Source: Hoeflea sp. YIM 152468 (GTDB lineage Bacteria; Pseudomonadota; Alphaproteobacteria; Rhizobiales; Rhizobiaceae). From it: 64,000 nucleotides of DNA. The position numbers were made by a program, and so were the translations under genes. Shown one piece after another: positions 1 to 64,000 of this stretch. Positions within the stretch are counted from its first letter, which is position 1; every line of letters starts with the position of its first letter. The stretch lies in contig NZ_JARGET010000003.1 of NCBI RefSeq assembly GCF_029210485.1, positions 248,001 through 312,000 of the forward strand, written 5' to 3'. The notes beneath the pieces are model-generated. The model was not told where the DNA came from. It ran no database searches and saw only the letters and a program-made list of their open reading frames with translations.

Positions 1-180
1 CATGATGATCGTGACCGAATGGGGGTCCAGCGTGAGTTTGTCGATATTGACGAGAGGCTTGCCGGCGGCCTCAAGCGCCAGTTGTTCCACTCTGAGCGCT
101 CCTGGCAGGATACGGTCTCGCGGAGTCCGCGGACCGGCATCGCCAAGCTTTTTCGGAATCAAGGGAGCAACGTCAGGCAT
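1..180 (-). CDS. Tungstate-type ABC transporter, ATP-binding subunit (TupC-like), N-terminal part only
   Basis: This reading frame runs off the left edge of the window, so only about 60 N-terminal residues are visible. The visible end reads like the start of an ABC ATPase: a short leader, then LRVEQLALEAAGKPLVNIDK and LTLDPHSVTIIM, the first strands before a Walker A loop. The Walker A itself lies outside the window. Its start codon overlaps the end of the TupB permease gene by 8 bp, which implies translational coupling and identifies it as that transporter's ATPase. No binding-protein gene (TupA) is visible; it may lie further left. The assignment rests mainly on the neighbour. Confidence 0.6.
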   Translation of the reverse strand, partial: MPDVAPLIPKKLGDAGPRTPRDRILPGALRVEQLALEAAGKPLVNIDKLTLDPHSVTIIM

Positions 181-880
181 AGGCGTGCCTTTCCGCAATC
201 GCCCGCAGAGCGCCTGCGGCCAGATTGACCGAGATCGCGAGGCACATCAGGATGATGCCGAGTGCCAGCGCCATTCCGAGGTCGCCCTTGGAGGTTTCCA
301 GCGCAATCGCCGTGGTCATCACCCGGGTCAGATGATCGATATTGCCGCCAACAATGATCACCGCGCCAACCTCGGCCACGGCCCGGCCGAACCCTGCCAG
401 CGCCACCGTAAGAAGCCCGTAACGACCATCGACAATCAACGCCAGCATGGCGGAGCTACGCGAGACCCCGAGCGAGCGGAACTGCTCGTCATATTCTGCC
501 TGCAATGCTTCGAGAACCTGGCGTGACAGCGCCGCGACAATGGGGGCGATCAACAAGGTCTGGGCAATGATCATCGCCGTCGGGCTGTAGAGCAGGCCAA
601 GCCAACCCATCGGGCCGGCGCGCGACAGCGCCAGATAGACCAGCAATCCGATCACCACCGGAGGGAACCCCATCATCGAGTTGACCAGAGCAATGACGAT
701 CCCGCGCCCGAAGAACTTTCTGACCACCAGAAGTGCTCCGATCGGAAACCCGATAAGGCACGAAAGCAGAAGCGCCGTCAGGCTGACGCGCATGGATAGG
801 CCTACGATTTCAAACAGGTCCGCATCGCCCGAAGCGATCAACCTGAATGCCAGCCCGAATGCGCCTGCAAAGTCCTGCAT
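173..880 (-). CDS. tupB: Tungstate/molybdate ABC transporter permease, TupB type
   Basis: A 235-residue inner-membrane permease with five to six hydrophobic segments and the binding-protein-dependent transport fold. Features typical of the TupB subgroup are GFPPVVIGLLVYLALSRAGP in the first third and the cytoplasmic EAA-type loop RSLGVSRSSAMLALIVDGRY, followed by GFGRAVAEVGAVIIVGGNI, which contacts the ATPase. TupB permeases take up tungstate (some related transporters also carry molybdate) for pterin enzymes. It starts 3 bp after the Mrp gene and overlaps the ATPase gene, so the three appear cotranscribed. The formate dehydrogenase cluster next door offers an obvious consumer of the metal; that link is inference. 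Confidence 0.85.
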   Translation of the reverse strand: MQDFAGAFGLAFRLIASGDADLFEIVGLSMRVSLTALLLSCLIGFPIGALLVVRKFFGRGIVIALVNSMMGFPPVVIGLLVYLALSRAGPMGWLGLLYSPTAMIIAQTLLIAPIVAALSRQVLEALQAEYDEQFRSLGVSRSSAMLALIVDGRYGLLTVALAGFGRAVAEVGAVIIVGGNIDHLTRVMTTAIALETSKGDLGMALALGIILMCLAISVNLAAGALRAIAERHAYA

Positions 881-883
881 GGC

Positions 884-2047
884 CTATCCCTGGCCTCCTG
901 CCATCATCCGTTCCTCGGCCAGTCTCGCCCAGAGGCGGCCGGCAATGTCGCGGTAGATCAAGGATTGCACGCCGTCAGGGTCCGAAGCCACAACAGGGGT
1001 TCCGCTGTCGGAGAGTTGCCGGATGGCCATGACCAGCGGCACTTCGCCCAGAAACGGCACGCCAATGCGTTCCGCTTCGGCGCGGGCCCCGCCATGGCCG
1101 AAGATGTCCTGCTTGTCACCGCAATCGGGGCAAAGGAAATAGCTCATGTTCTCAATGATACCGAGAATCGGCACGTCGACCTTGCGAAACATTTTCAAGC
1201 CCTTGCGGGCATCGATCAACGCCAGATCCTGTGGTGTGGAGACGATGACGGCACCGGCCAGCGGCACAGTCTGCGCCATGGTCAATTGCGCGTCGCCGGT
1301 GCCTGGCGGCATGTCGACGATCAGCACATCGAGGTCGCCCCAGGCGACTTCACGCAGCATCTGCGTGAGCGCCTGCATCACCATTGGCCCACGCCATGCC
1401 GTTGCAGCATCCTCATCGACAATGAATCCCATCGACATCACCTTGAGGCCGTAGCCTGTCAACGGGATCAGGATGCGGTCTGCATCACTTTGTGTCCGGC
1501 CAGACAAGCCAAGCAGACGCGGCATTGAGGGACCGTAAATATCGGCGTCAAGAATCCCCACCTTCAGGCCGGTGGCCTGCAGGGCGAGAGCGATATTGAC
1601 CGATGTGGTGGATTTGCCGACCCCGCCTTTGCCCGAGGCGACCGCGATGATGGCCCCGATCCCCGGCACTGGCGCCTTGGTTGAGGGTGCGGGCGATGGC
1701 GGTGTGACGCGCCGCTGCATGGGAGGCGGCAGCGCGTCGGCTTGAGCGGAGGATGGCGCAGCCCGTATTGGCGCAGCCGCGGGCGATGCGGCCTGCCCGC
1801 CCCGGTCCGATGTCAACAGCACCAGCGCCTTGTCGACACCGGCGACAGCCAAAGCGGCCTTTTCAGCGGCGGCCCGCAACGGCTCGAGCTGAGCCGCAAT
1901 CTGGGCCGGCACAGTGATCGAGAAGCTGACGTCAGCATTCCTGACGACAATATCCGAGACCAACCCAAGATCGACGATGTTGCCGGCCAGGTCTGGCCCC
2001 TTGACCCGTTTGAGCTGCTCGAGAATTTGATCGACGATGATTGTCAC
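884..2047 (-). CDS. apbC: Mrp/ApbC/Nbp35-family P-loop ATPase, Fe-S cluster carrier
   Basis: A 387-residue cytosolic protein. Residues 1-80 form a MIP18/DUF59-like domain (KGPDLAGNIVDLGLVSDIVV), followed by an Ala/Pro-rich linker to about residue 130 and then the ATPase domain. The deviant Walker A is ASGKGGVGKSTTSVNIALAL, the Walker B region is DVLIVDMPPGTGDAQLT, and the cluster-binding CxxC is YFLCPDCGDKQDIFGHGG. Family members bind and transfer [4Fe-4S] clusters. Position between tupB and the FDH-associated genes suggests it serves the many Fe-S proteins encoded here. It is transcribed with tupB, divergently from the DUF3144 gene. Confidence 0.92.
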   Translation of the reverse strand: MTIIVDQILEQLKRVKGPDLAGNIVDLGLVSDIVVRNADVSFSITVPAQIAAQLEPLRAAAEKAALAVAGVDKALVLLTSDRGGQAASPAAAPIRAAPSSAQADALPPPMQRRVTPPSPAPSTKAPVPGIGAIIAVASGKGGVGKSTTSVNIALALQATGLKVGILDADIYGPSMPRLLGLSGRTQSDADRILIPLTGYGLKVMSMGFIVDEDAATAWRGPMVMQALTQMLREVAWGDLDVLIVDMPPGTGDAQLTMAQTVPLAGAVIVSTPQDLALIDARKGLKMFRKVDVPILGIIENMSYFLCPDCGDKQDIFGHGGARAEAERIGVPFLGEVPLVMAIRQLSDSGTPVVASDPDGVQSLIYRDIAGRLWARLAEERMMAGGQG

Positions 2048-2148
2048 AGCCTACCCCATGGTCGATAGTGCATCGAAGCTGTCGCAGCTTCAGTCCCGGC
2101 TCCGGTGATGACGCTTCGACAGCGATCGAGCGACGAGGAGACCCCGGA

Positions 2149-2427
2149 ATGGACGAGACCAGGACCCGCAAGCCAGCAACCGGCGAAAGCTCCGAGACGG
2201 AAAAATTCGTCCGGCTTGCCGACCGGTTCATCCGCGTCGCCAACACGGCCAACAGCAAGATACCCGCAACCGATATCCATATGGCCTTCCTCTATGGCGC
2301 GGCGCGTTACAATGCGTTTGTCGCCAAGAATGTGATCGACGTGGCCGACCACGAGAGCTTCGTCAATGACATGATTGCCGCCTATAGCGAGATGTTGCGC
2401 AACCACCTGGCCGACCCAAACGTCTGA
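2149..2427 (+). CDS. DUF3144 family protein
   Basis: A 92-residue soluble protein of unknown function. The core RFIRVANTANSKIPATDIHM followed by AFLYGAARYNAFVA matches the DUF3144 pattern (a conserved hydrophobic-AN motif, then a helix with AARxNAF). I chose the ATG at 2149 because a GAGGAG ribosome-binding site ends 8 bases upstream; an upstream in-frame start at 2041 would overlap the divergent Mrp gene. It converges on the DUF3306 gene with an 8 bp gap. Confidence 0.75.
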   Translation: MDETRTRKPATGESSETEKFVRLADRFIRVANTANSKIPATDIHMAFLYGAARYNAFVAKNVIDVADHESFVNDMIAAYSEMLRNHLADPNV

Positions 2428-2435
2428 CAATTGCA

Positions 2436-3119
2436 TCACCCGTTCATTCGTTGCCGGATCGAGACGCGCTTTTGCTGCGGCGGCTCCGCATCCGGGGATT
2501 CATCGGCTTTCGGTTCCTGAGCGACGGGGTCCGTCTCGTTCTGCATTGCAGTGACTGTATCGTCGGAACAGTCGGCATCGGCACCGGGCTCTTCGTCGAT
2601 GGGCGCCGCCGTCTCTGTCGCATCCCCGGTGTCATCTTCCGGCATGTCGGCTGACGCAACTTCCGCAAGCGGCTCATCGCGTGTCAGTCGTCCCGTTGTC
2701 TGCTGCAGGATCTTCTCGCTCTCGGTCAGAAAGCCGCGGGCCACGTCCCATGTCGATTTGTAGACCTTGTGCAGCGGGTTGTTGTAGTCCTCGTCATAGT
2801 CGTTGAGGCCGTCCAGATTGGCGAGCACCGGACTGGAATTGAAGAATTTCCGCAGTGCCTTCTTGCGCAAGAGGTCGGGCACGCCGCGCTTGAGAAAAAT
2901 GGAGAAATCAAAACCGTACTCGACCTCGTCCAGCTCGACCGCTTCGGCCGCGAGCCGGTTGGCCTCCGCTTCGGCGCGCTCGGCTTCGTGCTGCTCTTGG
3001 TCAAGTGCATCCGGCTCGACGACGGAGGCGTCATCATCGGGATCGTCATCGGGATTTGACTGTTGAGCCTGCTTGCGCCTTGACCAGCGTGCCAGGAATC
3101 CGTCTTTGTCTTCACCCAT
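2436..3119 (-). CDS. DUF3306 domain protein, formate dehydrogenase-associated
   Basis: A 227-residue acidic protein. The N-terminus MGEDKDGFLARWSRRK is the hallmark of DUF3306, followed by a charged stretch rich in Glu/Ala, a conserved block FDFSIFLKRGVPDLLRKKAL then LRKFFNSSPVLANLDGLNDY, and a low-complexity acidic tail. No membrane segments or catalytic motifs are visible. DUF3305 and DUF3306 genes are usually paired near formate dehydrogenases, as here, where this gene overlaps the DUF3305 gene by 8 bp. The role is unknown; a maturation function is often assumed. The start at 3119 is preferred because it begins exactly at the conserved N-terminus. Confidence 0.85.
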   Translation of the reverse strand: MGEDKDGFLARWSRRKQAQQSNPDDDPDDDASVVEPDALDQEQHEAERAEAEANRLAAEAVELDEVEYGFDFSIFLKRGVPDLLRKKALRKFFNSSPVLANLDGLNDYDEDYNNPLHKVYKSTWDVARGFLTESEKILQQTTGRLTRDEPLAEVASADMPEDDTGDATETAAPIDEEPGADADCSDDTVTAMQNETDPVAQEPKADESPDAEPPQQKRVSIRQRMNG

Positions 3120-3636
3120 CCAAGCCCCCTCCGTCTGAACGTTTGCGGCCCAGGAAAATCGGCTGCTTGCCAAATTTCTGTTCTTCAGGATCGAGCTTGT
3201 CGCGCCGCCGTTTCAAAAACGGTGTCTCGACGTGGTAGGCGTCAAGGAATTCGAGAATTGCCTCGGAAATTTCGGGCGGCATCGGCAGGCGTTCGATGAT
3301 GTCTTCGCTGCCGACTTCGTAGTCCTGCGCGGCGTGCGGCGAGGCGGTGACGCTCTGGATGTACCAGTCGAGCGGATGCCTGTTTTCGCTGTCGCGCCTG
3401 AGCACCACATAAAGCGCCGGGTTGCCGCTATCAAAATTTTCGACATAGGCCTCGGTATCGGCCGCGTAACAGGTGAGATCGACCCGCCCCATATAGTAGC
3501 GGGTCATGCGGTCATCACTGACCAAGACATCGCCCGGATTAAGGTCCGCCGGGGCCAACATCACGCCGACCGGCATCCAGTAATCCTTGGCCCAACGCGA
3601 AATAGACTGCCGCTTTTCGGCAATCACTCCCAGCAT
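3112..3636 (-). CDS. DUF3305 domain protein, formate dehydrogenase-associated
   Basis: A 174-residue soluble protein. The DUF3305 signature begins near residue 15 with DYWMPVGVMLAPADLNPGD and continues through VDLTCYAADTEAYVENFDSG and PALYVVLRR; a C-terminal basic tail follows. I chose ATG 3636, which has GGGAG about ten bases upstream; longer in-frame extensions to 3975 would run into the divergent ferredoxin gene. It is first in a two-gene unit with DUF3306 and is divergent from the poly-ferredoxin gene, across a 114 bp promoter region. The biochemical role is unknown. Confidence 0.82.
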   Translation of the reverse strand: MLGVIAEKRQSISRWAKDYWMPVGVMLAPADLNPGDVLVSDDRMTRYYMGRVDLTCYAADTEAYVENFDSGNPALYVVLRRDSENRHPLDWYIQSVTASPHAAQDYEVGSEDIIERLPMPPEISEAILEFLDAYHVETPFLKRRRDKLDPEEQKFGKQPIFLGRKRSDGGGLDG

Positions 3637-3750
3637 AATTGTCAGCTCCCGCGACACGCCGGCCAGTCCCTCCACGGTCTTGAGGCAATCACGGTTGTCT
3701 CTTCCCGTTGAAAGTATAAGGTGTTTGCAGGCGACAACAAGGGTGCTGCA

Positions 3751-5781
3751 ATGGTTTCCGACACAACCAGACTCTTTGTGTGCAACTGTGAACATTCCAT
3801 GGATGTGAATGCATCCGATCTGAGCGCCGGCTATGCGCAAGTCTCGGGTCATCATCATCTGTGCCGCAGTGAAATGAAGGTGATTGAAGCCGCCCTGGCC
3901 ACAGAAGGCGGGATTTGCATCGCCTGCACCCAGGAACGCCCGCTGTTCGAAGAGATTGCCGCCGAAGCCGGGCATGAAGCCCTGTCTTTTGTCAACATTC
4001 GCGAGATGGCCGGCTGGACTGCAGACAAGGCTCCGACAGCGCCGAAAATGTCAGCGCTTCTGGCCGCGGCAAACCTGACAGCCACACCTGCGCGGCTGCG
4101 CTCAATTGAAAGTGACGGGCTTTGCCTGGTGATCGGAAACGGGCAGCCGGCATTCGATGCTGCGCAGCGTCTCAACCGGAGCTTGTCGGTGACCCTGCTG
4201 CTGACCGGAACTGACGATCTGATCTTGCCATCTGAATTCGAGTTTCCTGTCTTTGGCGGCCGTGTGGTTGCGGCTGGAGGATCGCTGGGCGAATTCGAGC
4301 TTGTCGTCGATGGATATGCGGCCCTGCTCCCCTCGTCTCGGGCGAGGCCGGATTTCTCGATGCCGCGTGACGGGGCGAAAACCACCTGCAGCGTGGTCTT
4401 CGACATGTCCGGCAACACGCCGCTGTTCACAAGAGATCATGGCCGCGATGGCTACTTCCGGGTTGATCCAGGAAATCCCGTGGCGGTGCTGGAAGCAATC
4501 CTTGACGCTTCGGATTATGCCGGCAGCTTCGAAAAGCCGCTCTACGTCACCTATGACGCCTCGATCTGCGCCCATGAGCGGTCGAAGAAGACCGGTTGCA
4601 GCAAATGTATCGACCAGTGCCCGGCCGGCGCGATCACCGGTTCAGGCGACGTGATTGTCGTTGATCCGGGCATTTGCGGCGGTTGCGGCAACTGCGCCGC
4701 CCATTGCCCGACCGGCGCTGTCGCCTATGCCTATCCGACGCGGAGCGATCAGATCCTACGAATTCAGACGCTGGCTCGCACCTTCCTTGCCGCTGGCGGA
4801 AAGACGCCGGTTCTGCTGTTGCATGACGCCAGTCATGGTACGCCGCTGATCGGGGCCATGGCGCGCTTCGGCCGCGGTCTGCCCGCCCGTGTCATCCCGC
4901 TGGAAATGCATGCAACAAGTGGCGTCGGCCACGACCTGATGAGTGCTGCGCTGGCCGCCGGATTTTGCCATGTCGTGGTGCTGACCGACCCGCAAAAGGC
5001 TGAGGAGTTCGGTGCGGTTGCCGAGGAAAGCCTGCTTATAGAAACCCTGCTTGCCGGATTCGGTCACAAGACCGGGCGAATCGTGACCCTGCTTGAATCC
5101 GATCCGGACAATGTCGAAACCGCCCTCTACGCCCTGCCGGAGCTGCCGGAGATTTCACGCGCTGCGCCTGTTCCGTTGGGCGGGAAACGTGAACTGGCGC
5201 GGGCGGCGCTTGGCGCACTGGCTGATGCCGGCAAACCGGTTTCAAACATTGTGCCGCTGCCCCAGAGCGCGCCTTATGGAACCGTTCTGGTCGATACCGA
5301 GGCTTGTACACTGTGCATGGCTTGCGTTTCCTCCTGTCCCGCCGATGCGCTGCGCGATACGCCGGACACGCCGCAATTGCGCTTTGTCGAATTGTCCTGC
5401 GTGCAATGCGGAATCTGCGAGGCCACCTGCCCCGAAACAGCGATTTCGCTCGAGCCCCGCTACAATCTCGCCCCTGCTGCGATGCAACCCGTGACTTTGC
5501 ACGAGGATGAACCCGCCTGCTGCACCTCCTGCGGCAAGGCCTTTGCTGCAGGTGGGATGCTGCGCGCAGTGGAACGGCGGCTTGAGGGCAACTGGATGTT
5601 CGGGACCGAGGAGCGCCGGGCCCTCATCCACATGTGCGAGAGCTGCCGGCTCGAGGCCCTGTCGCGTGATGGCGCAGATCCATTCGCCATTGCCCACAAG
5701 CGGCGCACCCGCACCACGGAAGACTATCTGGAGGCCGGACGTCAGGGTTTGACGGTCGATGACTTTCTCAATGAGAAATAG
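3751..5781 (+). CDS. Large 4Fe-4S poly-ferredoxin protein of the FDH cluster
   Basis: A 676-residue iron-sulfur protein. The N-terminus has Cys-rich elements FVCNCEHSMDV, HLCRSE and CIACTQE. A first di-cluster ferredoxin domain sits at about residues 265-325 (CSKCIDQCPAGAI and CGGCGNCAAHCPTGAV). A second sits at about residues 515-570 (CTLCMACVSSCPADAL and CVQCGICEATCPETAI). The C-terminus adds CCTSCGKAF and HMCESC. That is enough cysteine for four or more [4Fe-4S] clusters. No signal peptide or membrane segment is visible, so it is probably cytosolic. Homologues recur beside alphaproteobacterial formate dehydrogenases; the redox partner is unknown. ATG 3751 is preferred over GTG 3721 because AAGGGTG precedes it. 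Confidence 0.85.
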   Translation: MVSDTTRLFVCNCEHSMDVNASDLSAGYAQVSGHHHLCRSEMKVIEAALATEGGICIACTQERPLFEEIAAEAGHEALSFVNIREMAGWTADKAPTAPKMSALLAAANLTATPARLRSIESDGLCLVIGNGQPAFDAAQRLNRSLSVTLLLTGTDDLILPSEFEFPVFGGRVVAAGGSLGEFELVVDGYAALLPSSRARPDFSMPRDGAKTTCSVVFDMSGNTPLFTRDHGRDGYFRVDPGNPVAVLEAILDASDYAGSFEKPLYVTYDASICAHERSKKTGCSKCIDQCPAGAITGSGDVIVVDPGICGGCGNCAAHCPTGAVAYAYPTRSDQILRIQTLARTFLAAGGKTPVLLLHDASHGTPLIGAMARFGRGLPARVIPLEMHATSGVGHDLMSAALAAGFCHVVVLTDPQKAEEFGAVAEESLLIETLLAGFGHKTGRIVTLLESDPDNVETALYALPELPEISRAAPVPLGGKRELARAALGALADAGKPVSNIVPLPQSAPYGTVLVDTEACTLCMACVSSCPADALRDTPDTPQLRFVELSCVQCGICEATCPETAISLEPRYNLAPAAMQPVTLHEDEPACCTSCGKAFAAGGMLRAVERRLEGNWMFGTEERRALIHMCESCRLEALSRDGADPFAIAHKRRTRTTEDYLEAGRQGLTVDDFLNEK

Positions 5782-5877
5782 TCCTCAGCGTGAAAACCTG
5801 ACCTGAACAGCCGTCGGCGTAACGCGTTGCCGCGATGCTCTTGAGCCAAGCTTGCAGGGCACGGCTGCCTTCAAGGC

Positions 5878-6897
5878 TTATTGCACCACCGGGTTGAGCG
5901 GCAGGTTGATGAGCAGATTTTGCGGTTTCATGCGAATGCGGTCATGGGCGTCCACGGCCATACCGAGGAAGGCAGGTTTCCGGCGCATTCTCTCCACGAT
6001 CCGGTCCTGGTCGAGAAATTCCATCCGGAACAGCGCGACAATGCTGCCCTGGCCTTTTTCCGGCAGAAACTCGCCTTCATAGAGTGCGTTCATAATGCGG
6101 GTCGCTTCGGCATCAAGCCCGATGTGCCATGACCAGCGTTCATCCTTGACCGACTGCAGCGGCTGCACCCGGACGCGAAGATCAAGAAAATGCTTGATCC
6201 AGCGCTCTATCAACCGCGCGAAGGCATCCTGGCCCGGCTCGGCGAAGCGGAAGTCCAGCGCCAGGTCGAAATGATCGGCGCGCGGCCAGTACTCCTCAGC
6301 CCCTTCCGCATTGAGAATGTCGAGCGCCACTTCCGTGCGCCCAGGATCGGTCAAGGCCAGGAGAGCGGCTTGCTGGGCGCGGGTTTCGACAACTTCGGCA
6401 TCCGCGAACATCATCCGCTCGTTCGACGTTGTCGCGGTCTGATCCCGGAAAAACAACTCCGAGGCCCGGGCCACCGTCGCATCTGTTTCGCCCATCAGCA
6501 TGTTGCCCATGATCAGGTGCACCATCTGACCAATAAAGACCGGCGGAATCAGCGGCGCGCCCGGGGCGAACATGGAGGCATAGGCAGCTTCGATCGAGCC
6601 CTTGGCCACCAGATGATCGCGAAATCGCAGCACCAGGGCATAATTTGCCGCCGCATCGGGGTCGGCGATCGCAGCAAGTTCGTCCTCGCCGACCGGCGCG
6701 AAGGGGGCCTCCATCAGCCGCTCGAACAGCACATGTTCGACGCTACAGCTTTCCTCGACGGGATGGATTTCAGGGCGAGTGTAGTAAGCGCGCAGAAAAT
6801 CCTCGCTCACGGCAAGCCAGCCATTCTCCAGCCTGTGGGTGAGATGCTGGCCGGCGGATTTCCAGATCACGTCTTGCACCCTGTCTGTTTCCCGCAT
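5878..6897 (-). CDS. DUF6352 family protein, FDH-associated
   Basis: A 339-residue soluble protein without recognisable catalytic motifs. It opens with a block WLAVSEDFLRAYYTRPEI and contains NERMMFADAEVV and VRVQPLQSVKDERWSWHIGL. I recognise it as the DUF6352 family that accompanies lipoate-ligase-like DUF4444 and DUF6494 proteins in FDH clusters. Its start codon overlaps the stop codon of the DUF4444 gene (TAATG), so it is the distal gene of the FDH operon. It converges on the poly-ferredoxin gene. The function is unknown. Confidence 0.72.
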   Translation of the reverse strand: MRETDRVQDVIWKSAGQHLTHRLENGWLAVSEDFLRAYYTRPEIHPVEESCSVEHVLFERLMEAPFAPVGEDELAAIADPDAAANYALVLRFRDHLVAKGSIEAAYASMFAPGAPLIPPVFIGQMVHLIMGNMLMGETDATVARASELFFRDQTATTSNERMMFADAEVVETRAQQAALLALTDPGRTEVALDILNAEGAEEYWPRADHFDLALDFRFAEPGQDAFARLIERWIKHFLDLRVRVQPLQSVKDERWSWHIGLDAEATRIMNALYEGEFLPEKGQGSIVALFRMEFLDQDRIVERMRRKPAFLGMAVDAHDRIRMKPQNLLINLPLNPVVQ

Positions 6898-7631
6898 TAG
6901 TCGACCATCCCCAGCCCCTGAGCCAGCGACACACCGCTGACGCCTGCGGCGCCATCCAGCAGCAAGCCGCCGTCTTCATCTATGCCGATCATGCGGCCAT
7001 CATGTTTCACCGGACCGATTTGCACCGAGACACTATCGGCCGGTTGCATGCGCCCGAGGAAGTCGGCATGAGCGGCGCCGAATCCCTCATGTTCCCAGGC
7101 ATCTATCCAGGACAGGAAATGCCGTGCCACGGCCTCGAGAACCTGGGTCCGGTCGAGATCGCCACAGCCTTCCTCAAACAGCGCGGTGGTCTTGCTGGCG
7201 AGCCCCGGCGCGTCGAAAATCTCTGCCGGCAGACTCATCGCCACGGAAAACCCCAGCACGATGAACCCGGGTGTGTCAGTCAATCCGGTCTCTTCAGGCT
7301 GGCGCAGAAACACCTCGCCGACTTCGCCGCCATTGACAAGCAGCGTCGTTGGCCAGCGGTACATCAGCGCAAGATTTGGCGGCCCGATCGCGCCCAGCGC
7401 GTCGCCGATGGCCACCATCAGCAATGGCGCCATCTGCAACGCCTTGGCGAGGGAACACTCCGGTTCAAGAATGATAGCCGCGCGCGCGTGGGTTTCGGCC
7501 ATGGACCAGCATAGATCACCTGCACTGAAGCTGCCCTGGCGAGCCCCCTTCAGCGCCACGCGCAACGGGTCCTCGTGAGCCGGCACGGCATGCCCCATCA
7601 GCAATGGCGGAAATTCGGGCTCGGGCAGCAT
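6897..7631 (-). CDS. Biotin/lipoate protein ligase family protein (DUF4444 type)
   Basis: A 244-residue protein related to biotin/lipoate A/B ligases. The ligase-like core includes SAGDLCWSMAETHARAAIIL and PPNLALMYRWPTTLLVNGGE with GEVFLRQ; the C-terminal DUF4444-like segment contains VSVQIGPVKHDGRMIGIDED and GGLLLDGAAGVSGV. The family fold attaches acyl cofactors, but the position inside an FDH operon and the lack of a nearby lipoyl-domain protein leave the substrate unknown. It is coupled by TAATG to the DUF6352 gene and starts 8 bp after DUF6494. Confidence 0.75.
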   Translation of the reverse strand: MLPEPEFPPLLMGHAVPAHEDPLRVALKGARQGSFSAGDLCWSMAETHARAAIILEPECSLAKALQMAPLLMVAIGDALGAIGPPNLALMYRWPTTLLVNGGEVGEVFLRQPEETGLTDTPGFIVLGFSVAMSLPAEIFDAPGLASKTTALFEEGCGDLDRTQVLEAVARHFLSWIDAWEHEGFGAAHADFLGRMQPADSVSVQIGPVKHDGRMIGIDEDGGLLLDGAAGVSGVSLAQGLGMVD

Positions 7632-7639
7632 GCTGGCGG

Positions 7640-7831
7640 TCAGGGCAGCTCGACTTCGCCGGTGACAACATGCTCCAGACCGGTGCCCTCGGCTGTCAGC
7701 ACGACTTTGAGTTTCAAGGGTCCCGCTCCGGCGGCACCGGAACGCACCAGTGCTTCGATCTGCTGTTGTGAGGTCACGCCGACTTGCTTGAGGAATTTCC
7801 GCATCGACAGATTAAAGGTTTCGTCGCTCAT
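7640..7831 (-). CDS. DUF6494 family small protein
   Basis: A 63-residue soluble protein that begins MSDETFNLSMRKFLKQVGVT, continues SQQQIEALVRSG, and ends in LKLKVVLTAEGTGLEHVV. This pattern matches the DUF6494 family, which is found with formate dehydrogenase operons. The N-terminal half looks like a helical module, the C-terminal half like a beta-rich tail. It lies between the 42-residue membrane peptide and the ligase-like gene with short spacings, consistent with one operon. The function is unknown. Confidence 0.75.
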   Translation of the reverse strand: MSDETFNLSMRKFLKQVGVTSQQQIEALVRSGAAGAGPLKLKVVLTAEGTGLEHVVTGEVELP

Positions 7832-7858
7832 GGTGTCACTTTCATTTTCAGACCCGAA

Positions 7859-7987
7859 TCAATCCAGGCGCACATTCTCGGTGGAAAAGGCCTTGTCCGA
7901 CGGCATATCCCACAAGGGTTTGAGACCAAAACGGGCACCGGCCACGACCAGCACAAGAACCGCGATGCTGAGGAGAAATGCTTTCAT
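7859..7987 (-). CDS. Small single-pass membrane protein of the FDH operon, 42 aa
   Basis: A 42-residue peptide with an N-terminal hydrophobic helix (KAFLLSIAVLVLVVAGARFG) and a short polar tail ending in ENVRLD. The start at 7987 has a strong purine-rich site (GGAAGGAA) a few bases upstream, which favours real translation over chance. It sits 19 bp after the gamma subunit gene and before DUF6494, so it may be a small accessory subunit or assembly factor of the membrane-bound FDH. I do not recognise a named family. Confidence 0.6.
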   Translation of the reverse strand: MKAFLLSIAVLVLVVAGARFGLKPLWDMPSDKAFSTENVRLD

Positions 7988-8006
7988 AGACCGTTCCTTC
8001 CCATCA

Positions 8007-9173
8007 TCATTCGGCCGGCGAGGCAACCGCCCCGTCCGCCTTGTCCGTCTTGTCGGCCATGACTTCCTCAACCCACAGCGAATGGTGTTCTCTGGCCCAG
8101 TTCAAGTCAACCTCGCCCGACCCCATCGCGTCAAAGGCGCCCTGCATGCCGATGGTGCCGATATAAATATGAGCGAAAATCAGACAAACCATCGCCACGG
8201 CGATGATCCCGTGCCAGGCGCTGTTGAACTGTTGCTCCTGGAGCAAGGTATAGGGCGGCGCCGGCAGACCCAGGATCGCCGGCACATCAAGGCCGATAGT
8301 GCCCAGAAGCGCGAAGGTGTCGGAAAACAGGCTGTGTTGATAGGGGAACATCAGTGTCCAGCCCGAGACCGACAAAGACAAGCCGAGCAGCATCACGCCC
8401 CAGAAGATGACCTTCTGGCCCGCATTGAATTTCTTCGCCGGCGGGTGGCTCGATTTGCTGAGCAGCCCGCCGCCTTTGGCCAGCCAGTTCAGATCGGTTC
8501 GATCCGGCAAGTTGTGGACGACCCACAGCACGAATGCGATCGCCAGGCCGAGCATGAATGCGAAGGCGGTATAATTGTGCGCGGCTTTCAGGTAGCCCGA
8601 CATCGGACCGAAGAATTCCTTGCCGACGAGCGGCAGGATCAAAGACCGCCCGAACGTGACATTCAGACCGCTTATCGCCAGGATGATGAACGAGAGCGCC
8701 ATCAGCCAATGGCTCATGCGTTCCAAAGTGGAAAAGCGTTTGATCTTGATGCCGGACAGACCCTGCTCGATCTTGATGCGCCCGCGTATGGCGAAGAAAA
8801 GCGCCAGCAGAACCAGCGTCCCGAGCATCGCATAGCCGAAATAATCATGGGTCGGGCCCTGACGGTAAAGACGCCAGTCCTCACCCTGGGACTGAATCAT
8901 TAAACCCGCGGCCTGATCCGGCATGGCAACATTTCCGGTTCTGCCAAGGCGGATATCGTGCCAGATCTCCGAATCCGACTGAATCGCCTGAACACCGCCC
9001 TGCAGGGCCGGGCCTGGTGGAGCGATGGATGTCGTCGCATTTTCCGGTGGCCGGACCGAACTCTGGGCGTGGGCCTGAAGCGGTAAAATCAGCCCGACGA
9101 AGGCGGCCACGGCAAATGCGACCGCTGCAAAGGAATACTGCCTGGACGCGACCCGCATCTTCAAACGTTTCAT
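8007..9173 (-). CDS. Formate dehydrogenase gamma subunit (cytochrome b)
   Basis: A 388-residue membrane protein with an N-terminal signal-like segment (residues 12-36), a roughly 80-residue periplasmic region, an additional membrane helix at about residues 114-130, and a four-helix cytochrome b core. Probable haem ligands are in ERMSHWLMALSFIILAISGL, AHNYTAFAFMLGLAIAFVLW and NSAWHGIIAVAMVCLIFAHI. The subunit anchors FDH in the membrane and passes electrons from the beta subunit to quinone. It is longer than E. coli FdoI because of the periplasmic insert. It follows fdhB after a 93 bp gap that contains a strong hairpin. Confidence 0.92.
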   Translation of the reverse strand: MKRLKMRVASRQYSFAAVAFAVAAFVGLILPLQAHAQSSVRPPENATTSIAPPGPALQGGVQAIQSDSEIWHDIRLGRTGNVAMPDQAAGLMIQSQGEDWRLYRQGPTHDYFGYAMLGTLVLLALFFAIRGRIKIEQGLSGIKIKRFSTLERMSHWLMALSFIILAISGLNVTFGRSLILPLVGKEFFGPMSGYLKAAHNYTAFAFMLGLAIAFVLWVVHNLPDRTDLNWLAKGGGLLSKSSHPPAKKFNAGQKVIFWGVMLLGLSLSVSGWTLMFPYQHSLFSDTFALLGTIGLDVPAILGLPAPPYTLLQEQQFNSAWHGIIAVAMVCLIFAHIYIGTIGMQGAFDAMGSGEVDLNWAREHHSLWVEEVMADKTDKADGAVASPAE

Positions 9174-9210
9174 GCGTGGACTCCCGGTTTCCGGATACGG
9201 ATTGGCGAAA

Positions 9211-9242
9211 ATTGGCAGGCGAACGTTTGTCCGCCTGCCAAT
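9211..9242 (-). terminator. Hairpin between FDH beta and gamma genes (attenuator or processing element)
   Basis: A perfect 11 bp inverted repeat, ATTGGCAGGCG with CGCCTGCCAAT, separated by a 10-base loop. Read on the minus strand it is followed by TTTTCG, a short T tract. It lies in the only long gap inside the FDH structural genes, so it may reduce read-through or protect the upstream alpha-beta mRNA. The repeat is directly visible; its role is inference. Confidence 0.55.
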
Positions 9243-9266
9243 CTGGCCGCAATCGGCATGGGCCGA

Positions 9267-9863
9267 TCAACCGCCACCTTTCTGGTCATAGGCTGTACCC
9301 CAGCCCCAGGCGCCGGCGCCGAAGCCCCGGGCGACGATGCGCTCGCGGTAAATATTGGACACCGTGTCACCGTCGCCGGCCAGCAGCGCCTTGGTCGAGC
9401 ACATCTCGGCGCAAAGCGGCAGCTTGCCTTCGGCGATCCGGTTCCGTCCATATTTCTGGAACTCGGCGGCGGAATTGTCTTCTTCCGGACCGCCCGCACA
9501 GAAGGTGCACTTGTCCATCTTGCCGCGGGAGCCGAAATTCGACGCCTGCGGATATTGTGGAGCGCCAAACGGGCATGCATAGAAGCAGTAGCCGCAGCCG
9601 ATGCACAAATCCTTCGAGTGCAGCACGATGCCGTCATCCGTCTGGTAAAAGCAGTCAACCGGGCAGACTGCCATGCATGGCGCATCCGAACAGTGCATGC
9701 AGGCGACCGAAATCGACCGCTCGCCCGGCTTGCCGTCATTGATGGTGACAACCCGCCGCCGGTTGATGCCCCACGGCACTTCGTTCTCGTTCTTGCATGC
9801 GGTCACGCAGGCGTTGCATTCGATACAACGCTCGGCGTCGCAGAGGAATTTCATTCTAGCCAT
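9267..9863 (-). CDS. fdh3B: Formate dehydrogenase beta subunit, 4Fe-4S
   Basis: A 198-residue iron-sulfur subunit with four cysteine groups: CIECNACVTACKNENEVPWG, CMHCSDAPCMAVCPVDCF, CIGCGYCFYACPFGAPQYPQ, and a C-terminal pair KCTFC plus CAEMCSTKAL. This is the four-cluster arrangement of FDH and DMSO-reductase beta subunits. It lacks the C-terminal membrane helix of E. coli FdoH. Electrons pass from the alpha subunit's Mo/W centre through these clusters to the gamma cytochrome. The gene starts 13 bp after the alpha gene. The initiating Met could be residue 1 or 4. Confidence 0.94.
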   Translation of the reverse strand: MARMKFLCDAERCIECNACVTACKNENEVPWGINRRRVVTINDGKPGERSISVACMHCSDAPCMAVCPVDCFYQTDDGIVLHSKDLCIGCGYCFYACPFGAPQYPQASNFGSRGKMDKCTFCAGGPEEDNSAAEFQKYGRNRIAEGKLPLCAEMCSTKALLAGDGDTVSNIYRERIVARGFGAGAWGWGTAYDQKGGG

Positions 9864-9876
9864 TTGTATATCCTCC

Positions 9877-12864
9877 CTATGCCGCCTCGATGCGGCAAAG
9901 CGTTGATTTTGTTTCCTGCATTTGCGTCACCATGTCGTAGCCATAGGTTTGCGCAGTGTTGGACGCCTCCCCAAGCACATAGGGATCAGCTCCTTCGGGA
10001 TATTTGTCGCGCTGGTCGACGCCCTGGAAATGGCCGCCAAAATGGAACGGACAGAAGACAACACCCCTGCCCACCCGTTCAGTGACCATGGCCATGACCT
10101 TGATCTTGGCACCGGAGGGGCTGTACAGCCACACCGTGCCGCGATCCCTGACCGCCAGATTGTTGGCATCAAACGGGTTGATCTCGACGTACATATCCTG
10201 CTGCAACTCGGCCAGCCACGGATTGGAACGGGATTCATCCCCGCCCCCTTCATACTCAACCAGACGCCCCGACGTCATGACCATCGGAAAGTCCTTGGTA
10301 TAGTCAACATCCTGGATCGACTTGAAGGCCGTCGGCAAACGCCAGAACGTCTTGTCTTCAATGGTCGGATAGTCGGCCACCAGATCACGATTGGGTGCGT
10401 AAAGCGGTTCGCGATGCAGCGGCACCGGGTCCGGGAAAGTCCAGACCACGGCGCGGGCCTTGGCATTGCCGTAAGGCGCGCAGCCATGCATGATCGCAAC
10501 CCGCTGGATGCCGCCCGAAAGGTCGACCTTCCAGTTTACACCGCTGATCTTTTCCTTGAAGTCGGACGGGATATCTCCCTGGTGCGATGTTTCACCAACC
10601 TCTTCCTGATCCGTCGACGGGCGATCCTTGAGATAGCCCGCAACATATTCGATCATCCGCCGCTCGTAAGGGGTCAGATCCTTGTCCCAGCCGAGGCCTT
10701 CAAGCATCGCCATGGTGAACTCGGGATAACCATCCTCGATCTCGGAGCCGACAGGCCAGCTGTTTTCCGCCAGCAGATTGTCTCCGTTGCGTTCGACGCC
10801 GAAGCGGGCGCGGAATCCCATTCCGCCCTTGGCCACCGGGGTCGATACATCGTAAAGCACCGCCGAACCAGGATGCTTCAGCTCGGGCGTGCCCCAGCAA
10901 GGCCAGGGCATTCCATAGAATTCGCCATCATGCGGACCGCCAACACCACGCAAGCTGGTCTTGTCGAAGGTGTACTGGTGCGCCATGTGCGATTTCATGC
11001 GCTCGGGCGACTGCCCGGTCATGCCGATGGTCCACATGCCACGGTTCCACTCGCGGGTGATATCCTCGACAAGCGGCTCCTCGCCATTGACCTCGATGTT
11101 GCGGAACATTCGGTCTTCAAAACCGAACTTCTTGGCAAACTTGTACATGATGGTGTGATCCGGCAAGGACTCAAACAGCGGATCAATCAAGGTATCGCGC
11201 CACTGGATGGACCGGTTTGACGCTGTCACCGAGCCGGAGGTCTCGTATTGGGTCGAGGCCGGCAGCAGGTAGACACCATCCTGGCGGTCCTGAAGCACCG
11301 CGGTCATTGTCGGATAAGGATCAACAACGACCAGCAAGTCCAGCATTCCCATCGCCTTCTGCATTTCAGGCAGCCGGGTTTGCGAGTTCGGAGCATGGCC
11401 CCAGAACACCATGACCTTGGTGTTGTCGGGCTGATCAATGTTTTCCTTGGCTTCGAGGACACCGTCGATCCAGCGCGAGACCGGGATTCCGGTCTCGTAC
11501 ATCATCGCCTTGTCCTTGCCGTCCTTGCCTTTCATGGTGGCAAAGCGGCCTTTGAGCCAATCCAGGTCTTCTTCCCAGACGCGCGCCCAATGGGCATAGG
11601 CGCCTGCCGTCAGACCATAATAGCCCGGCAGCGTGTCGGCGAGCACCCCCAAATCGGTTGCACCCTGAACGTTGTCGTGACCACGGAAGATGTTGGCGCC
11701 GCCGCCGGACTTGCCGACGTTGCCCAGCGCAAGCTGCAGGATCGAATAGGCGCGGGTGTTGGACGAGCCATTCGAGTGCTGCGTGCCGCCCATGCACCAG
11801 ATGAGTGTTCCCGGCCGGTTATCGGCCAAGGTCCGGGCCACCCGCTCGAGCTGCGATCCGGGGACATCGGTCACCCGTTCGACTTCCGCCGGGTTCCACT
11901 TCTTCACCTCGTCACGGATCTGGTCCATGCCCCAGACACGGGTCCTTATGTATTCCTTGTCTTCCCAGCCATTTTCGAAAATGTGGTAGAGAATACCCCA
12001 GATCAGCGCCACGTCGCTGCCGGGCCGGAACCGCACGAATTCATCGGCATGGGCCGCCGTGCGGGTAAAGCGCGGATCGCACACGATCAGCGGCGCATTG
12101 TTTTCTTCCTTGGTCTTGAGAAGATGCAACAGCGACACCGGATGCGCTTCGGCCGGGTTTGATCCGATCAGAATCATGGATCGTGCATTGTGGATGTCGT
12201 TGTAGGAATTGGTCATCGCGCCATAGCCCCAGGTGTTGGCAACACCGGAAACCGTGGTCGAATGGCAAATCCGCGCCTGGTGGTCGACGTTGTTCGTCCC
12301 CCAGTAGGCCGCGAATTTGCGGAACAGATAGGCCTGCTCGTTGGAATGTTTGGCCGAGCCGAGCCAGTAGACCGAATCCGGCCCGGAGGTTTCACGCACC
12401 TCGAGCATCTTGTCGCCGATCTCGTTGATGGCCTCGTCCCAGGAGACGCGCTGCCATTTGCCGGCGACCAGCTTCATCGGATATTTCAAGCGGCGATCGC
12501 CATGGGCATGCTCACGCACGGAAGCGCCCTTGGCGCAATGAGCGCCCAGGTTGAAGGGTGAATCATAGCCCGGGGCCTGACGGGTCCAGACACCGTTTTC
12601 GACCTCGGCAATCACCGTGCAACCGACCGAACAATGCGTGCAGACCGATTTTCTGGTTTCAACGTTCCCGGTGCCTGCGGCTGTCTGAGCTTCTGCTCGC
12701 TTGACCATTCCGCCCGAAAGCGTGGAAATGGCCGCTGCCCCACCAATGGTGAGACCCGAGCGCTTGAGGAATGTCCGGCGATCAATTGCCGTCACCCCGA
12801 GCTCTGCTACCGTCGAGGACAGCCGGGGGCCTCGCGCAACCCCATTTGTCTTCTTCCTGAGCAT
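9877..12864 (-). CDS. fdhA: Formate dehydrogenase alpha subunit, Mo/W-bis-MGD, cysteine type, TAT-exported
   Basis: A 995-residue catalytic subunit that oxidises formate to CO2. A twin-arginine signal is present (RRTFLK at residues 29-34, then a hydrophobic stretch and an Ala-rich cleavage region), so the site faces the periplasm. A [4Fe-4S] motif follows (CTHCSVGCTVIAEVENGVW). The active-site loop reads HQARICHSTTVSGVANTWGY: a TGC codon at 12265-12267 gives Cys200 where E. coli FdnG/FdoG have selenocysteine. The next residue is the conserved His. The MGD-binding regions and the C-terminal molydopterin dinucleotide-binding domain are intact. The metal may be Mo or W. It lies between fdhX and the beta subunit. 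Confidence 0.95.
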   Translation of the reverse strand: MLRKKTNGVARGPRLSSTVAELGVTAIDRRTFLKRSGLTIGGAAAISTLSGGMVKRAEAQTAAGTGNVETRKSVCTHCSVGCTVIAEVENGVWTRQAPGYDSPFNLGAHCAKGASVREHAHGDRRLKYPMKLVAGKWQRVSWDEAINEIGDKMLEVRETSGPDSVYWLGSAKHSNEQAYLFRKFAAYWGTNNVDHQARICHSTTVSGVANTWGYGAMTNSYNDIHNARSMILIGSNPAEAHPVSLLHLLKTKEENNAPLIVCDPRFTRTAAHADEFVRFRPGSDVALIWGILYHIFENGWEDKEYIRTRVWGMDQIRDEVKKWNPAEVERVTDVPGSQLERVARTLADNRPGTLIWCMGGTQHSNGSSNTRAYSILQLALGNVGKSGGGANIFRGHDNVQGATDLGVLADTLPGYYGLTAGAYAHWARVWEEDLDWLKGRFATMKGKDGKDKAMMYETGIPVSRWIDGVLEAKENIDQPDNTKVMVFWGHAPNSQTRLPEMQKAMGMLDLLVVVDPYPTMTAVLQDRQDGVYLLPASTQYETSGSVTASNRSIQWRDTLIDPLFESLPDHTIMYKFAKKFGFEDRMFRNIEVNGEEPLVEDITREWNRGMWTIGMTGQSPERMKSHMAHQYTFDKTSLRGVGGPHDGEFYGMPWPCWGTPELKHPGSAVLYDVSTPVAKGGMGFRARFGVERNGDNLLAENSWPVGSEIEDGYPEFTMAMLEGLGWDKDLTPYERRMIEYVAGYLKDRPSTDQEEVGETSHQGDIPSDFKEKISGVNWKVDLSGGIQRVAIMHGCAPYGNAKARAVVWTFPDPVPLHREPLYAPNRDLVADYPTIEDKTFWRLPTAFKSIQDVDYTKDFPMVMTSGRLVEYEGGGDESRSNPWLAELQQDMYVEINPFDANNLAVRDRGTVWLYSPSGAKIKVMAMVTERVGRGVVFCPFHFGGHFQGVDQRDKYPEGADPYVLGEASNTAQTYGYDMVTQMQETKSTLCRIEAA

Positions 12865-12915
12865 GTTATCCTCCGTTAAAAAAATCCAGTCGCATACCGC
12901 GGCGTGCGGCGTGAA

Positions 12916-13113
12916 CTAGAACCGCGTGCTGGCGTAATATGCCTTGATATGATCGGTTTCCCGGTACCCTGTGCCTGCCTGCAACTCGGCAACTTCGGCT
13001 GCCTCGCTTTCAGTGCCTGCGACCAGTGCCGCTCCGCTGGCGATCGTTCCCAGCCCGGCGAATTTGAGAAAGCCGCGACGGTCGGTCGTGGTATCTTCTG
13101 TCTTTGCCTTCAT
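12916..13113 (-). CDS. Formate dehydrogenase region TAT-signal small protein (FdhX type)
   Basis: A 65-residue protein dominated by a twin-arginine signal, DRRGFLKFAGLGTIASGAAL, followed by AAEVAELQAGTGYRETDHIK and a short tail YYASTRF. Such small TAT proteins occur immediately upstream of FDH alpha genes and may join or chaperone the exported complex. The ATG at 13113 has a clear GGAGG six bases upstream. The longer in-frame start at 13125 would swallow that site. The exact role is unknown. Confidence 0.85.
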   Translation of the reverse strand: MKAKTEDTTTDRRGFLKFAGLGTIASGAALVAGTESEAAEVAELQAGTGYRETDHIKAYYASTRF

Positions 13114-13130
13114 AATGACCTCCACCCATC

Positions 13131-13168
13131 GACACCCGGAGCTGTCTGCAGCAGTCTGGCCGGGTGTC
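13131..13168 (-). other. Hairpin ahead of the fdhX ribosome-binding site
   Basis: A perfect 9 bp inverted repeat, GACACCCGG with CCGGGTGTC, with a 20-base intervening segment. It lies between the chaperone gene and fdhX, about 18 bases before the fdhX start. No T tract follows on the minus strand, so RNA processing or stability is more likely than termination. This is inference from structure alone. Confidence 0.4.
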
Positions 13169-13218
13169 TCCGCCGGACTACACTACACGCTTACAAAACC
13201 CTTCGCCGCAAACGCGGC

Positions 13219-13824
13219 CTACATCTCGAACGCGCTCTGTTCGATCGCCATGAACAGGCGGCCGATACAACCAACCGGTTTGAAAAAACGGGCTGACGAA
13301 CAGGTCTCGAGATCTTTGAAAAAATGCGGCGTCCAATTGCCGACATGACTGTCGAAAAATGTCTTTTGCGTTGAAACCGGCTGAAGCGTGCCGAAGCTTC
13401 CATCAATCAGGCCGGCCATCATTTCCATCAACGCGGCAACGTGATCCTCCGGATCGGTCACGTCGTCGTTGCGGGCAATGCCAAGCGGGCGCATGTCATC
13501 GCGCAAACGTGCCAGTGGCTTTTCGTGCAAAAATCCGGTGAGATAATAGGAACCGAACGGAGTCAAGACACCCCGGCCCAAGCCGATGAACAAAACGTCG
13601 TATTCGTCACGACAGTCAGCCAAGTCCATGGAGTCAGCAGTATTTGCAAGATCGCTAATGGCCTGACCAAGCTCGGACTCGTCACCGGTCATCTGGGTCA
13701 GGACCGAGAGAAGAGATGCATCAGGCGGCACGCGTAACAGCCGGCCTACAAGCCTGTAAATATTGACCCGCAATTGATCCGCTTCATCAATCCGGTCCAT
13801 CGAAACTGCTTTTTGTTTCAACAC
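13219..13824 (-). CDS. TorD/DmsD-family molecular chaperone for formate dehydrogenase
   Basis: A roughly 201-residue all-helical cytosolic protein of the TorD superfamily. It has YRLVGRLLRVPPDASLLSVL near the N-terminus, EYDVLFIGLGRGVLTPFGSY in the middle (the usual E-Y-xx-LF-G core followed by a P-SYY-like turn), and a C-terminal block ending FDSHVGNWTPHFFKDLE. These chaperones bind the TAT signal of a molybdoenzyme and hold it for cofactor insertion. As first gene of the FDH operon its client is presumably FdhA. The start is uncertain: GTG 13824 has GGGAGAGAGG upstream; ATG 13800 and a longer start at 13872 are possible. Confidence 0.85.
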   Translation of the reverse strand: MLKQKAVSMDRIDEADQLRVNIYRLVGRLLRVPPDASLLSVLTQMTGDESELGQAISDLANTADSMDLADCRDEYDVLFIGLGRGVLTPFGSYYLTGFLHEKPLARLRDDMRPLGIARNDDVTDPEDHVAALMEMMAGLIDGSFGTLQPVSTQKTFFDSHVGNWTPHFFKDLETCSSARFFKPVGCIGRLFMAIEQSAFEM

Positions 13825-14257
13825 AGCCTCTCTCCCTTTGGCGAAGAGATCACTTTTGTGACGGCAAAGCAATACAATTCCGTTTTTCTGATCAAAATCA
13901 AAAACTCAACACTACCGTCAAGGCGATTTTCGGTCGAAATTGTCTTGCTTTGGCCGGGAATGGCAAAGGTTCGCGCGGAACCACGAGTAACGTAACAATG
14001 GACGTTCAGCACCCTGTTGCTGAGAGCATGTTCCACCAGGCCGATGACCATCCATTACTGTCGCGCCAGACGCCGCGGGAACCGGGCCCGCCGGGCGCCT
14101 GCCGCTGAATTTCGATGACGGCAGCTTTTGTGTGGTCAGCGGCAGATAAATTACCGCTTGAACGAGATTGTCACACAGTGTCCCCGAGCCCTATAGGGCG
14201 GATAGCTCCTGCCGGAGATCGACTTGACAGACCGGAAGTTCCATCTAACATTCTAGA
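13825..14257. other. 433 bp divergent control region, FDH operon and gntR
   Basis: No convincing gene is present. The stretch separates the leftward FDH operon from the rightward GntR gene. The right end carries a TTGACA (14224-14229) followed after 16 bp by TAACAT, which overlaps the palindromic operator described separately. I found no canonical FNR box (TTGAT-N4-ATCAA) for the FDH operon; the AT-rich part around 13880-13920 may hold its promoter, but I cannot define it. Confidence 0.5.
14224..14251 (+). promoter_or_regulatory. Candidate gntR promoter
   Basis: A perfect -35 hexamer TTGACA (14224-14229) is followed after 16 bp by TAACAT (14246-14251), which matches four of six bases of the -10 consensus. 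Transcription would begin near 14258, the A of the ATG start codon, predicting a leaderless or nearly leaderless message. The -10 overlaps the palindromic operator. Confidence 0.45.
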
Positions 14258-14264
14258 ATGCTAA
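14245..14264. promoter_or_regulatory. Palindromic operator, gntR promoter (site A)
   Basis: The core CATTCTAGAATG (14249-14260) is a perfect 12 bp palindrome inside CTAACATTCTAGAATGCTAA. Related sequences occur at the aldo/keto reductase-BtpA and binding protein-ATPase divergent promoters. The site covers the putative -10 and the ATG of gntR, so autorepression is likely. Confidence 0.6.
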
Positions 14265-14992
14265 AAAGTGAGAAGAAATTGCTGCAAGAGGCTCCCAAAT
14301 CCCGGCCGGCACTGCCCCCGCTTGATCAATCTGCGGGATCACTGGCGCAGAAGGTTTACGTCTCGCTCAAGCAGGCGATCCTTTCGCTGGCCTTTCGACC
14401 CGGCGAGATCCTGCAGAAATCCGAGATCTGCAGGGAGCTTGGTGTTTCGCGCTCACCGGTGGCCGAGGCTGTGGCGCGATTGTCGGCGGAAGGTCTGGTC
14501 AATGTGATTCCGCAGGCCGGCACCTTCGTCGCGCGATTTTCCATGGCCGAAATACGCGAGGGTGCGTTTTTGCGCGAGGCGCTGGAACTGGCCGCGGTGG
14601 AAGTCGTGGCCGACATCATCACCGAGGAGCAACTGGTGCTGCTCAGGCGCAATCTGAGGGTCCAGGAAGCGCTGATGCAGGACGGTGACACCGCCGGATT
14701 CTATCAGATGGACGCGCAGATGCATGAGTTGATTCTGTCGTTCACCGGTTATCGCCGCCTGGCCGTGCTGGCCGAAACCGCCTGGGTCCACGTCAACCGC
14801 GCGCGCCGTTTGAATTTGCCGGCCCCGGGCCGGATCGAAGCAACACTGGAAGAGCACAAGGCAATCGTCGCCGCGCTGGAGGCCCGTGACCCGGCCGCCG
14901 CGCGCCAGGCGACCCGGCACCATCTCAGTCAGCTGATCACATTTCTCGAGCCGCTGGTCGATCAGCGGCCGGAGCTTTTTGACACTGGTTGA
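14258..14992 (+). CDS. GntR-family regulator, FadR/FCD subgroup
   Basis: A 244-residue regulator. The winged helix (residues 28-90) contains KVYVSLKQAILSLAFRPGEI, then a helix-turn-helix SEICRELGVSRSPVAEAVAR with the family's S-R-S-P-V signature, and the wing EGLVNVIPQAGTFVARFS. The C-terminal all-helical FCD domain has the metal-binding style D and two H residues (MDAQMHELILSF, TRHHLSQLI). Family members release DNA on binding small carboxylates or sugar acids. It heads the carbohydrate island and is the obvious candidate to bind the CATnCTAGnATG palindromes. No good ribosome-binding site precedes ATG 14258; an in-frame TTG at 14279 behind GAGAAG is an alternative start. Confidence 0.9.
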   Translation: MLKSEKKLLQEAPKSRPALPPLDQSAGSLAQKVYVSLKQAILSLAFRPGEILQKSEICRELGVSRSPVAEAVARLSAEGLVNVIPQAGTFVARFSMAEIREGAFLREALELAAVEVVADIITEEQLVLLRRNLRVQEALMQDGDTAGFYQMDAQMHELILSFTGYRRLAVLAETAWVHVNRARRLNLPAPGRIEATLEEHKAIVAALEARDPAAARQATRHHLSQLITFLEPLVDQRPELFDTG

Positions 14993-15034
14993 CCCTGTCC
15001 GTTCTGCTTTCTCCAAAGCCTGCCATTGTCACCC

Positions 15035-15072
15035 TACAGCGCCGTGCACCCGACTGGATGCGCGGCGCTGTA
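15035..15072. terminator. Hairpin between convergent gntR and amidohydrolase genes
   Basis: Fourteen-base arms TACAGCGCCGTGCA and TGCGCGGCGCTGTA pair with one G-U wobble across a 10-base loop. It sits between two convergent genes, the usual place for a bidirectional terminator, but no T tract follows on either strand. Confidence 0.5.
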
Positions 15073-15186
15073 TCCGTTTGACCGCGACATGCCTTCGGCA
15101 GCCCAGGCAGCCGCGGCGCTGCATGTTTCAACGCCGGTGGCCGAAGGTTCCAGCATCACCGCCGGTCAGGCATCAGCGATGCTCGA

Positions 15187-16032
15187 TCAGCCGGAAATCC
15201 GGTAAAATCGAGCGGCGGTTCCGCCATAAATGTCGGCCTTTGCCTGTGCATCAAGATCGTCGGTGAGCGCTTCGGCTGCCGCGCGCCAATCCTGATAGCT
15301 GGCGGCAAGCCGGCAAACCGGCCAGTCAGACCCCCACATCACCCGTGCAGGGCCGAACGTGTCGAGCACGTGATCGACATAGGGTCTGAGGTCTTCGATG
15401 GTCCAGCCGGGTTTGGCTTCGGTGACCAGCGCCGAGAACTTGCAGCAGGCCCCGGTCTGCTGGGCGATCCTGGTCATGCCGTCAGCCCAGAAGCGGAAAT
15501 TGTCGTCCGAATGATCGCGGATCTGCGGCTTCATGCAATGATCGATGACCACCCGCATGTCCGGGTAGCGCTTGAGGATGGTGAGAAAATTGGCCAGATG
15601 CCGGGGAAAACCGAGAGCATCGAAGGTGAGGTCAAGGTCGGCAACGGCGCGGAAGCCCCATTGAACGTCATCGCGCAGCATCCAGTCGTCATCGGCAATG
15701 TCCTGAATCATCGGCCGCACGCCCTTGAATTTCGGGTGCTGCGACAGCCGCTTCAGCGTCGCCAGATCGGATGGCTTTTCGAAATCAATCCAGCCGACGA
15801 CACCGGCGACAAAGGAAGTCGCATCGGCGAGACCCAGCATGTACTCGGTTTCATTGACGCTGGCCGCGGCCTGGACCAGCACTGTCGCGTCAATGCCGTG
15901 CGTATCGAGATGCGGCGCCAGATCGGCGGGCGCGTAATGGCGCGCCAGCGTTGCATTGTCCATCGGCATCCAGTCGTAGTCGCCACGAAGCGGATTCCAG
16001 AAATGCTGGTGTGCGTCGATTTGCATGGTCAT
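15187..16032 (-). CDS. Amidohydrolase family 2 protein, sugar lactonase-like
   Basis: A 281-residue TIM-barrel hydrolase of the COG3618 type (fuconolactonase and related sugar lactonases). Visible motifs are IDAHQHFWNP at the N-terminus (HxH metal site), KGVRPMIQDI in the middle, MRVVIDHCMKP (third His) and ARVMWGSDWPVCR with the catalytic Asp near the C-terminus. Such enzymes open sugar-acid lactones. It follows the aldo/keto reductase gene by 19 bp, and a dehydrogenase-lactonase pair would turn an aldose into its aldonate. The start at 16032 is chosen because the conserved N-terminus begins just after it and a purine-rich site precedes it. Substrate unknown. Confidence 0.85.
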   Translation of the reverse strand: MTMQIDAHQHFWNPLRGDYDWMPMDNATLARHYAPADLAPHLDTHGIDATVLVQAAASVNETEYMLGLADATSFVAGVVGWIDFEKPSDLATLKRLSQHPKFKGVRPMIQDIADDDWMLRDDVQWGFRAVADLDLTFDALGFPRHLANFLTILKRYPDMRVVIDHCMKPQIRDHSDDNFRFWADGMTRIAQQTGACCKFSALVTEAKPGWTIEDLRPYVDHVLDTFGPARVMWGSDWPVCRLAASYQDWRAAAEALTDDLDAQAKADIYGGTAARFYRISG

Positions 16033-16051
16033 GCCCCCATCTCCTGCTGCC

Positions 16052-17086
16052 TCATGCGGGCACTGGCGCATCATCGCGCATCAGTCCATCGGCTTTCAGC
16101 TCCGCCCAAAGCGCCGAAGGAATACTGGCCCGGGCAGCGTCCAGATTGGCCTCCACCTCGGCCACGCCCTGCCCGCCGGGAATCACCGAAACCACGGCCG
16201 GATGGCACAGCGGGAACTGAAAGGCGGCGTCGACCATGCGCACGCCGTGGCGTTTGCAGACGGCATCAATTCTCGCCACCCGGTCCAGAATATGCTGCGG
16301 CGCCGGGTCGTAATTGTAAAATGCGCCGGGTTTGGCGCCGGTCGCCAGCACGCCGGAATTGTAGGGGCCGCCGATGATAATGCCGATGCCGCGCTGCACG
16401 GCCAGCGGCAGGAAACTCTCCAGCGCCTGCTGCTCCAGCAGCGTATAGCGCCCGGCCAGCAGGAACAGATCAAAATCGCCGCGCTCGGCCATGCTCTGAC
16501 ACGGCTGCCATTCATTGACGCCGGCGCCAAAGGCCTTGATCACGCCCTGGTCCCGCAATGACAGCAGCGCCTTGTAGCCGCCGGCCATGAACTCGTCGAG
16601 CTTGGCGTCGAGCGCTTCCTGACTGCCGTGGTTGAATATGTCGAGGTCATGGGCAAACAGGATGTCGATGCTGTCGACGCCGAGCCGCTCGAGCGAAAAC
16701 TCGACCGACCGCATCACCCCGTCATGGGTGTAATCATACACCTCCTTGCGTGCCGGGACTTCAAAGAACTTGCCGATACAGTCGCGTTTCTCGCCCGGCT
16801 CACAACGCCTGAGCAACCGCCCAACCTTGGTTGACAGCACATAGTCATCGCGCGGTTTGTCACGCAAGAAGCGGTTGACCCGGGTCTCTGACAATCCGAG
16901 GCCGTAAAGCGGTGCAGTATCGAAATAGCGCACACCGAGATCCCAGGCTCGGCTCAGCGTCGCATGGGCCTGGTCGTCGCTGATCGCCCGGTAGAGATTG
17001 CCAATCGGAGCGGCGCCAAAACCGAGCTCGGTAAATCTCACTCCGCCATTGCCAATCCGGTCCCAGTGCCGTGTCTTCAATTGCAT
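16052..17086 (-). CDS. Aldo/keto reductase, aldose 1-dehydrogenase-like
   Basis: A 344-residue NAD(P)-dependent oxidoreductase with a TIM-barrel fold. The catalytic tetrad is visible: Asp and Tyr in YFDTAPLYGLGLSE, Lys in VLSTKVGRLL, and His in ILFAHDLDIF. The sequence resembles the L-fucose/D-threo-aldose dehydrogenase and pyridoxal 4-dehydrogenase branch, which oxidises aldoses to lactones. The downstream lactonase supports this. ATG 17086 has GGGAGG five bases upstream; longer starts up to 17161 would cross the operator. It is transcribed away from the BtpA gene under a shared control region. The actual sugar is not determinable here. Confidence 0.85.
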   Translation of the reverse strand: MQLKTRHWDRIGNGGVRFTELGFGAAPIGNLYRAISDDQAHATLSRAWDLGVRYFDTAPLYGLGLSETRVNRFLRDKPRDDYVLSTKVGRLLRRCEPGEKRDCIGKFFEVPARKEVYDYTHDGVMRSVEFSLERLGVDSIDILFAHDLDIFNHGSQEALDAKLDEFMAGGYKALLSLRDQGVIKAFGAGVNEWQPCQSMAERGDFDLFLLAGRYTLLEQQALESFLPLAVQRGIGIIIGGPYNSGVLATGAKPGAFYNYDPAPQHILDRVARIDAVCKRHGVRMVDAAFQFPLCHPAVVSVIPGGQGVAEVEANLDAARASIPSALWAELKADGLMRDDAPVPA

Positions 17087-17102
17087 CTGCGCCTCCCTGC
17101 CT

Positions 17103-17121
17103 GCTAACATGCTAGTATATT
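17103..17121. promoter_or_regulatory. Palindromic operator, aldo/keto reductase-btpA divergent promoter (site B)
   Basis: GCTAACATGCTAGTATATT repeats the left half of the operator (CTAACATGCT) exactly as in site C and has an imperfect right half (AGTATA instead of AGCATG). On the minus strand it overlaps TATACT, a near-consensus -10 for the aldo/keto reductase gene. Its position between two divergent operons of the island supports regulation by the same GntR protein. Confidence 0.55.
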
Positions 17122-17175
17122 TGCCAAGCGGCTGCATAGCTTTGATTGAGGCTTGCGGCAAATGTGGGGATTGAT

Positions 17176-17988
17176 TTGAGCAAATTCAAGAATGTGTTCG
17201 GACCGGGAAAACCGGTGATCGGAATGGTGCATCTAGGGGCCTTGCCGGGGTCACCGCTGCATGACTACGAGGCGGGCCTCGATGGCCTGGTCACAGCGGC
17301 GAGAGCCGATGTGACGGCGCTGCAAAATGCCGGGTTCGACGCCATCATGTTCGGCAATGAAAATGACCGGCCCTATGAGTTCAAGGTAGACATCGCGTCG
17401 ACCGCCACCATGGCCTATGTCATCGGACAGTTGCGTGGCGAAATCAGGGTTCCCTTCGGCGTCAATGTGCTGTGGGACCCGATCAGCTCGATCGCGCTCG
17501 CTGCCGCGACCGGCGCCGCCTTCGTGCGCGAGATCTTTACAGGATCCTATGCCAGCGACATGGGACCCTGGACGCCCGGTGCGGGCGCGGCGATGCGCTA
17601 TCGCGACCGGATCGGCCGCAAGGATCTGGCGATGCTGTACAATGTCTCGGCCGAGTTCGCAGACAGCCTCGACCGCCGTTCCCTGCCCGACCGGGCGCGC
17701 AGCGCGGTGTTCTCGTCGATACCGGACGCGGTGCTGGTTTCGGGCCAGATCACCGGCGAGGCAGCGGCGATGTCCGATCTCCAGGCTGTCAAGACTGTGC
17801 TGCCGGACACGCCGGTGCTGGCCAATACCGGCGTCAAGCATGCTACCATCGCCGACATACTCAGGGTCGCCGACGGCTGCATCATCGGCTCGGCACTGAA
17901 GATCGACGGCGATACCTGGAAGGCTGTCGACCCCGAGCGGGCGAGTGACCTGATGCAGCGCGCCCGCGCAGCGCGAGGCGGTGCATGA
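17176..17988 (+). CDS. BtpA/SgcQ family TIM-barrel protein
   Basis: A 270-residue protein. The N-terminal run KNVFGPGKPVIGMVHLGALP followed by GSPLHDYE is the BtpA/SgcQ signature. Further conserved blocks are GFDAIMFGNENDRPY, PFGVNVLWDP, and TPVLANTGVKHATI followed by ADGCIIGSALK, a phosphate-binding-like glycine region at the barrel's C-terminal face. E. coli SgcQ lies in a sugar operon of unknown substrate; cyanobacterial BtpA is linked to photosystem I biogenesis. I chose TTG 17176 because the family N-terminus begins there and GGGGA lies 5 bases upstream; GTG 17164 and TTG 17146 are alternatives. The next gene overlaps by 4 bp. Confidence 0.85.
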   Translation: MSKFKNVFGPGKPVIGMVHLGALPGSPLHDYEAGLDGLVTAARADVTALQNAGFDAIMFGNENDRPYEFKVDIASTATMAYVIGQLRGEIRVPFGVNVLWDPISSIALAAATGAAFVREIFTGSYASDMGPWTPGAGAAMRYRDRIGRKDLAMLYNVSAEFADSLDRRSLPDRARSAVFSSIPDAVLVSGQITGEAAAMSDLQAVKTVLPDTPVLANTGVKHATIADILRVADGCIIGSALKIDGDTWKAVDPERASDLMQRARAARGGA

Positions 17989-19082
17989 TGCGGCGGCGTT
18001 TGCGGCAGGATCTGATTGATCTGATGATGACGCCGGGCCTGTCGGGTCATGAGGAGCGGGTCGCCGCGCTGGTTCGCGCGCGCCTGTCGCAAGCTGGCGT
18101 CGCCAGCCGGGTCGACCGGATGGGCAATGTAATCGCCAGTCTCGCGGGCAACCCGGATGCGCCTTCGGTCATGATCTTTACCCATATGGACCAGCTCGGG
18201 TTCTTCGTCCGCAGGATCGAGGCCGACGGATTAATCCGGGTTGAACGCATGGGCGGCGTTTCCGAGCGCGCGATGGCGGCACAGGTCGTCACCCTTTGCA
18301 TCGGCGAAGGCCGCGACGTCACCGGCATCATCATCAACAAGGCGCATCATGCCACCGGACCGGACGAAAAATACAAGGTGGTGACGGCTCCGGATATATT
18401 GATCGACACCGGTCATGGCGACAAAGAGGCGGTCGAAGCCGCCGGTATCCGGATCGGCACGCCGGTTGTCTACCAGTCCCGGGTGATCGAGCTCGCCGGG
18501 GACCGGATCGCAGGTCCGTCCGTCGATGACCGGGCCGGTTGCGCGGCGCTGCTGGAAATCGCCCGCGGTCTCATCGAACGCAGCGGCGGCCCGACCGTGC
18601 ATGTGGTGTTCAGCGTTCAGGAAGAGTTCAATCTGCGCGGCGCGCTGGTGGCGGCGCAGGCGCTCAAGCCGGACATCGCCATCCAGATCGACCTGATGCT
18701 TGCAACCGATACGCCGGATATGGCCGAACGCGGCGAGATGAAGCTCGGCGGCGGCCCCGGCATCAGCCTCTATTCCTTTCACGGCCGCGGCACGCTGAAC
18801 GGCGTCATCCCGCATCCATCGATGGTGACGCTGTTTGAGCAGACTGCAGAACGGCTCGGCATGCCGCTGCAACGCTCGGCCCAGGTCGGTGTGCTGACAG
18901 ATTTGTCCTACGTGCAACTGGTCGGCGAAGGCGTGGCGTCGATCGATATCGGCTTTCCCATGCGGCACTCGCACTCGACGGTCGAATGCTGCGATCTCGC
19001 CGACGTCGAAGCCATGGCCAAACTGGCGCTCGCCGCCATCAGCGGCATCGGCGCCGATTTCAAGCTGACCCGGGAGATCTGA
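17985..19082 (+). CDS. M42 family metallopeptidase-like hydrolase (FrvX/SgcX type)
   Basis: A 365-residue protein of the M42 aminopeptidase/endoglucanase family. All expected metal and catalytic residues are visible: IFTHMDQLGFFVRRIE (first His and Asp), GPSVDDRAGCAALLEI (bridging Asp), VVFSVQEEFNLRGALVAAQA (Glu-Glu), IQIDLML (Asp) and MRHSHSTVECCDL (last His). Annotated members cleave N-terminal residues from peptides, but homologues FrvX and SgcX sit in sugar operons, as this one does, so its real substrate here may be a glycoconjugate or acylated sugar. It overlaps the BtpA stop (ATGA) and is followed by the kinase after 4 bp. Confidence 0.85.
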   Translation: MMRRRLRQDLIDLMMTPGLSGHEERVAALVRARLSQAGVASRVDRMGNVIASLAGNPDAPSVMIFTHMDQLGFFVRRIEADGLIRVERMGGVSERAMAAQVVTLCIGEGRDVTGIIINKAHHATGPDEKYKVVTAPDILIDTGHGDKEAVEAAGIRIGTPVVYQSRVIELAGDRIAGPSVDDRAGCAALLEIARGLIERSGGPTVHVVFSVQEEFNLRGALVAAQALKPDIAIQIDLMLATDTPDMAERGEMKLGGGPGISLYSFHGRGTLNGVIPHPSMVTLFEQTAERLGMPLQRSAQVGVLTDLSYVQLVGEGVASIDIGFPMRHSHSTVECCDLADVEAMAKLALAAISGIGADFKLTREI

Positions 19083-19086
19083 GGAC

Positions 19087-20580
19087 ATGGGGTTCACGCT
19101 GGGAATCGACATCGGCACATTCGAATCCAAGGGCGTCCTGGTGGAAGACGGCGGCCGCATTGTCGCGCAAGCCTCTTGCAGCCATGAATTGATCGTGCCG
19201 AGGCCGGGATGGGCCGAGCACCGCGCCGAGCAGGATTGGTGGAGCGACTTTGTCACCATCACCCGCGGATTGCTCGGCGACAGCGGCATCGACCCCCCGG
19301 AGATACGGGCTGTGGCCACCTCGGCGATCGGTCCGTGCATGCTGCCGGTGGACCGCGACGGCGCGCCGCTGATCAATGCCGTGCTTTACGGTGTCGATAC
19401 CCGCGCCGGCGACGAGATCGCCGACCTCAACCAGGCCATCGGCGAGGCGACAATCCTCACGCGTTGCGGCAACGCGCTGACCGCGCAATCGGTCGGCCCG
19501 AAAATACTCTGGTTCAGACGCAATCATCCCGAGCTTTGGGCCAGGACCGGAAAAATTCTGTCGTCGACCAGTTACCTGACCTTCAAGCTGACCGGAGAAC
19601 AGGTGATTGATCATTACACGGCGGCGAGTTTCTCACCGCTCTACGACATCGCCAGACAGGACTGGTGTTTCGATCTGGCTGATATCTGTGCGCCGGAATT
19701 GCTGCCCAAACTGATGTGGTCGACAGAAATCGCCGGTCATGTACAGGAGAGTGCGGCTGCCGAGACAGGTCTTGCCGCGGGAACGCCGGTGATCTGCGGC
19801 ACCATCGACGCGGCGGCGGAGGCGGTCAGCGTTGGCGTCAACGCCCCCGGCGACATGATGATGATGTACGGATCGACGATCTTCATCATCTTGCTGTCGG
19901 ACACAGCCTTGTCGGACGCGCGGCTGTGGCATGCGCCGTGGCTTTTTCCTGGCCAACATGCGGCCATGGCAGGGCTTGCCACTTCGGGCACCCTGACACA
20001 CTGGTTCCGCGACCAGTTCGCCAGCGAGCTGCCGCGCGACAGCGCCTTTGCCATGCTCACCAGGGAGGCGGACGCTTCGCCGCCGGGCGCCAAGGGGCTC
20101 CTCTGCCTGCCCTATTTCTCCGGCGAACGCACGCCAATCCACGACAGCCATGCCAAGGGATGTTTCTTCGGGCTCGATCTCACGCATAATCGGGGCGACA
20201 TGTACCGCGCGGTGCTGGAGGGTATTGCCGCGGCCACGCGGCATATCGCCGACACCTATGCCGAGGCCGGGCGGCGTCCGGCCCGCGTGCTGGCGGTGGG
20301 CGGCGGCACCCGGAACCGCCCCTGGCTGCAGGCCACCTCTGACATTACCGGACTTGACCAAATCGTCTGCGAGGTGACCACCGGGGCCTCCTATGGTGAC
20401 GCATTCCTGGCCTCGCTGGCTGTCGGAAGCGCTGAGCCGGGCGACATTACAACATGGAACCCGGGCGCCAGAACGATCAAGGCCGAGCGCCATGTCGCCT
20501 ATGAGCGGCAATATCCGTTGTTTCTGAAGCTCTATGAGCAGACCCGCGACATCATGGCAGCGCTGGATAAAGGCCGATGA
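19087..20580 (+). CDS. FGGY-family carbohydrate kinase (xylulokinase-like)
   Basis: A 497-residue sugar kinase. The N-terminal ATPase motif is TLGIDIGTFESKGVLVEDGG, the connecting region contains ICGTIDAAAEAVSVGVNAPG with the probable catalytic Asp, and the C-terminal domain carries FSGERTPIHDSHAKG and the second phosphate motif VLAVGGGTRNRPWLQATSDI. FGGY kinases phosphorylate ketoses, polyols or similar open-chain sugars; xylulokinase-like members dominate the similarity I recognise. It overlaps the SIS gene by ATGA, so kinase and isomerase are translationally coupled, which suggests consecutive steps. Confidence 0.88.
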   Translation: MGFTLGIDIGTFESKGVLVEDGGRIVAQASCSHELIVPRPGWAEHRAEQDWWSDFVTITRGLLGDSGIDPPEIRAVATSAIGPCMLPVDRDGAPLINAVLYGVDTRAGDEIADLNQAIGEATILTRCGNALTAQSVGPKILWFRRNHPELWARTGKILSSTSYLTFKLTGEQVIDHYTAASFSPLYDIARQDWCFDLADICAPELLPKLMWSTEIAGHVQESAAAETGLAAGTPVICGTIDAAAEAVSVGVNAPGDMMMMYGSTIFIILLSDTALSDARLWHAPWLFPGQHAAMAGLATSGTLTHWFRDQFASELPRDSAFAMLTREADASPPGAKGLLCLPYFSGERTPIHDSHAKGCFFGLDLTHNRGDMYRAVLEGIAAATRHIADTYAEAGRRPARVLAVGGGTRNRPWLQATSDITGLDQIVCEVTTGASYGDAFLASLAVGSAEPGDITTWNPGARTIKAERHVAYERQYPLFLKLYEQTRDIMAALDKGR

Positions 20581-21122
20581 CCCAGTTCCGGGAAGCACTG
20601 CTGGAAATCGGCATGGTGGTCGAAGCCATCAAGCCGCAGGATATCGAGCGGGCGACGGCGTTGATCGCTGCCGCCAAAACCATTGTCGCCTATGGCTGCG
20701 GTCGAGAGGCGTTGCAGGTCAGGGGGCTGACGATGCGGCTCTTCCACCTGGGCCTGAGCGTTTCGATGCAAGGCGACATGACGACACCGCCGCTGGGACC
20801 GGGCGACTTGTTTTTGTGTTCCGCCGGGCCGGGCGAGCTCGCAACGGTTACAGCCTTGATGCGCGTGGCCAGGGATGCCGGAGCGAAGACCCTGTTTCTG
20901 ACCGCCGAACCTGACTGCGAGGCAGCAGGCCTTGCCGATCTGGTGGTTGAAATTCCGGCGCAAACGATGTCCCGGGACATTGGCGGCGGCTCGATCCTGC
21001 CGATGGGATCGGTCTACGAGGGCGCGCTGTTCCTGCTGTTCGAGATCATGGTTCTCCGGCTGAAGGACCAGCTTGGCGAAACCACCGAGAGCATGCGGGC
21101 ACGCCACACCAATATGGAGTGA
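20577..21122 (+). CDS. SIS-domain isomerase, 6-phospho-3-hexuloisomerase (HxlB)-like
   Basis: A 181-residue single SIS domain. It follows the HxlB pattern: IVAYGCGREALQVRGLTMRL, then MRLFHLGLSVSMQGDMTTPP, the phosphate-binding LFLCSAGPGELATV (SGSGET in typical HxlB), ILPMGSVYEGALFLLFEIMV, and a C-terminal ESMRARHTNME close to the family ending RHANLE. HxlB interconverts 3-hexulose 6-phosphate and fructose 6-phosphate. There is no 3-hexulose-6-phosphate synthase here, so the enzyme probably acts on a phosphate made by the upstream kinase. The altered SAGPGE loop hints at a changed substrate. It is the last gene of this unit, followed by the convergent permease gene. Confidence 0.8.
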   Translation: MTQFREALLEIGMVVEAIKPQDIERATALIAAAKTIVAYGCGREALQVRGLTMRLFHLGLSVSMQGDMTTPPLGPGDLFLCSAGPGELATVTALMRVARDAGAKTLFLTAEPDCEAAGLADLVVEIPAQTMSRDIGGGSILPMGSVYEGALFLLFEIMVLRLKDQLGETTESMRARHTNME

Positions 21123-21160
21123 CGCGGATGACGGCCCACCACACCGGTTAAGGCCGCGAC

Positions 21161-22078
21161 CTATTTCACCGCGCCTGCGGCCATTCCCTTGATGATAAAG
21201 CGCTCAAGCACGATCCCTATGACGATCAGCGGCACGATCGCGGCAAAGGAGAGAGCCGCCATCGACCACCAGCTGATGCCCTGACTGCCTGTCTGGCTCG
21301 CCACCATCACCGGCAGCGTGTTGGCATGGGTCGAGGTCAGGAGCGCGGCAAAAAAATACTCGTTCCAGGTCAGCACAAGCGAAAGAATGAAAGCTGCGAC
21401 CATGCCCGGAAGGGCGATCGGCAGGACGATGGTGGCAAAGGCGCCCCAGATCGACAGCCCGTCAACCAGCGCCGCTTCTTCCAGTTCCTTGGGAATGCCG
21501 GCGAACTGGTCGCGCATGATCCAGATGACGATCGGCAGCACGGTGAGCGTGTAAAGCAGGATCAGGCCGATGCGGGTATCAAGCAACGCCAGGGATTTGT
21601 AGAGCACCAGAAATGGCAGCGCCAGCACCACCGGCGGCAGGATCAGCTGGCTGAGAAAAAAGAAGGAGATATCCGAATTGCGCATAAAGCCGAAGCGATA
21701 GGAAAACCGCGACAACCCGTAGGCTGCCAGCGACCCCAGACCCACCGCCAGCGCCGAGGCCGAAAGCGCGGTGATCACCGAATTGTAGAAGCGTTTGACG
21801 AATTCGTCGCGCACGGTGGAGTCAGCCCAGATCGTATCCGGCGAAAGCCCGAGTGACCGCCAGCCAAGCCATTTGGGCTGGTAGTCCCAGAACGGGATCA
21901 GATTCCCCCGCATCACGTCGGGGGCCATTTTGAACGAGGTGGTGATGGTCCAGTAGATCGGGAACAGACAGATGATCGCCCACAATATCAGCGCGGCATA
22001 AACCGCAACCCGGCCTGAGAACCATTTGGCCTTGTGCGCGAAGTCATCGGGGCTGTCATAAAAGATCTGCTGGCTCAT
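21161..22078 (-). CDS. Carbohydrate ABC transporter permease (MalG type)
   Basis: A 305-residue inner-membrane permease with six predicted helices. The N-terminus has ALILWAIICLFPIYWTITTS; the cytoplasmic EAA loop is PKELEEAALVDGLSIWGAFA followed by IVLPIALPGM, which docks to the ATPase. This is the CUT1 second-permease pattern. It begins 21 bp after the first permease gene and shares its operon with the binding protein. It transports the unknown island sugar across the inner membrane together with its partner permease. Confidence 0.92.
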   Translation of the reverse strand: MSQQIFYDSPDDFAHKAKWFSGRVAVYAALILWAIICLFPIYWTITTSFKMAPDVMRGNLIPFWDYQPKWLGWRSLGLSPDTIWADSTVRDEFVKRFYNSVITALSASALAVGLGSLAAYGLSRFSYRFGFMRNSDISFFFLSQLILPPVVLALPFLVLYKSLALLDTRIGLILLYTLTVLPIVIWIMRDQFAGIPKELEEAALVDGLSIWGAFATIVLPIALPGMVAAFILSLVLTWNEYFFAALLTSTHANTLPVMVASQTGSQGISWWSMAALSFAAIVPLIVIGIVLERFIIKGMAAGAVK

Positions 22079-22099
22079 CTCAATCCTTGTCCTTGCCGT

Positions 22100-23206
22100 T
22101 CAGTATCGCGGCCGCGCCCAGCGGTCGGTCAGTTTCATGAGCAACGTGATCGCAATCACGATGACCACCAGATAGACCATCGCCAAGAGCGTGCCGTAGC
22201 CGACATTGGAGCGGTCGCGATATTCGCGGAAGATGAAACTGGTGACGCTGTCGGTGGCCCCGCCGGGGCCTCCGGACGTCACATTGATGATGATGTCGGC
22301 AAGCTTGAGCTTGAAGATGACACGGATCAGGATCACCGTGATCGAGACCGGCAGCATCAGCGGAAATGTGACTTCCCAAAATCCGCGCCAGGCGCGGGCG
22401 CCATCGACCTTGGCCGCCTCCTGAATGTCCTTGGGAATAGCCTGCAGGCCGGCCAGGATCATGATCATCATGAAAGGTATGTAGGTCCAGGCGTCCATCA
22501 CCATGATGGTGAAACGCGCCATCTCCGGTGAGCCGAAAAACGATGGCGACTCCCAGCCCAGCTCACGCGCCAGCCGCGCCAGGGGGCCGAAACGGACTTC
22601 CATCATCGACTTGCCGATCATCCAGCTGACCGCCACCGGCGACAGCATCAGCGGCATCAAGAAGGCCACCCGGAAAAACTTGCGGGCGCGGATTTGCGAA
22701 TTCAGCAGCAGCGCCAGTCCGAATGCAATGGCGTATTCGACGATGATGGCGAGCGAGTAGCGCACCATGTTGGCGAGCGCGTTCCAGTAGAAATCATCGG
22801 TCCACATCTGACGGATATTATCAAGACCGTTGAAGGTGCGCCCGGTCGGCGAGGACAGGTTCCAGTCCGAAAACGCAATCACAAGTCCGAACAGCAGCGG
22901 AAACACCACCATCGATATCACGAACAGCGCCGCAGGCAGCACAAACAGAACCCGCTTGCCCCGCTCGCCGCGGATCAGCACCTGACCCCAGCACAGACAA
23001 ATTGCCCACAGCACATAGGCATACAGCGTCGGCCGCCAGGTCGAGAAGCCGAAAACGACGTGACCGGTTTCCTGCAAGGTTTGCGCGAGCGCGATCACGG
23101 CCAGGAACCCGGCAGAGCCCCAGATCATGGCCCGACCGATCGCCATCCTCCGGCCGGAGAGATTGTCGGTGGTGACAACGTGAAGGTAATCGCCTTGCTC
23201 GACCAA
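22100..23206 (-). CDS. Carbohydrate ABC transporter permease (MalF type)
   Basis: A roughly 368-residue CUT1 permease. Two hydrophobic segments at the N-terminus (GSAGFLAVIALAQTLQ and TLYAYVLWAICLCWGQVLI) precede the usual six-helix core. The EAA loop is AIPKDIQEAAKVDGARAWRG, followed by FWEVTFPLMLPVS. The start is uncertain: TTG 23206 is my choice; TTG 23230 overlaps the T tract of a terminator and ATG 23146 has GGAGG directly abutting it. The extra N-terminal helices resemble a subgroup of sugar permeases found with large TAT-exported binding proteins. Confidence 0.88.
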   Translation of the reverse strand: MVEQGDYLHVVTTDNLSGRRMAIGRAMIWGSAGFLAVIALAQTLQETGHVVFGFSTWRPTLYAYVLWAICLCWGQVLIRGERGKRVLFVLPAALFVISMVVFPLLFGLVIAFSDWNLSSPTGRTFNGLDNIRQMWTDDFYWNALANMVRYSLAIIVEYAIAFGLALLLNSQIRARKFFRVAFLMPLMLSPVAVSWMIGKSMMEVRFGPLARLARELGWESPSFFGSPEMARFTIMVMDAWTYIPFMMIMILAGLQAIPKDIQEAAKVDGARAWRGFWEVTFPLMLPVSITVILIRVIFKLKLADIIINVTSGGPGGATDSVTSFIFREYRDRSNVGYGTLLAMVYLVVIVIAITLLMKLTDRWARPRY

Positions 23207-23228
23207 ATGCGTGCATCCCGAATTGGAC

Positions 23229-23257
23229 AAAAACGCCGGCGGATGTCGCCGCCGGCG
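23229..23257 (-). terminator. Intrinsic terminator between binding-protein and permease genes
   Basis: On the minus strand a 9 bp GC-rich stem, CGCCGGCGG with CCGCCGGCG around a 6-base loop, is followed by TTTTT. It lies between the binding-protein gene and the first permease gene. Partial termination here would give more binding protein than permease, a common arrangement in ABC sugar operons. Confidence 0.75.
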
Positions 23258-23277
23258 GTCGGGTCAGAGTGGTGGAT

Positions 23278-24939
23278 TTACATGCCCAGCGACGCCTTGT
23301 AGAGCGCGATCTGGCTTTCCCGGCCGATCTGGTCGGTGATCTTCTCCCAGGCCGCCGCAATGGCATCAGCGGTTTCCTGAGCGGAGCCATACTGACCGGC
23401 AAAGCCCTTGGCCAGTTCATCCTCGGCCACCGAGTAGTACTGGAAGATGCCGGGAATACGCGGTTCAATCGCCGAATTGGGGTGATTGTAGCTGTCGGCG
23501 TTGGAGCCGAGATAATCCTCGACGAAGGCCCGGTCATAGCCGGCAGCTTCCCACTCCTCGTAGTTGAAGTGGCTGTTGCGGTAAGGCTGGAAGCCGGAGG
23601 GATAGGCCGAAGTCCACAGCGAAAGATCCTTGCCGCCGAGATGTGCGGCTGCTGACCAGGCGGCCTTGTGCTTCTTCTCGTCGCCATCGACCCGGGCCAT
23701 CACGTAAACGCCCCAGCCGATATAGGCCATGTTGGGCGCCTCGTTGGCTGTGGCTTCCCACTCACCGGTTTTGGAGTTGTAGACCTCATCGGAGCCCGGC
23801 AGGATGCCGAAGCTGACCACATCACCCACCACCGAGGTGTCGGAGGTGCGCGCCGAGGAGCCAACATCACCCCACCAGGCAATCGACGAGCCGGAGCCGG
23901 CAAGGAACTGCGAGAACGCCGTCGTCCCCGGATCGGCATTGATCTGGTCGGCCGGATAGGCGCCGTCGACCGCGATCAGATCCATCACTTCCTGGATGGC
24001 GCGGACGAAGGCCGGGTTGTTGACCCGCGGCTTCATGGTGTCGGAATCAAACAGCCACGCCGGATCATCGGGATGTTTGGCGTAAGCGGTGGCGCGGTCT
24101 TCAAGGAAATAGAAGCCGAAGCCGCCCCAGCCCTTGAGCGGGTCGAGGAATCCGTGCGCCTCAAGCCCGGTGAGCGGGTCCTTCTTGCCGGCGAGGAATT
24201 TCGAATGTGCCTGCACATCCTTCCAGGTCTTGGGCGGGGCCCAGTCGCCTTCTCCGCCCGCGTCTTTCCAGGCCGCAGCGAACTCCTCGTTTTCGTAGTA
24301 ATCCTTGCGGTAGGCGAAGGTGTGGCAATCGCCATCGATCGAGATCCGGTAGGTCTTGCCGTCCCAGGTGCCGACCGGCGCCTTGAGGTAACCGACATAG
24401 TCGTCCATGTCGATCTGGGCCTTGACCCAGTCCGGCATTTCCGATGCCAGCCCCTTGCCACAGACGTCGCCTTCGAACGGTGCGCCCATCTCGATGATGT
24501 CAAAATCCACCGTGCCGGTGGCAATCGACTGTTGCAGACGGGCATTGTAATCGGCCTGGGCCAGGTCGATCCAGTTGATCTTGGCGCCGGTGTAGGCTTC
24601 CCAGGGCTTCAGGAAACCACGGAACAGGAAGTTGTGAAGGTTCTGGTTGTTCAGCCCCATGAAAGTCAGCTCAACGCCTTCGAATTCTCCTTCGGCGACA
24701 CTGGCCTTGGTGGCCGCCAGGCACATCTCGCCGACCTTCTGCCAATCAGCATCGGTCGGCGATCCGGCGCCGACGCCCGGAATTTTCAGGATCGCGGCGC
24801 GCACATCATCCTGCGCAGCAGCGGTTTTCACGCCAAGTCCGCCCATGGCGGCCATTCCACCGACCGCGGCAGCGCCTTGCAGCAGCCGGCGTCGGCTCAT
24901 GGCCACCCTGACTGCATGTTCAAACAGTTCAACTTTCAT
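23278..24939 (-). CDS. Extracellular sugar-binding protein, TAT-type signal, family 1-like
   Basis: A 553-residue solute-binding protein, larger than the usual 400-450 residues. The N-terminus carries a twin-arginine signal (AMSRRRLLQGAAAVGG at residues 13-28) ending in TAAAQ, so it folds in the cytoplasm before export. Type I binding-protein features include LTFMGLNNQNLHNFLFRGFL, TAFSQFLAGSGSSIAWWGDV and an aromatic-rich middle. ATG 24939 has GGAGGTGTT upstream; longer starts would cover the promoter. It is the first gene of the permease operon and divergent from the ATPase gene. The ligand is unknown. Confidence 0.88.
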   Translation of the reverse strand: MKVELFEHAVRVAMSRRRLLQGAAAVGGMAAMGGLGVKTAAAQDDVRAAILKIPGVGAGSPTDADWQKVGEMCLAATKASVAEGEFEGVELTFMGLNNQNLHNFLFRGFLKPWEAYTGAKINWIDLAQADYNARLQQSIATGTVDFDIIEMGAPFEGDVCGKGLASEMPDWVKAQIDMDDYVGYLKAPVGTWDGKTYRISIDGDCHTFAYRKDYYENEEFAAAWKDAGGEGDWAPPKTWKDVQAHSKFLAGKKDPLTGLEAHGFLDPLKGWGGFGFYFLEDRATAYAKHPDDPAWLFDSDTMKPRVNNPAFVRAIQEVMDLIAVDGAYPADQINADPGTTAFSQFLAGSGSSIAWWGDVGSSARTSDTSVVGDVVSFGILPGSDEVYNSKTGEWEATANEAPNMAYIGWGVYVMARVDGDEKKHKAAWSAAAHLGGKDLSLWTSAYPSGFQPYRNSHFNYEEWEAAGYDRAFVEDYLGSNADSYNHPNSAIEPRIPGIFQYYSVAEDELAKGFAGQYGSAQETADAIAAAWEKITDQIGRESQIALYKASLGM

Positions 24940-25101
24940 GTAACACCTCCCTAGCGTTATCCGCTCCTCATGCGGTCCGGACCAGGGAGGCAATCCGACC
25001 ATTGTTTGGTCGTTGAACGCCTTGATCTTCCCAACGGCCGGGTCCGGAACAACCGGACAGACAGAAAACATTTCACCCTCCAGAGACGCTGTCAAGCGCC
25101 T

Positions 25102-25118
25102 AACATGCTAGCATGACT
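25102..25118. promoter_or_regulatory. Palindromic operator, binding protein-ATPase divergent promoter (site C)
   Basis: The core CATGCTAGCATG (25104-25115) is a perfect 12 bp palindrome within CTAACATGCTAGCATGACTAG. It lies between the leftward binding-protein gene and the rightward ATPase gene, directly beside a minus-strand TTGACA (25095-25090). It matches sites A and B and is the best copy of the presumed GntR operator. Confidence 0.65.
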
Positions 25119-25188
25119 AGGCGATAGACAGCGCCATGAACGTGGGTTACCAATTGTTGGAAGCAGATCAACAAACCACGGGGGCGGC

Positions 25189-26253
25189 ATGGCAGACGTT
25201 AGGATCGAGAAACTCTACAAGGCCTACGGGTCAGTGGAAGTCATCCATGGCGTCGATGTAGACATCCCCGATGGCAGGTTTGTCGTGCTGGTCGGACCCT
25301 CCGGATGCGGCAAGTCAACCCTGCTCAGAATGATTGCAGGGCTTGAGGGCATTTCGGCAGGCTCGATCAGCATTGGCGGCCATGTGGTCAACAACCTACC
25401 GCCGGCCGAGCGCAACATCGCCATGGTGTTTCAGAATTACGCGCTGTACCCGCACAAAACCGTTGCGGCCAACATGGGATTTGCGCTCAAAATGCAGCGT
25501 ATGCCAAAGGCAGAAATCGACGCACGCGTTGACACTGCAGCCGAAATTCTTGGGCTCAAACCCTATCTCGACCGCTATCCGCGCGAGCTCTCCGGCGGCC
25601 AGCGTCAGCGCGTGGCCATGGGACGGGCGATCGTGCGGGAACCGAAAGTATTCCTGTTTGACGAGCCGCTGTCCAATCTTGACGCCAAACTCAGGGTGCA
25701 GATGCGCGCCGAAATTCGCGAATTGCACCAGCGGCTGTCGACCACCACGGTCTATGTGACCCACGACCAGATTGAAGCCATGACCATGGCAGATCAGATC
25801 GTGGTGATGCGGGACGGCCATATCTCGCAACAAGGCGCGCCGCTGGATCTTTATGACCAGCCAGCCAACGTGTTCGTCGCCGGCTTCATCGGCTCGCCGT
25901 CGATGAATCTGATCGAAGGCGTTGTCTCCCGCGACGGCGGATCGCTGAGGCTGGACGCGCAGGGCGTATCACTGGCCGCACCGGATCGCGCCGGGATGGA
26001 AGAGGGCCGCAAGGTTGTCTTCGGCATCAGGCCAGAGCATCTCGAACTCGATGAAACCGGCTTTGAGGCAAAGGTCGCGGTGGTCGAGCCCACCGGATCG
26101 GAAACCCATCTGGTGCTCCGGGCTGCAGGCCGGGACATCATCGCCGTGTTCCGAGAGCGCCACGCCTTCCGGCCGGGCGATACGATCCGGTTGAAACCAC
26201 GCCCGGAGATGGTGCACATGTTTGACGCAGAAAGCGGACTACGGCTGGATTGA
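25189..26253 (+). CDS. Carbohydrate ABC transporter ATP-binding protein (MsmK/UgpC type)
   Basis: A 354-residue ATPase. Walker A is VGPSGCGKSTLLRMIAGLEG, the Q-loop lies in MVFQNYALYPHKTV, the signature motif is LSGGQRQRVAMGRAI, Walker B is VFLFDEPLSNLDAKLR, and the H-loop is VYVTHDQIEAM. The C-terminal TOBE/regulatory domain (about residues 240-354) is present and ends PRPEMVHMFDAESGLRLD. It energises the two permeases encoded on the opposite strand. It is first in a rightward unit with the mutarotase and PfkB kinase. Confidence 0.94.
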   Translation: MADVRIEKLYKAYGSVEVIHGVDVDIPDGRFVVLVGPSGCGKSTLLRMIAGLEGISAGSISIGGHVVNNLPPAERNIAMVFQNYALYPHKTVAANMGFALKMQRMPKAEIDARVDTAAEILGLKPYLDRYPRELSGGQRQRVAMGRAIVREPKVFLFDEPLSNLDAKLRVQMRAEIRELHQRLSTTTVYVTHDQIEAMTMADQIVVMRDGHISQQGAPLDLYDQPANVFVAGFIGSPSMNLIEGVVSRDGGSLRLDAQGVSLAAPDRAGMEEGRKVVFGIRPEHLELDETGFEAKVAVVEPTGSETHLVLRAAGRDIIAVFRERHAFRPGDTIRLKPRPEMVHMFDAESGLRLD

Positions 26254-26316
26254 CCCAACCGGCGCAGCAAACCGGCAAAGCCGGCGCCCGGGAAGAAAAG
26301 CACGAAGGAGGATTGC

Positions 26317-26769
26317 ATGCTCAAGGGACTGGACCCGCGATTGAACGCCGAGGTGCTCTACGCGCTTCGCGCCATGGGCCATGGCGATACGCTGATTGTC
26401 GCCGACACCAATTTTCCGTCCGATTCCATCGCCCGGCAGACTGTCGTCGGCGATCTTCTGCGGATGGACAATCTGACGGCGGCGGAAGCCGTCGAGGCCA
26501 TCCTTTCGGTGCTGCCGCTCGACACTTTTGTCGATGACTTTGCAGGCCGCATGGAGATCGTCGGCAATCCCGGGGAAATTCCCCCGGTGCAAGCGGAAGT
26601 CCAGACCGCGATCGATGCGGCCGAAGGTCAGCCGCGCCCGATGGTCAGCATTGAACGCTTCGCCTTTTACGATCTGGCCAAACAGGCCTATGCAGTGATC
26701 CAGACAGGAGAACGACGGTTCTATGGCTGTTTCATGTTGCGCAAGGGCGTCATCCCGCCGGAAGGGTAG
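26317..26769 (+). CDS. RbsD/FucU family sugar mutarotase
   Basis: A 150-residue protein of the RbsD/FucU fold, which interconverts anomers of free sugars. The active-site region reads RAMGHGDTLIVADTNFPSDS, with the conserved His-Gly-Asp and a second Asp; the usual Asp-Ala-His/Asn after it is Asp-Thr-Asn. The C-terminal AFYDLAKQAYAVIQTGERRF contains the Tyr and the final conserved Y-G-C. The FucU branch is favoured over RbsD by length and by the presence of an aldose dehydrogenase and lactonase in the island. A strong AAGGAGG precedes the ATG, and the kinase gene follows after 10 bp. Confidence 0.88.
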   Translation: MLKGLDPRLNAEVLYALRAMGHGDTLIVADTNFPSDSIARQTVVGDLLRMDNLTAAEAVEAILSVLPLDTFVDDFAGRMEIVGNPGEIPPVQAEVQTAIDAAEGQPRPMVSIERFAFYDLAKQAYAVIQTGERRFYGCFMLRKGVIPPEG

Positions 26770-26779
26770 AGGCAGCACC

Positions 26780-27700
26780 ATGACAAATGTGGTCATTCTC
26801 GGCGTTTTCGTTGCCGACACAGCCTACCGTGCCGCCCGTGCCCCACAGATGGGCGAAACCATCATGGGCGAGAGTTTCAAGCTGGGGCCCGGCGGCAAGG
26901 GATCCAACCAGGCCGTGGCTTCGGCCAGAGCCGGGGCCGAAACCCACTTCATAACCCGGCTTGGGCGCGACACCTTTGCCGAAATGGCGCTCAAGACCTG
27001 GGCGGATGCGGGCGTCACGCCTGCGGTCACCCAGCATGATGACGGCTACACCGGTGCTGCCTACATCTTTATCGAGGCGGCAACCGGCAACAATGCGATT
27101 ATTGTCTGTCCCGGCGTGGCCGGCTCGATTTCCCCGACCGACATTGTTGCGCACAGCGATCTGATCGGACAGGCCACGGTATTCGTCACCCAGCTCGAAC
27201 AGCCGATGGATGCGGCAATGCAGGCCCTGCAAATCGCCCGGACCGGCGGTGCAATAACCATTCTCAATCCGGCGCCCGCGGCCACCCTGCCCGACGGCAT
27301 GCTGGCGCTGTGCGATTACCTGACCCCCAACGAAACCGAAGCCGAAGCCCTGACCGGCATCGCTGTGACCAGCCTCGAAGACGCCACCGTGGCGGCATCG
27401 GCGTTGACCCGAATGGGGGCCCGGGCGGTGGTCGTCACACTGGGCGAAAAGGGTGCGCTTTACCATGCCAATGGAAAGAGCGTTCACGTGCCGGCTTTCA
27501 ATGCCGGCCCGGTGGTCGAAACCACCGGCGCCGGCGATGCCTTCAACGGCGGCTTCGCGGCGGCGCTGGCCTCCGGCATGGATCCGGCCGGCGCCGTCAG
27601 GTTCGGCTGTGCCACTGCCTCGATTTCGGTCACCCGGCCAGGCACGGCCCCCTCGATGCCGTCGCTCACCGAGATAACCGAGCTTCTGGCGCGCCAGTGA
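26780..27700 (+). CDS. PfkB-family carbohydrate kinase (ribokinase-like)
   Basis: A 306-residue ribokinase-family enzyme. The substrate-binding start is GESFKLGPGGKGSNQAVASA, the mid region contains LNPAPAATLPDG and LTPNETEAEALTG, and the C-terminal ATP-site and catalytic base are ETTGAGDAFNGGFAAALASG. The family phosphorylates ribose and related sugars at a primary hydroxyl. The start at 26780 begins the conserved core; an upstream in-frame start overlaps the mutarotase gene. It is the second sugar kinase of the island, so the imported substrate may be split into two branches or the enzymes act on successive intermediates. Confidence 0.92.
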   Translation: MTNVVILGVFVADTAYRAARAPQMGETIMGESFKLGPGGKGSNQAVASARAGAETHFITRLGRDTFAEMALKTWADAGVTPAVTQHDDGYTGAAYIFIEAATGNNAIIVCPGVAGSISPTDIVAHSDLIGQATVFVTQLEQPMDAAMQALQIARTGGAITILNPAPAATLPDGMLALCDYLTPNETEAEALTGIAVTSLEDATVAASALTRMGARAVVVTLGEKGALYHANGKSVHVPAFNAGPVVETTGAGDAFNGGFAAALASGMDPAGAVRFGCATASISVTRPGTAPSMPSLTEITELLARQ

Positions 27701-28021
27701 TGGCCGGCCCATGGCGTCACGACCCTTGGTAAGGTGACGCCGACAGGGCACCTCATCCAGCATGCCTTGTCATGACGTCGGACCGCTGATCCGGGATACA
27801 GCCCGGCACTTGATCGCATGGCTCGGCCAGCAGTGGCAATTCACCGGTCTCGACACAGGAACGCTGCCTGAAACACGGTCAAATGCCCAAACGATGACTT
27901 GGTTTGACGACACATGAGACCAGGCGGTCTGACCCCGATGGAAACGGGCGGACATAATATGCTAGCTTTGATTCATGATCCGGGAACCAGCATCATGGCT
28001 GGCCAGCGAGGCCGACAGACG
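27701..28021. other. 321 bp intergenic region between the sugar island and cox genes
   Basis: No independent gene is apparent. A perfect 8 bp hairpin near 27713 may terminate the sugar operon. In-frame upstream ATG codons of the MHYT-LytTR gene lie at 27914, 27938, 27959 and 27995, so part of this stretch could be coding if a longer start is used. ATATGCTAGC at 27957-27966 resembles half of the GntR operator but lacks the right arm. Confidence 0.45.
27713..27741. terminator. Hairpin after the PfkB kinase gene
   Basis: A perfect 8 bp inverted repeat GGCGTCAC with GTGACGCC around a 13-base loop starts 13 bp after the kinase stop. No T tract follows. Its position at the end of the sugar operon suggests a weak or factor-assisted terminator. 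Confidence 0.4.
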
Positions 28022-29218
28022 ATGATTATGCACCACAATCTCTATCTGATTGCGCTGTCGATCATCGTTGCCATTCAAGCCAGTTATGTCGGTTTAAACC
28101 TCGCCCTGCGGATCCCCGGCGCCTTCGCGCTCAATCGCCGGGCTTTGATCGCGGCTTCGGCAATCACCCTGTCTGTCGGTATATGGAGCATGCATTTCAT
28201 CGGTATGCTGTCGATGGATATGGCTGCGGACGTCGACTATCTGGTGCTGCCGACATTGCTGTCCTTGCTGCTTTGCGTGCTGGTGACCGGCATTGCCGTC
28301 TATCTCGCAAGCCTGCGATCCCGGCACCTGCTGATATTCGCGGCGGGTGTGATGGGGCTGGGGATAGCCACGATGCACTATGTCGGCATGATCGCGCTGA
28401 ATTCCAGTGCCCGCATGACCTATGATCCGGTCTATGTCGTTGGCAGCTTTGCAATCGCGGTGACAGCCTCGGGTCTGGCGCTGTGGTTGGCATTTTCGGC
28501 TGAACGGCGGCCGCCGCTTTTCCTTTGCGCCACCTTTCTCGGCTGCGCCGTGTCCGGAATGCACTACTCAGCGATGGAAGGCACCAGTTTCGATTTTTCT
28601 TTTGCGGCGCAGGGCGCGCCGACCTCGTTCATGTCGAGCGATACCCTTGCGGTGATTGTCAGTGTCGTGGCCTTTGCGATTTCCGGAATCTTCATGCTGA
28701 CACTGGTGCCGAAGCGAATGGCGAACACCAGGAACCATGCCGGCCTGAAGGCGGGAGAAGACAATACAGATGATTTCAATGACGCCGTGCTTGATCACAC
28801 CAAGGGCCTGGCAAGGCCGGTCGATGCCACAGCCAGCGCCACGGCGGATATGGTTTCGGACAATCTGCTGCCGATCGAGAAGAACGGAAACCGGTTTCAC
28901 ATCGCTGCCAGCGAAGTGATCTCGGTGCATGCCAACGCCCATTACACCTATGTCTTCAACGGGCGCGACGACCTTTTCTGCACTCTCTCGATCAGTGACA
29001 TTTTCGAGCGCCTGCCAAAGCCCGAATTCTACCGGACCCATCGCAGCTATATCGTCAATCTCGCCCATGTGGACCGGGTGAAGAAATCCGGTGATGCCGC
29101 GATTGCGGAGTTGAACTCGCCGGTGCGGCGGACGGTGCCGATCAGCCGTGCCCGCGTGGCCGATCTTCGACAGCAACTGGCCGCGTATCAGACCCGCGCA
29201 CATACCGGCGTGCTCTGA
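28022..29218 (+). CDS. MHYT-LytTR membrane-bound transcriptional regulator, CoxC/CoxH-like
   Basis: A roughly 398-residue protein. The N-terminal two thirds form the MHYT sensor with seven hydrophobic helices and three His-Met motifs: WSMHFIGMLSMD, ATMHYVGMIAL and SGMHYSAMEG, thought to bind a metal such as copper and possibly sense O2, CO or NO. The C-terminal 100 residues are a LytTR DNA-binding domain (FHIAASEVISVHANAHYTYV and FYRTHRSYIVNLAHVDRVKK). The same architecture occurs as CoxC and CoxH in Oligotropha. It directly precedes coxM and repeats typical of LytTR sites lie in between. The start at 28022 is chosen for its GAGG; 27914 to 27995 are alternatives. Confidence 0.85.
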   Translation: MIMHHNLYLIALSIIVAIQASYVGLNLALRIPGAFALNRRALIAASAITLSVGIWSMHFIGMLSMDMAADVDYLVLPTLLSLLLCVLVTGIAVYLASLRSRHLLIFAAGVMGLGIATMHYVGMIALNSSARMTYDPVYVVGSFAIAVTASGLALWLAFSAERRPPLFLCATFLGCAVSGMHYSAMEGTSFDFSFAAQGAPTSFMSSDTLAVIVSVVAFAISGIFMLTLVPKRMANTRNHAGLKAGEDNTDDFNDAVLDHTKGLARPVDATASATADMVSDNLLPIEKNGNRFHIAASEVISVHANAHYTYVFNGRDDLFCTLSISDIFERLPKPEFYRTHRSYIVNLAHVDRVKKSGDAAIAELNSPVRRTVPISRARVADLRQQLAAYQTRAHTGVL

Positions 29219-29243
29219 ATTTAGGTCACCATTGTTGACGCAG

Positions 29244-29290
29244 TTCGTGCAGATATACCGTATTTCATGCAAATAAGCGGCGTTCATGCA
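29244..29290 (+). repeat. Three direct repeats TTC(A/G)TGCA upstream of coxM
   Basis: TTCGTGCA at 29244-29251, TTCATGCA at 29264-29271 and TTCATGCA at 29283-29290 are spaced 20 and 19 bp start to start, on one face of the helix. The first two extend to TTC(G/A)TGCA(G/A)ATA. LytTR proteins bind tandem repeats with about this period, and the gene just upstream encodes one. They end 125 bp before the coxM start. Confidence 0.6.
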
Positions 29291-29414
29291 ACCATGGCTG
29301 GTTTGCAGCACTGCAATGTCCTCTTGTGTGAGCAATTGGCCGCCCGTCGGGAAATCAGTTCTCCAGCTCATTGAATGACAGGGTTTGAATTGCCAAGCTT
29401 TGGGAGGAGCTAGA

Positions 29415-30281
29415 ATGATACCAGGCACATTCGATTACCATCGTCCTGCGACCATTGAAGATGCGGTGGCCCTGCTATCCAGACTGGGCGAGGACGCCAA
29501 CATCCTCGCGGGCGGTCACAGTCTGATCCCCCTGATGAAGACTCGGCTGGCTTCGCCGGACCATCTTGTGGATCTTTCCGGTATCGGCAACCTCAAGGGC
29601 ATCAAGGTCGAGGGCGACACCCTCATCATTGGCGCCATGACCACGCAATTCGAGTTGATCGCATCGGAGGCGCTTGAGCGGCATGTTCCGATCATTGCCG
29701 AGACGTCGCGGCTGATCGCCGACCCGCAAATCCGCTACAAGGGGACATTCGGCGGCAATCTCGCCAATGGCGATCCCGGCAACGACATGCCGGCTCTGAT
29801 GTTGTGCCTGGGAGCGACCTATTCTGTGACCGGCCCGGAAGGCAGCCGTCAAATCGCGGCGCGCGACTTCTACCAGGGCGCCTATTTCACCTCACTTGAG
29901 CATGGCGAGATCCTGACCTCGGTCAGCATCCCGATTCCGGCCGCAGGGCACGGCTATGCCTATGAAAAGCTCAAGCGCAAGGTGGGCGACTACGCCACGG
30001 CAGCGGCTGCCGTTGTCATCACCATGGCCGACGGCAAGTGCACCAGCGCCTCCATCGGCCTGACCAACGTCTCCGATACCCCGCTTCTCGCTTCCGGCGC
30101 CGCCGCCGCACTGGTGGGCACCAGCCTCGACAGGACATCGGTCGACGCCGCCGTGCTCGCCGCTGAAGTGATCACAAGCCCGGCGTCCGACATGCGCGGA
30201 CCTGCCGCGTATCGCACGAAAATGGCAGGCGTCATGGTGCGGCGCGCGCTTGAGCGGGCTCAGTCCCGCGCCAAAGGTTGA
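29415..30281 (+). CDS. coxM: CO dehydrogenase medium subunit, FAD-binding
   Basis: A 288-residue flavoprotein subunit. FAD-binding motifs are NILAGGHSLIPLMKTRLASP near residue 33 and YKGTFGGNLANGDPGNDMPA near residue 110; the C-terminal CO_deh_flav_C domain ends in MVRRALERA. Electrons from CO oxidation travel CoxL to CoxS to this FAD and then to quinone. The ATG at 29415 has GGAGGAG about 7 bases upstream. Length and motif spacing match CoxM of Oligotropha. It is first of the structural genes, 13 bp ahead of coxS. Confidence 0.95.
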   Translation: MIPGTFDYHRPATIEDAVALLSRLGEDANILAGGHSLIPLMKTRLASPDHLVDLSGIGNLKGIKVEGDTLIIGAMTTQFELIASEALERHVPIIAETSRLIADPQIRYKGTFGGNLANGDPGNDMPALMLCLGATYSVTGPEGSRQIAARDFYQGAYFTSLEHGEILTSVSIPIPAAGHGYAYEKLKRKVGDYATAAAAVVITMADGKCTSASIGLTNVSDTPLLASGAAAALVGTSLDRTSVDAAVLAAEVITSPASDMRGPAAYRTKMAGVMVRRALERAQSRAKG

Positions 30282-30293
30282 GGGGGAATTCCA

Positions 30294-30794
30294 ATGACAA
30301 AATCGCATATCGAACTGACGATCAACGGCAAGAAGGTGGAAGCGCTGGTTGAACCGCGCACCTTGCTGATCCACTTCCTGCGGGAGCAGCAGAACCTGAC
30401 CGGCGCCCATATCGGCTGCGATACCGGCCATTGCGGCGCCTGCACCGTCGATATGGACGACATGTCGGTCAAGAGCTGCATGACATTCGCAGTGCAAGCC
30501 CATGGCACCGAGATCACCACCATCGAAGGGGTCGCCCATGCGGATGGCACGCTGAGCGCGCTGCAGGAAGGGTTTCGCATGATGCATGGCCTGCAGTGTG
30601 GCTTCTGCACGCCCGGCATGATCCTGCGGGCGCACCGTCTGCTGCAGGAAAATCCGACGCCGACCGAGGATGAAATCCGGCATGGCATCTCCGGCAATCT
30701 TTGCCGTTGCACGGGCTACGTCAACATCGTCAAGTCCATCCAGTATGCCGCCGCGAAAATCAACGGGACCCCGTTCCAGGAGGCCGCAGAATGA
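30294..30794 (+). CDS. coxS: CO dehydrogenase small subunit, two [2Fe-2S] clusters
   Basis: A 166-residue iron-sulfur subunit. The plant-type ferredoxin site is [20 protein letters not shown] with its fourth Cys a few residues on, and the helical second site is [20 protein letters not shown] with [15 protein letters not shown]. It relays electrons from the Mo-Cu centre to FAD. The stop overlaps the coxL start (ATGA), consistent with stoichiometric translation. Length matches CoxS of Oligotropha. Confidence 0.96.
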
Positions 30795-33220
30795 ACGACC
30801 AGACCAAGATTGATCAGGACCGCGCCGAGCGCACCGAAAAACTCCAGGGCATGGGCTGCAAGCGCAAGCGGGTCGAAGATGTCCGCTTCACGCAAGGCAA
30901 GGGCAGCTATGTCGATGACCTGAAACTGCCCGGCATGCTGTTTGGCGATTTTGTCCGCTCGCCCCATGCGCATGCGCGAATCAAGAGCATCGACACCAGC
31001 CGTGCGAAAGCTCTGCCGGGCGTTGTTGCGGTGCTGACCGCCGCCGATCTCAAGCCGCTGGGTCTGCATTACATGCCGACATTGGCCGGTGACGTGCAGG
31101 CGGTTCTGGCTGAAGAGAAAGTGCTGTTCCAGAACCAGGAAGTGGCCTTCGTCATTGCCGAAGACCGCTATATTGCGTCGGACGCCACGGAACTCGTCGA
31201 TGTCGAATACGAAGCGCTGCCGTGCATCGTCGATCCGTTCAAGTCGATGCTGCCCGACGCGCCGATCCTGCGCGAGGACATTCAGGATAAGATGGAGGGC
31301 GCCCACGGCCCGCGCAAACATCCCAACCACATTTTCGAATGGAAGATCGGCGACAAGGAGGCCACAGACGCGGTCTTCGCCAATGCCGATGTCACGATCA
31401 AGGAAATGCTGGTCGATCACCGCACCCATCCCTCGCCGCTGGAAACCTGCCAGTCGGTGGCCTCCTTCGACAAGGTCAAGGGCGAGCTGACACTTTGGGG
31501 CACCTTTCAGGCGCCGCACGTCATTCGCACCGTTGTTTCGCTGATTTCAGGCCTGCCGGAGCACAAGATCCACGTCATCGCGCCCGATATCGGCGGCGGC
31601 TTCGGCAACAAGGTCGGTGCTTACGCCGGCTATGTCTGCTCGGTTGTCGGCTCCATCGTGCTGGGCGTGCCGGTCAAATGGGTCGAGGACCGGATGGAGA
31701 ACCTCTCGGCCACGTCGTTTGCCCGTGATTACCACATGACCACCGAACTTGCCGCCACGAAGGACGGCAGGATCCAGGCCATGCGCGTGCATGTGCTGGC
31801 CGACCATGGCGCCTTTGACGCCTGCGCCGATCCGTCGAAATGGCCCGCCGGGTTCATGAACATCTGCACCGGCTCCTACGACATCCCGACCGCGCATCTG
31901 GCGGTTGACGGTGTCTATACCAACAAGGCGTCGGGCGGTGTGGCCTATCGCTGCTCGTTCCGCGTCACCGAAGCCGCCTTCGCCATCGAGCGGGCGGTGG
32001 AACTGCTGGCGCAGAAGCTCGGCATGGATGCGGCGGAGTTGCGCATCAAGAACTTCATCAAACCCGAGCAGTTCCCCTACCAGTCGGCGCTGGGCTGGGA
32101 ATATGACAGCGGCGACTATCACACCGCCATGAAGAAGGCGATGGACACCATTGGCTACACCGAACTGCGCGAAGAGCAGGCGAAGAAACGCGAGGCCTTC
32201 AAGCGCGGCGAGACCCGCGAGCTGATGGGTATCGGCATCTCGTTCTTCACCGAGATCGTTGGTGCCGGGCCCGCCAAGAACTGCGACATTCTCGGCATCG
32301 CCATGTTCGATTCCGCCGAAATCCGCATCCATCCCACCGGTTCGGTGATTGCCCGCATGGGCACCAAGAGCCAGGGTCAGGGCCACGAAACCACCTACGC
32401 CCAGATCATCGCCACCGAAATCGGCATTCCTGCCGACGACATCATGGTCGAGGAAGGCAACACCGACACTGCGCCCTATGGTCTTGGCACCTACGGCTCA
32501 CGCTCCACACCTGTCGCCGGTGCGGCGACGGCGGTCGCGGCCCGCAAGATCAAGGCGAAGGCGCAGATGATCGCCGCCCACATGATGGAGGTACATGAGG
32601 GCGATCTGGAATGGGATGTCGACCGCTTCCGGGTCAAGGGATTGCCGGAGAAATTCAAGACCATGAAGGAGATCGCCTGGGCAGCCTACAATGCGCCTCC
32701 ACCGAACATGGAGCCGGGCCTTGAAGCGGTGAACTATTACGAGCCGCCGAACATGACCTATCCATTCGGCGCCTATTTCTGCGTCATGGACATCGATGTT
32801 GATACCGGTGTCGCCAAAACCCGGCGCTTCTACGCGCTCGATGATTGCGGCACGCGGATCAATCCGATGATCATCGAGGGCCAGGTTCACGGCGGTCTGA
32901 CCGAAGCCTTTGCCTGCGCCATGGGCCAGGAAATCCGCTACGACGAGCAGGGCAATGTCATGGGCGCGTCGTTCATGGATTTCTTCCTGCCCACCGCCGT
33001 GGAGACGCCTCACTGGGAAACCGACCACACTGTCACCCCGTCGCCGCACCATCCGATTGGCGCCAAGGGTGTGGGTGAAAGTCCGCATGTCGGCGGTGTG
33101 CCATGTTTCTCCAACGCCGTGAATGATGCCTATGCTTTCCTCGGCGCCGGTCATATCCAGATGCCGCATGATGCCTGGCGTCTCTGGACCGTCGGCGAGA
33201 AGCTGGGTCTGCACACATAG
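30791..33220 (+). CDS. coxL: Aerobic CO dehydrogenase large subunit, form I (Mo-Cu)
   Basis: An 809-residue catalytic subunit that oxidises CO to CO2 with water. The active-site loop is [10 protein letters not shown]: the TGC codon at 31952-31954 is residue 388, the copper-binding Cys388 of the Oligotropha enzyme, and AYRCSFR defines form I rather than the form II AYRGAGR. The catalytic Glu in AKGVGES is residue 763, again identical numbering. Molybdopterin cytosine dinucleotide loops such as [15 protein letters not shown] and [15 protein letters not shown] are present. The start at 30791 overlaps coxS and gives exactly the 809 residues of Oligotropha CoxL. Confidence 0.97.
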
Positions 33221-33236
33221 GGTCAGGAAGCCGCCG

Positions 33237-34112
33237 GTGAAAATTCCTCAGGAAAAGGTCGCCATGCAATTGGCCGCGGTCGGGTATATCCCCGATCGCG
33301 ACCTGGCGACGGCGTTGTGGTTGATGGCAAGTCTCAAGCGGCCGTTGCTGCTCGAAGGCGAAGCCGGCGTCGGCAAGACCGAAGTGGCGCGGGCCCTGGC
33401 CCTTGCCCACGATACCAAACTGATCCGGCTGCAATGCTACGAGGGTCTCGACCAGAGCGCGGCCTTGTATGAATGGAACTATCAGCGTCAGTTGCTGGCC
33501 ATCAAGGCGCGCGAAGGCACCGATGCGTCTGCGGTCGAAGAGCATATCTTCAGTGAGGCCTATCTGCTGGAGCGACCGTTGTTGGCCGCGATCCGGCAGG
33601 AGAAGCCCCCGGTTCTGCTGATCGACGAGGTCGATCGGGCCGACGAGGAGTTTGAGGCGTTTCTGCTCGAACTGCTTTCGGATTTCCAGGTTTCAATTCC
33701 GGAACTGGGAACCATCACAGCGACCAGCATCCCCCGCGTCATCCTGACCTCGAACGGCACCCGCGAACTCAGTGACGCCCTGCGCCGGCGCTGCCTCTAT
33801 CATTATGTCGACTATCCCGATGTTGACCGCGAGGCCCGGATCATCCTGTCGCGCCTGCCCGGCATCGACACCGATCTGGCGTTGCAGATCGCCAATATGG
33901 TCAGCCTGATCCGCAAGGAAGACCTGCGCAAGACACCAGGCGTTGCCGAAACGCTCGACTGGGCGGCGACACTCGCCGGGCTGGAGATCCGCCATCTGCA
34001 CGATGAACCGGAGGCGGTGCATGAGACGCTGATGTGCCTGATCAAGACGGTCGAGGACACATCCCGCATGACCCGTGAGGTCAGCGACCGTCTGCTTGGC
34101 AAGGTGGCCTGA
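33237..34112 (+). CDS. coxD: CoxD, MoxR-type AAA+ ATPase for Mo-Cu cluster maturation
   Basis: A 291-residue AAA+ protein. Walker A is LLLEGEAGVGKTEVARALAL, Walker B is PPVLLIDEVDRADEEFEAFL, sensor 1 lies in RVILTSNGTRELSDALRRRC. In Oligotropha CoxD is needed to sulfurate and copper-load the CoxL active site. GTG 33237, preceded by GGAAG, is chosen; upstream in-frame ATGs lie inside coxL. It stops 1 bp before coxE, which encodes its VWA partner. Confidence 0.93.
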   Translation: MKIPQEKVAMQLAAVGYIPDRDLATALWLMASLKRPLLLEGEAGVGKTEVARALALAHDTKLIRLQCYEGLDQSAALYEWNYQRQLLAIKAREGTDASAVEEHIFSEAYLLERPLLAAIRQEKPPVLLIDEVDRADEEFEAFLLELLSDFQVSIPELGTITATSIPRVILTSNGTRELSDALRRRCLYHYVDYPDVDREARIILSRLPGIDTDLALQIANMVSLIRKEDLRKTPGVAETLDWAATLAGLEIRHLHDEPEAVHETLMCLIKTVEDTSRMTREVSDRLLGKVA

Positions 34113-34113
34113 G

Positions 34114-35301
34114 ATGAGCGTCGCGCTGGCAACACAAAACCCGCTCGGCGCCGCTGCCAGAACGCAACTCAATGGCTTCGCTCAGATCTTGCGCGACAAC
34201 GGATTTGTCGTCGGTCTGGCTGAAACCCGCGATGCCTTGATGATCCTCAGCAGCAAGAATGCTGCGCGGGCCTCGCGGCTGCGGGCAAGCCTGAAAACAC
34301 TGTTCTGCAGCCGGCAATCAGACTGGCAGAAATTCGACGAGCTGTTCGATGCCTACTGGTTGAGCCACGGCATGAAATCTGCGACCCGCATCTCGGGGGC
34401 ACCACAAAAATCGCCGACCGGCCTGCAAACTCAAGCAGCAGGCCGGCGCGGTTTCGGTGAAAGCGATCAGGCCGACCATGTCGAGCGCGGCGAAGGCAGC
34501 GAAGTCTCCGAGACCGGTCAGTCCAAGCGCGAAGGCGCCTCACGGACCGAGCTTCTGTCGACAACGGATTTCCGTCATCTTTCGCAACCGGAAGATCTGG
34601 CCGCTGCGCACGACCTCGCCGAGCGTCTTGCCAAGAGCATGCGCGCGCGGCTGACGCGCCGGATGCATGCGCGGCGCACCGGCCAGAGGCTCGATCTGCG
34701 GCGGACCATTCACAAGAGCATCGCCCAGGGCGGCACGCCGCTGCAACTGATCCAGCGCAAGCGCAAGGACAAGCCATTGCGGCTTGTGGTGCTGCTCGAT
34801 GCATCGGGCTCGATGAACCTCTATTCGGCGGTGTTCCTGCGTTTCATGCACGGCGTTCTCGACAGTTTTCGCGAAGCCGAAGCCTTCGTCTTCCACACCC
34901 GCCTGATTCACATCTCGCCGGCGCTGAAGGAACGCAATCCGCAGCGGGCCATGGAGCGGATGTCGCTGCTGGCCCAGGGCACCGGCGGCGGAACCCGGAT
35001 CGGCGCAAGCCTCGCCAGCTTCAATCGCTGGCATGCCAAGCGCTGCATTCATTCGCGCACCTGTGTGATGATCGTTTCGGATGGCTACGACACCGGGCCG
35101 GCAGAAAATCTGGGTGTCGAGATGCAGGCCTTGCGCCGCCGCTGCCGCCGCATTGCCTGGCTCAACCCGATGATCGGCTGGCACGGCTATGCCCCGGAGG
35201 CCGCTGGCATGAAGGCCGCCTTGCCCCATATCGATCTGTTCGCTCCAGCCCACAATCTGGAAAGCCTCAAAGCTCTTGAACCCTATCTGGCGAGGATATG
35301 A
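34114..35301 (+). CDS. coxE: CoxE, VWA-domain protein partner of CoxD
   Basis: A 395-residue cytosolic protein. The N-terminal region resembles the MoxR-associated VWA family (GFVVGLAETRDALMILSSKN), followed by a basic linker. The C-terminal von Willebrand A domain has a full MIDAS start, VVLLDASGSMNLYSAVFLRF, the Thr in GTGGGTRIGASLASF, and MIVSDGYDTGPAEN. CoxE works with CoxD in metal insertion into CO dehydrogenase. It begins 1 bp after coxD and overlaps coxF by ATGA. Confidence 0.92.
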   Translation: MSVALATQNPLGAAARTQLNGFAQILRDNGFVVGLAETRDALMILSSKNAARASRLRASLKTLFCSRQSDWQKFDELFDAYWLSHGMKSATRISGAPQKSPTGLQTQAAGRRGFGESDQADHVERGEGSEVSETGQSKREGASRTELLSTTDFRHLSQPEDLAAAHDLAERLAKSMRARLTRRMHARRTGQRLDLRRTIHKSIAQGGTPLQLIQRKRKDKPLRLVVLLDASGSMNLYSAVFLRFMHGVLDSFREAEAFVFHTRLIHISPALKERNPQRAMERMSLLAQGTGGGTRIGASLASFNRWHAKRCIHSRTCVMIVSDGYDTGPAENLGVEMQALRRRCRRIAWLNPMIGWHGYAPEAAGMKAALPHIDLFAPAHNLESLKALEPYLARI

Positions 35302-36122
35302 CCATGCCACGGCAATCCGACATTCTGGATCTGATGAATGATTTCAAAACCAAGGGCGAGCCCTTCGCGCTGGCAACCGTCGTGCGCACGGTATCTGTCA
35401 CTGCTGCAAAGGCCGGTGCCAAGGCGGTGATCCGCAGCGATGGCACCATCACCGAGGGCTGGATCGGTGGCGGCTGCGCCCGCGGCGCGGTGTTGAAGGC
35501 TGCACGCCAAGCGCTTGCCGACGGCCAGTCGCGGCTTGTCAGCATTCAGCCCGACGAGCAATTGTCCGAGCATCAGGTCAAGGCAGGCGAGGTGCGCGAT
35601 GGCGTCGTCTATGCCAAAAACATGTGCCCGAGCCAGGGCACCATGGATGTGTTTGTCGAGCCGGTGCTGCCTAGACCACATCTTACGATTTGCGGCGCGT
35701 CGCCAGTCGCCGTTGCGCTTGCCGACCTCGGCCGGCGTATGGGGTTTTTCGTCACCATTTGTGCCCCGGAAGCCGACCATGCCAGCTTTGGCGAAACCGA
35801 CCGCGTGATCGACGGATACGAGATTCCGGCGGACGGAAGCGAACGGGATTATGTGGTCATCGCCACCCAGGGCCGCGGCGACAGCATTGCGCTCATGGCG
35901 GCAGTACAGGTACCTTCGAAATATCTTGCCTTCGTCGGCTCGCGCAAAAAAATTGCCGCCCTGAAAGCCGAATTGAGCGGGTCCGGTGTATCATCGGTCC
36001 GACTTGAAGACATCCATGCTCCGGCGGGGCTCGATCTCGGCGCAATCACGCCCGACGAAATCGCGTTCTCGATTGTTGCTGAAATGATAGAAATTCGCCG
36101 CCGCGGCCAACGTACACTCTGA
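35298..36122 (+). CDS. coxF: CoxF, XdhC-family maturation protein
   Basis: A 274-residue XdhC/CoxI-family protein. The N-terminal domain has AVIRSDGTITEGWIGGGCAR, conserved in XdhC proteins, and the C-terminal Rossmann-like domain has LTICGASPVAVALADLGRRM and DYVVIATQGRGDSIALMAAV. XdhC proteins bind molybdenum cofactor and promote its sulfuration before insertion; CoxF is assigned the same role for CO dehydrogenase. Its ATG overlaps the coxE stop. CoxG follows after 15 bp. Confidence 0.9.
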   Translation: MTMPRQSDILDLMNDFKTKGEPFALATVVRTVSVTAAKAGAKAVIRSDGTITEGWIGGGCARGAVLKAARQALADGQSRLVSIQPDEQLSEHQVKAGEVRDGVVYAKNMCPSQGTMDVFVEPVLPRPHLTICGASPVAVALADLGRRMGFFVTICAPEADHASFGETDRVIDGYEIPADGSERDYVVIATQGRGDSIALMAAVQVPSKYLAFVGSRKKIAALKAELSGSGVSSVRLEDIHAPAGLDLGAITPDEIAFSIVAEMIEIRRRGQRTL

Positions 36123-36137
36123 CAAGGATACACCAAT

Positions 36138-36671
36138 ATGGAAATGAACGGATCACAGCGCATCGAAGCGCCGCGCGAGGAGGTCTATGCAGCCTTGAAC
36201 GATGTCGATGTCCTGCGGCAGTGCATTCCCGGATGCCAGTCTATCGAAAAGACATCCGACACCGAGATGAACGCCAAGGTAACGCTGCGGATCGGTCCGG
36301 TGAAGGCGAGTTTTACCGGCAAGGTGACGCTGTCGGATCTCAATCCGCCGAACGGATACACGATCAGTGGTGAGGGATCGGGCGGCATGGCCGGCTTTGC
36401 CAAGGGCGGAGCCAAGGTGGATCTGGTTCCCGATGGCGAAGCAACCATCCTCAACTACGCCGTGAAGGCTGAAATCGGCGGCAAGATCGCCCAGCTTGGC
36501 AGTCGCCTGATCGATGGAACCGCAAAGAAACTGGCCGGTGATTTTTTTGCCAAGTTCAGCGAGATCGTCGGGCCGCAACCGCTCGTCGAAGACGCCGAGA
36601 CCGAAGAGGCCGAGACCGAAGAAGCGGCCGTCAAGAAGGGATGGGTGGGCCGCTTGCGCGATTCGCTGTAA
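36138..36671 (+). CDS. coxG: CoxG, SRPBCC-fold membrane-recruitment protein
   Basis: A 177-residue SRPBCC-fold protein. It begins MEMNGSQRIEAPREEVYAAL, with VLRQCIPGCQSIEK and GEGSGGMAGFAKGGAKVDL, all typical of CoxG. CoxG is thought to bring CO dehydrogenase to the membrane and pass electrons to quinone. This copy ends in an acidic repeat (DAETEEAETEEAAV) and a short amphipathic tail GWVGRLRDSL; I see no C-terminal transmembrane helix of the kind reported for longer CoxG proteins. Confidence 0.92.
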   Translation: MEMNGSQRIEAPREEVYAALNDVDVLRQCIPGCQSIEKTSDTEMNAKVTLRIGPVKASFTGKVTLSDLNPPNGYTISGEGSGGMAGFAKGGAKVDLVPDGEATILNYAVKAEIGGKIAQLGSRLIDGTAKKLAGDFFAKFSEIVGPQPLVEDAETEEAETEEAAVKKGWVGRLRDSL

Positions 36672-36747
36672 CCTGCGCCGCGCCATTTCCGTTCCGGCAT
36701 AACCAGCCCGGTGAAGCGGGCGTGATCAGAGTGGCGAGGATGATCTG

Positions 36748-37347
36748 ATGTATAACACGGCGGCAATCGTCCTTGCAGCAGGCCTGTCACGCCGGATGGG
36801 GACCGTGAACAAGCTGCTTGTCGACATCCGCGGCACGCCGATGATCCGCGCGACAGTGTCTGCCTGTGCTGCGGTCTGCGATGCGCCGGTGACAGTGGTG
36901 ACGGGTTATCAGGCCGCTGAGATCGAACAGGCGCTTGCGGGTCTGACCATCGAGTTGGTTCATAATCCGGAGTTTGCCTCGGGGCAGGCAAGCTCCGTGG
37001 TCAAGGGTTTGAACGCCGCGCCGGAGGCAAAGACAACACTTGTGGTTCTGGGCGATCAACCGCTTCTGGATGGCGGGGCATTGGAACGGCTTCTGCAGGC
37101 ACATCGGGCCAGTGATCAGACACGCATCACCCTGCCGGTGAACGGAGATGATCGCGGCAATCCATTGGTGATCCCATTGGCGTTGAAGGCGGCTTTGCTG
37201 GCGGACAAGACCGATCCGGGATGCCGGAAATTCACGCGGGACAATCCCGGCATGGTCAACCCGGTGCCGTTTCAAGACCCCGCCTACTTCACCGATCTCG
37301 ACACACCGGACGATCTCGAATTCTTTCAGACCGGACCACCACGGTGA
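36748..37347 (+). CDS. MobA-like NTP transferase (MocA-type molybdenum cofactor cytidylyltransferase)
   Basis: A 199-residue nucleotidyltransferase. The NTP-binding loop is AAIVLAAGLSRRMGTVNKLL, followed by VVTGYQAAEIEQAL, the metal-binding LVVLGDQPLLDGGALE and the GNPLVIP segment of MocA-type enzymes. CO dehydrogenase needs molybdopterin cytosine dinucleotide, which MocA-type enzymes make, so its place at the end of the cox operon fits. It starts with GAGG 9 bases upstream and converges on the DUF2478 gene. Confidence 0.88.
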   Translation: MYNTAAIVLAAGLSRRMGTVNKLLVDIRGTPMIRATVSACAAVCDAPVTVVTGYQAAEIEQALAGLTIELVHNPEFASGQASSVVKGLNAAPEAKTTLVVLGDQPLLDGGALERLLQAHRASDQTRITLPVNGDDRGNPLVIPLALKAALLADKTDPGCRKFTRDNPGMVNPVPFQDPAYFTDLDTPDDLEFFQTGPPR

Positions 37348-37449
37348 CTGTGGTAAGCCTCCGCAAGCTTCGGCAAAATTCGATTGCATCACGGCGCCAG
37401 GGCTTGCGGTGAAGGGATCGGGCGCAAGCAGCTTCAGATGATGGCCACT

Positions 37450-38016
37450 TCAACGATCGGAGCCAAATTCTGGCTCGCCTGCCTCCGCCTGAGACTGCGC
37501 AACCACGGTCCGGCTCCAATCGAGAACCCTGTCCAGAACCGGCGGCAGCGATACGGCGCAATTGTCCGCGAAGGCGTCCCATGCACCGCCATAGATCTGC
37601 TTGACCGCAGTCAAAACCGGAATGCCGAGCAGGAATGCCGTCTCCAGCACCGCGCGGAAGCCCTGCCCTTCAGATTCACTTTTCCCGAACCGATTGATCA
37701 CCAGCAGATCGGGCCGGCTGTCCAGTCCCCCGAGAAATGGGCCGGAAATATCTGCAACGGCCGTTGGATCAAGCCGGCAGCCGCGCGCGTCCCTGCCCAG
37801 CGATTGCGATATGCGAAACTGCTGACCGCTGAGAATATCTTCCAGCAGCATCTCCGCATGGCCCGCGCCGGTCTGGCAGCCCTGCCGTTGAAGGAAACCC
37901 GCGACCAGCTTGCCCTCCTGCTGCAGGCTCCGGGCCACGGCTTCAAGCAGATAATCGGTGGGCGTGCCGTCTGCGATCCGTATGGCGGCAAGCCGCGGAA
38001 TGGTGGTCCGGCTCAT
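37450..38016 (-). CDS. DUF2478 family protein, molybdenum-enzyme associated
   Basis: A 188-residue soluble protein. The characteristic DUF2478 block is PDLLVINRFGKSESEGQGFR, preceded by LVAGFLQR; a Walker-like N-terminus is poorly defined (no clear GxxxxGK). The family often neighbours molybdate or molybdoenzyme genes and is thought to be NTPase-like. Here it lies between the cox and nar clusters, both of which need molybdenum cofactor. The ATG has GAGGT close upstream. No enzymatic role is established. Confidence 0.78.
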   Translation of the reverse strand: MSRTTIPRLAAIRIADGTPTDYLLEAVARSLQQEGKLVAGFLQRQGCQTGAGHAEMLLEDILSGQQFRISQSLGRDARGCRLDPTAVADISGPFLGGLDSRPDLLVINRFGKSESEGQGFRAVLETAFLLGIPVLTAVKQIYGGAWDAFADNCAVSLPPVLDRVLDWSRTVVAQSQAEAGEPEFGSDR

Positions 38017-38166
38017 TCTGACCTCGCCTCCGCCCAGCCGGACCCGATGATCCGGTGCTGAAGACCGCTCGAGGCAGCCGGTATGGGCAACAGGACAAGC
38101 CAGGCCGCAGGCATCGCATCATGTGCGCGCGGCGACCTCTCGCGCCCCGCCATTGTTAGCTGAGGG

Positions 38167-38826
38167 TCAGCCATTCCGGGCCGCTCCTGTCGTCGATGAA
38201 ATGGACGGGATTTCTTCACATCCGGGACCTTCATGGTTGGTGCCGCACCCGCAATCGAGATCGCGCAGCAAGCCGTCCTTCAAGCCGTAGACCCAGCCAT
38301 GAATTGCCAGGGACTTGCCGCGCTTCCACGCAGAGCGCAGAATCGATGTTCGCGACAGACTCTCGACCTGGGCCTTGATCGTCAGCTCACACAGCAGATT
38401 TGAACGCGCCTCCGGATCGCTGATCCGCTCAAGCGCGACCGCGTGCTGGTCGGCCACATCACGCACCGGCTGCAGCCAGTGATCGATGATTCCGTGGCGA
38501 TGCCCGTCCATCGCAGCGCGAATGCCGCCGCAGCCATAATGACCACAGACGATGATGTGCTTGACCTCAAGCGTTTCAACGGCGAATTCGAGGACCGACA
38601 ACAGGTTGAGATCAGCGCGATGAACCAGATTGGCCACATTGCGGTGGACGAAGACCTCGCCCGGCTCGAGGCCGGTGATGACATTTGCAGGCACGCGGCT
38701 GTCGGAACAGCCGATCCACAGATACTCAGGGCTTTGAAGAGCGGAAAGCCGGTCGAAAAAATGCGGGTCTTCGCGCCGCTTCGCGTCTGCCCAGCGGAGG
38801 TTGTGCTTAAACAAGTCAGACAGCAT
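38167..38826 (-). CDS. Beta-class carbonic anhydrase
   Basis: A 219-residue zinc enzyme that interconverts CO2 and bicarbonate. Zinc ligands are Cys40 and Asp42 in WIGCSDSRVPANVI and His96 and Cys99 in IIVCGHYGCGG, the same spacing as E. coli Can. It is cytosolic (no signal peptide). The neighbourhood contains two CO2-producing oxidases, CO dehydrogenase and formate dehydrogenase. An AAGGAG lies 8 bases before the start, and an FNR-type box lies about 100 bp upstream, although its position suits the divergent regulator better. Confidence 0.95.
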   Translation of the reverse strand: MLSDLFKHNLRWADAKRREDPHFFDRLSALQSPEYLWIGCSDSRVPANVITGLEPGEVFVHRNVANLVHRADLNLLSVLEFAVETLEVKHIIVCGHYGCGGIRAAMDGHRHGIIDHWLQPVRDVADQHAVALERISDPEARSNLLCELTIKAQVESLSRTSILRSAWKRGKSLAIHGWVYGLKDGLLRDLDCGCGTNHEGPGCEEIPSISSTTGAARNG

Positions 38827-38920
38827 TCATGTTCTCCTTGGGACAGACACGGAAACCCGAAGCCTGTAGCCGGCAACCTCCGGTCCGAGGCCACGCAACT
38901 GCAAGTCCGGATTGGCGCCA

Positions 38921-38934
38921 TTGATCTGGGTCAA
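38921..38934. promoter_or_regulatory. FNR-type box in the carbonic anhydrase-crp divergent region
   Basis: TTGATCTGGGTCAA is a near-perfect FNR-family palindrome (TTGAT-N4-GTCAA). A TACAAA hexamer at 38957-38962 sits where the -10 would lie if the box were centred at -41.5 of the rightward regulator's promoter. No comparable -10 is found for the carbonic anhydrase gene. Confidence 0.65.
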
Positions 38935-39078
38935 GTGCGGTGACACCATAGTGCGATACAAAACAGACATCAGCAATCGGTGGTTGGAATGTTCCTGATG
39001 TCAAGGCGACCCGGTGTGGCAAAAAGCACCCGCAACTGAAAAGGTCAAATCCAAACCCACACTTGATCAAGGCGAGCT

Positions 39079-39780
39079 ATGCGTCCGTCCGATTTACCTC
39101 AAGTCCGCGCTTTGCGCCTGTTTGACAGCATGGAAGATGAGAGCTTTGCCGCGCTGATGCAGGCATCCTATTTGCAGACATTCCCGGCCCAGCTCGACCT
39201 CATCCACGAAGGCGAGCCGGCCGATTTCCTCTACGTCGTCATTGAGGGCTGTGTTGAACTCTATGCCAGTTCGAATGGGCGTGAGGCGACCATGGCCATG
39301 GTTCATCCTGTGGGAAGCTTCATCCTCGCCGCCGTGTTGAAGGATGTCGCGTACCTGATGTCGGCGCGAACCTGCGCCCGCTCCAAGCTGCTGCTGATTC
39401 CAGCACAAAATGTCCGGGACGCGCTTGGGAGCGACGATGGCTTTGCCCGGGCGATCGTGCAGGAACTTGCCGGCTGCTACCGTGGCGTGGTCAAGGAATA
39501 CAAGAGCCTGAAGCTCAGAACTTCTGTCGAGCAGCTTGCCAACCGGCTGCTGCGCTACAACAAGGAACGCTGTGATGCACATGGTGCATTCGAGCTGCCC
39601 TATGACAAGAAAACCCTTGCCTCGCTCTTGGGCATGACTCCGGAAAACCTGTCCCGCTCCTTCAACACGCTCAAGCCTTATGGTGTCGAAGTCAACGGAG
39701 CCCAGATCAAATTGACGGATGTCAAAGCGCTCGAGGCCTTGGCAAAGCCGCATCCGCTGATTGACGAACGCGGGAACTGA
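39079..39780 (+). CDS. Crp/Fnr family regulator, NarR-like candidate
   Basis: A 233-residue regulator with an N-terminal cyclic-nucleotide-binding-like beta barrel (LDLIHEGEPADFLYVVIEGC) and a C-terminal winged helix (YDKKTLASLLGMTPENLSRS). The recognition helix carries E-x-x-S-R, the FNR signature that reads TTGAT half-sites. It lacks the N-terminal cysteine cluster of FNR, so oxygen is not sensed by a [4Fe-4S] cluster in the usual way. Its position beside narGHJI suggests a nitrate/nitrite-responsive NarR-like role; that is inference. An FNR-type box lies 145 bp upstream. Confidence 0.85.
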   Translation: MRPSDLPQVRALRLFDSMEDESFAALMQASYLQTFPAQLDLIHEGEPADFLYVVIEGCVELYASSNGREATMAMVHPVGSFILAAVLKDVAYLMSARTCARSKLLLIPAQNVRDALGSDDGFARAIVQELAGCYRGVVKEYKSLKLRTSVEQLANRLLRYNKERCDAHGAFELPYDKKTLASLLGMTPENLSRSFNTLKPYGVEVNGAQIKLTDVKALEALAKPHPLIDERGN

Positions 39781-39821
39781 CGGCTCCGGACGGGATCGAC
39801 ACCGACACCGCCCGCCCGTGC

Positions 39822-40223
39822 CTATCGGCCAGGCAATGCCCATCGGGCCACGATTGCGATGATGAGCCAGACGCCTGTCCGCAGGGCCATGGCGCCAACT
39901 GTCCGCATGTCATAAAGGCCGCCCTGCAGCACGTGCACGGCGAAGGCACCGAACACAAGCGCCGTGGCGGCCACGATTGCGACAGATGTCCACAGTCCCC
40001 ATCGCCGCCGGAACAACAGGCCGATCCCGGCGATGATATAGACAAGGCCTGCGGCAAAATTGAACCACACCACGAATGGCACCGCGTTGCCCACCGCCTC
40101 GCGCGCCGCTTCACGACCAAACAGGGCGTTTCCGCCGGAGATGATGGTCAGAAGGCCAAACGCCATACCGACGACTGCTGCCGTTGTGAGGCTCCATCGG
40201 GTGCCATTTTTCATGCCGCTCAT
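39822..40223 (-). CDS. Small integral membrane protein, unknown
   Basis: A 133-residue protein with four hydrophobic helices (SLTTAAVVGMAFGLLTIISG, FVVWFNFAAGLVYIIAGIGL, LWTSVAIVAATALVFGAFAV, ALRTGVWLIIAIVARWALPG). A conserved-looking periplasmic or cytoplasmic loop lies between the first two. ATG 40223 has GAGGAA 8 bases upstream; longer frames to 40349 would run into the next gene's region without such a site. It is the distal gene of the nar operon, 41 bp after the isomerase gene. I recognise no family or function. Confidence 0.65.
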   Translation of the reverse strand: MSGMKNGTRWSLTTAAVVGMAFGLLTIISGGNALFGREAAREAVGNAVPFVVWFNFAAGLVYIIAGIGLLFRRRWGLWTSVAIVAATALVFGAFAVHVLQGGLYDMRTVGAMALRTGVWLIIAIVARWALPGR

Positions 40224-40264
40224 AGCCCATTCCTCACCGTGAACGTGACTTGAGAAATCCGCGT

Positions 40265-41062
40265 TCAGGCGGCAGCGACCAAGGTGATCCCGCTGACTTC
40301 GGCGTCGCGCGCCAGCCTGGCGACGAAATCGCGACCGGCTTTTACCCATGCGGCTTTTTCCAGCATTTCGGCAATGCGCGGTGCCACCGCTTCAAACGGC
40401 AAAACCGCACCCTGGGCTCGTGCGTCAAGCCGCATGATGTGGAGACCATAACGGGTTGCAACCGGCTCCGGCGCGAGGCTGCCTTCATCCAGCGCATCCA
40501 GCACTGCCTCGAACTCCGGCACCGTGTCACCGCTGATCAACTGGCCAAGCCGCCCGCCATTGTCACGCGATGAGCAGGCGCTGTGTTCACGCGCCAAACC
40601 ACCAAAGGCACGGGGATCGCGTTGCAATTGGGTCAGCACGGCACTTGCTGCCGCCCTGGCCTTGGCCAACGCGACCACGTCCCCCGGCTTGACCGGGAAC
40701 AGGATATGCGCTGCTTCGTACAAGGTCGGCGCCCGCCAGCGGTCAGGGGCGGCATCATAGGCGGCACGGAGGCTTTGAGGGCTTGGTGCAGGCGGATCAA
40801 GAGCCACGTCCAGAACCTGCCGAACCAATGCCTCCTCATCGGTCTCGACCTTCCCTTCCGCCACTTGCTGCGGGTCGGGCTCAAATCCAAGCCGATTTGC
40901 CTCCTGCAAAACAAGCGTTCGGATGGCCAGGGCGCGGGCAGCGGCCATCCAGGCCATTCCCGGCTTGGATTTTGGCGCCGGGTGATTTTGCGCTTCCGAA
41001 GCGATCAGCTCTGCAGGTATTTTCTTACCGTTGACGGTGATGTCGGACAAAAGAGGTTTCAT
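40265..41062 (-). CDS. Parvulin-type peptidyl-prolyl isomerase of the nar operon
   Basis: A roughly 265-residue protein. The N-terminal helical region (residues 1-110) resembles SurA/NifM-type chaperone segments. The C-terminal parvulin domain contains YEAAHILFPVKPGDVVALAK, then REHSACSSRDNGGRLGQLIS and YGLHIMRLDARAQG, matching the rotamase core. No signal peptide is visible, so it is likely cytosolic. It directly follows narI (its possible GTG start at 41071 overlaps the narI stop), which suggests a role in folding or assembling nitrate reductase. Similar isomerases occur next to narGHJI in other Proteobacteria. Confidence 0.88.
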   Translation of the reverse strand: MKPLLSDITVNGKKIPAELIASEAQNHPAPKSKPGMAWMAAARALAIRTLVLQEANRLGFEPDPQQVAEGKVETDEEALVRQVLDVALDPPAPSPQSLRAAYDAAPDRWRAPTLYEAAHILFPVKPGDVVALAKARAAASAVLTQLQRDPRAFGGLAREHSACSSRDNGGRLGQLISGDTVPEFEAVLDALDEGSLAPEPVATRYGLHIMRLDARAQGAVLPFEAVAPRIAEMLEKAAWVKAGRDFVARLARDAEVSGITLVAAA

Positions 41063-41067
41063 GGCTT

Positions 41068-41766
41068 TCACTCCGCCGGTTGACTTGCATTGCGCTTCCT
41101 GGTGCGCACGATCTGGTAACCGGGACGCCAGAGATAGCGCACCGGGACCGACAGCATGTGCACAAGCCGCGTGAAGGGGAAAAGAATGAAAATCACCAGC
41201 CCGAGCAGGATGTGCAGCTTGTAGATCCAGTGCACATCAGCGACGATGTGCCAGGCATCCTTGCGCAGGGTGAAGATCGCCCGTGCCCAATCCATGAACT
41301 TGACCATTTCGCCGCCGTCCAGATGCTGGATCGACACCAGAATGGTCCCCATGCCGACGACAATCTGAACAAACAGCAGCACCAGGATTCCGGTGTCGGC
41401 GAATGTCGAGCTCGCCCGCACCCGCGGATTGAACAGCCGCCGGTGCAACAGCATCGCCCCGCCGATGATTGCCATCGCGCCGGCAATGCCGCCAACCACG
41501 ATCGCCATCAACTGCTTGAACGCGTAGCTGATATGCAGTGCATGAAACAGCTCGACCGGCGTCAACATGCCTATCAAATGGCCGAAGAACACAATCAAGA
41601 TGCCGACATGGAACAAGATCGAGCCCCAGATGAGCTGCTTGCGACCCAACAGTTGCGAAGAACCGGATTTCCAGGTGAAGGGGTCGCGTTCATAGCGCGC
41701 GATCGAGCCGACAACCAGCACTGTCAACGCCACGTACGGAAGAACTCCGAAGATGAAATAGCTCAT
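41068..41766 (-). CDS. narI: Respiratory nitrate reductase gamma subunit (cytochrome b)
   Basis: A 232-residue membrane protein with five hydrophobic helices. Probable haem ligands are His in LFHVGILIVFFGHLIGM and in WIYKLHILLGLVIFILFPFT plus the final RLVHML. NarI oxidises quinol and feeds electrons through NarH to NarG. Length matches typical NarI. It follows narJ after 18 bp and leads into the parvulin-type gene. Confidence 0.96.
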   Translation of the reverse strand: MSYFIFGVLPYVALTVLVVGSIARYERDPFTWKSGSSQLLGRKQLIWGSILFHVGILIVFFGHLIGMLTPVELFHALHISYAFKQLMAIVVGGIAGAMAIIGGAMLLHRRLFNPRVRASSTFADTGILVLLFVQIVVGMGTILVSIQHLDGGEMVKFMDWARAIFTLRKDAWHIVADVHWIYKLHILLGLVIFILFPFTRLVHMLSVPVRYLWRPGYQIVRTRKRNASQPAE

Positions 41767-41784
41767 AACGATTGTCCTTTCAGG

Positions 41785-42477
41785 TTATGCACTGGCGGGA
41801 CGCAGCGGTGCATCGATCTTGGCGAGGATGTCGCGCGAGATCGGACAACCGGCGTTGGGGTCGGGGGCGAAGGTCACCTGCGCCTCCTCCCAGACCGCAT
41901 CAAGGGCAGCCAGATCCTCCGGATCGTCATCGCTTTCCGCCAGCAGCGCCGCTGCCACCTCGGTGTCGCTGGCCGCCTGACCGAGATCGGCGAGGGCTGC
42001 CAGAACGGCGGCATAGGGCGTTTCCCGCCGGGCCAGACGCTCGGCAAGAACAGCCAGGATCGGTCCTGCATCGGCGAGAAGGCCGCGCGCGTCAGTCAAT
42101 GCCTGCGTCGAGAGAAACTCCAGCAGCACCGGAAGGTGGTCGGGCAGTTCCGGCCCAACGAGATCGAAGCCGCCGGCACGGTAGGTCTCCAGCAGATCGA
42201 CCATCGCCCCGCCCCGGTCGCGGCTTTCGCCGTGAATGTGTTCGAACAGGTTCAGCGACAGGGTCCGAGAGCGGTCGAACAGCAAAACGTATGCTTCCTG
42301 CAGGTCATAAATGTCCGATGTTTCCATCCGCTCCAGCAGGGGCTGCACTGCAGCTATCTGCGCTGGTGTAAGGACGGCCTCGCCAGCCAGAACTGTGCGG
42401 ATTTCAGGAATGGCAGCCTGCAGGTCAATTTGGGGATAACACAGAAGCGCCGACAGCGCGTTGAACGTACGGATCAT
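41785..42477 (-). CDS. narJ: Nitrate reductase molybdenum cofactor assembly chaperone
   Basis: A 230-residue cytosolic chaperone of the NarJ/NarW family. The N-terminus FNALSALLCYPQIDLQAAIP and the block YVLLFDRSRTLSLNLFEHIH with GESRDRG are characteristic. It binds apo-NarG and allows molybdenum cofactor insertion. Its ATG overlaps the narH stop, and narI follows. The C-terminus ends GCPISRDILAKIDAPLRPAS, which is slightly extended. Confidence 0.93.
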   Translation of the reverse strand: MIRTFNALSALLCYPQIDLQAAIPEIRTVLAGEAVLTPAQIAAVQPLLERMETSDIYDLQEAYVLLFDRSRTLSLNLFEHIHGESRDRGGAMVDLLETYRAGGFDLVGPELPDHLPVLLEFLSTQALTDARGLLADAGPILAVLAERLARRETPYAAVLAALADLGQAASDTEVAAALLAESDDDPEDLAALDAVWEEAQVTFAPDPNAGCPISRDILAKIDAPLRPASA

Positions 42478-43994
42478 GTCCAGCCCTCCGCGGGAGTGAT
42501 GTGCTTGCGACCGCCAAACAGCTTGCCGGTCGATACGCCCGAGGAACAGCCGTTGCCATCGGTAAAGCCGCAGCCCGATCGCAGATCATAGGCATCCTCG
42601 ACCATTTCCCGGTGGGTGGTGGGGATGACGAAGCGATCCTCGTAATTGGCGATCGCCATGATCTGGTACATCTCGTCGATCTGCTGAGGGGTCAGGCCAA
42701 CGCGCTGGGCCACGCCGAGATTGATGACGCCATCCACGGTTTTCGAGCGCATATAGGAACGCATTGCCAGCATGCGTTCGAGCGCCGAGACCACCGGAGC
42801 CTCGTCTCCTGCTGTCAGCATATTGGCGAGATACTTCACCGGAATTCGCAGTGACTTGACGTCCGGCATCTCGCCATCGGTGCCGATCTGACCGGCTTCG
42901 GCGGCGTTCTGGATCGGACTCAACGGAGGGACATACCAGACCATCGGCAGGGTGCGGAATTCGGGGTGCAGCGGGAAAGCGATCTTCCACTCCATCGCCA
43001 TCTTCCAGATCGGTGACCGCCGGGCCGATTCAATCCAGTCCTCCGGCACGCCCTCGGCGCGCGCCGCAGCGATGACGTCCGGATCGCTCGGATCGAGAAA
43101 CACGCCAAGTTGGGCGTCGTAAAGGTCCTGGTCGTTTTCGACCGACGCCGCCTCGGCAATCTTGTCGGCATCGTAGAGCATGACGCCGATATAGCGAATG
43201 CGGCCGACACAGGTTTCCGAACAGACTGTTGGCTGACCCGATTCCAGACGCGGATAGCACAGCGTGCATTTTTCCGATTTTCCGGTCGACCAGTTGTAAT
43301 AGATCTTCTTGTAGGGACAGGCAGACACGCACATCCGCCAGCCGCGGCATTTCTCCTGGTCAATCAGGACCACACCATCGTCTTCACGCTTGTAGATCGC
43401 GCCCGACGGACAGGCCGAGGCACAGGTCGGGTTGAGACAGTGCTCGCACAGCCGTGGCAGATACATCATGAAGGTGTTTTCGTACTGGCCGTAGATTTCC
43501 TTCTGGATGCCCTCGAAATTGGCGTCCTTCGACCGTTTGGAGAATTCGCCGCCGAGGATTTCCTCCCAGTTCGGCCCCCATTCGATCTTTTCCATGCGCG
43601 CGCCGCTAAGCTTGGAGCGAGGCCGCGCCGTCGGAAACGCCTCCATCTCCGGCGCCGACTTGAGGTGATCGTAGTCAAAGTCGAACGGTTCGTAGTAGTC
43701 GTCGATTTCCGGAAGATCCGGGTTGGCGAAGATGTTGGCGAGGATGCGCCACTTGGCGCCCTGCTTGGGCCGCAGCTTGCCGGCCTTTGACCGTTCCCAG
43801 CCGCCGTTCCAGCGTTTCTGGTTTTCCCAGTCCTTGGGATAGCCGATGCCTGGCTTGGTTTCGACATTGTTGAACCAGGCGTATTCGACGCCGTCGCGGC
43901 TGGTCCAGACGTTCTTGCAGGTCACCGAACAGGTGTGACAGCCGATGCATTTGTCGAGATTGAGCACCATGCCTATTTGTGCGCGTACCTTCAT
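42474..43994 (-). CDS. narH: Respiratory nitrate reductase beta subunit
   Basis: A 506-residue iron-sulfur subunit. The first cluster motif is CIGCHTCSVTCKNVW; later groups include CEHCLNPTCASACPSGAIYK, then CRGWRMCVSACPYKKIYY and CTLCYPRLESGQPTVCSETC. The Trp within CRGWRMC marks the [3Fe-4S] site of NarH. Three [4Fe-4S] and one [3Fe-4S] cluster are expected. It overlaps narG by 4 bp at its start and narJ at its end. Confidence 0.97.
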   Translation of the reverse strand: MKVRAQIGMVLNLDKCIGCHTCSVTCKNVWTSRDGVEYAWFNNVETKPGIGYPKDWENQKRWNGGWERSKAGKLRPKQGAKWRILANIFANPDLPEIDDYYEPFDFDYDHLKSAPEMEAFPTARPRSKLSGARMEKIEWGPNWEEILGGEFSKRSKDANFEGIQKEIYGQYENTFMMYLPRLCEHCLNPTCASACPSGAIYKREDDGVVLIDQEKCRGWRMCVSACPYKKIYYNWSTGKSEKCTLCYPRLESGQPTVCSETCVGRIRYIGVMLYDADKIAEAASVENDQDLYDAQLGVFLDPSDPDVIAAARAEGVPEDWIESARRSPIWKMAMEWKIAFPLHPEFRTLPMVWYVPPLSPIQNAAEAGQIGTDGEMPDVKSLRIPVKYLANMLTAGDEAPVVSALERMLAMRSYMRSKTVDGVINLGVAQRVGLTPQQIDEMYQIMAIANYEDRFVIPTTHREMVEDAYDLRSGCGFTDGNGCSSGVSTGKLFGGRKHITPAEGWT

Positions 43995-46900
43995 TCTGCT
44001 GCCTCCTTGGTTGATGCCGGAGTGTCGAGCCAGTCGACCTTGTCCATCTTGCGCACAATCACGAACTCGTCGCGGTTCGAGCCGACGGTGCCGTAATAGT
44101 TGAAGCCGTAGCTCAACTGCGCGTAACCGCCGATCATGTGAGTGGGTTTGAGAACCGTGCGGGTGACCGAATTGTGGATGCCGCCGCGCTTGCCGGTAAT
44201 CTGGCTGCCCGGGGTGTTCACGATCTTTTCCTGGGCGTGGTACATGAACAGCGTACCCTCCTTGATCCGCTGGCTGACAACGACACGCGCGGTGAGAACC
44301 CCGTTTGAGTTGAAGACCTCGACCCAGTCATTGTCCGCAAGCCCCGCTTTCTGGGCATCGACCTCGGACATCCAGACCACCGGGCCGCCACGGTTGAGCG
44401 TCAGCATCAGCAGGTTGTCGGAATAGGTCGAGTGAATGCCCCATTTCTGGTGCGGGGTGATGAAGTTCAGCACCACATGTTTGTCGCCGCCGGTCTGCAC
44501 CATCGCCGGCGCGATGGTCTTCAGATCGACCGGTGGACGCCAGGTGACGAAGCCTTCGCCAAAGGCGCGCATCCATTCGTGGTCCTGATAAAGCTGCTGG
44601 CGGCCCGACAGGGTGCGCCACGGGATCAACTCATGCACATTGGTATAGCCGGCGTTGTAGCTGACCTCCTCGCTCTCGATTCCCGACCAGGTCGGGGAGG
44701 AAATGATCTTGCGCGGTTGCGCCGCGATGTCGCGGAAGCGGATCTTTTCATCCTGCTTGGCCGCGGCCAGATGCGCGTGTTCGCGCCCGGTGATCTTTTC
44801 GAGTGCATTCCAGGCCTTGACGGCAACGTCACCGTTGGTTTCCGGCGCCAGCATCAGGATCACCTCGCAGGCATCGATCGCCGTGTCGATCCTGGCCATG
44901 CCCTGGGTCACACCTTCATCGCTGACCTGGCCATTGAGGTCCTGGAGGTGGTGCACTTCCACCTTGGTGTCCCAGGCGATGCCCTTGCCACCATTGCCGA
45001 CCTTCTCCATCAAAGGACCAAGCGCAGTGAAGCGTTTGTAGAGATTGGGGTAGTCCCGCTCGACCGCAATGTAATTCGGTGCGGTCTGTCCCGGGATCAG
45101 TTCGCATTCTCCGGCTTTCCAGTCGGCGACGAAAGGCTGGGCCAGCTCGCCGGGACTGTCGTGCTGCATCGGCAGCGACACGACATCATCTTCTACGCCG
45201 AGCACTTCGGGTGCGACCTCGGAGAACTTCTTGGCAATCGCCTTGAAAATTTCCCAGTCCGACTTGCTCTCATAGGCCGGATCCACCGCTGCCTGCAGCG
45301 GGTGAATGAACGGGTGCATGTCGGATGTGTTCAGGTCGTCCTTCTCGTACCAGCTGGCTGTCGGCAACACGATGTCGGAATAGACGCAGGTGGTCGACAT
45401 GCGGAAATCCAGCGTCACAAGAAGATCGAGTTTGCCTTCCGGCGCGGTGTCGTGCCACTTGGCCTCAACCGGCTTGATCCGCCCTTCCTCGCCCAGATCC
45501 TTGCCGAGCATGCCGTGATCGGTGCCCAGCAGGTGGCGCAGGAAGTATTCATGCCCCTTGCCCGATGATCCGAGCAGATTGGAGCGCCAGACGAACAGAT
45601 TGCGCGGCCAGTTTTCCGGCGCATCAGGGTCTTCGCAGGACATTTCCAGCGTTCCCGATTTCAAGCCTTCCGCCACGAATTCGGCTGCCGTCTTGCCGGC
45701 GGCCTTGGCTGCACGCCCGACGTCCAGCGGATTGGTCTTGAGCTGTGGCGCTGACGGCAGCCAGCCCATGCGTTCAGCCTGGATGTTGTAATCGATCAGG
45801 CTGCGTTCGGCCCAATTGCCGGCGGGCGCCGTCGGCGAGACGATCTCGCCGGCCGTCACTGTTTCGTAACGCCACTGGTCGGTGTGCGCATACCAGGCCG
45901 AGGTCGAGTTCATATGACGGGGTGGACGCGCCCAGTCGAGCGCGAAGGCCAGTGCTGTCCAGCCGGTCTGCGGACGCAGCTTTTCCTGGCCGACATAATG
46001 CGACCAGCCGCCGCCTGACTGCCCGACGCAACCGCACATCACCAGCATGTTGATGATGCCGCGATAGGCCATGTCCATGTGATACCAGTGGTTCAGACCG
46101 GCGCCGAGAATGACCATCGACTTGCCGTTGGTTTTCTCCGCATTGGTGGCAAATTCGCGCGCCACGGCGATGATCCGGTCCGCCTTGACCCCGGTTATCT
46201 TTTCCGCCCAGGCCGGCGTGAACGGCACGTCGGCGTCATAGGAGCTGGCAACATTGTCGCCGCCAAGACCGCGATCAAGGCTGTAATTGGCGCAGAACAG
46301 ATCGAACACGGTCGTTACCAGTGCGTCCCCGTCCTTGAGCTTGAGCCGGCGAACGGGAATGCTGCGGGTCAGCACATCCGGGTGGTCGCACCTGGTGAAA
46401 TGCTCGGTCGCTGCTCCACCGAAATAGGGGAAGTCGACGCCGACCACATCATCGTGATCCTCATCGAGGATCAGCGTGGAGGACAGTTCGATTGCCTGTT
46501 CGCCTGCCCTCTCCTCGAGGTTCCAGTACCCGTTTTCGCCCCAGCGGAAGCCGATGGAGCCATTGGGCGCGACGATATCACCGGTCTTGCTGTCGATGCC
46601 GACCGTTTTCCAGTCCGGATTGTTGGCTTCGCCCAGGCCGTCGGTGAAATCAGCTGCACGCAGCATCCGGCCCGGAACATAACGGCCGTCCTTTTCATCC
46701 AGCCGTACCAGCAGCGGAAAATCGGAGTATTTGCGGGTGTAGTCTTCGAAATACGGCACCTGCCGGTCGAGATGATACTCGCGCAGGATGACATGGCCGA
46801 ACGCCAGCGCCAGCGCCGCATCGGTGCCCGCTTGCGGATTGAGCCAGATGTCGCCGAATTTTGCCGCTTCGGAATAATCCGGGCTGACGACGGCCGATTT

Positions 46901-47728
46901 GGCGCCGCGATAGCGGGCTTCGGTATAGAAATGGGCATCCGGCGTGCGGGTCTGCGGCACGTTCGATCCCCACAGGATCATGAAGCTGGAATTGTACCAA
47001 TCGGCACTTTCGGGCACATCGGTCTGCTCGCCCCAGGTCTGCGGGCTGGCCGGCGGCAGATCGCAATACCAGTCATAAAACGACATGCAGGTCCCGCCCA
47101 TCAGGCTGAGGTAGCGCGAGCCGGCGGCATAGCTGACCATCGACATGGCCGGAATGGGCGAAAAGCCGAAGACCCGGTCGGGGCCATAGGTTTTGGTCGT
47201 GTAGGCATTCGCTGCCGCAATGATCTCGGTCACCTCTTCCCAGTCGGCACGCACGAAGCCGCCTTTGCCGCGGGTCTTGGTGTAGCTGTCGCGCTTGGCC
47301 GGATCAGCCTGGATCGCTTTCCAGGCCGCCACCGGGGTCATGGTCTTGCGCATTTCGCGCCACAGACGCATCAACCGCCCGCGCACCAGAGGTGTCTTCA
47401 CCCGGTTGGCCGAATAGAGGTACCAGCTGTAACTGGCGCCGCGGGCGCAGCCACGCGGCTCGTGATTGGGCATGTCGGGCCGGGTGCGCGGATAATCGGT
47501 CTGCTGCGTTTCCCAGGTGACAATGCCCGACTTGACGTAGATCTTCCATGAACACGACCCGGTGCAGTTCACCCCGTGGGTCGAGCGCACGATCTTGTCG
47601 TGGCGCCAGCGGTTGCGGTAAACCTCCTCCCAATCGCGGCTCTCGATGGTGGTTTGACCGTGCCCGTCGGCGAAGGTGTCCTGACGGGTGGATTTGAGAA
47701 AATTCAATCGGTCGAGAAGATGGCTCAT
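43991..47728 (-). CDS. narG: Respiratory nitrate reductase alpha subunit, Mo-bis-MGD
   Basis: A 1245-residue catalytic subunit reducing nitrate to nitrite in the cytoplasm. The FS0 cluster motif HGVNCTGSCSWKIYVKSGIV has the NarG-specific His in place of the first Cys. The molybdenum Asp ligand is in SNVPQTRTPDAHFYTEARYR. Other conserved stretches are SYYDWYCDLPP-like FYDWYCDLPPASPQTWGEQT and the C-terminal AQLSYGFNYYGTVGSNRDEF. The first visible N-terminal residues (MSHLLDRLNFL) match the membrane-complex NarG type. It starts 17 bp after narK. Confidence 0.97.
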   Translation of the reverse strand: MSHLLDRLNFLKSTRQDTFADGHGQTTIESRDWEEVYRNRWRHDKIVRSTHGVNCTGSCSWKIYVKSGIVTWETQQTDYPRTRPDMPNHEPRGCARGASYSWYLYSANRVKTPLVRGRLMRLWREMRKTMTPVAAWKAIQADPAKRDSYTKTRGKGGFVRADWEEVTEIIAAANAYTTKTYGPDRVFGFSPIPAMSMVSYAAGSRYLSLMGGTCMSFYDWYCDLPPASPQTWGEQTDVPESADWYNSSFMILWGSNVPQTRTPDAHFYTEARYRGAKSAVVSPDYSEAAKFGDIWLNPQAGTDAALALAFGHVILREYHLDRQVPYFEDYTRKYSDFPLLVRLDEKDGRYVPGRMLRAADFTDGLGEANNPDWKTVGIDSKTGDIVAPNGSIGFRWGENGYWNLEERAGEQAIELSSTLILDEDHDDVVGVDFPYFGGAATEHFTRCDHPDVLTRSIPVRRLKLKDGDALVTTVFDLFCANYSLDRGLGGDNVASSYDADVPFTPAWAEKITGVKADRIIAVAREFATNAEKTNGKSMVILGAGLNHWYHMDMAYRGIINMLVMCGCVGQSGGGWSHYVGQEKLRPQTGWTALAFALDWARPPRHMNSTSAWYAHTDQWRYETVTAGEIVSPTAPAGNWAERSLIDYNIQAERMGWLPSAPQLKTNPLDVGRAAKAAGKTAAEFVAEGLKSGTLEMSCEDPDAPENWPRNLFVWRSNLLGSSGKGHEYFLRHLLGTDHGMLGKDLGEEGRIKPVEAKWHDTAPEGKLDLLVTLDFRMSTTCVYSDIVLPTASWYEKDDLNTSDMHPFIHPLQAAVDPAYESKSDWEIFKAIAKKFSEVAPEVLGVEDDVVSLPMQHDSPGELAQPFVADWKAGECELIPGQTAPNYIAVERDYPNLYKRFTALGPLMEKVGNGGKGIAWDTKVEVHHLQDLNGQVSDEGVTQGMARIDTAIDACEVILMLAPETNGDVAVKAWNALEKITGREHAHLAAAKQDEKIRFRDIAAQPRKIISSPTWSGIESEEVSYNAGYTNVHELIPWRTLSGRQQLYQDHEWMRAFGEGFVTWRPPVDLKTIAPAMVQTGGDKHVVLNFITPHQKWGIHSTYSDNLLMLTLNRGGPVVWMSEVDAQKAGLADNDWVEVFNSNGVLTARVVVSQRIKEGTLFMYHAQEKIVNTPGSQITGKRGGIHNSVTRTVLKPTHMIGGYAQLSYGFNYYGTVGSNRDEFVIVRKMDKVDWLDTPASTKEAAE

Positions 47729-47745
47729 CTTGCTCTCCTTTCAGG

Positions 47746-50475
47746 TCAGACTGTTGGGACGGCGGGCGCGGCACCACCGACCCGTTCGGTTGCGGCCAGA
47801 AGGCCTTCCGGACGGGTGTAGTAGAACCAGGTCAGCACGACACAGATCACGTAGAAGCCGAGAAACCCCCAGAGTGCAGCCACCGGGCCGCCGGTCATGG
47901 CGATGGAGGTGCCGTAGGCCTTGGGGATGAAAAAGGCGCCGTAAGCGGCGATGGCGGAGGTGAAGGCGATGATTGCCGCACTTTCGCGTTCGGCCTGCTT
48001 GCGCAACGAGTCGCCCGCCAGGTCCGGCATCAACCGCGGGATCTCCCGCGCCATGATCGCCGGGATCATCTGGAAGGTCGATGCGTTGCCGACACCGGTG
48101 AGAAAGAACAGCGCCATGAACGAGGCGAAGAAACCCCAGAATGCGCCGGGCTGCTCCTTGATGCCGAGGAAGAAAATCACCCCGAAAACCGCGGCAATCA
48201 TCCCCAGGAAGGTCCAGAAGGTGACGCGCCCGCCGCCGAACCTGTCGGAAATCCAGCCGGTGCCGGCACGGGACAGGGCGCCCACCAGCGGACCAAGGAA
48301 AACGAACTGCAAGGCGTTGACTTGAGGGAACTGAAGTTTGGTCAGCAGCGGGAAACCGGCGGAGTAGCCGATGAAGCTGCCGAAGGTGCCGGTGTAGAGA
48401 ATGCACATGATCCAGTTGTGCTTGCGGCTGAAGATGATCGCCTGCTCCTTGAAGCTGGATCTGGCGTCGGCAATGTCATTCATTCCCAGCCAGGCAGCGA
48501 TTGTTGCCGCAATGATGAACGGGACCCAGATGAAACCTGCGTTCTGCATCCACAATTGACCGCCGTCCGACATCGTCTGGGGCTGGCCACCAAGCGCGCC
48601 GAAGACACCGGCGGTGATGACAAGCGGCACCAGAAACTGCATGACGGAGACTCCGAGATTGCCAAGACCCGCATTCAGCGCCAGCGCGTTGCCCTTTTCC
48701 GCCTTCGGATAGAAGAAGGCGATGTTGGCCATCGAGGAGGCGAAGTTACCACCGCCGAAGCCGCACAGCAGCGCCAGAACCAGAAAGATCAGATAGGGCG
48801 TGTCCGGACTTTGCACGGCATAGCCGATGCCCATGGCGGGCAGCAGCAGCGAGGCAGTTGAGAGTGTCGTCCACAGTCTTCCACCGAAAATCGGGACCAT
48901 GAAGCTGTAGAAGATCCGCATGGTTGCCCCCGACAGGCCGGGAAGTGCGGCAAGCCAGAACAATTGACCCGAGGTGAAATCAAACCCGATCGCGGGAAGA
49001 CGCGCGACCACGACCGACCACACCATCCAGACCGAGAAGGCCAAAAGCAGTGCCGGGATCGAGATCCAGAGATTGCGGCGGGCGATACGGCGGCCTTTGT
49101 TCTCCCAGAAGCGCGGGTCCTCGGGGCTCCACTCGTCCAGCGTGTGCGCAGTCTGCGCGGCGTCAGAGACCGGCATCCCCAGCATTTCCGGGAGTTGCGG
49201 CAGTTGACTCAGGACCTCGCCCTGCATCGTCCGCTCCATCACCCGGATCGCCATGTGCATCCACAGCAGCGAAACGCTGACCAGCAGGAACAGCAACGCG
49301 AATGCCGATGTATAGATGCCAGTCAGGTCCAGCGCTGCGCCGAATATGATCGGCAGGATGAACCCGCCAAGGCCGCCGATCATGCCCACCAGCCCGCCGA
49401 CAGCACCGACATGCGTGGGGTAATAGACCGGAATGTGCTTGAACACCGCCGCCTTGCCGAGGCTCATGAAGAACCCGAGCGCGAACAGGATGAAAACGAA
49501 AGGCCAGAAGTCGAGCTTGGTGGAAAAAGCGATCGGGCCGTCCTTGCCCTGGATCACATAGTCTGTCGCCGGATAGGACAGCATAAACAGCAACAGGGCG
49601 GAAAAACCGAGGCTCCAATACATCACCGCCCGGGCGCCGAAGCGGTCCGAGAGCGCGCCGCCATAGGCCCGGAACAAGGACCCCGAAAGCCCGAATGCCG
49701 CGACCGCCATGCCGGCCATGCGGATGTCGACACCGTAGACTTCTGTCAGGTAATGCGGCGTCCAGAGGGCTATGGCGACAAAGCCGCCAAAGACGAAGAA
49801 GTAGTAGAGCGAGAAACGCCAGACCTGCAGATTCTTCAGGGGGGCGAACTGTTCGGTCAGCGAGGGCGGGCGGTCGCCACTCTTGCGGCGGGCGACCAGT
49901 TCCGGATCGTCCTTGGCAAGCAGGTAAAATGCCACGGCCGTCAGCGCAAGGGCAGCCGCCCAGACATGGGCGACCCCGTGCCAGCCGTAGGAGACCATCA
50001 CGAAGGGTGCGACGAATGTGGTGACTGCCGAGCCTACATTGCCTGCACCGAAAATGCCCAGTGCCGTTCCCTGCTTGCCCTGGTCGTACCAGCGAGAGAC
50101 ATAGGCGACGCCGATAATGAACGACCCGCCGGCAAGACCTATGCCGAGCGCGGCAACAAGATACATGGTGTAGGACGAGGCCCAGGTCAGCATCCACGTG
50201 GCGGCGGCTGTCAGCAGCATCTGGAGGGTAAAGACATTGCGCCCGCCGTACTTCTCCGTCCAGACACCGAGGATCAGCCGTGTCAGCGATCCGGTGAGAA
50301 TGGGGGTCGCAACGAGCAGGCCGAACTGGAACTCGCTCAAGCCCAGTTCAGACTTTATCTCCACGCCGATGATGGAAAAAATGGTCCAGACCGCGAAACA
50401 GGCAGTAAACGCGATCGTGCTCAGTGAAAGCGCCCGTGTGCGCTCTGTTTGCGAGACCTGTCCCCTATCGAGCAT
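47746..50475 (-). CDS. narK: Fused NarK1-NarK2 nitrate/nitrite transporter
   Basis: A 909-residue membrane protein with two complete MFS domains of about 12 helices each. The first (about residues 10-420) has LSLSTIAFTACFAVWTIFSI and AYGGALSDRFGARAVMYWSL, like NarK1, a proposed proton-nitrate symporter. A roughly 50-residue cytoplasmic linker follows. The second (from about residue 480) begins IARRNLWISIPALLLAFSVW and contains AGTGWISDRFGGGRVTFWTF, like NarK2, a proposed nitrate/nitrite exchanger. The single-chain fusion is known from Paracoccus. GGAGAAAG precedes the start, and an FNR-type box lies at 50550-50563. Confidence 0.95.
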   Translation of the reverse strand: MLDRGQVSQTERTRALSLSTIAFTACFAVWTIFSIIGVEIKSELGLSEFQFGLLVATPILTGSLTRLILGVWTEKYGGRNVFTLQMLLTAAATWMLTWASSYTMYLVAALGIGLAGGSFIIGVAYVSRWYDQGKQGTALGIFGAGNVGSAVTTFVAPFVMVSYGWHGVAHVWAAALALTAVAFYLLAKDDPELVARRKSGDRPPSLTEQFAPLKNLQVWRFSLYYFFVFGGFVAIALWTPHYLTEVYGVDIRMAGMAVAAFGLSGSLFRAYGGALSDRFGARAVMYWSLGFSALLLFMLSYPATDYVIQGKDGPIAFSTKLDFWPFVFILFALGFFMSLGKAAVFKHIPVYYPTHVGAVGGLVGMIGGLGGFILPIIFGAALDLTGIYTSAFALLFLLVSVSLLWMHMAIRVMERTMQGEVLSQLPQLPEMLGMPVSDAAQTAHTLDEWSPEDPRFWENKGRRIARRNLWISIPALLLAFSVWMVWSVVVARLPAIGFDFTSGQLFWLAALPGLSGATMRIFYSFMVPIFGGRLWTTLSTASLLLPAMGIGYAVQSPDTPYLIFLVLALLCGFGGGNFASSMANIAFFYPKAEKGNALALNAGLGNLGVSVMQFLVPLVITAGVFGALGGQPQTMSDGGQLWMQNAGFIWVPFIIAATIAAWLGMNDIADARSSFKEQAIIFSRKHNWIMCILYTGTFGSFIGYSAGFPLLTKLQFPQVNALQFVFLGPLVGALSRAGTGWISDRFGGGRVTFWTFLGMIAAVFGVIFFLGIKEQPGAFWGFFASFMALFFLTGVGNASTFQMIPAIMAREIPRLMPDLAGDSLRKQAERESAAIIAFTSAIAAYGAFFIPKAYGTSIAMTGGPVAALWGFLGFYVICVVLTWFYYTRPEGLLAATERVGGAAPAVPTV

Positions 50476-50549
50476 TCTCTTTCTCCGTTTGCAGCTCGGG
50501 GTGACCCCGCGCGTTCAAACGGAATTTGCCCAAGCCACGAGACGGCGAC

Positions 50550-50563
50550 TTGACACAGATCAA
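50550..50563 (-). promoter_or_regulatory. FNR-type box, narK proximal
   Basis: TTGACACAGATCAA reads TTGATCTGTGTCAA on the minus strand, a near-perfect FNR palindrome. Its centre is 81 bp from the narK start. Centred at -41.5 it would place transcription near 50515, leaving a leader of about 40 bases. Confidence 0.7.
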
Positions 50564-50686
50564 GATGGCAGGCGCGCACGACCGCAAATCTCATGATCGG
50601 AGAAAGAAACAAATGGGCATGCAATATTTTTCGAATTGAGACCGCTCGCACAGCCGGAACGAACTGGATTCAAATCAAATCATGTC

Positions 50687-50700
50687 TTGATTATTATCAA
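50687..50700. promoter_or_regulatory. FNR-type box, narK distal
   Basis: TTGATTATTATCAA is a perfect TTGAT-N4-ATCAA palindrome. It lies 137 bp upstream of the proximal box. It may be a second activator site for narK or may serve an unrecognised transcript. Confidence 0.6.
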
Positions 50701-50915
50701 TTCGATCCTGAAGGCGCCGGGATGGGCCTGCGGGTCGCTGCTGCCGGGCCAGGTGCGGGGAGCCCGGCCGGCACCATGCCTGCCGCGTTCAAACGGATTC
50801 ATTTGAACGATGACGTAGATGCCTTGATTCAAACAGATACGGCGTTCCTTGCGCATCCAGCAGGATGGGCGGCGCCGCAGGTCGATGCGGGCCGACAGGC
50901 TCCGCAGACACGCCA

Positions 50916-50945
50916 CTCGCTGATCGGACCGGTCCGATCAGCGAG
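50916..50945. terminator. Perfect 30 bp palindrome after the TRAP large-permease gene
   Basis: CTCGCTGATCGGACC is followed immediately by its exact reverse complement, GGTCCGATCAGCGAG. It lies 26 bp beyond the stop of the leftward TRAP operon. As RNA it forms a very stable hairpin, so a terminator for that operon is likely, although no T tract follows. Confidence 0.55.
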
Positions 50946-50971
50946 CGTGCATTTCACAGCCAAGGCAATGC

Positions 50972-52246
50972 TCAATACATGAGATTGGGCAACCACATGC
51001 TGAACATCGGCACATAGGAGAGAATGATCAGAGCCACCACCATCAGCAGGATGGTCGGAATGGCTGCCCGGAAAATCTCGAACAATGTCATCCTGGCGAC
51101 CCCCATCGCCACGAACAGGTTCAACCCCACCGGTGGCGTCAGCATCCCGACAGAGAGGTTGACCAGCATGATGATGCCGAAATGGATCGGATCAACGCCA
51201 ACCTGTGCTGCGATCGGCTGCATCAACGGGCCCAGGATGATGATCGCCGAGGCGCTGTCGAGAAAGCAGCCCGCGAGCAACAGAATCAGGTTGAACAGCG
51301 CGATCACAATCACCGGGTTCTCAGTCCCCGACAGGATATAGGTCGCCAGTTGCGATGGCGCACCGGTGCTGGCAAGAAGCCAGGAGAACGCCGACGCCCC
51401 GGCAGTGATCAGCAAGAGCGGTCCTGAAATCAGTCCGGTGTTGCGCAGCACAATCAGCATGCCCTTGAACGAGATGGTGCGGTAGACCACCACACCGACA
51501 AACCAGCCGTAAAGGCAAGCTGTCGCGGCTGATTCCGTCGGGGTGAACACCCCGGTGTAAATGCCTCCGAGCAAGATGACCGGCAAGCCCAACCCCCAGG
51601 CGGCCCGCTTGAACGCAGCAATCAGGTTTCTGGCAGTCGGGAATTCATCCCGCGGGTAGCCTTTGCGGATCGAATAGGCCGAGGCATAGAGGATCAGAAT
51701 TCCGCCGATCAGCATGGCGGGCAGCAGACCGGCGGCAAAGAGCTTGCCCACCGACGTTCCGGTCACCGAGCCATAGATGATCAGTGCAATCGAAGGCGGC
51801 ACAATCGGACCCAACGTGCCCGCTGTTGTAATCAAGCCAATTGAGAAATATTTGTCATACCCCGCCGACACCATCGCCGGATACATGATCGCACCAATGG
51901 CAATCACCGTTGCCGGGCTTGATCCGGATATCGATCCGAACATCAGGCAGGCGACGACAGCCGCTGCCGCCAAGCCGCCGGGCAGCCAGCCGATCAGGGC
52001 GCGAGCCAGACCGATGAGCCGGTCCGACAGTCCACCGATGCGCATCAGCTCGGCGGCAAGAATGAAGAACGGGATCGACATGAGCGAAAAGTTGTTCATG
52101 CCGGAGAACATCCGCATCGGCACGACAACCGGGTCGATTCCACTCCAGAAGTAGAAAACCAGGCCTACGGAAAGGGCGAGCGCTGCAAAGATCGGCAACC
52201 CGAAAAGCAACAGGCCAAAAAAGGCCGGAACAAGTGCTGATAACAT
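50972..52246 (-). CDS. TRAP transporter large permease (DctM type)
   Basis: A 424-residue membrane protein with about 12 hydrophobic segments. Conserved DctM features include FFILAAELMRIGGLSDRLIG, GSISGSSPATVIAIGAIMYP, and FGIIMLVNLSVGMLTPPVGL followed by NLFVAMGVAR. The large permease carries solute with sodium, using the binding protein as receptor. It is the last gene of the amidase-TRAP operon and follows the small permease by 10 bp. The substrate is unidentified. Confidence 0.94.
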   Translation of the reverse strand: MLSALVPAFFGLLLFGLPIFAALALSVGLVFYFWSGIDPVVVPMRMFSGMNNFSLMSIPFFILAAELMRIGGLSDRLIGLARALIGWLPGGLAAAAVVACLMFGSISGSSPATVIAIGAIMYPAMVSAGYDKYFSIGLITTAGTLGPIVPPSIALIIYGSVTGTSVGKLFAAGLLPAMLIGGILILYASAYSIRKGYPRDEFPTARNLIAAFKRAAWGLGLPVILLGGIYTGVFTPTESAATACLYGWFVGVVVYRTISFKGMLIVLRNTGLISGPLLLITAGASAFSWLLASTGAPSQLATYILSGTENPVIVIALFNLILLLAGCFLDSASAIIILGPLMQPIAAQVGVDPIHFGIIMLVNLSVGMLTPPVGLNLFVAMGVARMTLFEIFRAAIPTILLMVVALIILSYVPMFSMWLPNLMY

Positions 52247-52256
52247 GATGGCGCCT

Positions 52257-52766
52257 TCAGCTTGTTTTCACGTCGACCTGCGGCGCGATGTATTCACGCC
52301 CGGTCAGAAGAAATTGAATGACCAACAGGTACCGCAGCACCATAAAGCTGCCTGAAAGCGGAATGATCATGTAGATATAACCAACCGGCACGCGCATGGC
52401 GGGCGAAAGCTGTCCCATACGCGACGTGTTGATCGACAAGGTGGTGCCGTAGTAAATCAACGCGCCAGCAAAGATCAGACCGAGGCTGGCTGCCCCGATC
52501 TGAAGTGCGCGGGTCATGCGGGGGCTGGCAATCGCATAGACTGCCTCGACGCTGATATGGGAGGCATAACGAACCCCCATGCCCATGGTCAGAAAACTCA
52601 TGGCGATCAGCGAATAAAGGATGAGTTCCTCCGACCAGTACAGCGAGTTGTTGAACACATAGCGTGCGATAACCTGCACGATGGCAACAACCGTTGCGGT
52701 CAGAATGAGCAAGGTGACAGAGACATTCTCGACCCAGTCAACAATGCGGTTCAGTCCTTCGATCAT
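52257..52766 (-). CDS. TRAP transporter small permease (DctQ type)
   Basis: A 169-residue membrane protein with four helices. DctQ features are VIARYVFNNSLYWSEELILY and SFLTMGMGVRYASHISVEAV; the C-terminus ends VDVKTS after the last helix. It stabilises the large permease. The gene follows the binding-protein gene after 22 bp in the same operon. Confidence 0.92.
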   Translation of the reverse strand: MIEGLNRIVDWVENVSVTLLILTATVVAIVQVIARYVFNNSLYWSEELILYSLIAMSFLTMGMGVRYASHISVEAVYAIASPRMTRALQIGAASLGLIFAGALIYYGTTLSINTSRMGQLSPAMRVPVGYIYMIIPLSGSFMVLRYLLVIQFLLTGREYIAPQVDVKTS

Positions 52767-52788
52767 CGGCCAGCCCCCTGCACTTGGA

Positions 52789-53778
52789 TTAACCCTTGGA
52801 GGCGGCGAGCGCCTTGTCCATCAGTTCAGGCGAGACCTTCGGACGGAACTCGTCGTAGATCGGCTTGGATGCCTCTACGAACGCAGCGCGAGCTTCGGGA
52901 GACAGTTCCTGAATCTCGATCTGGTCCTTGATCGCGTCGAGAATGCGCGCTTCGTCCTCAAGCGTGTATTCGCGCGCGGCATCGCGGCCCACGATCATCG
53001 CTTCCTCGACCACCGTCTGCAGGTCTTCCGGCAGGCTTTCCCAAGCCTGCTTGTTCATGATTGCTGCATAGGTGTGATAGGCGTGCCCCGTCAGCGTCAT
53101 GTATTTCTGTACTTCATAAAAGCGCATCGAGTCGATGTTGGCCAGAGGATTTTCCTGTCCTTCAACAACACCTTGCTGCAGGCCGTTGTAGACTTCAACA
53201 TAAGCCATTGCGGTCGGGTTGGCGCCATAGGCACGATAGGTCGACAGGATGGTCGGTGCCTGCAGTGTGCGCATCTTGATGCCGTTGAGGTCGTCCGGAC
53301 CATTGATGGGACGGACGTTGTTGGTCATGTGACGGAAGCCTGCGCCCCACATGGCGATGCCGTGGAGGTTGTTGGAGCCAAGAGTACCAAGCAACTCGGT
53401 GCCGACTTCGCCGTCGAGAACGCGCTTCATTGCCTCATTGTCGCTCAGCAGGAACGGCAGATCGAACAGGTACATTTTCTCATTGAAGTTGGCGAGGTTG
53501 CCAGTCGGCGGGATCGAGATGTGCACGAGGCCCATCTGCGTCTGTTCAATGATTTCCACATCACCACCCAGTTGGGCGGCAGGGCGGATGTTGATTTCGA
53601 TGCGGCCGTCCGATTTGGCTTCGACTTCTTCCTTGAAACGCACGGCTGCGCGGGCGTTCGGCGTGTCTTCGGTCAGCACGTGAGCGAAGGTGAATGTGAA
53701 GTCAGCGGCGTAAGCTGCGCCGCTGAGGCTGAATGTCAGCGCGGTGGCCAAAGTCAGGCCAAGTTTTTTAATAGACAT
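52789..53778 (-). CDS. TRAP transporter substrate-binding protein (DctP type)
   Basis: A 329-residue periplasmic protein. A Sec signal peptide is clear (MSIKKLGLTLATALTFSLSG, cleaved after AAYA). Family motifs include FTFAHVLTEDTPNARAAVRF, GIKMRTLQAPTI with the Arg that binds ligand carboxylate, and EVYNGLQQGVVEGQENPLAN. It captures an organic acid for the two permeases. AGGAGA precedes the start. The ligand cannot be told from sequence; the adjacent amidase suggests an amide or carboxylate. Confidence 0.94.
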   Translation of the reverse strand: MSIKKLGLTLATALTFSLSGAAYAADFTFTFAHVLTEDTPNARAAVRFKEEVEAKSDGRIEINIRPAAQLGGDVEIIEQTQMGLVHISIPPTGNLANFNEKMYLFDLPFLLSDNEAMKRVLDGEVGTELLGTLGSNNLHGIAMWGAGFRHMTNNVRPINGPDDLNGIKMRTLQAPTILSTYRAYGANPTAMAYVEVYNGLQQGVVEGQENPLANIDSMRFYEVQKYMTLTGHAYHTYAAIMNKQAWESLPEDLQTVVEEAMIVGRDAAREYTLEDEARILDAIKDQIEIQELSPEARAAFVEASKPIYDEFRPKVSPELMDKALAASKG

Positions 53779-53804
53779 GGTATCTCCTGTTGGTAGTGGT
53801 GAAG

Positions 53805-55196
53805 TCAGGTTGCGGAAGAAAGGAGCGGGGGCCGACCCAGTAGGTCAGGCGCGCGGCCAACAGCGGCTTCGACACCCAGGGCCATCGCCAGAAGACGTGT
53901 TTCCTGCATCGGCGGTGCAATCAGCTGCAAGCCGGATGGAATGCCGTTGCCGTCAAGTCCCGAAGGCAGTGTCAGCGCGCTCCAGCCGAACAGATTGGCG
54001 ATTGCTGTGTTGCGCAGCGTCAGCATGTTGGCTGTGCGATAGGCGGCGTCATCCGCCACTTCGGACAGCAGCGGTGCGCTGATCGCCACGGTTGGCGAGA
54101 CCAGCACATCGCACTGGTCAAAGACCGACAAAGCGTCCCGCCCCGAATTCGCCAGGACATCGCGTCGGCGCAGGTATTCGGTTGACGAGATTTGATCCGC
54201 CGCTTCGACCCGGGCCCGGACCATCGGATCGAGCCGCGCGATACGCTCGGGGCAATTGCTGTTCATGAAGCTGCGCAGTTCGGACGCTGCAAGTCCGCCC
54301 TGACGGAAGATCTCCAATACCGCGTCCACACCAGGCAGAGTGACCCTGGAGACAAGCGCGCCCTTGCGCTCAAGTGTGCTCAGCGCCGCTTCCGTGTTGG
54401 CGGCGATGGCGGGATCAATCTCGTCCCAGACAACATTCTGGATAACCCCAATGCGCAATCCGGCGAGGTCTTGCGGCGCGATCTGCCCCCGCTCTTGGCC
54501 ATCAAGCGCCGCAAAGGCATAGGCCAGATCTTCGACAGTGCGGCACAGCAACCCGGGGGTATCAAGCGAAGGTGACAGCGGTACAATGCCGGTCGAGGAC
54601 CAGCGGCCATGGGTTGTTTTGAGAGCGCACTGACCGGTCAAGGCTGCCGGAATGCGCACGGAGCCCGCCGTGTCGGTTCCCAACGCGACCAGAGCCGATC
54701 CCTGAGCCAGGGATACGCCGGCACCCGAACTGGAGCCACCGGCGGCGCGTGGCGCGCCCTTGGCGGACCACGGATTGACCGGCGCACCCCAATGGGGGTT
54801 GGTGCCGAGTCCGCCAAAGGCAAATTCAACCGTGTGGGTCTTGCCCGTGATGATGCCCAGTTGCGCGATGACCGACTGCACCAGCGGACCAGCGGTTTGC
54901 CAACTCTCGTCAAATGCAGTGTCGGTGCCTGCAAACACCGGCATGCGGGGGACGCCGAAGAGATCCTTGACCGAGACCGGAATGCCCATCAGCGGTCCGA
55001 GATCATGCCCGGCGCTCAGGAACACATCGACGGCCTCGGCCTGTTTTGCAGCTTGCGGGCCGGCCCAGTGCTTATAGGCATGAACACTGGATTCAGATGA
55101 TTCGAAGCGCTCAATGGCCTGCGCGATGAGCTCAGAGGCCGAAGCCTTTTGGAGCCGCAGTCTGTGGGCGATGTGGGCAAGAGATTGATAGTTCAA
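53805..55196 (-). CDS. Amidase signature family enzyme
   Basis: A 463-residue amide hydrolase. The Ser-cisSer-Lys triad lies in GIPVSVKDLFGVPRMPVFAG (Lys), PRAAGGSSSGAGVSLAQGSA (cis-Ser) and LGTDTAGSVRIPAALTGQCA (nucleophile). It lacks a signal peptide. The start appears to be TTG 55196, which has AAGGTGA 5 bases upstream. As first gene of the TRAP operon it probably hydrolyses an amide taken up by that transporter; related enzymes include GatA and various amidases, but the lack of gatB/gatC neighbours argues against a GatCAB role. Confidence 0.9.
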   Translation of the reverse strand: MNYQSLAHIAHRLRLQKASASELIAQAIERFESSESSVHAYKHWAGPQAAKQAEAVDVFLSAGHDLGPLMGIPVSVKDLFGVPRMPVFAGTDTAFDESWQTAGPLVQSVIAQLGIITGKTHTVEFAFGGLGTNPHWGAPVNPWSAKGAPRAAGGSSSGAGVSLAQGSALVALGTDTAGSVRIPAALTGQCALKTTHGRWSSTGIVPLSPSLDTPGLLCRTVEDLAYAFAALDGQERGQIAPQDLAGLRIGVIQNVVWDEIDPAIAANTEAALSTLERKGALVSRVTLPGVDAVLEIFRQGGLAASELRSFMNSNCPERIARLDPMVRARVEAADQISSTEYLRRRDVLANSGRDALSVFDQCDVLVSPTVAISAPLLSEVADDAAYRTANMLTLRNTAIANLFGWSALTLPSGLDGNGIPSGLQLIAPPMQETRLLAMALGVEAAVGRAPDLLGRPPLLSSAT

Positions 55197-55343
55197 ATCG
55201 TCACCTTCTCATTCTGTAGTGGGCAAACCTTATGAGCAGCTTCAAAAAACACCAGCGCAGAAATGCGGGTGCCCAACGATCGGATTCTGACGCCGGCGGA
55301 GGGGTGTTCCTACATCATCTTGTTTTTATTTCATTTAATCAAA

Positions 55344-55358
55344 TTGCCGAGATGGCAA
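55344..55358. promoter_or_regulatory. Inverted repeat, LysR-type operator candidate 1
   Basis: TTGCCGAGATGGCAA has perfect 5 bp arms TTGCC and GGCAA with a 5-base spacer, and contains the LysR T-N11-A pattern. A second copy lies 27 bp away. Both sit between the divergent amidase and RidA genes. Confidence 0.6.
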
Positions 55359-55370
55359 ACGACCATCGTG

Positions 55371-55385
55371 TTGCCGAATCGGCAA
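55371..55385. promoter_or_regulatory. Inverted repeat, LysR-type operator candidate 2
   Basis: TTGCCGAATCGGCAA has the same arms as the first copy and extends to a 6 bp perfect palindrome (TTGCCG/CGGCAA). Centre-to-centre distance to the first copy is 27 bp, a spacing that suits a LysR tetramer. Confidence 0.6.
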
Positions 55386-55464
55386 AGCCATGTTGCGCGT
55401 TTGGTGCTCGTGCCGTGGATACTTCCGGGTAACTTCGACCCAGCTGAAACGAGGGATTAACCAC

Positions 55465-55950
55465 ATGTCGCACCAGACCGAAGGCCGCCTGAAAGAAATG
55501 GGCATCATCCTGCCGCGCGTTCCAAAGCCGATCGGCAATTATTTGCCCGGCGTTGTCGTCGGCAATATTCTCTACACGTCCGGAACGCTGGGAACGCAGC
55601 CAGACGAAAACGACAATGATGTACTGCCCTATGTCGGAAAGGTCGGGTCCGACCTGACCATCGAAGAAGGCTACGCTTCTGCGCGCCTGATGGCGATCAA
55701 CCACCTGGCCATGATGAAGAAGGTCCTGGGGGATCTCGATCGCGTCAAGCGGATCGTCAAGATGATCGGCTATGTCACCTGTGCACCCGGGTTCACCCAA
55801 CCGCATCTGGTGCTCAACGGCGCATCCGATCTGTTTGTTGCCCTGTGGGGCGAAGAAAACGGCAAGCATGCACGCGCAGCTTTGACCCAACACGAACTGG
55901 GCATGAACGCGCCGGTGGAAGCCGACATCACGATCGAACTTCACACCTGA
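55465..55950 (+). CDS. RidA (YjgF/YER057c/UK114) family protein
   Basis: A 161-residue protein. It starts near LPRVPKPIGNYLPGVVVGNI, with LYTSGTLG (the family's strand with SG-G), and ends ALTQHELGMNAPVEADITIE. The active-site Arg of true RidA, usually in a C-terminal RxxxxV/xxxLP context, is not evident, so it may belong to an atypical subgroup that does not deaminate 2-aminoacrylate. It is divergent from the amidase operon across a promoter with two inverted repeats. GAGGG lies about 8 bases before the ATG. A role in degrading imine or enamine intermediates of the amide pathway is inference. Confidence 0.85.
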   Translation: MSHQTEGRLKEMGIILPRVPKPIGNYLPGVVVGNILYTSGTLGTQPDENDNDVLPYVGKVGSDLTIEEGYASARLMAINHLAMMKKVLGDLDRVKRIVKMIGYVTCAPGFTQPHLVLNGASDLFVALWGEENGKHARAALTQHELGMNAPVEADITIELHT

Positions 55951-56885
55951 TGATGGCGCAGCTTGGCCAGCAGCTCCGCGTCGGATTTCTCGCCCGCCTG
56001 GAACTCCGCCAGGATGTAGCGTAAAAACGCGGATGTTGCTGGCGCGAGCTGCTGGTCACGGCGAATGACGGCATAGATGTAGCGGTAGTTGAAGTCATTG
56101 CAGTCAAGGTTCAATGGCACGATCACGCCCGACTTGACCTCGGTCATGGCTGCCTGTAGCGGCAGATAGATGATGGCATTGGTCCGGATCGCATGGGCGA
56201 TGAGAAAATGGAACTGGTCTGCCACCAGTGTCGCGTTCGGCGTGGCGCCGAGCTTGGCATAGACGCGATGGACCAGATGATGGATTCCAAAACTGTCGTC
56301 GGGCAATACACAGGACATAGGCACGAGATCATTCAGCTTGAGCGCGCGCCCATCGGCAAAAGGATGATCTGGGCGGGCCAGGGCGAGCAGAGGTTGCCGC
56401 CACTTGCCCACGGTCTCAAGCGAGGGGTGGGAGAAATGATCGTAAATGAATCCGATCTGACACAGATGTTGTTCAAGCGCTTCAAGCACCCTCTCACGGC
56501 CGCGTATCCGGACTCGAAATTCGATTGACGGGTAATTCTGCCTGAAGTTGGCGATGTTGTCCGACAGAAAGGGCCTTGTTACCCCTTCGACCGTTGCGAT
56601 CGACACCTGTCCGCTCTTGAGACCCTTGAGATCGGAAATCTCACCCTTCGCAACTTCAATCGTCTCAAAAAGCACAGCCAGATGCTTGGCGAGCAATTCG
56701 CCCGCTGCGGTCAGTCTGACCCCGTTGGAATGACGCTCAAGCAATTGCGCATCGAATTCATGCTCGAGCTTGGTCAATTGCCGGCTGATGGCTGACGGGG
56801 CCACATGCAGTCGATCCGCCGCCGACCGGATCGAATGCAGGCGGGCCACTTCCAGAAAATACCGCGCTGCCGATAGATTCAACAT
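55941..56885 (-). CDS. LysR-family transcriptional regulator
   Basis: A 314-residue regulator. The N-terminal helix-turn-helix is ARYFLEVARLHSIRSAADRL then HVAPSAISRQLTKLEHEFDA; the C-terminal effector domain follows from about residue 90 (VSIATVEGVTRPFLSDNIAN). It overlaps the end of the RidA gene by 10 bp on the opposite strand. It is the likely regulator of the amidase-TRAP and RidA genes through the paired TTGCC-N5-GGCAA repeats. The coinducer is unknown. Confidence 0.93.
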   Translation of the reverse strand: MLNLSAARYFLEVARLHSIRSAADRLHVAPSAISRQLTKLEHEFDAQLLERHSNGVRLTAAGELLAKHLAVLFETIEVAKGEISDLKGLKSGQVSIATVEGVTRPFLSDNIANFRQNYPSIEFRVRIRGRERVLEALEQHLCQIGFIYDHFSHPSLETVGKWRQPLLALARPDHPFADGRALKLNDLVPMSCVLPDDSFGIHHLVHRVYAKLGATPNATLVADQFHFLIAHAIRTNAIIYLPLQAAMTEVKSGVIVPLNLDCNDFNYRYIYAVIRRDQQLAPATSAFLRYILAEFQAGEKSDAELLAKLRHHQV

Positions 56886-57011
56886 TACACACCCTCACTG
56901 TATGAGGGTCTTATCCCGCAGAATTGCTGCGGAAACCAGCCCGGCACCGAACAGTTTCAGCTCCGGATCATGCTTTGAGCGGCATTGTCAGCAGCGATCG
57001 GCGAAAGCCTG

Positions 57012-57290
57012 CTAACGCAATGCCGCTTCTATGGTGCCGCCATCGACGGTGATGACATGGGCCAGCTTCTCTTCGTCGAGATCGAGAATCATGCCCTCAA
57101 CCGCCGCACCGGCATTGGACACCAGAATATCAAGCCCGCCAAACCGGGCGACAATCTCATGGACGACCGCGTCTGCGGCGCCGGGCGCGGTCAGATCGGC
57201 GACGACTGGAACGCAGTCGGGGCCCATGGCGGCAGCCGCCGCCTCGCACGACCTTCGGTGCCGCAGATCACTCATTTCAACCAGGACCAA
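57012..57290 (-). pseudogene. Decayed short-chain dehydrogenase (SDR) gene fragment
   Basis: The 92 translated residues keep only parts of an SDR: no N-terminal TGxxxGIG cofactor loop, the aspartate-adjacent strand VPVVADLTAPGAADAVVHEI, and the DILVSNAG motif. The sequence then passes from LDLDEEKLAHV straight to ITVDGGTIEAALR, which resembles the extreme C-terminus of SDRs. The catalytic Ser-Tyr-Lys region is missing, so an internal deletion and N-terminal loss appear to have inactivated it. It lies upstream of the LysR gene on the same strand. Confidence 0.75.
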
Positions 57291-57377
57291 ATCATCCGAA
57301 TTTAACGAGTTTTTGGGGTTTCATGAGATAAATCGAATGTGAGAGCCGAATACAGCGTCACGATTGGCAGGCAAACA

Positions 57378-59849
57378 ATGGTCCATCAGAGCGAGCTTCG
57401 CACCCAGCACAGTGACACGTATGAACGTGCGCTCGAAGCCGCGGGCCTCGGCGTATGGGACTGGAACCTGAGCACCGGAGCTTGCAAATACTCTGAACAA
57501 TGGTGCCAGATGCTCGGTTACCAAAAGAAAGATTTGCCCAAAGGAGCCGACCTGTGGCTGCTGCTGGTTCACCCCGATGACAGGGAGCGGGCGATTCAAA
57601 GCGGTGACCGGCATCTTGCCGGAGAAACCGCGAGCATCGAGACCGAGTTGCGCCTGCGCCACAAGAATGGTCACTGGGTCTGGGTGCTGGACCGGGGCTG
57701 CATCGTCGAACGCGATGAGAACGGGCGGCCGGTTCGTGTTGTCGGTGTACAGACGGACATCACCCGACAAAAGGAAGCCGAGCAGAATCTCGGCCAGACC
57801 AATGAACGGTTCAGGCTTGCCCTTGCCGCCTCCGGCATCGGTATATGGCACTATGATATCGGTCTTCAGAAGAGCAACTGGGACGCACGGACACGCGCCA
57901 TATTCGGCCTCTACCCGGGCCCGACCGACATCATCGCGACGACCTGGCAGAAATTTCTTCATCCCGATGACCGGGACTGGACCGAACGCGAACACGCCGA
58001 CGCGCTGTCAAAAGACGAGGAAGTCAATCTACGTTACAGGATCATCCGCGAAGACGGCGAAATCCGTCATGTCGAAACACTGGCAAAAACTGTTCCGGAG
58101 GACGGTCTTGCGGGATGCCTGGTCGGCACCATCAGGGATATCACGGACGAGGTGAGTGCCGCCGATGCACTGCATGCGGAGAAAGAGCGTTACAAGGTCA
58201 CTCTGGAGTCAATCAGCGACGCCGTCATCAGCACCGACGTCCGCGGCCGGATTTCATTTGCCAATCCGGCGGCCTTGCGAATGCTGGCGTTGCAGGACGT
58301 GGATCTGACAGGCCAGGACCTGCGCACATCGTTCACGCAGTACCTGGCCACAAGCCAGGACATTCCGCCGCAGTCATCTCAAGACGCGGGTCACATCATT
58401 ACCACCGACACGGGCACGTTCCGGCGCAAGAGCAGCCCGCTTCTGTCGTCAGCGGGCGAGCTTGGTGGAAACGTCTTTATATTCCAAAACATCACCGAGG
58501 AAGCCAGGCGGCAGCAGGAACTGGCCTATGCCGCACGTCACGATGCCCTGACCGGACTGTACAACCGGTCAGCTTTCGATGAAGCGCTGGAGGATGCAAT
58601 CGGCGCCGCCGCCGATACACCTTTTGCTGTCCTTTATATCGATCTTGATCATTTCAAAGCACTGAACGACTATGCCGGACATGCTGCAGGCGATGAAGCG
58701 TTGCGACGTATCGCAACCGGTGTCTGCGAAAGGCTGCCGTCCGATGCGGTCTTTGCTCGCCTTGGTGGCGATGAATTCGCTATTTTGCTTCCCGGTTCGG
58801 ATACCACTTCCGCAAGAAAGACCGCCGAAGATACCATCACGGCGGTGCGAAACGTCGATCTTGGCTTCGTGGTCAGCCGCCAGCCGCTGGGATGCAGCAT
58901 CGGCATTGCCCTGATCGATGATCCACTGATTTCCGCTCCTGACGTGTTGGCGCGTGCTGATGATGCCTGTTATGCGGCCAAGTCGGCGGGCCGGAACAGA
59001 TCGTCGGTCTTTGTCGAACAAAATGACGTTCTTTCCTCGGGCCTCACGGCGGCCAGAATGGCAGCAGGCCTGACCGAGGCGCTTGAGGACAACCGGGTCG
59101 TGCTGTTCGGTCAGGAAATCCGCTCGATCGACAGGCCGCATGAGTGGTCCGGCCGCATCGAAATCCTGGCCAGGCTGAGGAGCCGGGATGGTCGCATTGT
59201 TACGCCCGCGCAGTTCATTTCGGCGGCCGAACGTTTCGGCGTGGCGCCAATGCTCGACAGACGGATCATCGGTGATGCGTTGAAACAGTACGGCCCGACC
59301 ATGGAAGCGATGGATCTGCAACTGGGTTTCAATCTATCCGCACAAACCTTATCCGATCCTCATCTGTGGTCATTCATCCAGCAGGCTGTGGAAGAAACCG
59401 GTGCCCCCTATTCACATATCGGATTTGAAATCACTGAAACCGCCGCCGTGACGTGCTTTGACACAGCCAACCTGTTTGTCCGCCAGGCGCGCCGGCAAGG
59501 ATGTGTTGTTTCTCTTGATGATTTCGGCTCGGGGCTCAGTTCCTTCGACTATCTGCGCCGGTTTCCGATCAACTGCATCAAAATTGACGGCGCATTTATC
59601 GAAAAACTGATCGAGAGCAAGTTCGACCGCGCCATCGTATCTTCGGTTGTTGGTATCGCCAAGGACCTCGAGCTGGATGTGGTGGCGGAAAAAATCGAGA
59701 ACGCGGCGACCGTCGCTCACCTGCAGCACCTCGGCGTCACCTTTGGGCAGGGCTATCATCTGCACAAACCTGAGCCGCTCGCAGACATGGTGGCGCGACA
59801 CCTGGCGCGGGTTCCAACCGTCCCAACTCCAATCCGGCAGATCAGGTGA
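57378..59849 (+). CDS. Multi-PAS GGDEF-EAL cyclic-di-GMP signalling protein
   Basis: An 823-residue cytosolic protein. Three PAS domains occupy about residues 15-390: two PAS/PAC units (LGVWDWNLSTGACKYSEQWC, IGIWHYDIGLQKSNWDARTR) and a third (ISDAVISTDVRGRISFANPA). The GGDEF domain has an intact active site ARLGGDEFAILLPGSD. The EAL domain keeps GFEITETAAV, VSLDDFGSGLSSFDYLRRFP, CIKIDGAFI and GQGYHLHKPEPL; the EAL motif itself is EIL, and a usual AEGVE is AEKIE. No transmembrane segment is visible. It may synthesise, degrade or only sense c-di-GMP. ATG 57378 has GGCAGG upstream. Confidence 0.9.
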   Translation: MVHQSELRTQHSDTYERALEAAGLGVWDWNLSTGACKYSEQWCQMLGYQKKDLPKGADLWLLLVHPDDRERAIQSGDRHLAGETASIETELRLRHKNGHWVWVLDRGCIVERDENGRPVRVVGVQTDITRQKEAEQNLGQTNERFRLALAASGIGIWHYDIGLQKSNWDARTRAIFGLYPGPTDIIATTWQKFLHPDDRDWTEREHADALSKDEEVNLRYRIIREDGEIRHVETLAKTVPEDGLAGCLVGTIRDITDEVSAADALHAEKERYKVTLESISDAVISTDVRGRISFANPAALRMLALQDVDLTGQDLRTSFTQYLATSQDIPPQSSQDAGHIITTDTGTFRRKSSPLLSSAGELGGNVFIFQNITEEARRQQELAYAARHDALTGLYNRSAFDEALEDAIGAAADTPFAVLYIDLDHFKALNDYAGHAAGDEALRRIATGVCERLPSDAVFARLGGDEFAILLPGSDTTSARKTAEDTITAVRNVDLGFVVSRQPLGCSIGIALIDDPLISAPDVLARADDACYAAKSAGRNRSSVFVEQNDVLSSGLTAARMAAGLTEALEDNRVVLFGQEIRSIDRPHEWSGRIEILARLRSRDGRIVTPAQFISAAERFGVAPMLDRRIIGDALKQYGPTMEAMDLQLGFNLSAQTLSDPHLWSFIQQAVEETGAPYSHIGFEITETAAVTCFDTANLFVRQARRQGCVVSLDDFGSGLSSFDYLRRFPINCIKIDGAFIEKLIESKFDRAIVSSVVGIAKDLELDVVAEKIENAATVAHLQHLGVTFGQGYHLHKPEPLADMVARHLARVPTVPTPIRQIR

Positions 59850-59900
59850 CTGCGGAGACGTCAGCCCCGATCCTCAACCGCCGGGTCTTGCACGGCCGCG

Positions 59901-60596
59901 TCAATCGCGCGCCGTGGCCAGTGTCGCCAGCGTGCGGCTGTCGACAAGCGTGATTCTCTGGCGTCCGCTTTTGATCCAGCCCTTGGTTTCCCAGTTGCTG
60001 AGCAGGCGCGAGACCGTGTGCAGCGTGGTTCCCGTCATTTCCGAAATGTCCTGCCGGGAGATCCGAAAATCGATCAAAGTGCCTTCGTCCGTCTGCCTTC
60101 CGGTCTGCCTGGCAAGATTGAGAACCGCATTGGCGACGCGCTGTTCAACCCGTTCCGTCGCCAGTTCGACAACCTTGTCCTGAGTGTCGAGCAGCCGGTT
60201 TCCGACCATCGCATAGGTATTGGTGGCAAAGCCCGGATTGGCGGCGACAATGGCGTCCCATGATCTCGATGGCCAGGCGAGCAGCACACAATCGGCGGCG
60301 GCGATGGCATTGGCCGGATACCTGTCGCGGCCGATCGCCTTGGCGATGCCGAGCAATTCTCCGCTGGCAATGAACCGGACAATAACCTGTTCGCCATCGG
60401 GCGCCAGCTTGACCACGCGGACATAGCCATCAAGCAGCAGAAAGAAGGCGTGCGCGTCTTCGCCCTGCCGAAAGATATAGGCGTCTTTTGGCTGCCTGAT
60501 CGGCTTTGCGCCGGCAAGCATAGCGGCAAGTGCATCACGTTCCATCCCGCTGAATGGAGGCAGCGCGGCTAGCAGGGACGGATCGAGACGGCTCAT
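59901..60596 (-). CDS. Crp/Fnr family regulator with H-T-V-S-R recognition helix (DNR/NnrR-like candidate)
   Basis: A 231-residue regulator. The effector barrel has DAYIFRQGEDAHAFFLLLDG and EQVIVRFIASGELLGIAKAI; the DNA-binding helix is RQDISEMTGTTLHTVSRLLS. FNR has E-T-I-S-R at the contact positions; here His replaces Glu, suggesting an altered half-site. No Fe-S cysteines are present. The neighbours nnrS and nnrU point to a role in nitric oxide or denitrification control. ATG 60596 has GGAGG about 8 bases upstream; a longer frame to 60743 is disfavoured. Confidence 0.88.
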   Translation of the reverse strand: MSRLDPSLLAALPPFSGMERDALAAMLAGAKPIRQPKDAYIFRQGEDAHAFFLLLDGYVRVVKLAPDGEQVIVRFIASGELLGIAKAIGRDRYPANAIAAADCVLLAWPSRSWDAIVAANPGFATNTYAMVGNRLLDTQDKVVELATERVEQRVANAVLNLARQTGRQTDEGTLIDFRISRQDISEMTGTTLHTVSRLLSNWETKGWIKSGRQRITLVDSRTLATLATARD

Positions 60597-60610
60597 GTCA
60601 TGCCTCCAAT

Positions 60611-60624
60611 TTGCATTATTGCAA
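60611..60624. promoter_or_regulatory. TTGCA palindrome between the second Crp/Fnr gene and nnrS
   Basis: TTGCATTATTGCAA has perfect arms TTGCA/TGCAA separated by four bases, the FNR-family geometry with a C instead of A at the fourth position. It is 15 bp upstream of the regulator's start and 118 bp upstream of nnrS. It probably binds the adjacent regulator, whose recognition helix is likewise changed. Confidence 0.6.
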
Positions 60625-60741
60625 AGAACCGGACATCCAACGTGATAGGGGTCGTGTCGAGCCAATGCAATCGCACGGCGCGGCAACGCAGTTGCCGCCA
60701 TCTGATGGCAGGACGCCGCAACGAACGGACACGAAGCTGAC

Positions 60742-61926
60742 ATGGCAATACCCAGAACCCGCCCTTACACCGGCCCGGCACTCCTGAGCTACGGGTTTCG
60801 CCCGTTTTTCCTGCTCGGTGCGCTCTATTCGGGGTTGTCGATTCTGCTGTGGCTGCCGCAGTTTTATGGCGACCTCAGTCTGTCGACATTGTTTGCACCG
60901 ACCGACTGGCATGTTCATGAACTCTATTTCGGCTTTGTCCCGGCTATTGCGACCGGGTTCCTGTTTACCGCAGTTCCAAACTGGACAGGCCGGATGCCGC
61001 TGCAGGGGAACGGGCTGCTGGCGCTGGTGCTGCTCTGGATTGCGGGGCGGGTTGCGGTGACGTTTTCGAGCCATATCGGCTGGCAGGCGGCGCTGGTCAT
61101 TGATGCTGCCTTCCTGATTGCAGTGGCCATGGTGATCGCACGCGAAATTGTTGCCGGGGCAAACTGGCGTAACCTGAAGGTGCTGCTGCCGCTGACGATT
61201 CTGGCTGCGGCCAATATCGGCTTCCATCTGGAAGCCCATGTCCTGGGGATTACCGACTTCAGCCGCCGACTGGCAACGCTTGCGGTGATCACCTTGATCA
61301 TGCTGATCGGCGGGCGCGTCGTTCCCAGCTTCACACGCAACTGGCTGGTGCGGGAGAATCCCGGACGCTTGCCTGCAGCTTTTTCACTGTTTGATTTGCT
61401 GTCGATCGCGGTGGCGGTTGGCGCTCTGGCACTCTGGACTGCCGCGCCGGACTGGACGGGAACGGCAACAGCCATGGCAATTGCGGCGCTGGTCCAGTTC
61501 ATCCGGCTTGCGCGCTGGGCGGGCTTGCGAACATGGCGTGATCCGCTGGTCTGGATGCTGCATGCCGGTTACCTGTTTGTTCCGATCGGATTTGCGCTGA
61601 TCGCGGCGGGCGGGTTCTGGCCCGAGCTGGTTTCGCCGCTGGCGGGCGTCCACGCCCTGGGTGTCGGCGCGGTTGGCGGCATGACACTTGCGATGATGGT
61701 CCGGGCATCGCGCGGCCACACCGGACAGCAACTCAAAGCCGGTGTGTCGGCGACTTTGTTGTTCACCGCCCTATTGGTCGCTGCTGTGACCCGCATCGCC
61801 GCAGCGCTGATCGACAGCCACACGGGCGTTACCCTGCATGTCGCGGCCTTCGCCTGGATGGTTGCTTTTGTCGGCTTCGGGCTGGTTTTCGCACCAGCAC
61901 TGAGCAGACCGCGCAAACGTCACTGA
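60742..61926 (+). CDS. nnrS: NnrS family haem-copper membrane protein, NO tolerance
   Basis: A 394-residue membrane protein with about 12 hydrophobic helices. It begins ALLSYGFRPFFLLGALYSGL and has the His-rich conserved motif DWHVHELYFGFVPAIATGFL, followed by FLFTAVPNWTGRMPLQGNGL, which typify NnrS. NnrS is haem- and copper-containing, is expressed with nitrite and NO reductases, and protects against nitrosative stress. It converges on nnrU. The ribosome-binding site is weak. Confidence 0.93.
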   Translation: MAIPRTRPYTGPALLSYGFRPFFLLGALYSGLSILLWLPQFYGDLSLSTLFAPTDWHVHELYFGFVPAIATGFLFTAVPNWTGRMPLQGNGLLALVLLWIAGRVAVTFSSHIGWQAALVIDAAFLIAVAMVIAREIVAGANWRNLKVLLPLTILAAANIGFHLEAHVLGITDFSRRLATLAVITLIMLIGGRVVPSFTRNWLVRENPGRLPAAFSLFDLLSIAVAVGALALWTAAPDWTGTATAMAIAALVQFIRLARWAGLRTWRDPLVWMLHAGYLFVPIGFALIAAGGFWPELVSPLAGVHALGVGAVGGMTLAMMVRASRGHTGQQLKAGVSATLLFTALLVAAVTRIAAALIDSHTGVTLHVAAFAWMVAFVGFGLVFAPALSRPRKRH

Positions 61927-61929
61927 CAC

Positions 61930-62610
61930 TCAAGAAAGCGCGGCCAGGGGCGAATCGCCGATCACGACCGGATGCAACAGCACCAGCCCAACAAACAGGC
62001 CGACGCCTGCTGCAATCCGGATGCGCACTTGATCCTGGGCAAAACCCTGCAACAGACCACTTTTCTGCACTGACTTCAGCAAGGCCTCATATTGTTGCGG
62101 GTCGAGCCGGCGCCTGGTGCGCCGGTCGATCAGTTTCATGCCGATGAGGGAAAACCCGGCGAACAGGCCAAACAGGATTGCATGGGCCAGATCTCCGTTG
62201 GGCAGCAAATGCGCGCCGGCCCAAAGGAAGAACGCCAGCAGCAGGGGATGCCGGTGCAAACGGACAATTCCGGCATGGGCCGGATCGAAGGCTGCGGTGG
62301 AGCTGCCGCCAAATGAGAACGGGTTGGGCCGGCCAAGTGTGAAGGCGACGATCAGACTGACGCCGAGCATGATGATCAGCGCCGCCAGATGCTGCCAGGG
62401 CGCCGGGGCCCAGAGTTCGACATAAGGTGCCCGAGAAGCCGCAACGATCAGCCAGCCGAGCGCAGCTATCGAGACACAGGAATAGACAAGCGTGAACAGC
62501 CTGGCGCCAATCAGGCTGACGATCCGGGTCTTGACCGCAGGGCGTATTGGCAAGCTGTGCAATATGAAGAACGCCAGCAGCGCCGCAGCGAATTCGCTCC
62601 ACTGGTTCAT
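61930..62610 (-). CDS. nnrU: NnrU family membrane protein
   Basis: A 226-residue protein with about six helices. The family pattern is AFFILHSLPIRPAVKTRIVS and VRLHRHPLLLAFFLWAGAHL, with PNPFSFGG between them. NnrU is associated with denitrification genes and may take part in NO metabolism; its biochemical role is unresolved. It resembles isoprenylcysteine methyltransferase-like and NnrU proteins alike. It is convergent with nnrS with a 3 bp gap between stop codons. Confidence 0.88.
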   Translation of the reverse strand: MNQWSEFAAALLAFFILHSLPIRPAVKTRIVSLIGARLFTLVYSCVSIAALGWLIVAASRAPYVELWAPAPWQHLAALIIMLGVSLIVAFTLGRPNPFSFGGSSTAAFDPAHAGIVRLHRHPLLLAFFLWAGAHLLPNGDLAHAILFGLFAGFSLIGMKLIDRRTRRRLDPQQYEALLKSVQKSGLLQGFAQDQVRIRIAAGVGLFVGLVLLHPVVIGDSPLAALS

Positions 62611-62875
62611 GTGCGACTCACTTTATCAAGGATGGAACTCTTGCAGCCTCAGAAAGAAGCTGCCGCTTGCGAAGTCAACAGTTTGTTTGGAGGCAGAAAC
62701 CCCAGATCGTCACGGCAATCCCTGTGGCAAGGGCTGAACTCCGCTGTCTTGATACCCCGGTGCGCGGGTGAATGCGGCCGCCGATGCAGCCCGCGTTCGC
62801 ATTTTCATGCGGGCTCTGCAGCGCTGTAACGTCACCACGTCATCTTGCAAGCAAGCCATTTGAACGCGACATCCA

Positions 62876-63205
62876 TCAATGGGCGGTGGCCCCTGAAAGC
62901 AGATTCAGGACCAGCACGCCGGCGACGATCAGCCCAATTCCGAGATATGCGAACAGATCGAGTTTCTGGCCAAACAGAAAGACGCCGATGATCGCGACCA
63001 TTGCCACACCTGCGCCGGCCCAGACCGCATAGGCAATGCCGACCGGAATCGTCTTGAGAACAATGGCAAGGAAATAGAACGAGATGCAGTAGCCGACCAC
63101 CGAGATGCTGCTATAGCCCCATTTGGTGAACCCTACGGAGGCTTTCAGCGCCGTGGTGGCGATGACTTCGCCCGTGATGGCAAGACCAAGAAACAGCCAC
63201 GGCAT
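62876..63205 (-). CDS. Small multidrug resistance (SMR) family transporter
   Basis: A 109-residue four-helix protein of the EmrE/SugE superfamily. The essential Glu is in [20 protein letters not shown], with conserved [20 protein letters not shown] and [20 protein letters not shown]. It exports lipophilic cations with proton exchange. It starts 1 bp after the TetR gene and is cotranscribed with it. The substrate spectrum is not known. Confidence 0.94.
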
Positions 63206-63206
63206 G

Positions 63207-63806
63207 TCAGCGTCCTCTTACATCCGGATTGGTGTCAGTGGCGTGTGCAGCGTTCAGGCCCTCAAGAAACCGGAGAACCTCACGGCGCGCAGCAGGTTGT
63301 GAATCCGGTCCGCTGCCCAGATCTGAAAGCCAAAGACCGTCGGCAGCCAAACGTAAAGTGCGGGCCAACGGATTGGCATCGGTGAGATTGTGCCGGCGCA
63401 GACGTCCCTCCACCCAATTGCTCCACTGTGCACTGCACTGCGGATCAGAACTGAGCATCAGGATCAAGACAGCGAGCCGTTTCTCCTCAGGCACGGTCAT
63501 GTCGATACTGGCGATGACGCGCAAATAGGCGCGCGAGAATCGCGCCGGACTTGCCTCATCGGCTTCCAGAACCGCGTCCACCTGACAGTCAAACCATTCA
63601 ACCACCTGGTCGAACAGGCCGCTGATCAGAGCCTCCTTGCCGGGATAGTGATGCAACAGCCCGCCCTTGCTGACACCGGCTTCGCGCGCCACGCTTTCCA
63701 GCCGCAGCGTTGACAAGCCGTGGTCGACAATCAACCGCGCGGCACAGTCGAGCAGCCTGCTGCGCACAGCCTGGGGATCGTTCTTGCGGGAGGGTGCTGA
63801 TGTCAT
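63207..63806 (-). CDS. TetR/AcrR family regulator of the SMR transporter
   Basis: A 199-residue regulator. The N-terminal helix-turn-helix runs [20 protein letters not shown] then [20 protein letters not shown], typical of TetR. The C-terminal domain forms the ligand pocket. It overlaps the control of the SMR gene and lies directly behind an ACCG-N6-CGGT repeat, a likely self-regulated operator. The inducer is unknown. Confidence 0.93.
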
Positions 63807-63816
63807 GCATAAACAT

Positions 63817-63830
63817 ACCGGCTGGACGGT
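63817..63830. promoter_or_regulatory. Inverted repeat upstream of tetR, operator candidate
   Basis: ACCGGCTGGACGGT has ACCG and CGGT arms separated by six bases and starts 11 bp before the TetR start codon. TetR regulators often autorepress from such sites; the shortness of the arms limits confidence. Confidence 0.4.
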
Positions 63831-63935
63831 TTTTTATCAATGGGTATTATGTCCGTGCCGTGCAATCCGCGCAGCGCGCCAATCTATCCCATTTATGTCG
63901 CAGCAAAGGGCTGCTAACACTACCCGTCACGTGAG

Positions 63936-63955
63936 CCCAGCGGTCACCCGCTGGG
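63936..63955. other. Hairpin near the right window edge
   Basis: CCCAGCGG and CCGCTGGG form a perfect 8 bp stem around TCAC. No T tract follows on either strand, and the adjoining gene lies outside the window, so its role cannot be judged. I saw no supported gene in 63807-64000. Confidence 0.35.
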
Positions 63956-64000
63956 TATCCCGCTCAAGTCAAGCAGACAGCCGGATTGGCAAGTCCAACG

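What the first reader, a model, noticed from the sequence alone, without database searches (positions are those of the whole stretch)
14258..27700. Unassigned sugar pathway: BtpA/SgcQ, M42 hydrolase, FGGY kinase and HxlB-like isomerase with an aldose oxidation branch
The island combines an aldo/keto reductase and lactonase (aldose to aldonate) with a translationally coupled kinase and 3-hexuloisomerase-like protein, a BtpA/SgcQ barrel of unknown chemistry, an M42 hydrolase, a FucU-type mutarotase, a second kinase and its own ABC importer. I know no described pathway with this set. No aldonate dehydratase or hexulose phosphate synthase is present, so the substrate may be an unusual hexulose, branched or conjugated sugar.
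Basis: partly seen in the sequence, partly recalled or inferred. Interest (0 to 1): 0.75.

Follow-up and report, generated by a model that had tools for sequence, protein, structure and literature searches.

The report
Sugar regulon with cryptic sgc enzymes
A rhizobial genome carries a self-regulated sugar-use island that joins a known aldose-oxidation route to an uncharacterised enzyme pair also found in the unsolved sgc operon of E. coli, here with its own kinase and importer, which makes that old puzzle testable.

Summary
The island looks like one regulon: TAACATGCTAGYATG (≤2 mismatches) has three sites in the 4.27-Mb genome, at the start of the island's own GntR gene and in its two divergent promoters. 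Two arms:

(1) Oxidative arm: AKR, fuconolactonase-like amidohydrolase and a FucU-family protein fit the described non-phosphorylative L-fucose/D-arabinose route. The "missing" dehydratase, diketo-hydrolase and SDR lie elsewhere in the genome. In some relatives these families sit beside the island.

(2) Core trio: BtpA, M42, FGGY, in that order in 70 of 73 evaluable relatives. BtpA and M42 are homologues of E. coli SgcQ (46%) and SgcX (37%, with a shared motif absent from FrvX/YpdE). The function of sgc was unknown in July 2026 (PMC13343008, passages). An importer plus FGGY kinase replaces its PTS, so SgcQ/SgcX probably act on a phosphorylated sugar.

The HxlB-like gene is optional (16 of 43 relatives) and below the HxlB cut-off. 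Substrate and SgcQ/SgcX chemistry remain unknown. My searches found no description of the whole set; the oxidation branch, however, is not unassigned.

The parts
14246..14260 (+). operator-like palindrome (TAACATTCTAGAATG) at the start of the GntR gene
   Evidence: (2 mismatches; one of 3 sites in the genome); the change is symmetric, so the site is still a palindrome
14258..14992 (+). GntR/FCD transcription regulator, probable local repressor
   Evidence: Pfam GntR 9.8e-18, FCD 1.4e-26; orthologue co-occurs with the motif in relatives
15187..16032 (-). amidohydrolase_2, fuconolactonase-like
   Evidence: NCBIfam L-fucono-1,5-lactonase 218 bits, cut-off 400; best PDB match 4dlf
16052..17086 (-). 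aldo/keto reductase, probable aldose 1-dehydrogenase (ORF opens at 17161; probable start 17086 behind GGGAGG)
   Evidence: best PDB matches are L-galactose dehydrogenases
17105..17119 (+). operator-like palindrome TAACATGCTAGTATA between AKR and BtpA
17164..17988 (+). BtpA/SgcQ-family TIM barrel (ORF opens at 17146; start 17164 or 17176)
   Evidence: TIGR00259 247 bits, cut-off 153; 46% to E. coli SgcQ; AF2 model pLDDT 87
17985..19082 (+). M42 metallohydrolase of SgcX type
   Evidence: Pfam 3.9e-74; 37% to SgcX and shared QEEFN(L/I)RG and HGRGT motifs; aligns to M42 structures over conserved motifs
19087..20580 (+). FGGY carbohydrate kinase, xylulokinase-like
   Evidence: XylB model 293.7 bits, cut-off 380
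20577..21122 (+). SIS-domain (HxlB-like) isomerase, overlapping FGGY by 4 bp
   Evidence: 137 bits to HxlB, cut-off 160
21161..22078 (-). ABC permease
22100..23206 (-). ABC permease
23278..24939 (-). extracellular solute-binding protein (start MKVEL behind GGAGGTG)
   Evidence: SBP_bac_1 2.9e-6; no PDB sequence match at E 0.01
25101..25115 (+). operator-like palindrome TAACATGCTAGCATG between binding protein and ATPase
25189..26253 (+). ABC transporter ATPase (MalK type)
26317..26769 (+). RbsD/FucU-family mutarotase
   Evidence: Pfam 1.4e-36; best PDB 2ob5 (Atu2016) 6.7e-65
26780..27700 (+). PfkB kinase, ribokinase equivalog
   Evidence: TIGR02152 302.9 bits, cut-off 299.65; best PDB ribokinases

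Best explanation
The island is a single sugar-catabolic regulon with two arms.

Shown by sequence: its own FCD-type GntR gene, the divergent AKR|BtpA promoter and the divergent binding-protein|ATPase promoter carry the only three sites (TAACATGCTAGYATG, up to 2 mismatches) in the genome.

Inferred order. The ABC importer brings in a free sugar, and FucU interconverts its anomers. Oxidative arm: AKR oxidises a D-arabino-configured aldose (L-fucose, D-arabinose or L-galactose type) at C1, and the amidohydrolase opens the lactone. Dehydratase, SDR and FAH hydrolase encoded elsewhere in this genome then finish it to pyruvate plus lactate or glycolate, a described route. Phosphorylating arm: FGGY phosphorylates a ketose-type sugar. 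The phosphorylated product is worked on by the SgcQ-type TIM barrel (BtpA) and the SgcX-type M42 hydrolase, optionally helped by the SIS isomerase. PfkB phosphorylates the furanose form of a pentose-like sugar.

The SgcQ-SgcX pair is the same as in the E. coli sgc operon, where PTS uptake takes the place of importer plus kinase. The common intermediate is therefore most likely a sugar phosphate. I take SgcQ as an epimerase or aldolase on that phosphate and SgcX as the hydrolase of an attached or resulting acyl group. These two last assignments are inference only.
For: One regulon: exact ATRCTAGYAT occurs twice in the 64-kb window (0.04 expected by a first-order model), at the two divergent promoters. 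The longer motif has three sites in the whole genome, all in the island. In 80 relatives there are 24 exact copies against 1.03 expected: 16 lie 25-77 bp before the BtpA match, 4 at the importer, 2 before GntR, 2 about 1.4 kb beyond the FAH gene (counted). Motif and GntR orthologue co-occur: 16 both, 7 GntR only, 1 motif only, 37 neither, of 61; Fisher p 1.8e-8, not corrected for kinship.

Trio: in order and on one strand in 70 of 73 evaluable loci. In a class sample, FGGY lies within 1.2 kb of 14 of 19 BtpA genes, the window's own among them.

SgcQ/SgcX: 46% and 37% identity, shared motifs, and a 100/99 branch separating SgcX plus island from FrvX/YpdE.

Oxidative arm: the nearest solved AKRs are L-galactose dehydrogenases. 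UxaA-type dehydratase is present in 13 of 43 loci, always with AKR. Orthologues of the later enzymes are in this genome. Watanabe 2019 (PMC6336799, passages and sections 3 and 13) characterised a COG0667 AKR active on D-arabinose, L-fucose and L-galactose and a UxaA-family D-arabinonate dehydratase.

Phosphate substrate: BtpA is predicted to fold as a TIM barrel whose listed structural neighbours are largely phosphate-handling enzymes; kinase adjacency; PTS in sgc.
Against: The off-island dehydratase and FAH/SDR genes carry no copy of the palindrome, so in this genome the oxidative arm is not shown to be co-regulated to its end. The reversed control pattern also had 3 matches in the genome: the positions, not the number, carry the argument. 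Lactonase (218 of 400 bits), FucU (86 of 141) and XylB (294 of 380) fall below the NCBIfam cut-offs, so the substrates are not fixed. PMC11199699 (passages) names FucU in the phosphorylating L-fucose route and a separately named FucM in the non-phosphorylating one, so FucU is not specific evidence for the oxidative arm. BtpA also occurs with FGGY and SDR without M42, so the two need not be consecutive steps. Devosia-type loci have importer, FucU and trio without AKR. FrvX and YpdE, relatives of SgcX, are annotated peptidases, and a peptide-like substrate is not excluded. PMC13343008 reads SgcX as a possible extracellular hydrolase and sgc as possibly pentitol-related, hypotheses that differ from mine (passages). 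Foldseek matches to BtpA are generic (query TM 0.52-0.63 for the 50 rows listed).
Confidence: 0.57

Rival explanations
1. The island serves a single imported conjugate (for example an acylated or amide-linked sugar). The M42 hydrolase frees two moieties, one oxidised as an aldose by AKR and lactonase, the other phosphorylated by FGGY and handled by BtpA.
For: All three promoters share one operator-like site. Metallohydrolases and esterases recur: M42, a creatininase-family protein in 14 of 43 relatives, a GDSL esterase family in five of the 80 loci. M42 motifs of known aminopeptidases are kept.
Against: AKR is absent from 15 of 43 full-flank relatives that keep BtpA. Nitratireductor-type loci carry the trio with a ribose-type importer and no AKR (L149 has only a 25% AKR-family match). 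In E. coli the PTS would have to import the conjugate already phosphorylated.
Confidence: 0.2
2. The trio is an ordinary phosphorylating route for a rare ketose or pentose (isomerase, kinase, epimerase or aldolase), and M42 is a housekeeping peptidase carried along.
For: FGGY, SIS, PfkB and AP_endonuc_2-type isomerases are standard kit. DhaK/DhaL-type genes (Nitratireductor type) and a DeoC-family aldolase (L171) appear in variant operons, pointing to triose or short-chain products.
Against: M42 lies between BtpA and FGGY in 70 of 73 loci. Among 18 alphaproteobacterial genomes with BtpA, M42 is found full length in only 3, in 2 of them inside the trio; a truncated M42 match also follows BtpA at a contig end in G422 (L178). 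The SgcX-type motif is shared with E. coli SgcX.
Confidence: 0.2
3. RuMP-like chemistry: the HxlB-like SIS protein makes a 3-hexulose phosphate and BtpA replaces HxlA, releasing formaldehyde and ribulose 5-phosphate.
For: SIS is HxlB-like (137 bits) and overlaps FGGY; BtpA shares the barrel fold of phosphate-handling enzymes.
Against: SIS is missing from 27 of 43 relatives that keep BtpA and scores under the HxlB cut-off; no obvious formaldehyde-oxidising gene among the conserved neighbour families that I ran through Pfam, which are only part of those listed.
Confidence: 0.05

Closest known systems
Escherichia coli K-12 sgc operon (sgcR, E, A, Q, C, B, X; KpLE2)
   Same: SgcQ (46% identity) and SgcX (37%, shared QEEFN(I/L)RG and HGRGT motifs) are encoded in one operon; a PTS suggests a phosphorylated substrate
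   Different: sgc uses a PTS and an RPE-type epimerase (SgcE); the island uses an ABC importer, FGGY kinase, SIS protein and an aldose-oxidation arm. In sgc two genes separate sgcQ and sgcX. sgc function is itself unknown (PMC13343008, passages read)
Non-phosphorylative L-fucose / D-arabinose pathway, route III
   Same: Mutarotase-family protein, aldose 1-dehydrogenase and lactonase candidates on the island; UxaA-type dehydratase, SDR and FAH hydrolase in the genome and beside the island in some relatives
   Different: The words BtpA, SgcQ, FGGY and M42 do not occur in the main text of PMC6336799 or PMC11199699 (term searches); later steps are off-island here
BtpA-FGGY-SDR-ABC clusters with DeoR (Salipiger, R. 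leguminosarum, Thermus, Labrenzia, Shinella)
   Same: BtpA in a cluster with an FGGY kinase and a sugar importer
   Different: No M42 annotated; a polyol-type SDR and in three of the five a HAD phosphatase instead; BtpA about 53-69% identical to the island's
Ribulose monophosphate HxlAB pair
   Same: SIS-fold isomerase resembling HxlB
   Different: Below HxlB cut-off; no HxlA among the island genes

Membership tests
Non-phosphorylative L-fucose/D-arabinose route III | aldose 1-dehydrogenase of AKR type | tested here: inconclusive
   AKR present, nearest PDB L-galactose dehydrogenase; substrate not assayed
Non-phosphorylative L-fucose/D-arabinose route III | fuconolactonase-type amidohydrolase | tested here: inconclusive
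   right family, 218 bits under cut-off 400; best PDB 4dlf, which I recall as the L-fucono-1,5-lactonase of Hobbs 2013 (paper not held)
Non-phosphorylative L-fucose/D-arabinose route III | L-fucose mutarotase of this route (FucM) | tested here: inconclusive
   a RbsD/FucU-family protein is present, under the FucU cut-off; FucM itself was not compared
Non-phosphorylative L-fucose/D-arabinose route III | aldonate dehydratase in the genome | tested here: met
   UxaA-type protein 78% identical to that of L099 at G000:C14:103532-105034
Non-phosphorylative L-fucose/D-arabinose route III | SDR and 2,4-diketo hydrolase (FAH) in the genome | tested here: met
   proteins 60% and 73% identical to the relatives' at G000:C23 about 318-321 kb; FAH scores 418 bits against the rhamnonate-type hydrolase cut-off of 500
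Non-phosphorylative L-fucose/D-arabinose route III | growth on and induction by L-fucose or D-arabinose | not testable with these tools
   needs culture
sgc-type system | SgcQ and SgcX homologues in one operon | tested here: met
   for homology; adjacent and overlapping by 4 bp here; in K-12 separated by sgcC and sgcB
sgc-type system | PTS components SgcA/B/C | tested here: not met
   no PTS domain among the 13 island genes
sgc-type system | RPE-type epimerase SgcE | tested here: not met
   no such domain among the 13 island genes; none of them hits SgcE by blastp at E 0.001
RuMP HxlA/HxlB | HxlB above family cut-off | tested here: not met
   137.2 bits, cut-off 160
RuMP HxlA/HxlB | HxlA present | tested here: not met
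   none among the 13 island genes; the rest of the genome was not searched for it
M42 peptidase | metal-site and catalytic motifs | tested here: met
   HMDQLG, DDRAG and QEE read in the sequence and aligned to a solved M42 protein; assignment of motifs to metal ligands is recalled
M42 peptidase | aminopeptidase activity | not testable with these tools
   needs assay

The most novel reading that the evidence does not exclude
SgcQ (BtpA) and SgcX (M42) form an unrecognised two-enzyme module of sugar-phosphate catabolism: a TIM-barrel enzyme plus a metallohydrolase that has left peptide hydrolysis. The module is plugged behind different phosphorylating front ends (PTS in E. coli, FGGY kinase plus ABC importer in alphaproteobacteria) and degrades a sugar or sugar conjugate for which no pathway is known.
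Probability: 0.5. Interest if true: 0.8.

Novelty: new variant of a known kind. Interest (0 to 1): 0.55.

Why it matters
BtpA has no significant sequence match among PDB chains (best E 0.23). E. [quoted passage not shown] This island supplies what sgc lacks: a dedicated importer with a binding protein for ligand screens, a kinase whose substrate can be assayed, a single regulator with a candidate operator whose inducer can be found, and an adjoining oxidation arm that narrows the candidate sugars to D-arabino-configured aldoses. Solving it would assign two uncharacterised enzyme groups at once.

Tried and rejected
Considered and rejected:
- Kinase–HxlB pair as the core: SIS is optional, in 16 of 43 loci, and is in other contexts elsewhere.
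- RuMP formaldehyde chemistry: no HxlA on the island.
- A branched sugar argued from the absent dehydratase: dehydratases exist in the genome.
- Creatininase-family protein as a stand-in for SIS: the two co-occur freely (6 both, 10 SIS only, 8 creatininase only, 19 neither).
- A riboswitch: no Rfam match at gathering threshold in 13000-29000.

Led nowhere: Foldseek of BtpA gave only generic barrels. Paper searches on Atu2015-Atu2020 (neighbours of the FucU best match by number) gave only two toxin papers. The FGGY/BtpA search listed two unrelated papers; the RB-TnSeq/arabinose and HxlB/arabitol/Dak searches listed none. An own-genome search for the relatives' AP_endonuc_2 isomerase found nothing. 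The creatininase-family protein had only a weak, distant match there.

Gene-content counts use tblastn at ≥40% identity; only 43 of 80 loci had both flanks (≥20,700 bases). The script printed 58 trios because it demanded gaps above zero; the recount that allows touching genes gives 70 of 73 (7 loci set aside as too close to a contig end). In 6 of the 70 (L133-L135, L141, L142, L149) a permease gene lies between BtpA and M42. The exceptions are L102, L106 (no FGGY hit) and L145 (no M42). L043, from the SIS-based set, has BtpA and M42 but no FGGY hit.

Full report
WHAT IS THERE. Thirteen genes fill 14258-27700. In order: GntR/FCD regulator; on the minus strand an AKR followed by an Amidohydro_2 protein; divergently BtpA–M42–FGGY–SIS; on the minus strand a large binding protein and two permeases; divergently the ABC ATPase, FucU and a PfkB kinase. 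BtpA/M42 and FGGY/SIS overlap by 4 bp. Of the 10 island proteins scanned with NCBIfam, only BtpA (subfamily model) and PfkB (ribokinase) pass a curated cut-off; XylB, fuconolactonase, FucU and HxlB models are hit below cut-off. Family placement is therefore sound and substrate names are not. The window lies in a 4.27-Mb genome of a family that includes Sinorhizobium sp. BG8 (same coordinates); the M42 tree puts the window among Hoeflea. ARAGORN found no tRNA in the window, and base composition is even, 0.58-0.63 G+C in 4-kb steps.

ONE REGULON. Comparing AKR|BtpA intergenic sequences of relatives showed a palindrome. Exact ATRCTAGYAT occurs twice in the window against 0.04 expected, at 17109 and 25105, in the two divergent promoters. 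At up to one mismatch the window count (4) is not unusual: 17 of 100 shuffles reach it. The longer TAACATGCTAGYATG at up to two mismatches has three sites in the whole genome: window 25101 (0 mismatches), 17105 (1) and 14246 (2), the last at the start of the GntR gene. The tool's reversed control pattern also had 3 matches in that genome, so the number alone is not remarkable; the position of all three in the three promoters is. In the 80 relatives 24 exact copies were found in 17 loci against 1.03 expected. Sixteen lie 25-77 bp before the BtpA match, 4 at the importer, 2 before GntR and 2 about 1.4 kb beyond the FAH gene (counted). One further exact copy, in the wider set, is in L174 and unexplained. 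Among 61 relatives with at least 5 kb upstream, motif and GntR orthologue co-occur (16 both, 7 GntR only, 1 motif only, 37 neither; p 1.8e-8, kinship not corrected). The off-island dehydratase and FAH/SDR stretches have no copy even at one mismatch.

OXIDATIVE ARM. AKR's closest solved structures are L-galactose dehydrogenases (plant enzymes, as I recall). Of 43 relatives with both 10-kb flanks, 28 carry the AKR, 22 the lactonase (never without AKR), 13 a UxaA-type dehydratase (never without AKR), 7 an SDR and 5 an FAH hydrolase. This is the gene set of the non-phosphorylative L-fucose/D-arabinose route as described by Watanabe and co-workers. In PMC6336799 (passages, and sections 3 and 13 in full) a UxaA-family enzyme is a D-arabinonate dehydratase with weak L-fuconate activity, and a COG0667 AKR oxidises D-arabinose, L-fucose and L-galactose. 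PMC11199699 (passages) lays out mutarotase (there called FucM; FucU is named in the phosphorylating route), dehydrogenase, lactonase, dehydratase, 4-dehydrogenase and hydrolase. In the window's own genome the UxaA-type gene (78%) is on another contig. SDR (60%), FAH (73%), enolase-type and IlvD-type dehydratases and a DHDPS-type aldolase lie 36-46 kb to the right of the island.

CORE TRIO. BtpA, M42 and FGGY follow in this order on one strand in 70 of 73 loci with room to judge; in 6 of these a permease gene lies between BtpA and M42 (7 loci set aside at contig ends). A class sample gave 19 BtpA genes above cut-off in 18 of 385 genomes, the window's genome among them. Fourteen of the 19 have an FGGY gene within 1.2 kb. 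The exceptions are G422 and G536 (short contigs), G320, G326 and a second copy in G361. M42 is full length in only 3 of the 18 genomes, inside the trio in G000 and G470 and beside FGGY in G361; two more genomes have 47-residue fragments, and G422 has a truncated M42 match behind BtpA at a contig end (L178). In the family sample BtpA has a match in 67 of 199 genomes but in neither of the two same-genus genomes.

LINK TO sgc. The island BtpA is 46% identical to E. coli SgcQ over 267 residues, and M42 is 37% identical to SgcX, against 28% to FrvX and 31% to YpdE. The HGRG[TS] motif is in all 48 island-type M42 sequences examined (47 relatives of 71 listed, and the window) and in SgcX, and in neither FrvX nor YpdE. 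The QEE motif could be read in only part of the rows by the pattern used (12 of 51 rows had no match). The tree puts SgcX with the island proteins at 100/99, but the three E. coli branches are very long, SgcX falls inside the island rows, and its exact place is unsure. A July 2026 paper states that the substrate and functions of sgcABCEQX remain to be established and that deletions had no growth defect; it offers a pentitol link as a working model (PMC13343008, passages). Since sgc has a PTS where the island has an importer and FGGY, the parsimonious reading is that SgcQ and SgcX act on a phosphorylated sugar. BtpA has no PDB relative by sequence (best E 0.23). Its AF2 model (pLDDT 87, pTM 0.89) is a TIM barrel whose Foldseek neighbours include KDPGal aldolase, indole-glycerol-phosphate synthase, phosphoribosylanthranilate isomerase, TrpA, ribulose-phosphate 3-epimerase and thiamin phosphate synthase, besides dihydropteroate synthases, one of which ranks first. 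Seventy-five positions are invariant across eight sequences of island type, SDR type and SgcQ, and 22 when three distant ones are added.

VARIANTS THAT BEAR ON FUNCTION. (a) BtpA–FGGY with SDR, DeoR and CUT1 importer, in three of five plasmid cases with a HAD phosphatase, without M42 (similar in several class loci). This ties BtpA to the kinase product and suggests ketoses from polyols. (b) Nitratireductor, Aquamicrobium and Mangrovicella: DeoR, BtpA, permease, M42, FGGY, ribose-type importer, then DhaK- and DhaL-type proteins in 6 of 6 (DeoR family counted in 5), hinting at dihydroxyacetone or a tetrulose. (c) L171: DeoC-family aldolase and ALDH in the same operon. (d) SIS without the trio: of 33 family regions fetched around SIS, 7 have BtpA and M42 and 6 of these also FGGY; 12 have importer permeases and binding protein, FucU and PfkB, one of them (L070) without an ATPase hit (counted). 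Other SIS relatives sit with Dak kinase, AP_endonuc_2 isomerase, RpiB and TpiA types, or with FGGY and class II aldolase.

VERDICT. A real, conserved and accessory regulon. One arm is known chemistry. The other carries an enzyme pair for which I found no assigned function in the searches named above. The set is new as a combination; the most valuable point is the link to sgc. I claim no substrate.

Noticed in passing
G000:C23 about 312-322 kb (L167:3017-12840), from the right edge of the window outwards: A second aldonate-type cluster: IlvD/EDD dehydratase, DHDPS-type aldolase, a GntR-like hit, two FAH-family proteins, enolase-superfamily dehydratase, SDR, Gfo/Idh oxidoreductase.
   Followed up: partly
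G000:C14:103532-105034 (L168:9512-11038): The UxaA-type dehydratase sits beside genes that look like an ABC operon with two ATPases and a 578-aa protein, an arrangement that I recall from the rhizobial glycerol transporter; only one ATPase was run through Pfam.
   Followed up: no
L196 (E. coli K-12 4523000-4535000): sgcR-X lies next to yjhI-yjhH-yjhG (pentonate aldolase and D-xylonate dehydratase), again SgcQ/SgcX near an aldonate pathway; RefSeq names SgcQ 'putative nucleoside triphosphatase', which its TIM-barrel relatives do not support.
   Followed up: partly
L133, L134, L135, L141, L142, L149: BtpA, M42 and FGGY with a ribose-type importer and DhaK/DhaL-type kinase genes; may be the simplest form of the pathway for biochemistry.
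   Followed up: partly
   Followed up: partly
L080, L081 (Pantoea and Klebsiella plasmids): HxlB-annotated SIS genes beside galactitol-type PTS, rpe and SDR, without an hxlA among the annotated features; the HxlB name there may be wrong.
   Followed up: no
L052, L053, L055, L064: Close SIS relatives with a fused Dak kinase and CUT2-type importer, in L052 also an AP_endonuc_2 isomerase and in L055 RpiB and TpiA types: looks like tetritol or tetrulose use.
   Followed up: partly
window 27914-29218 and 29385-33220: MHYT-LytTR regulator and molybdopterin dehydrogenase genes follow the island directly. No exact operator copy there; a 1-mismatch match lies at 27959, inside the longest ORF of the regulator but before the start that my gene caller chose.
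   Followed up: no
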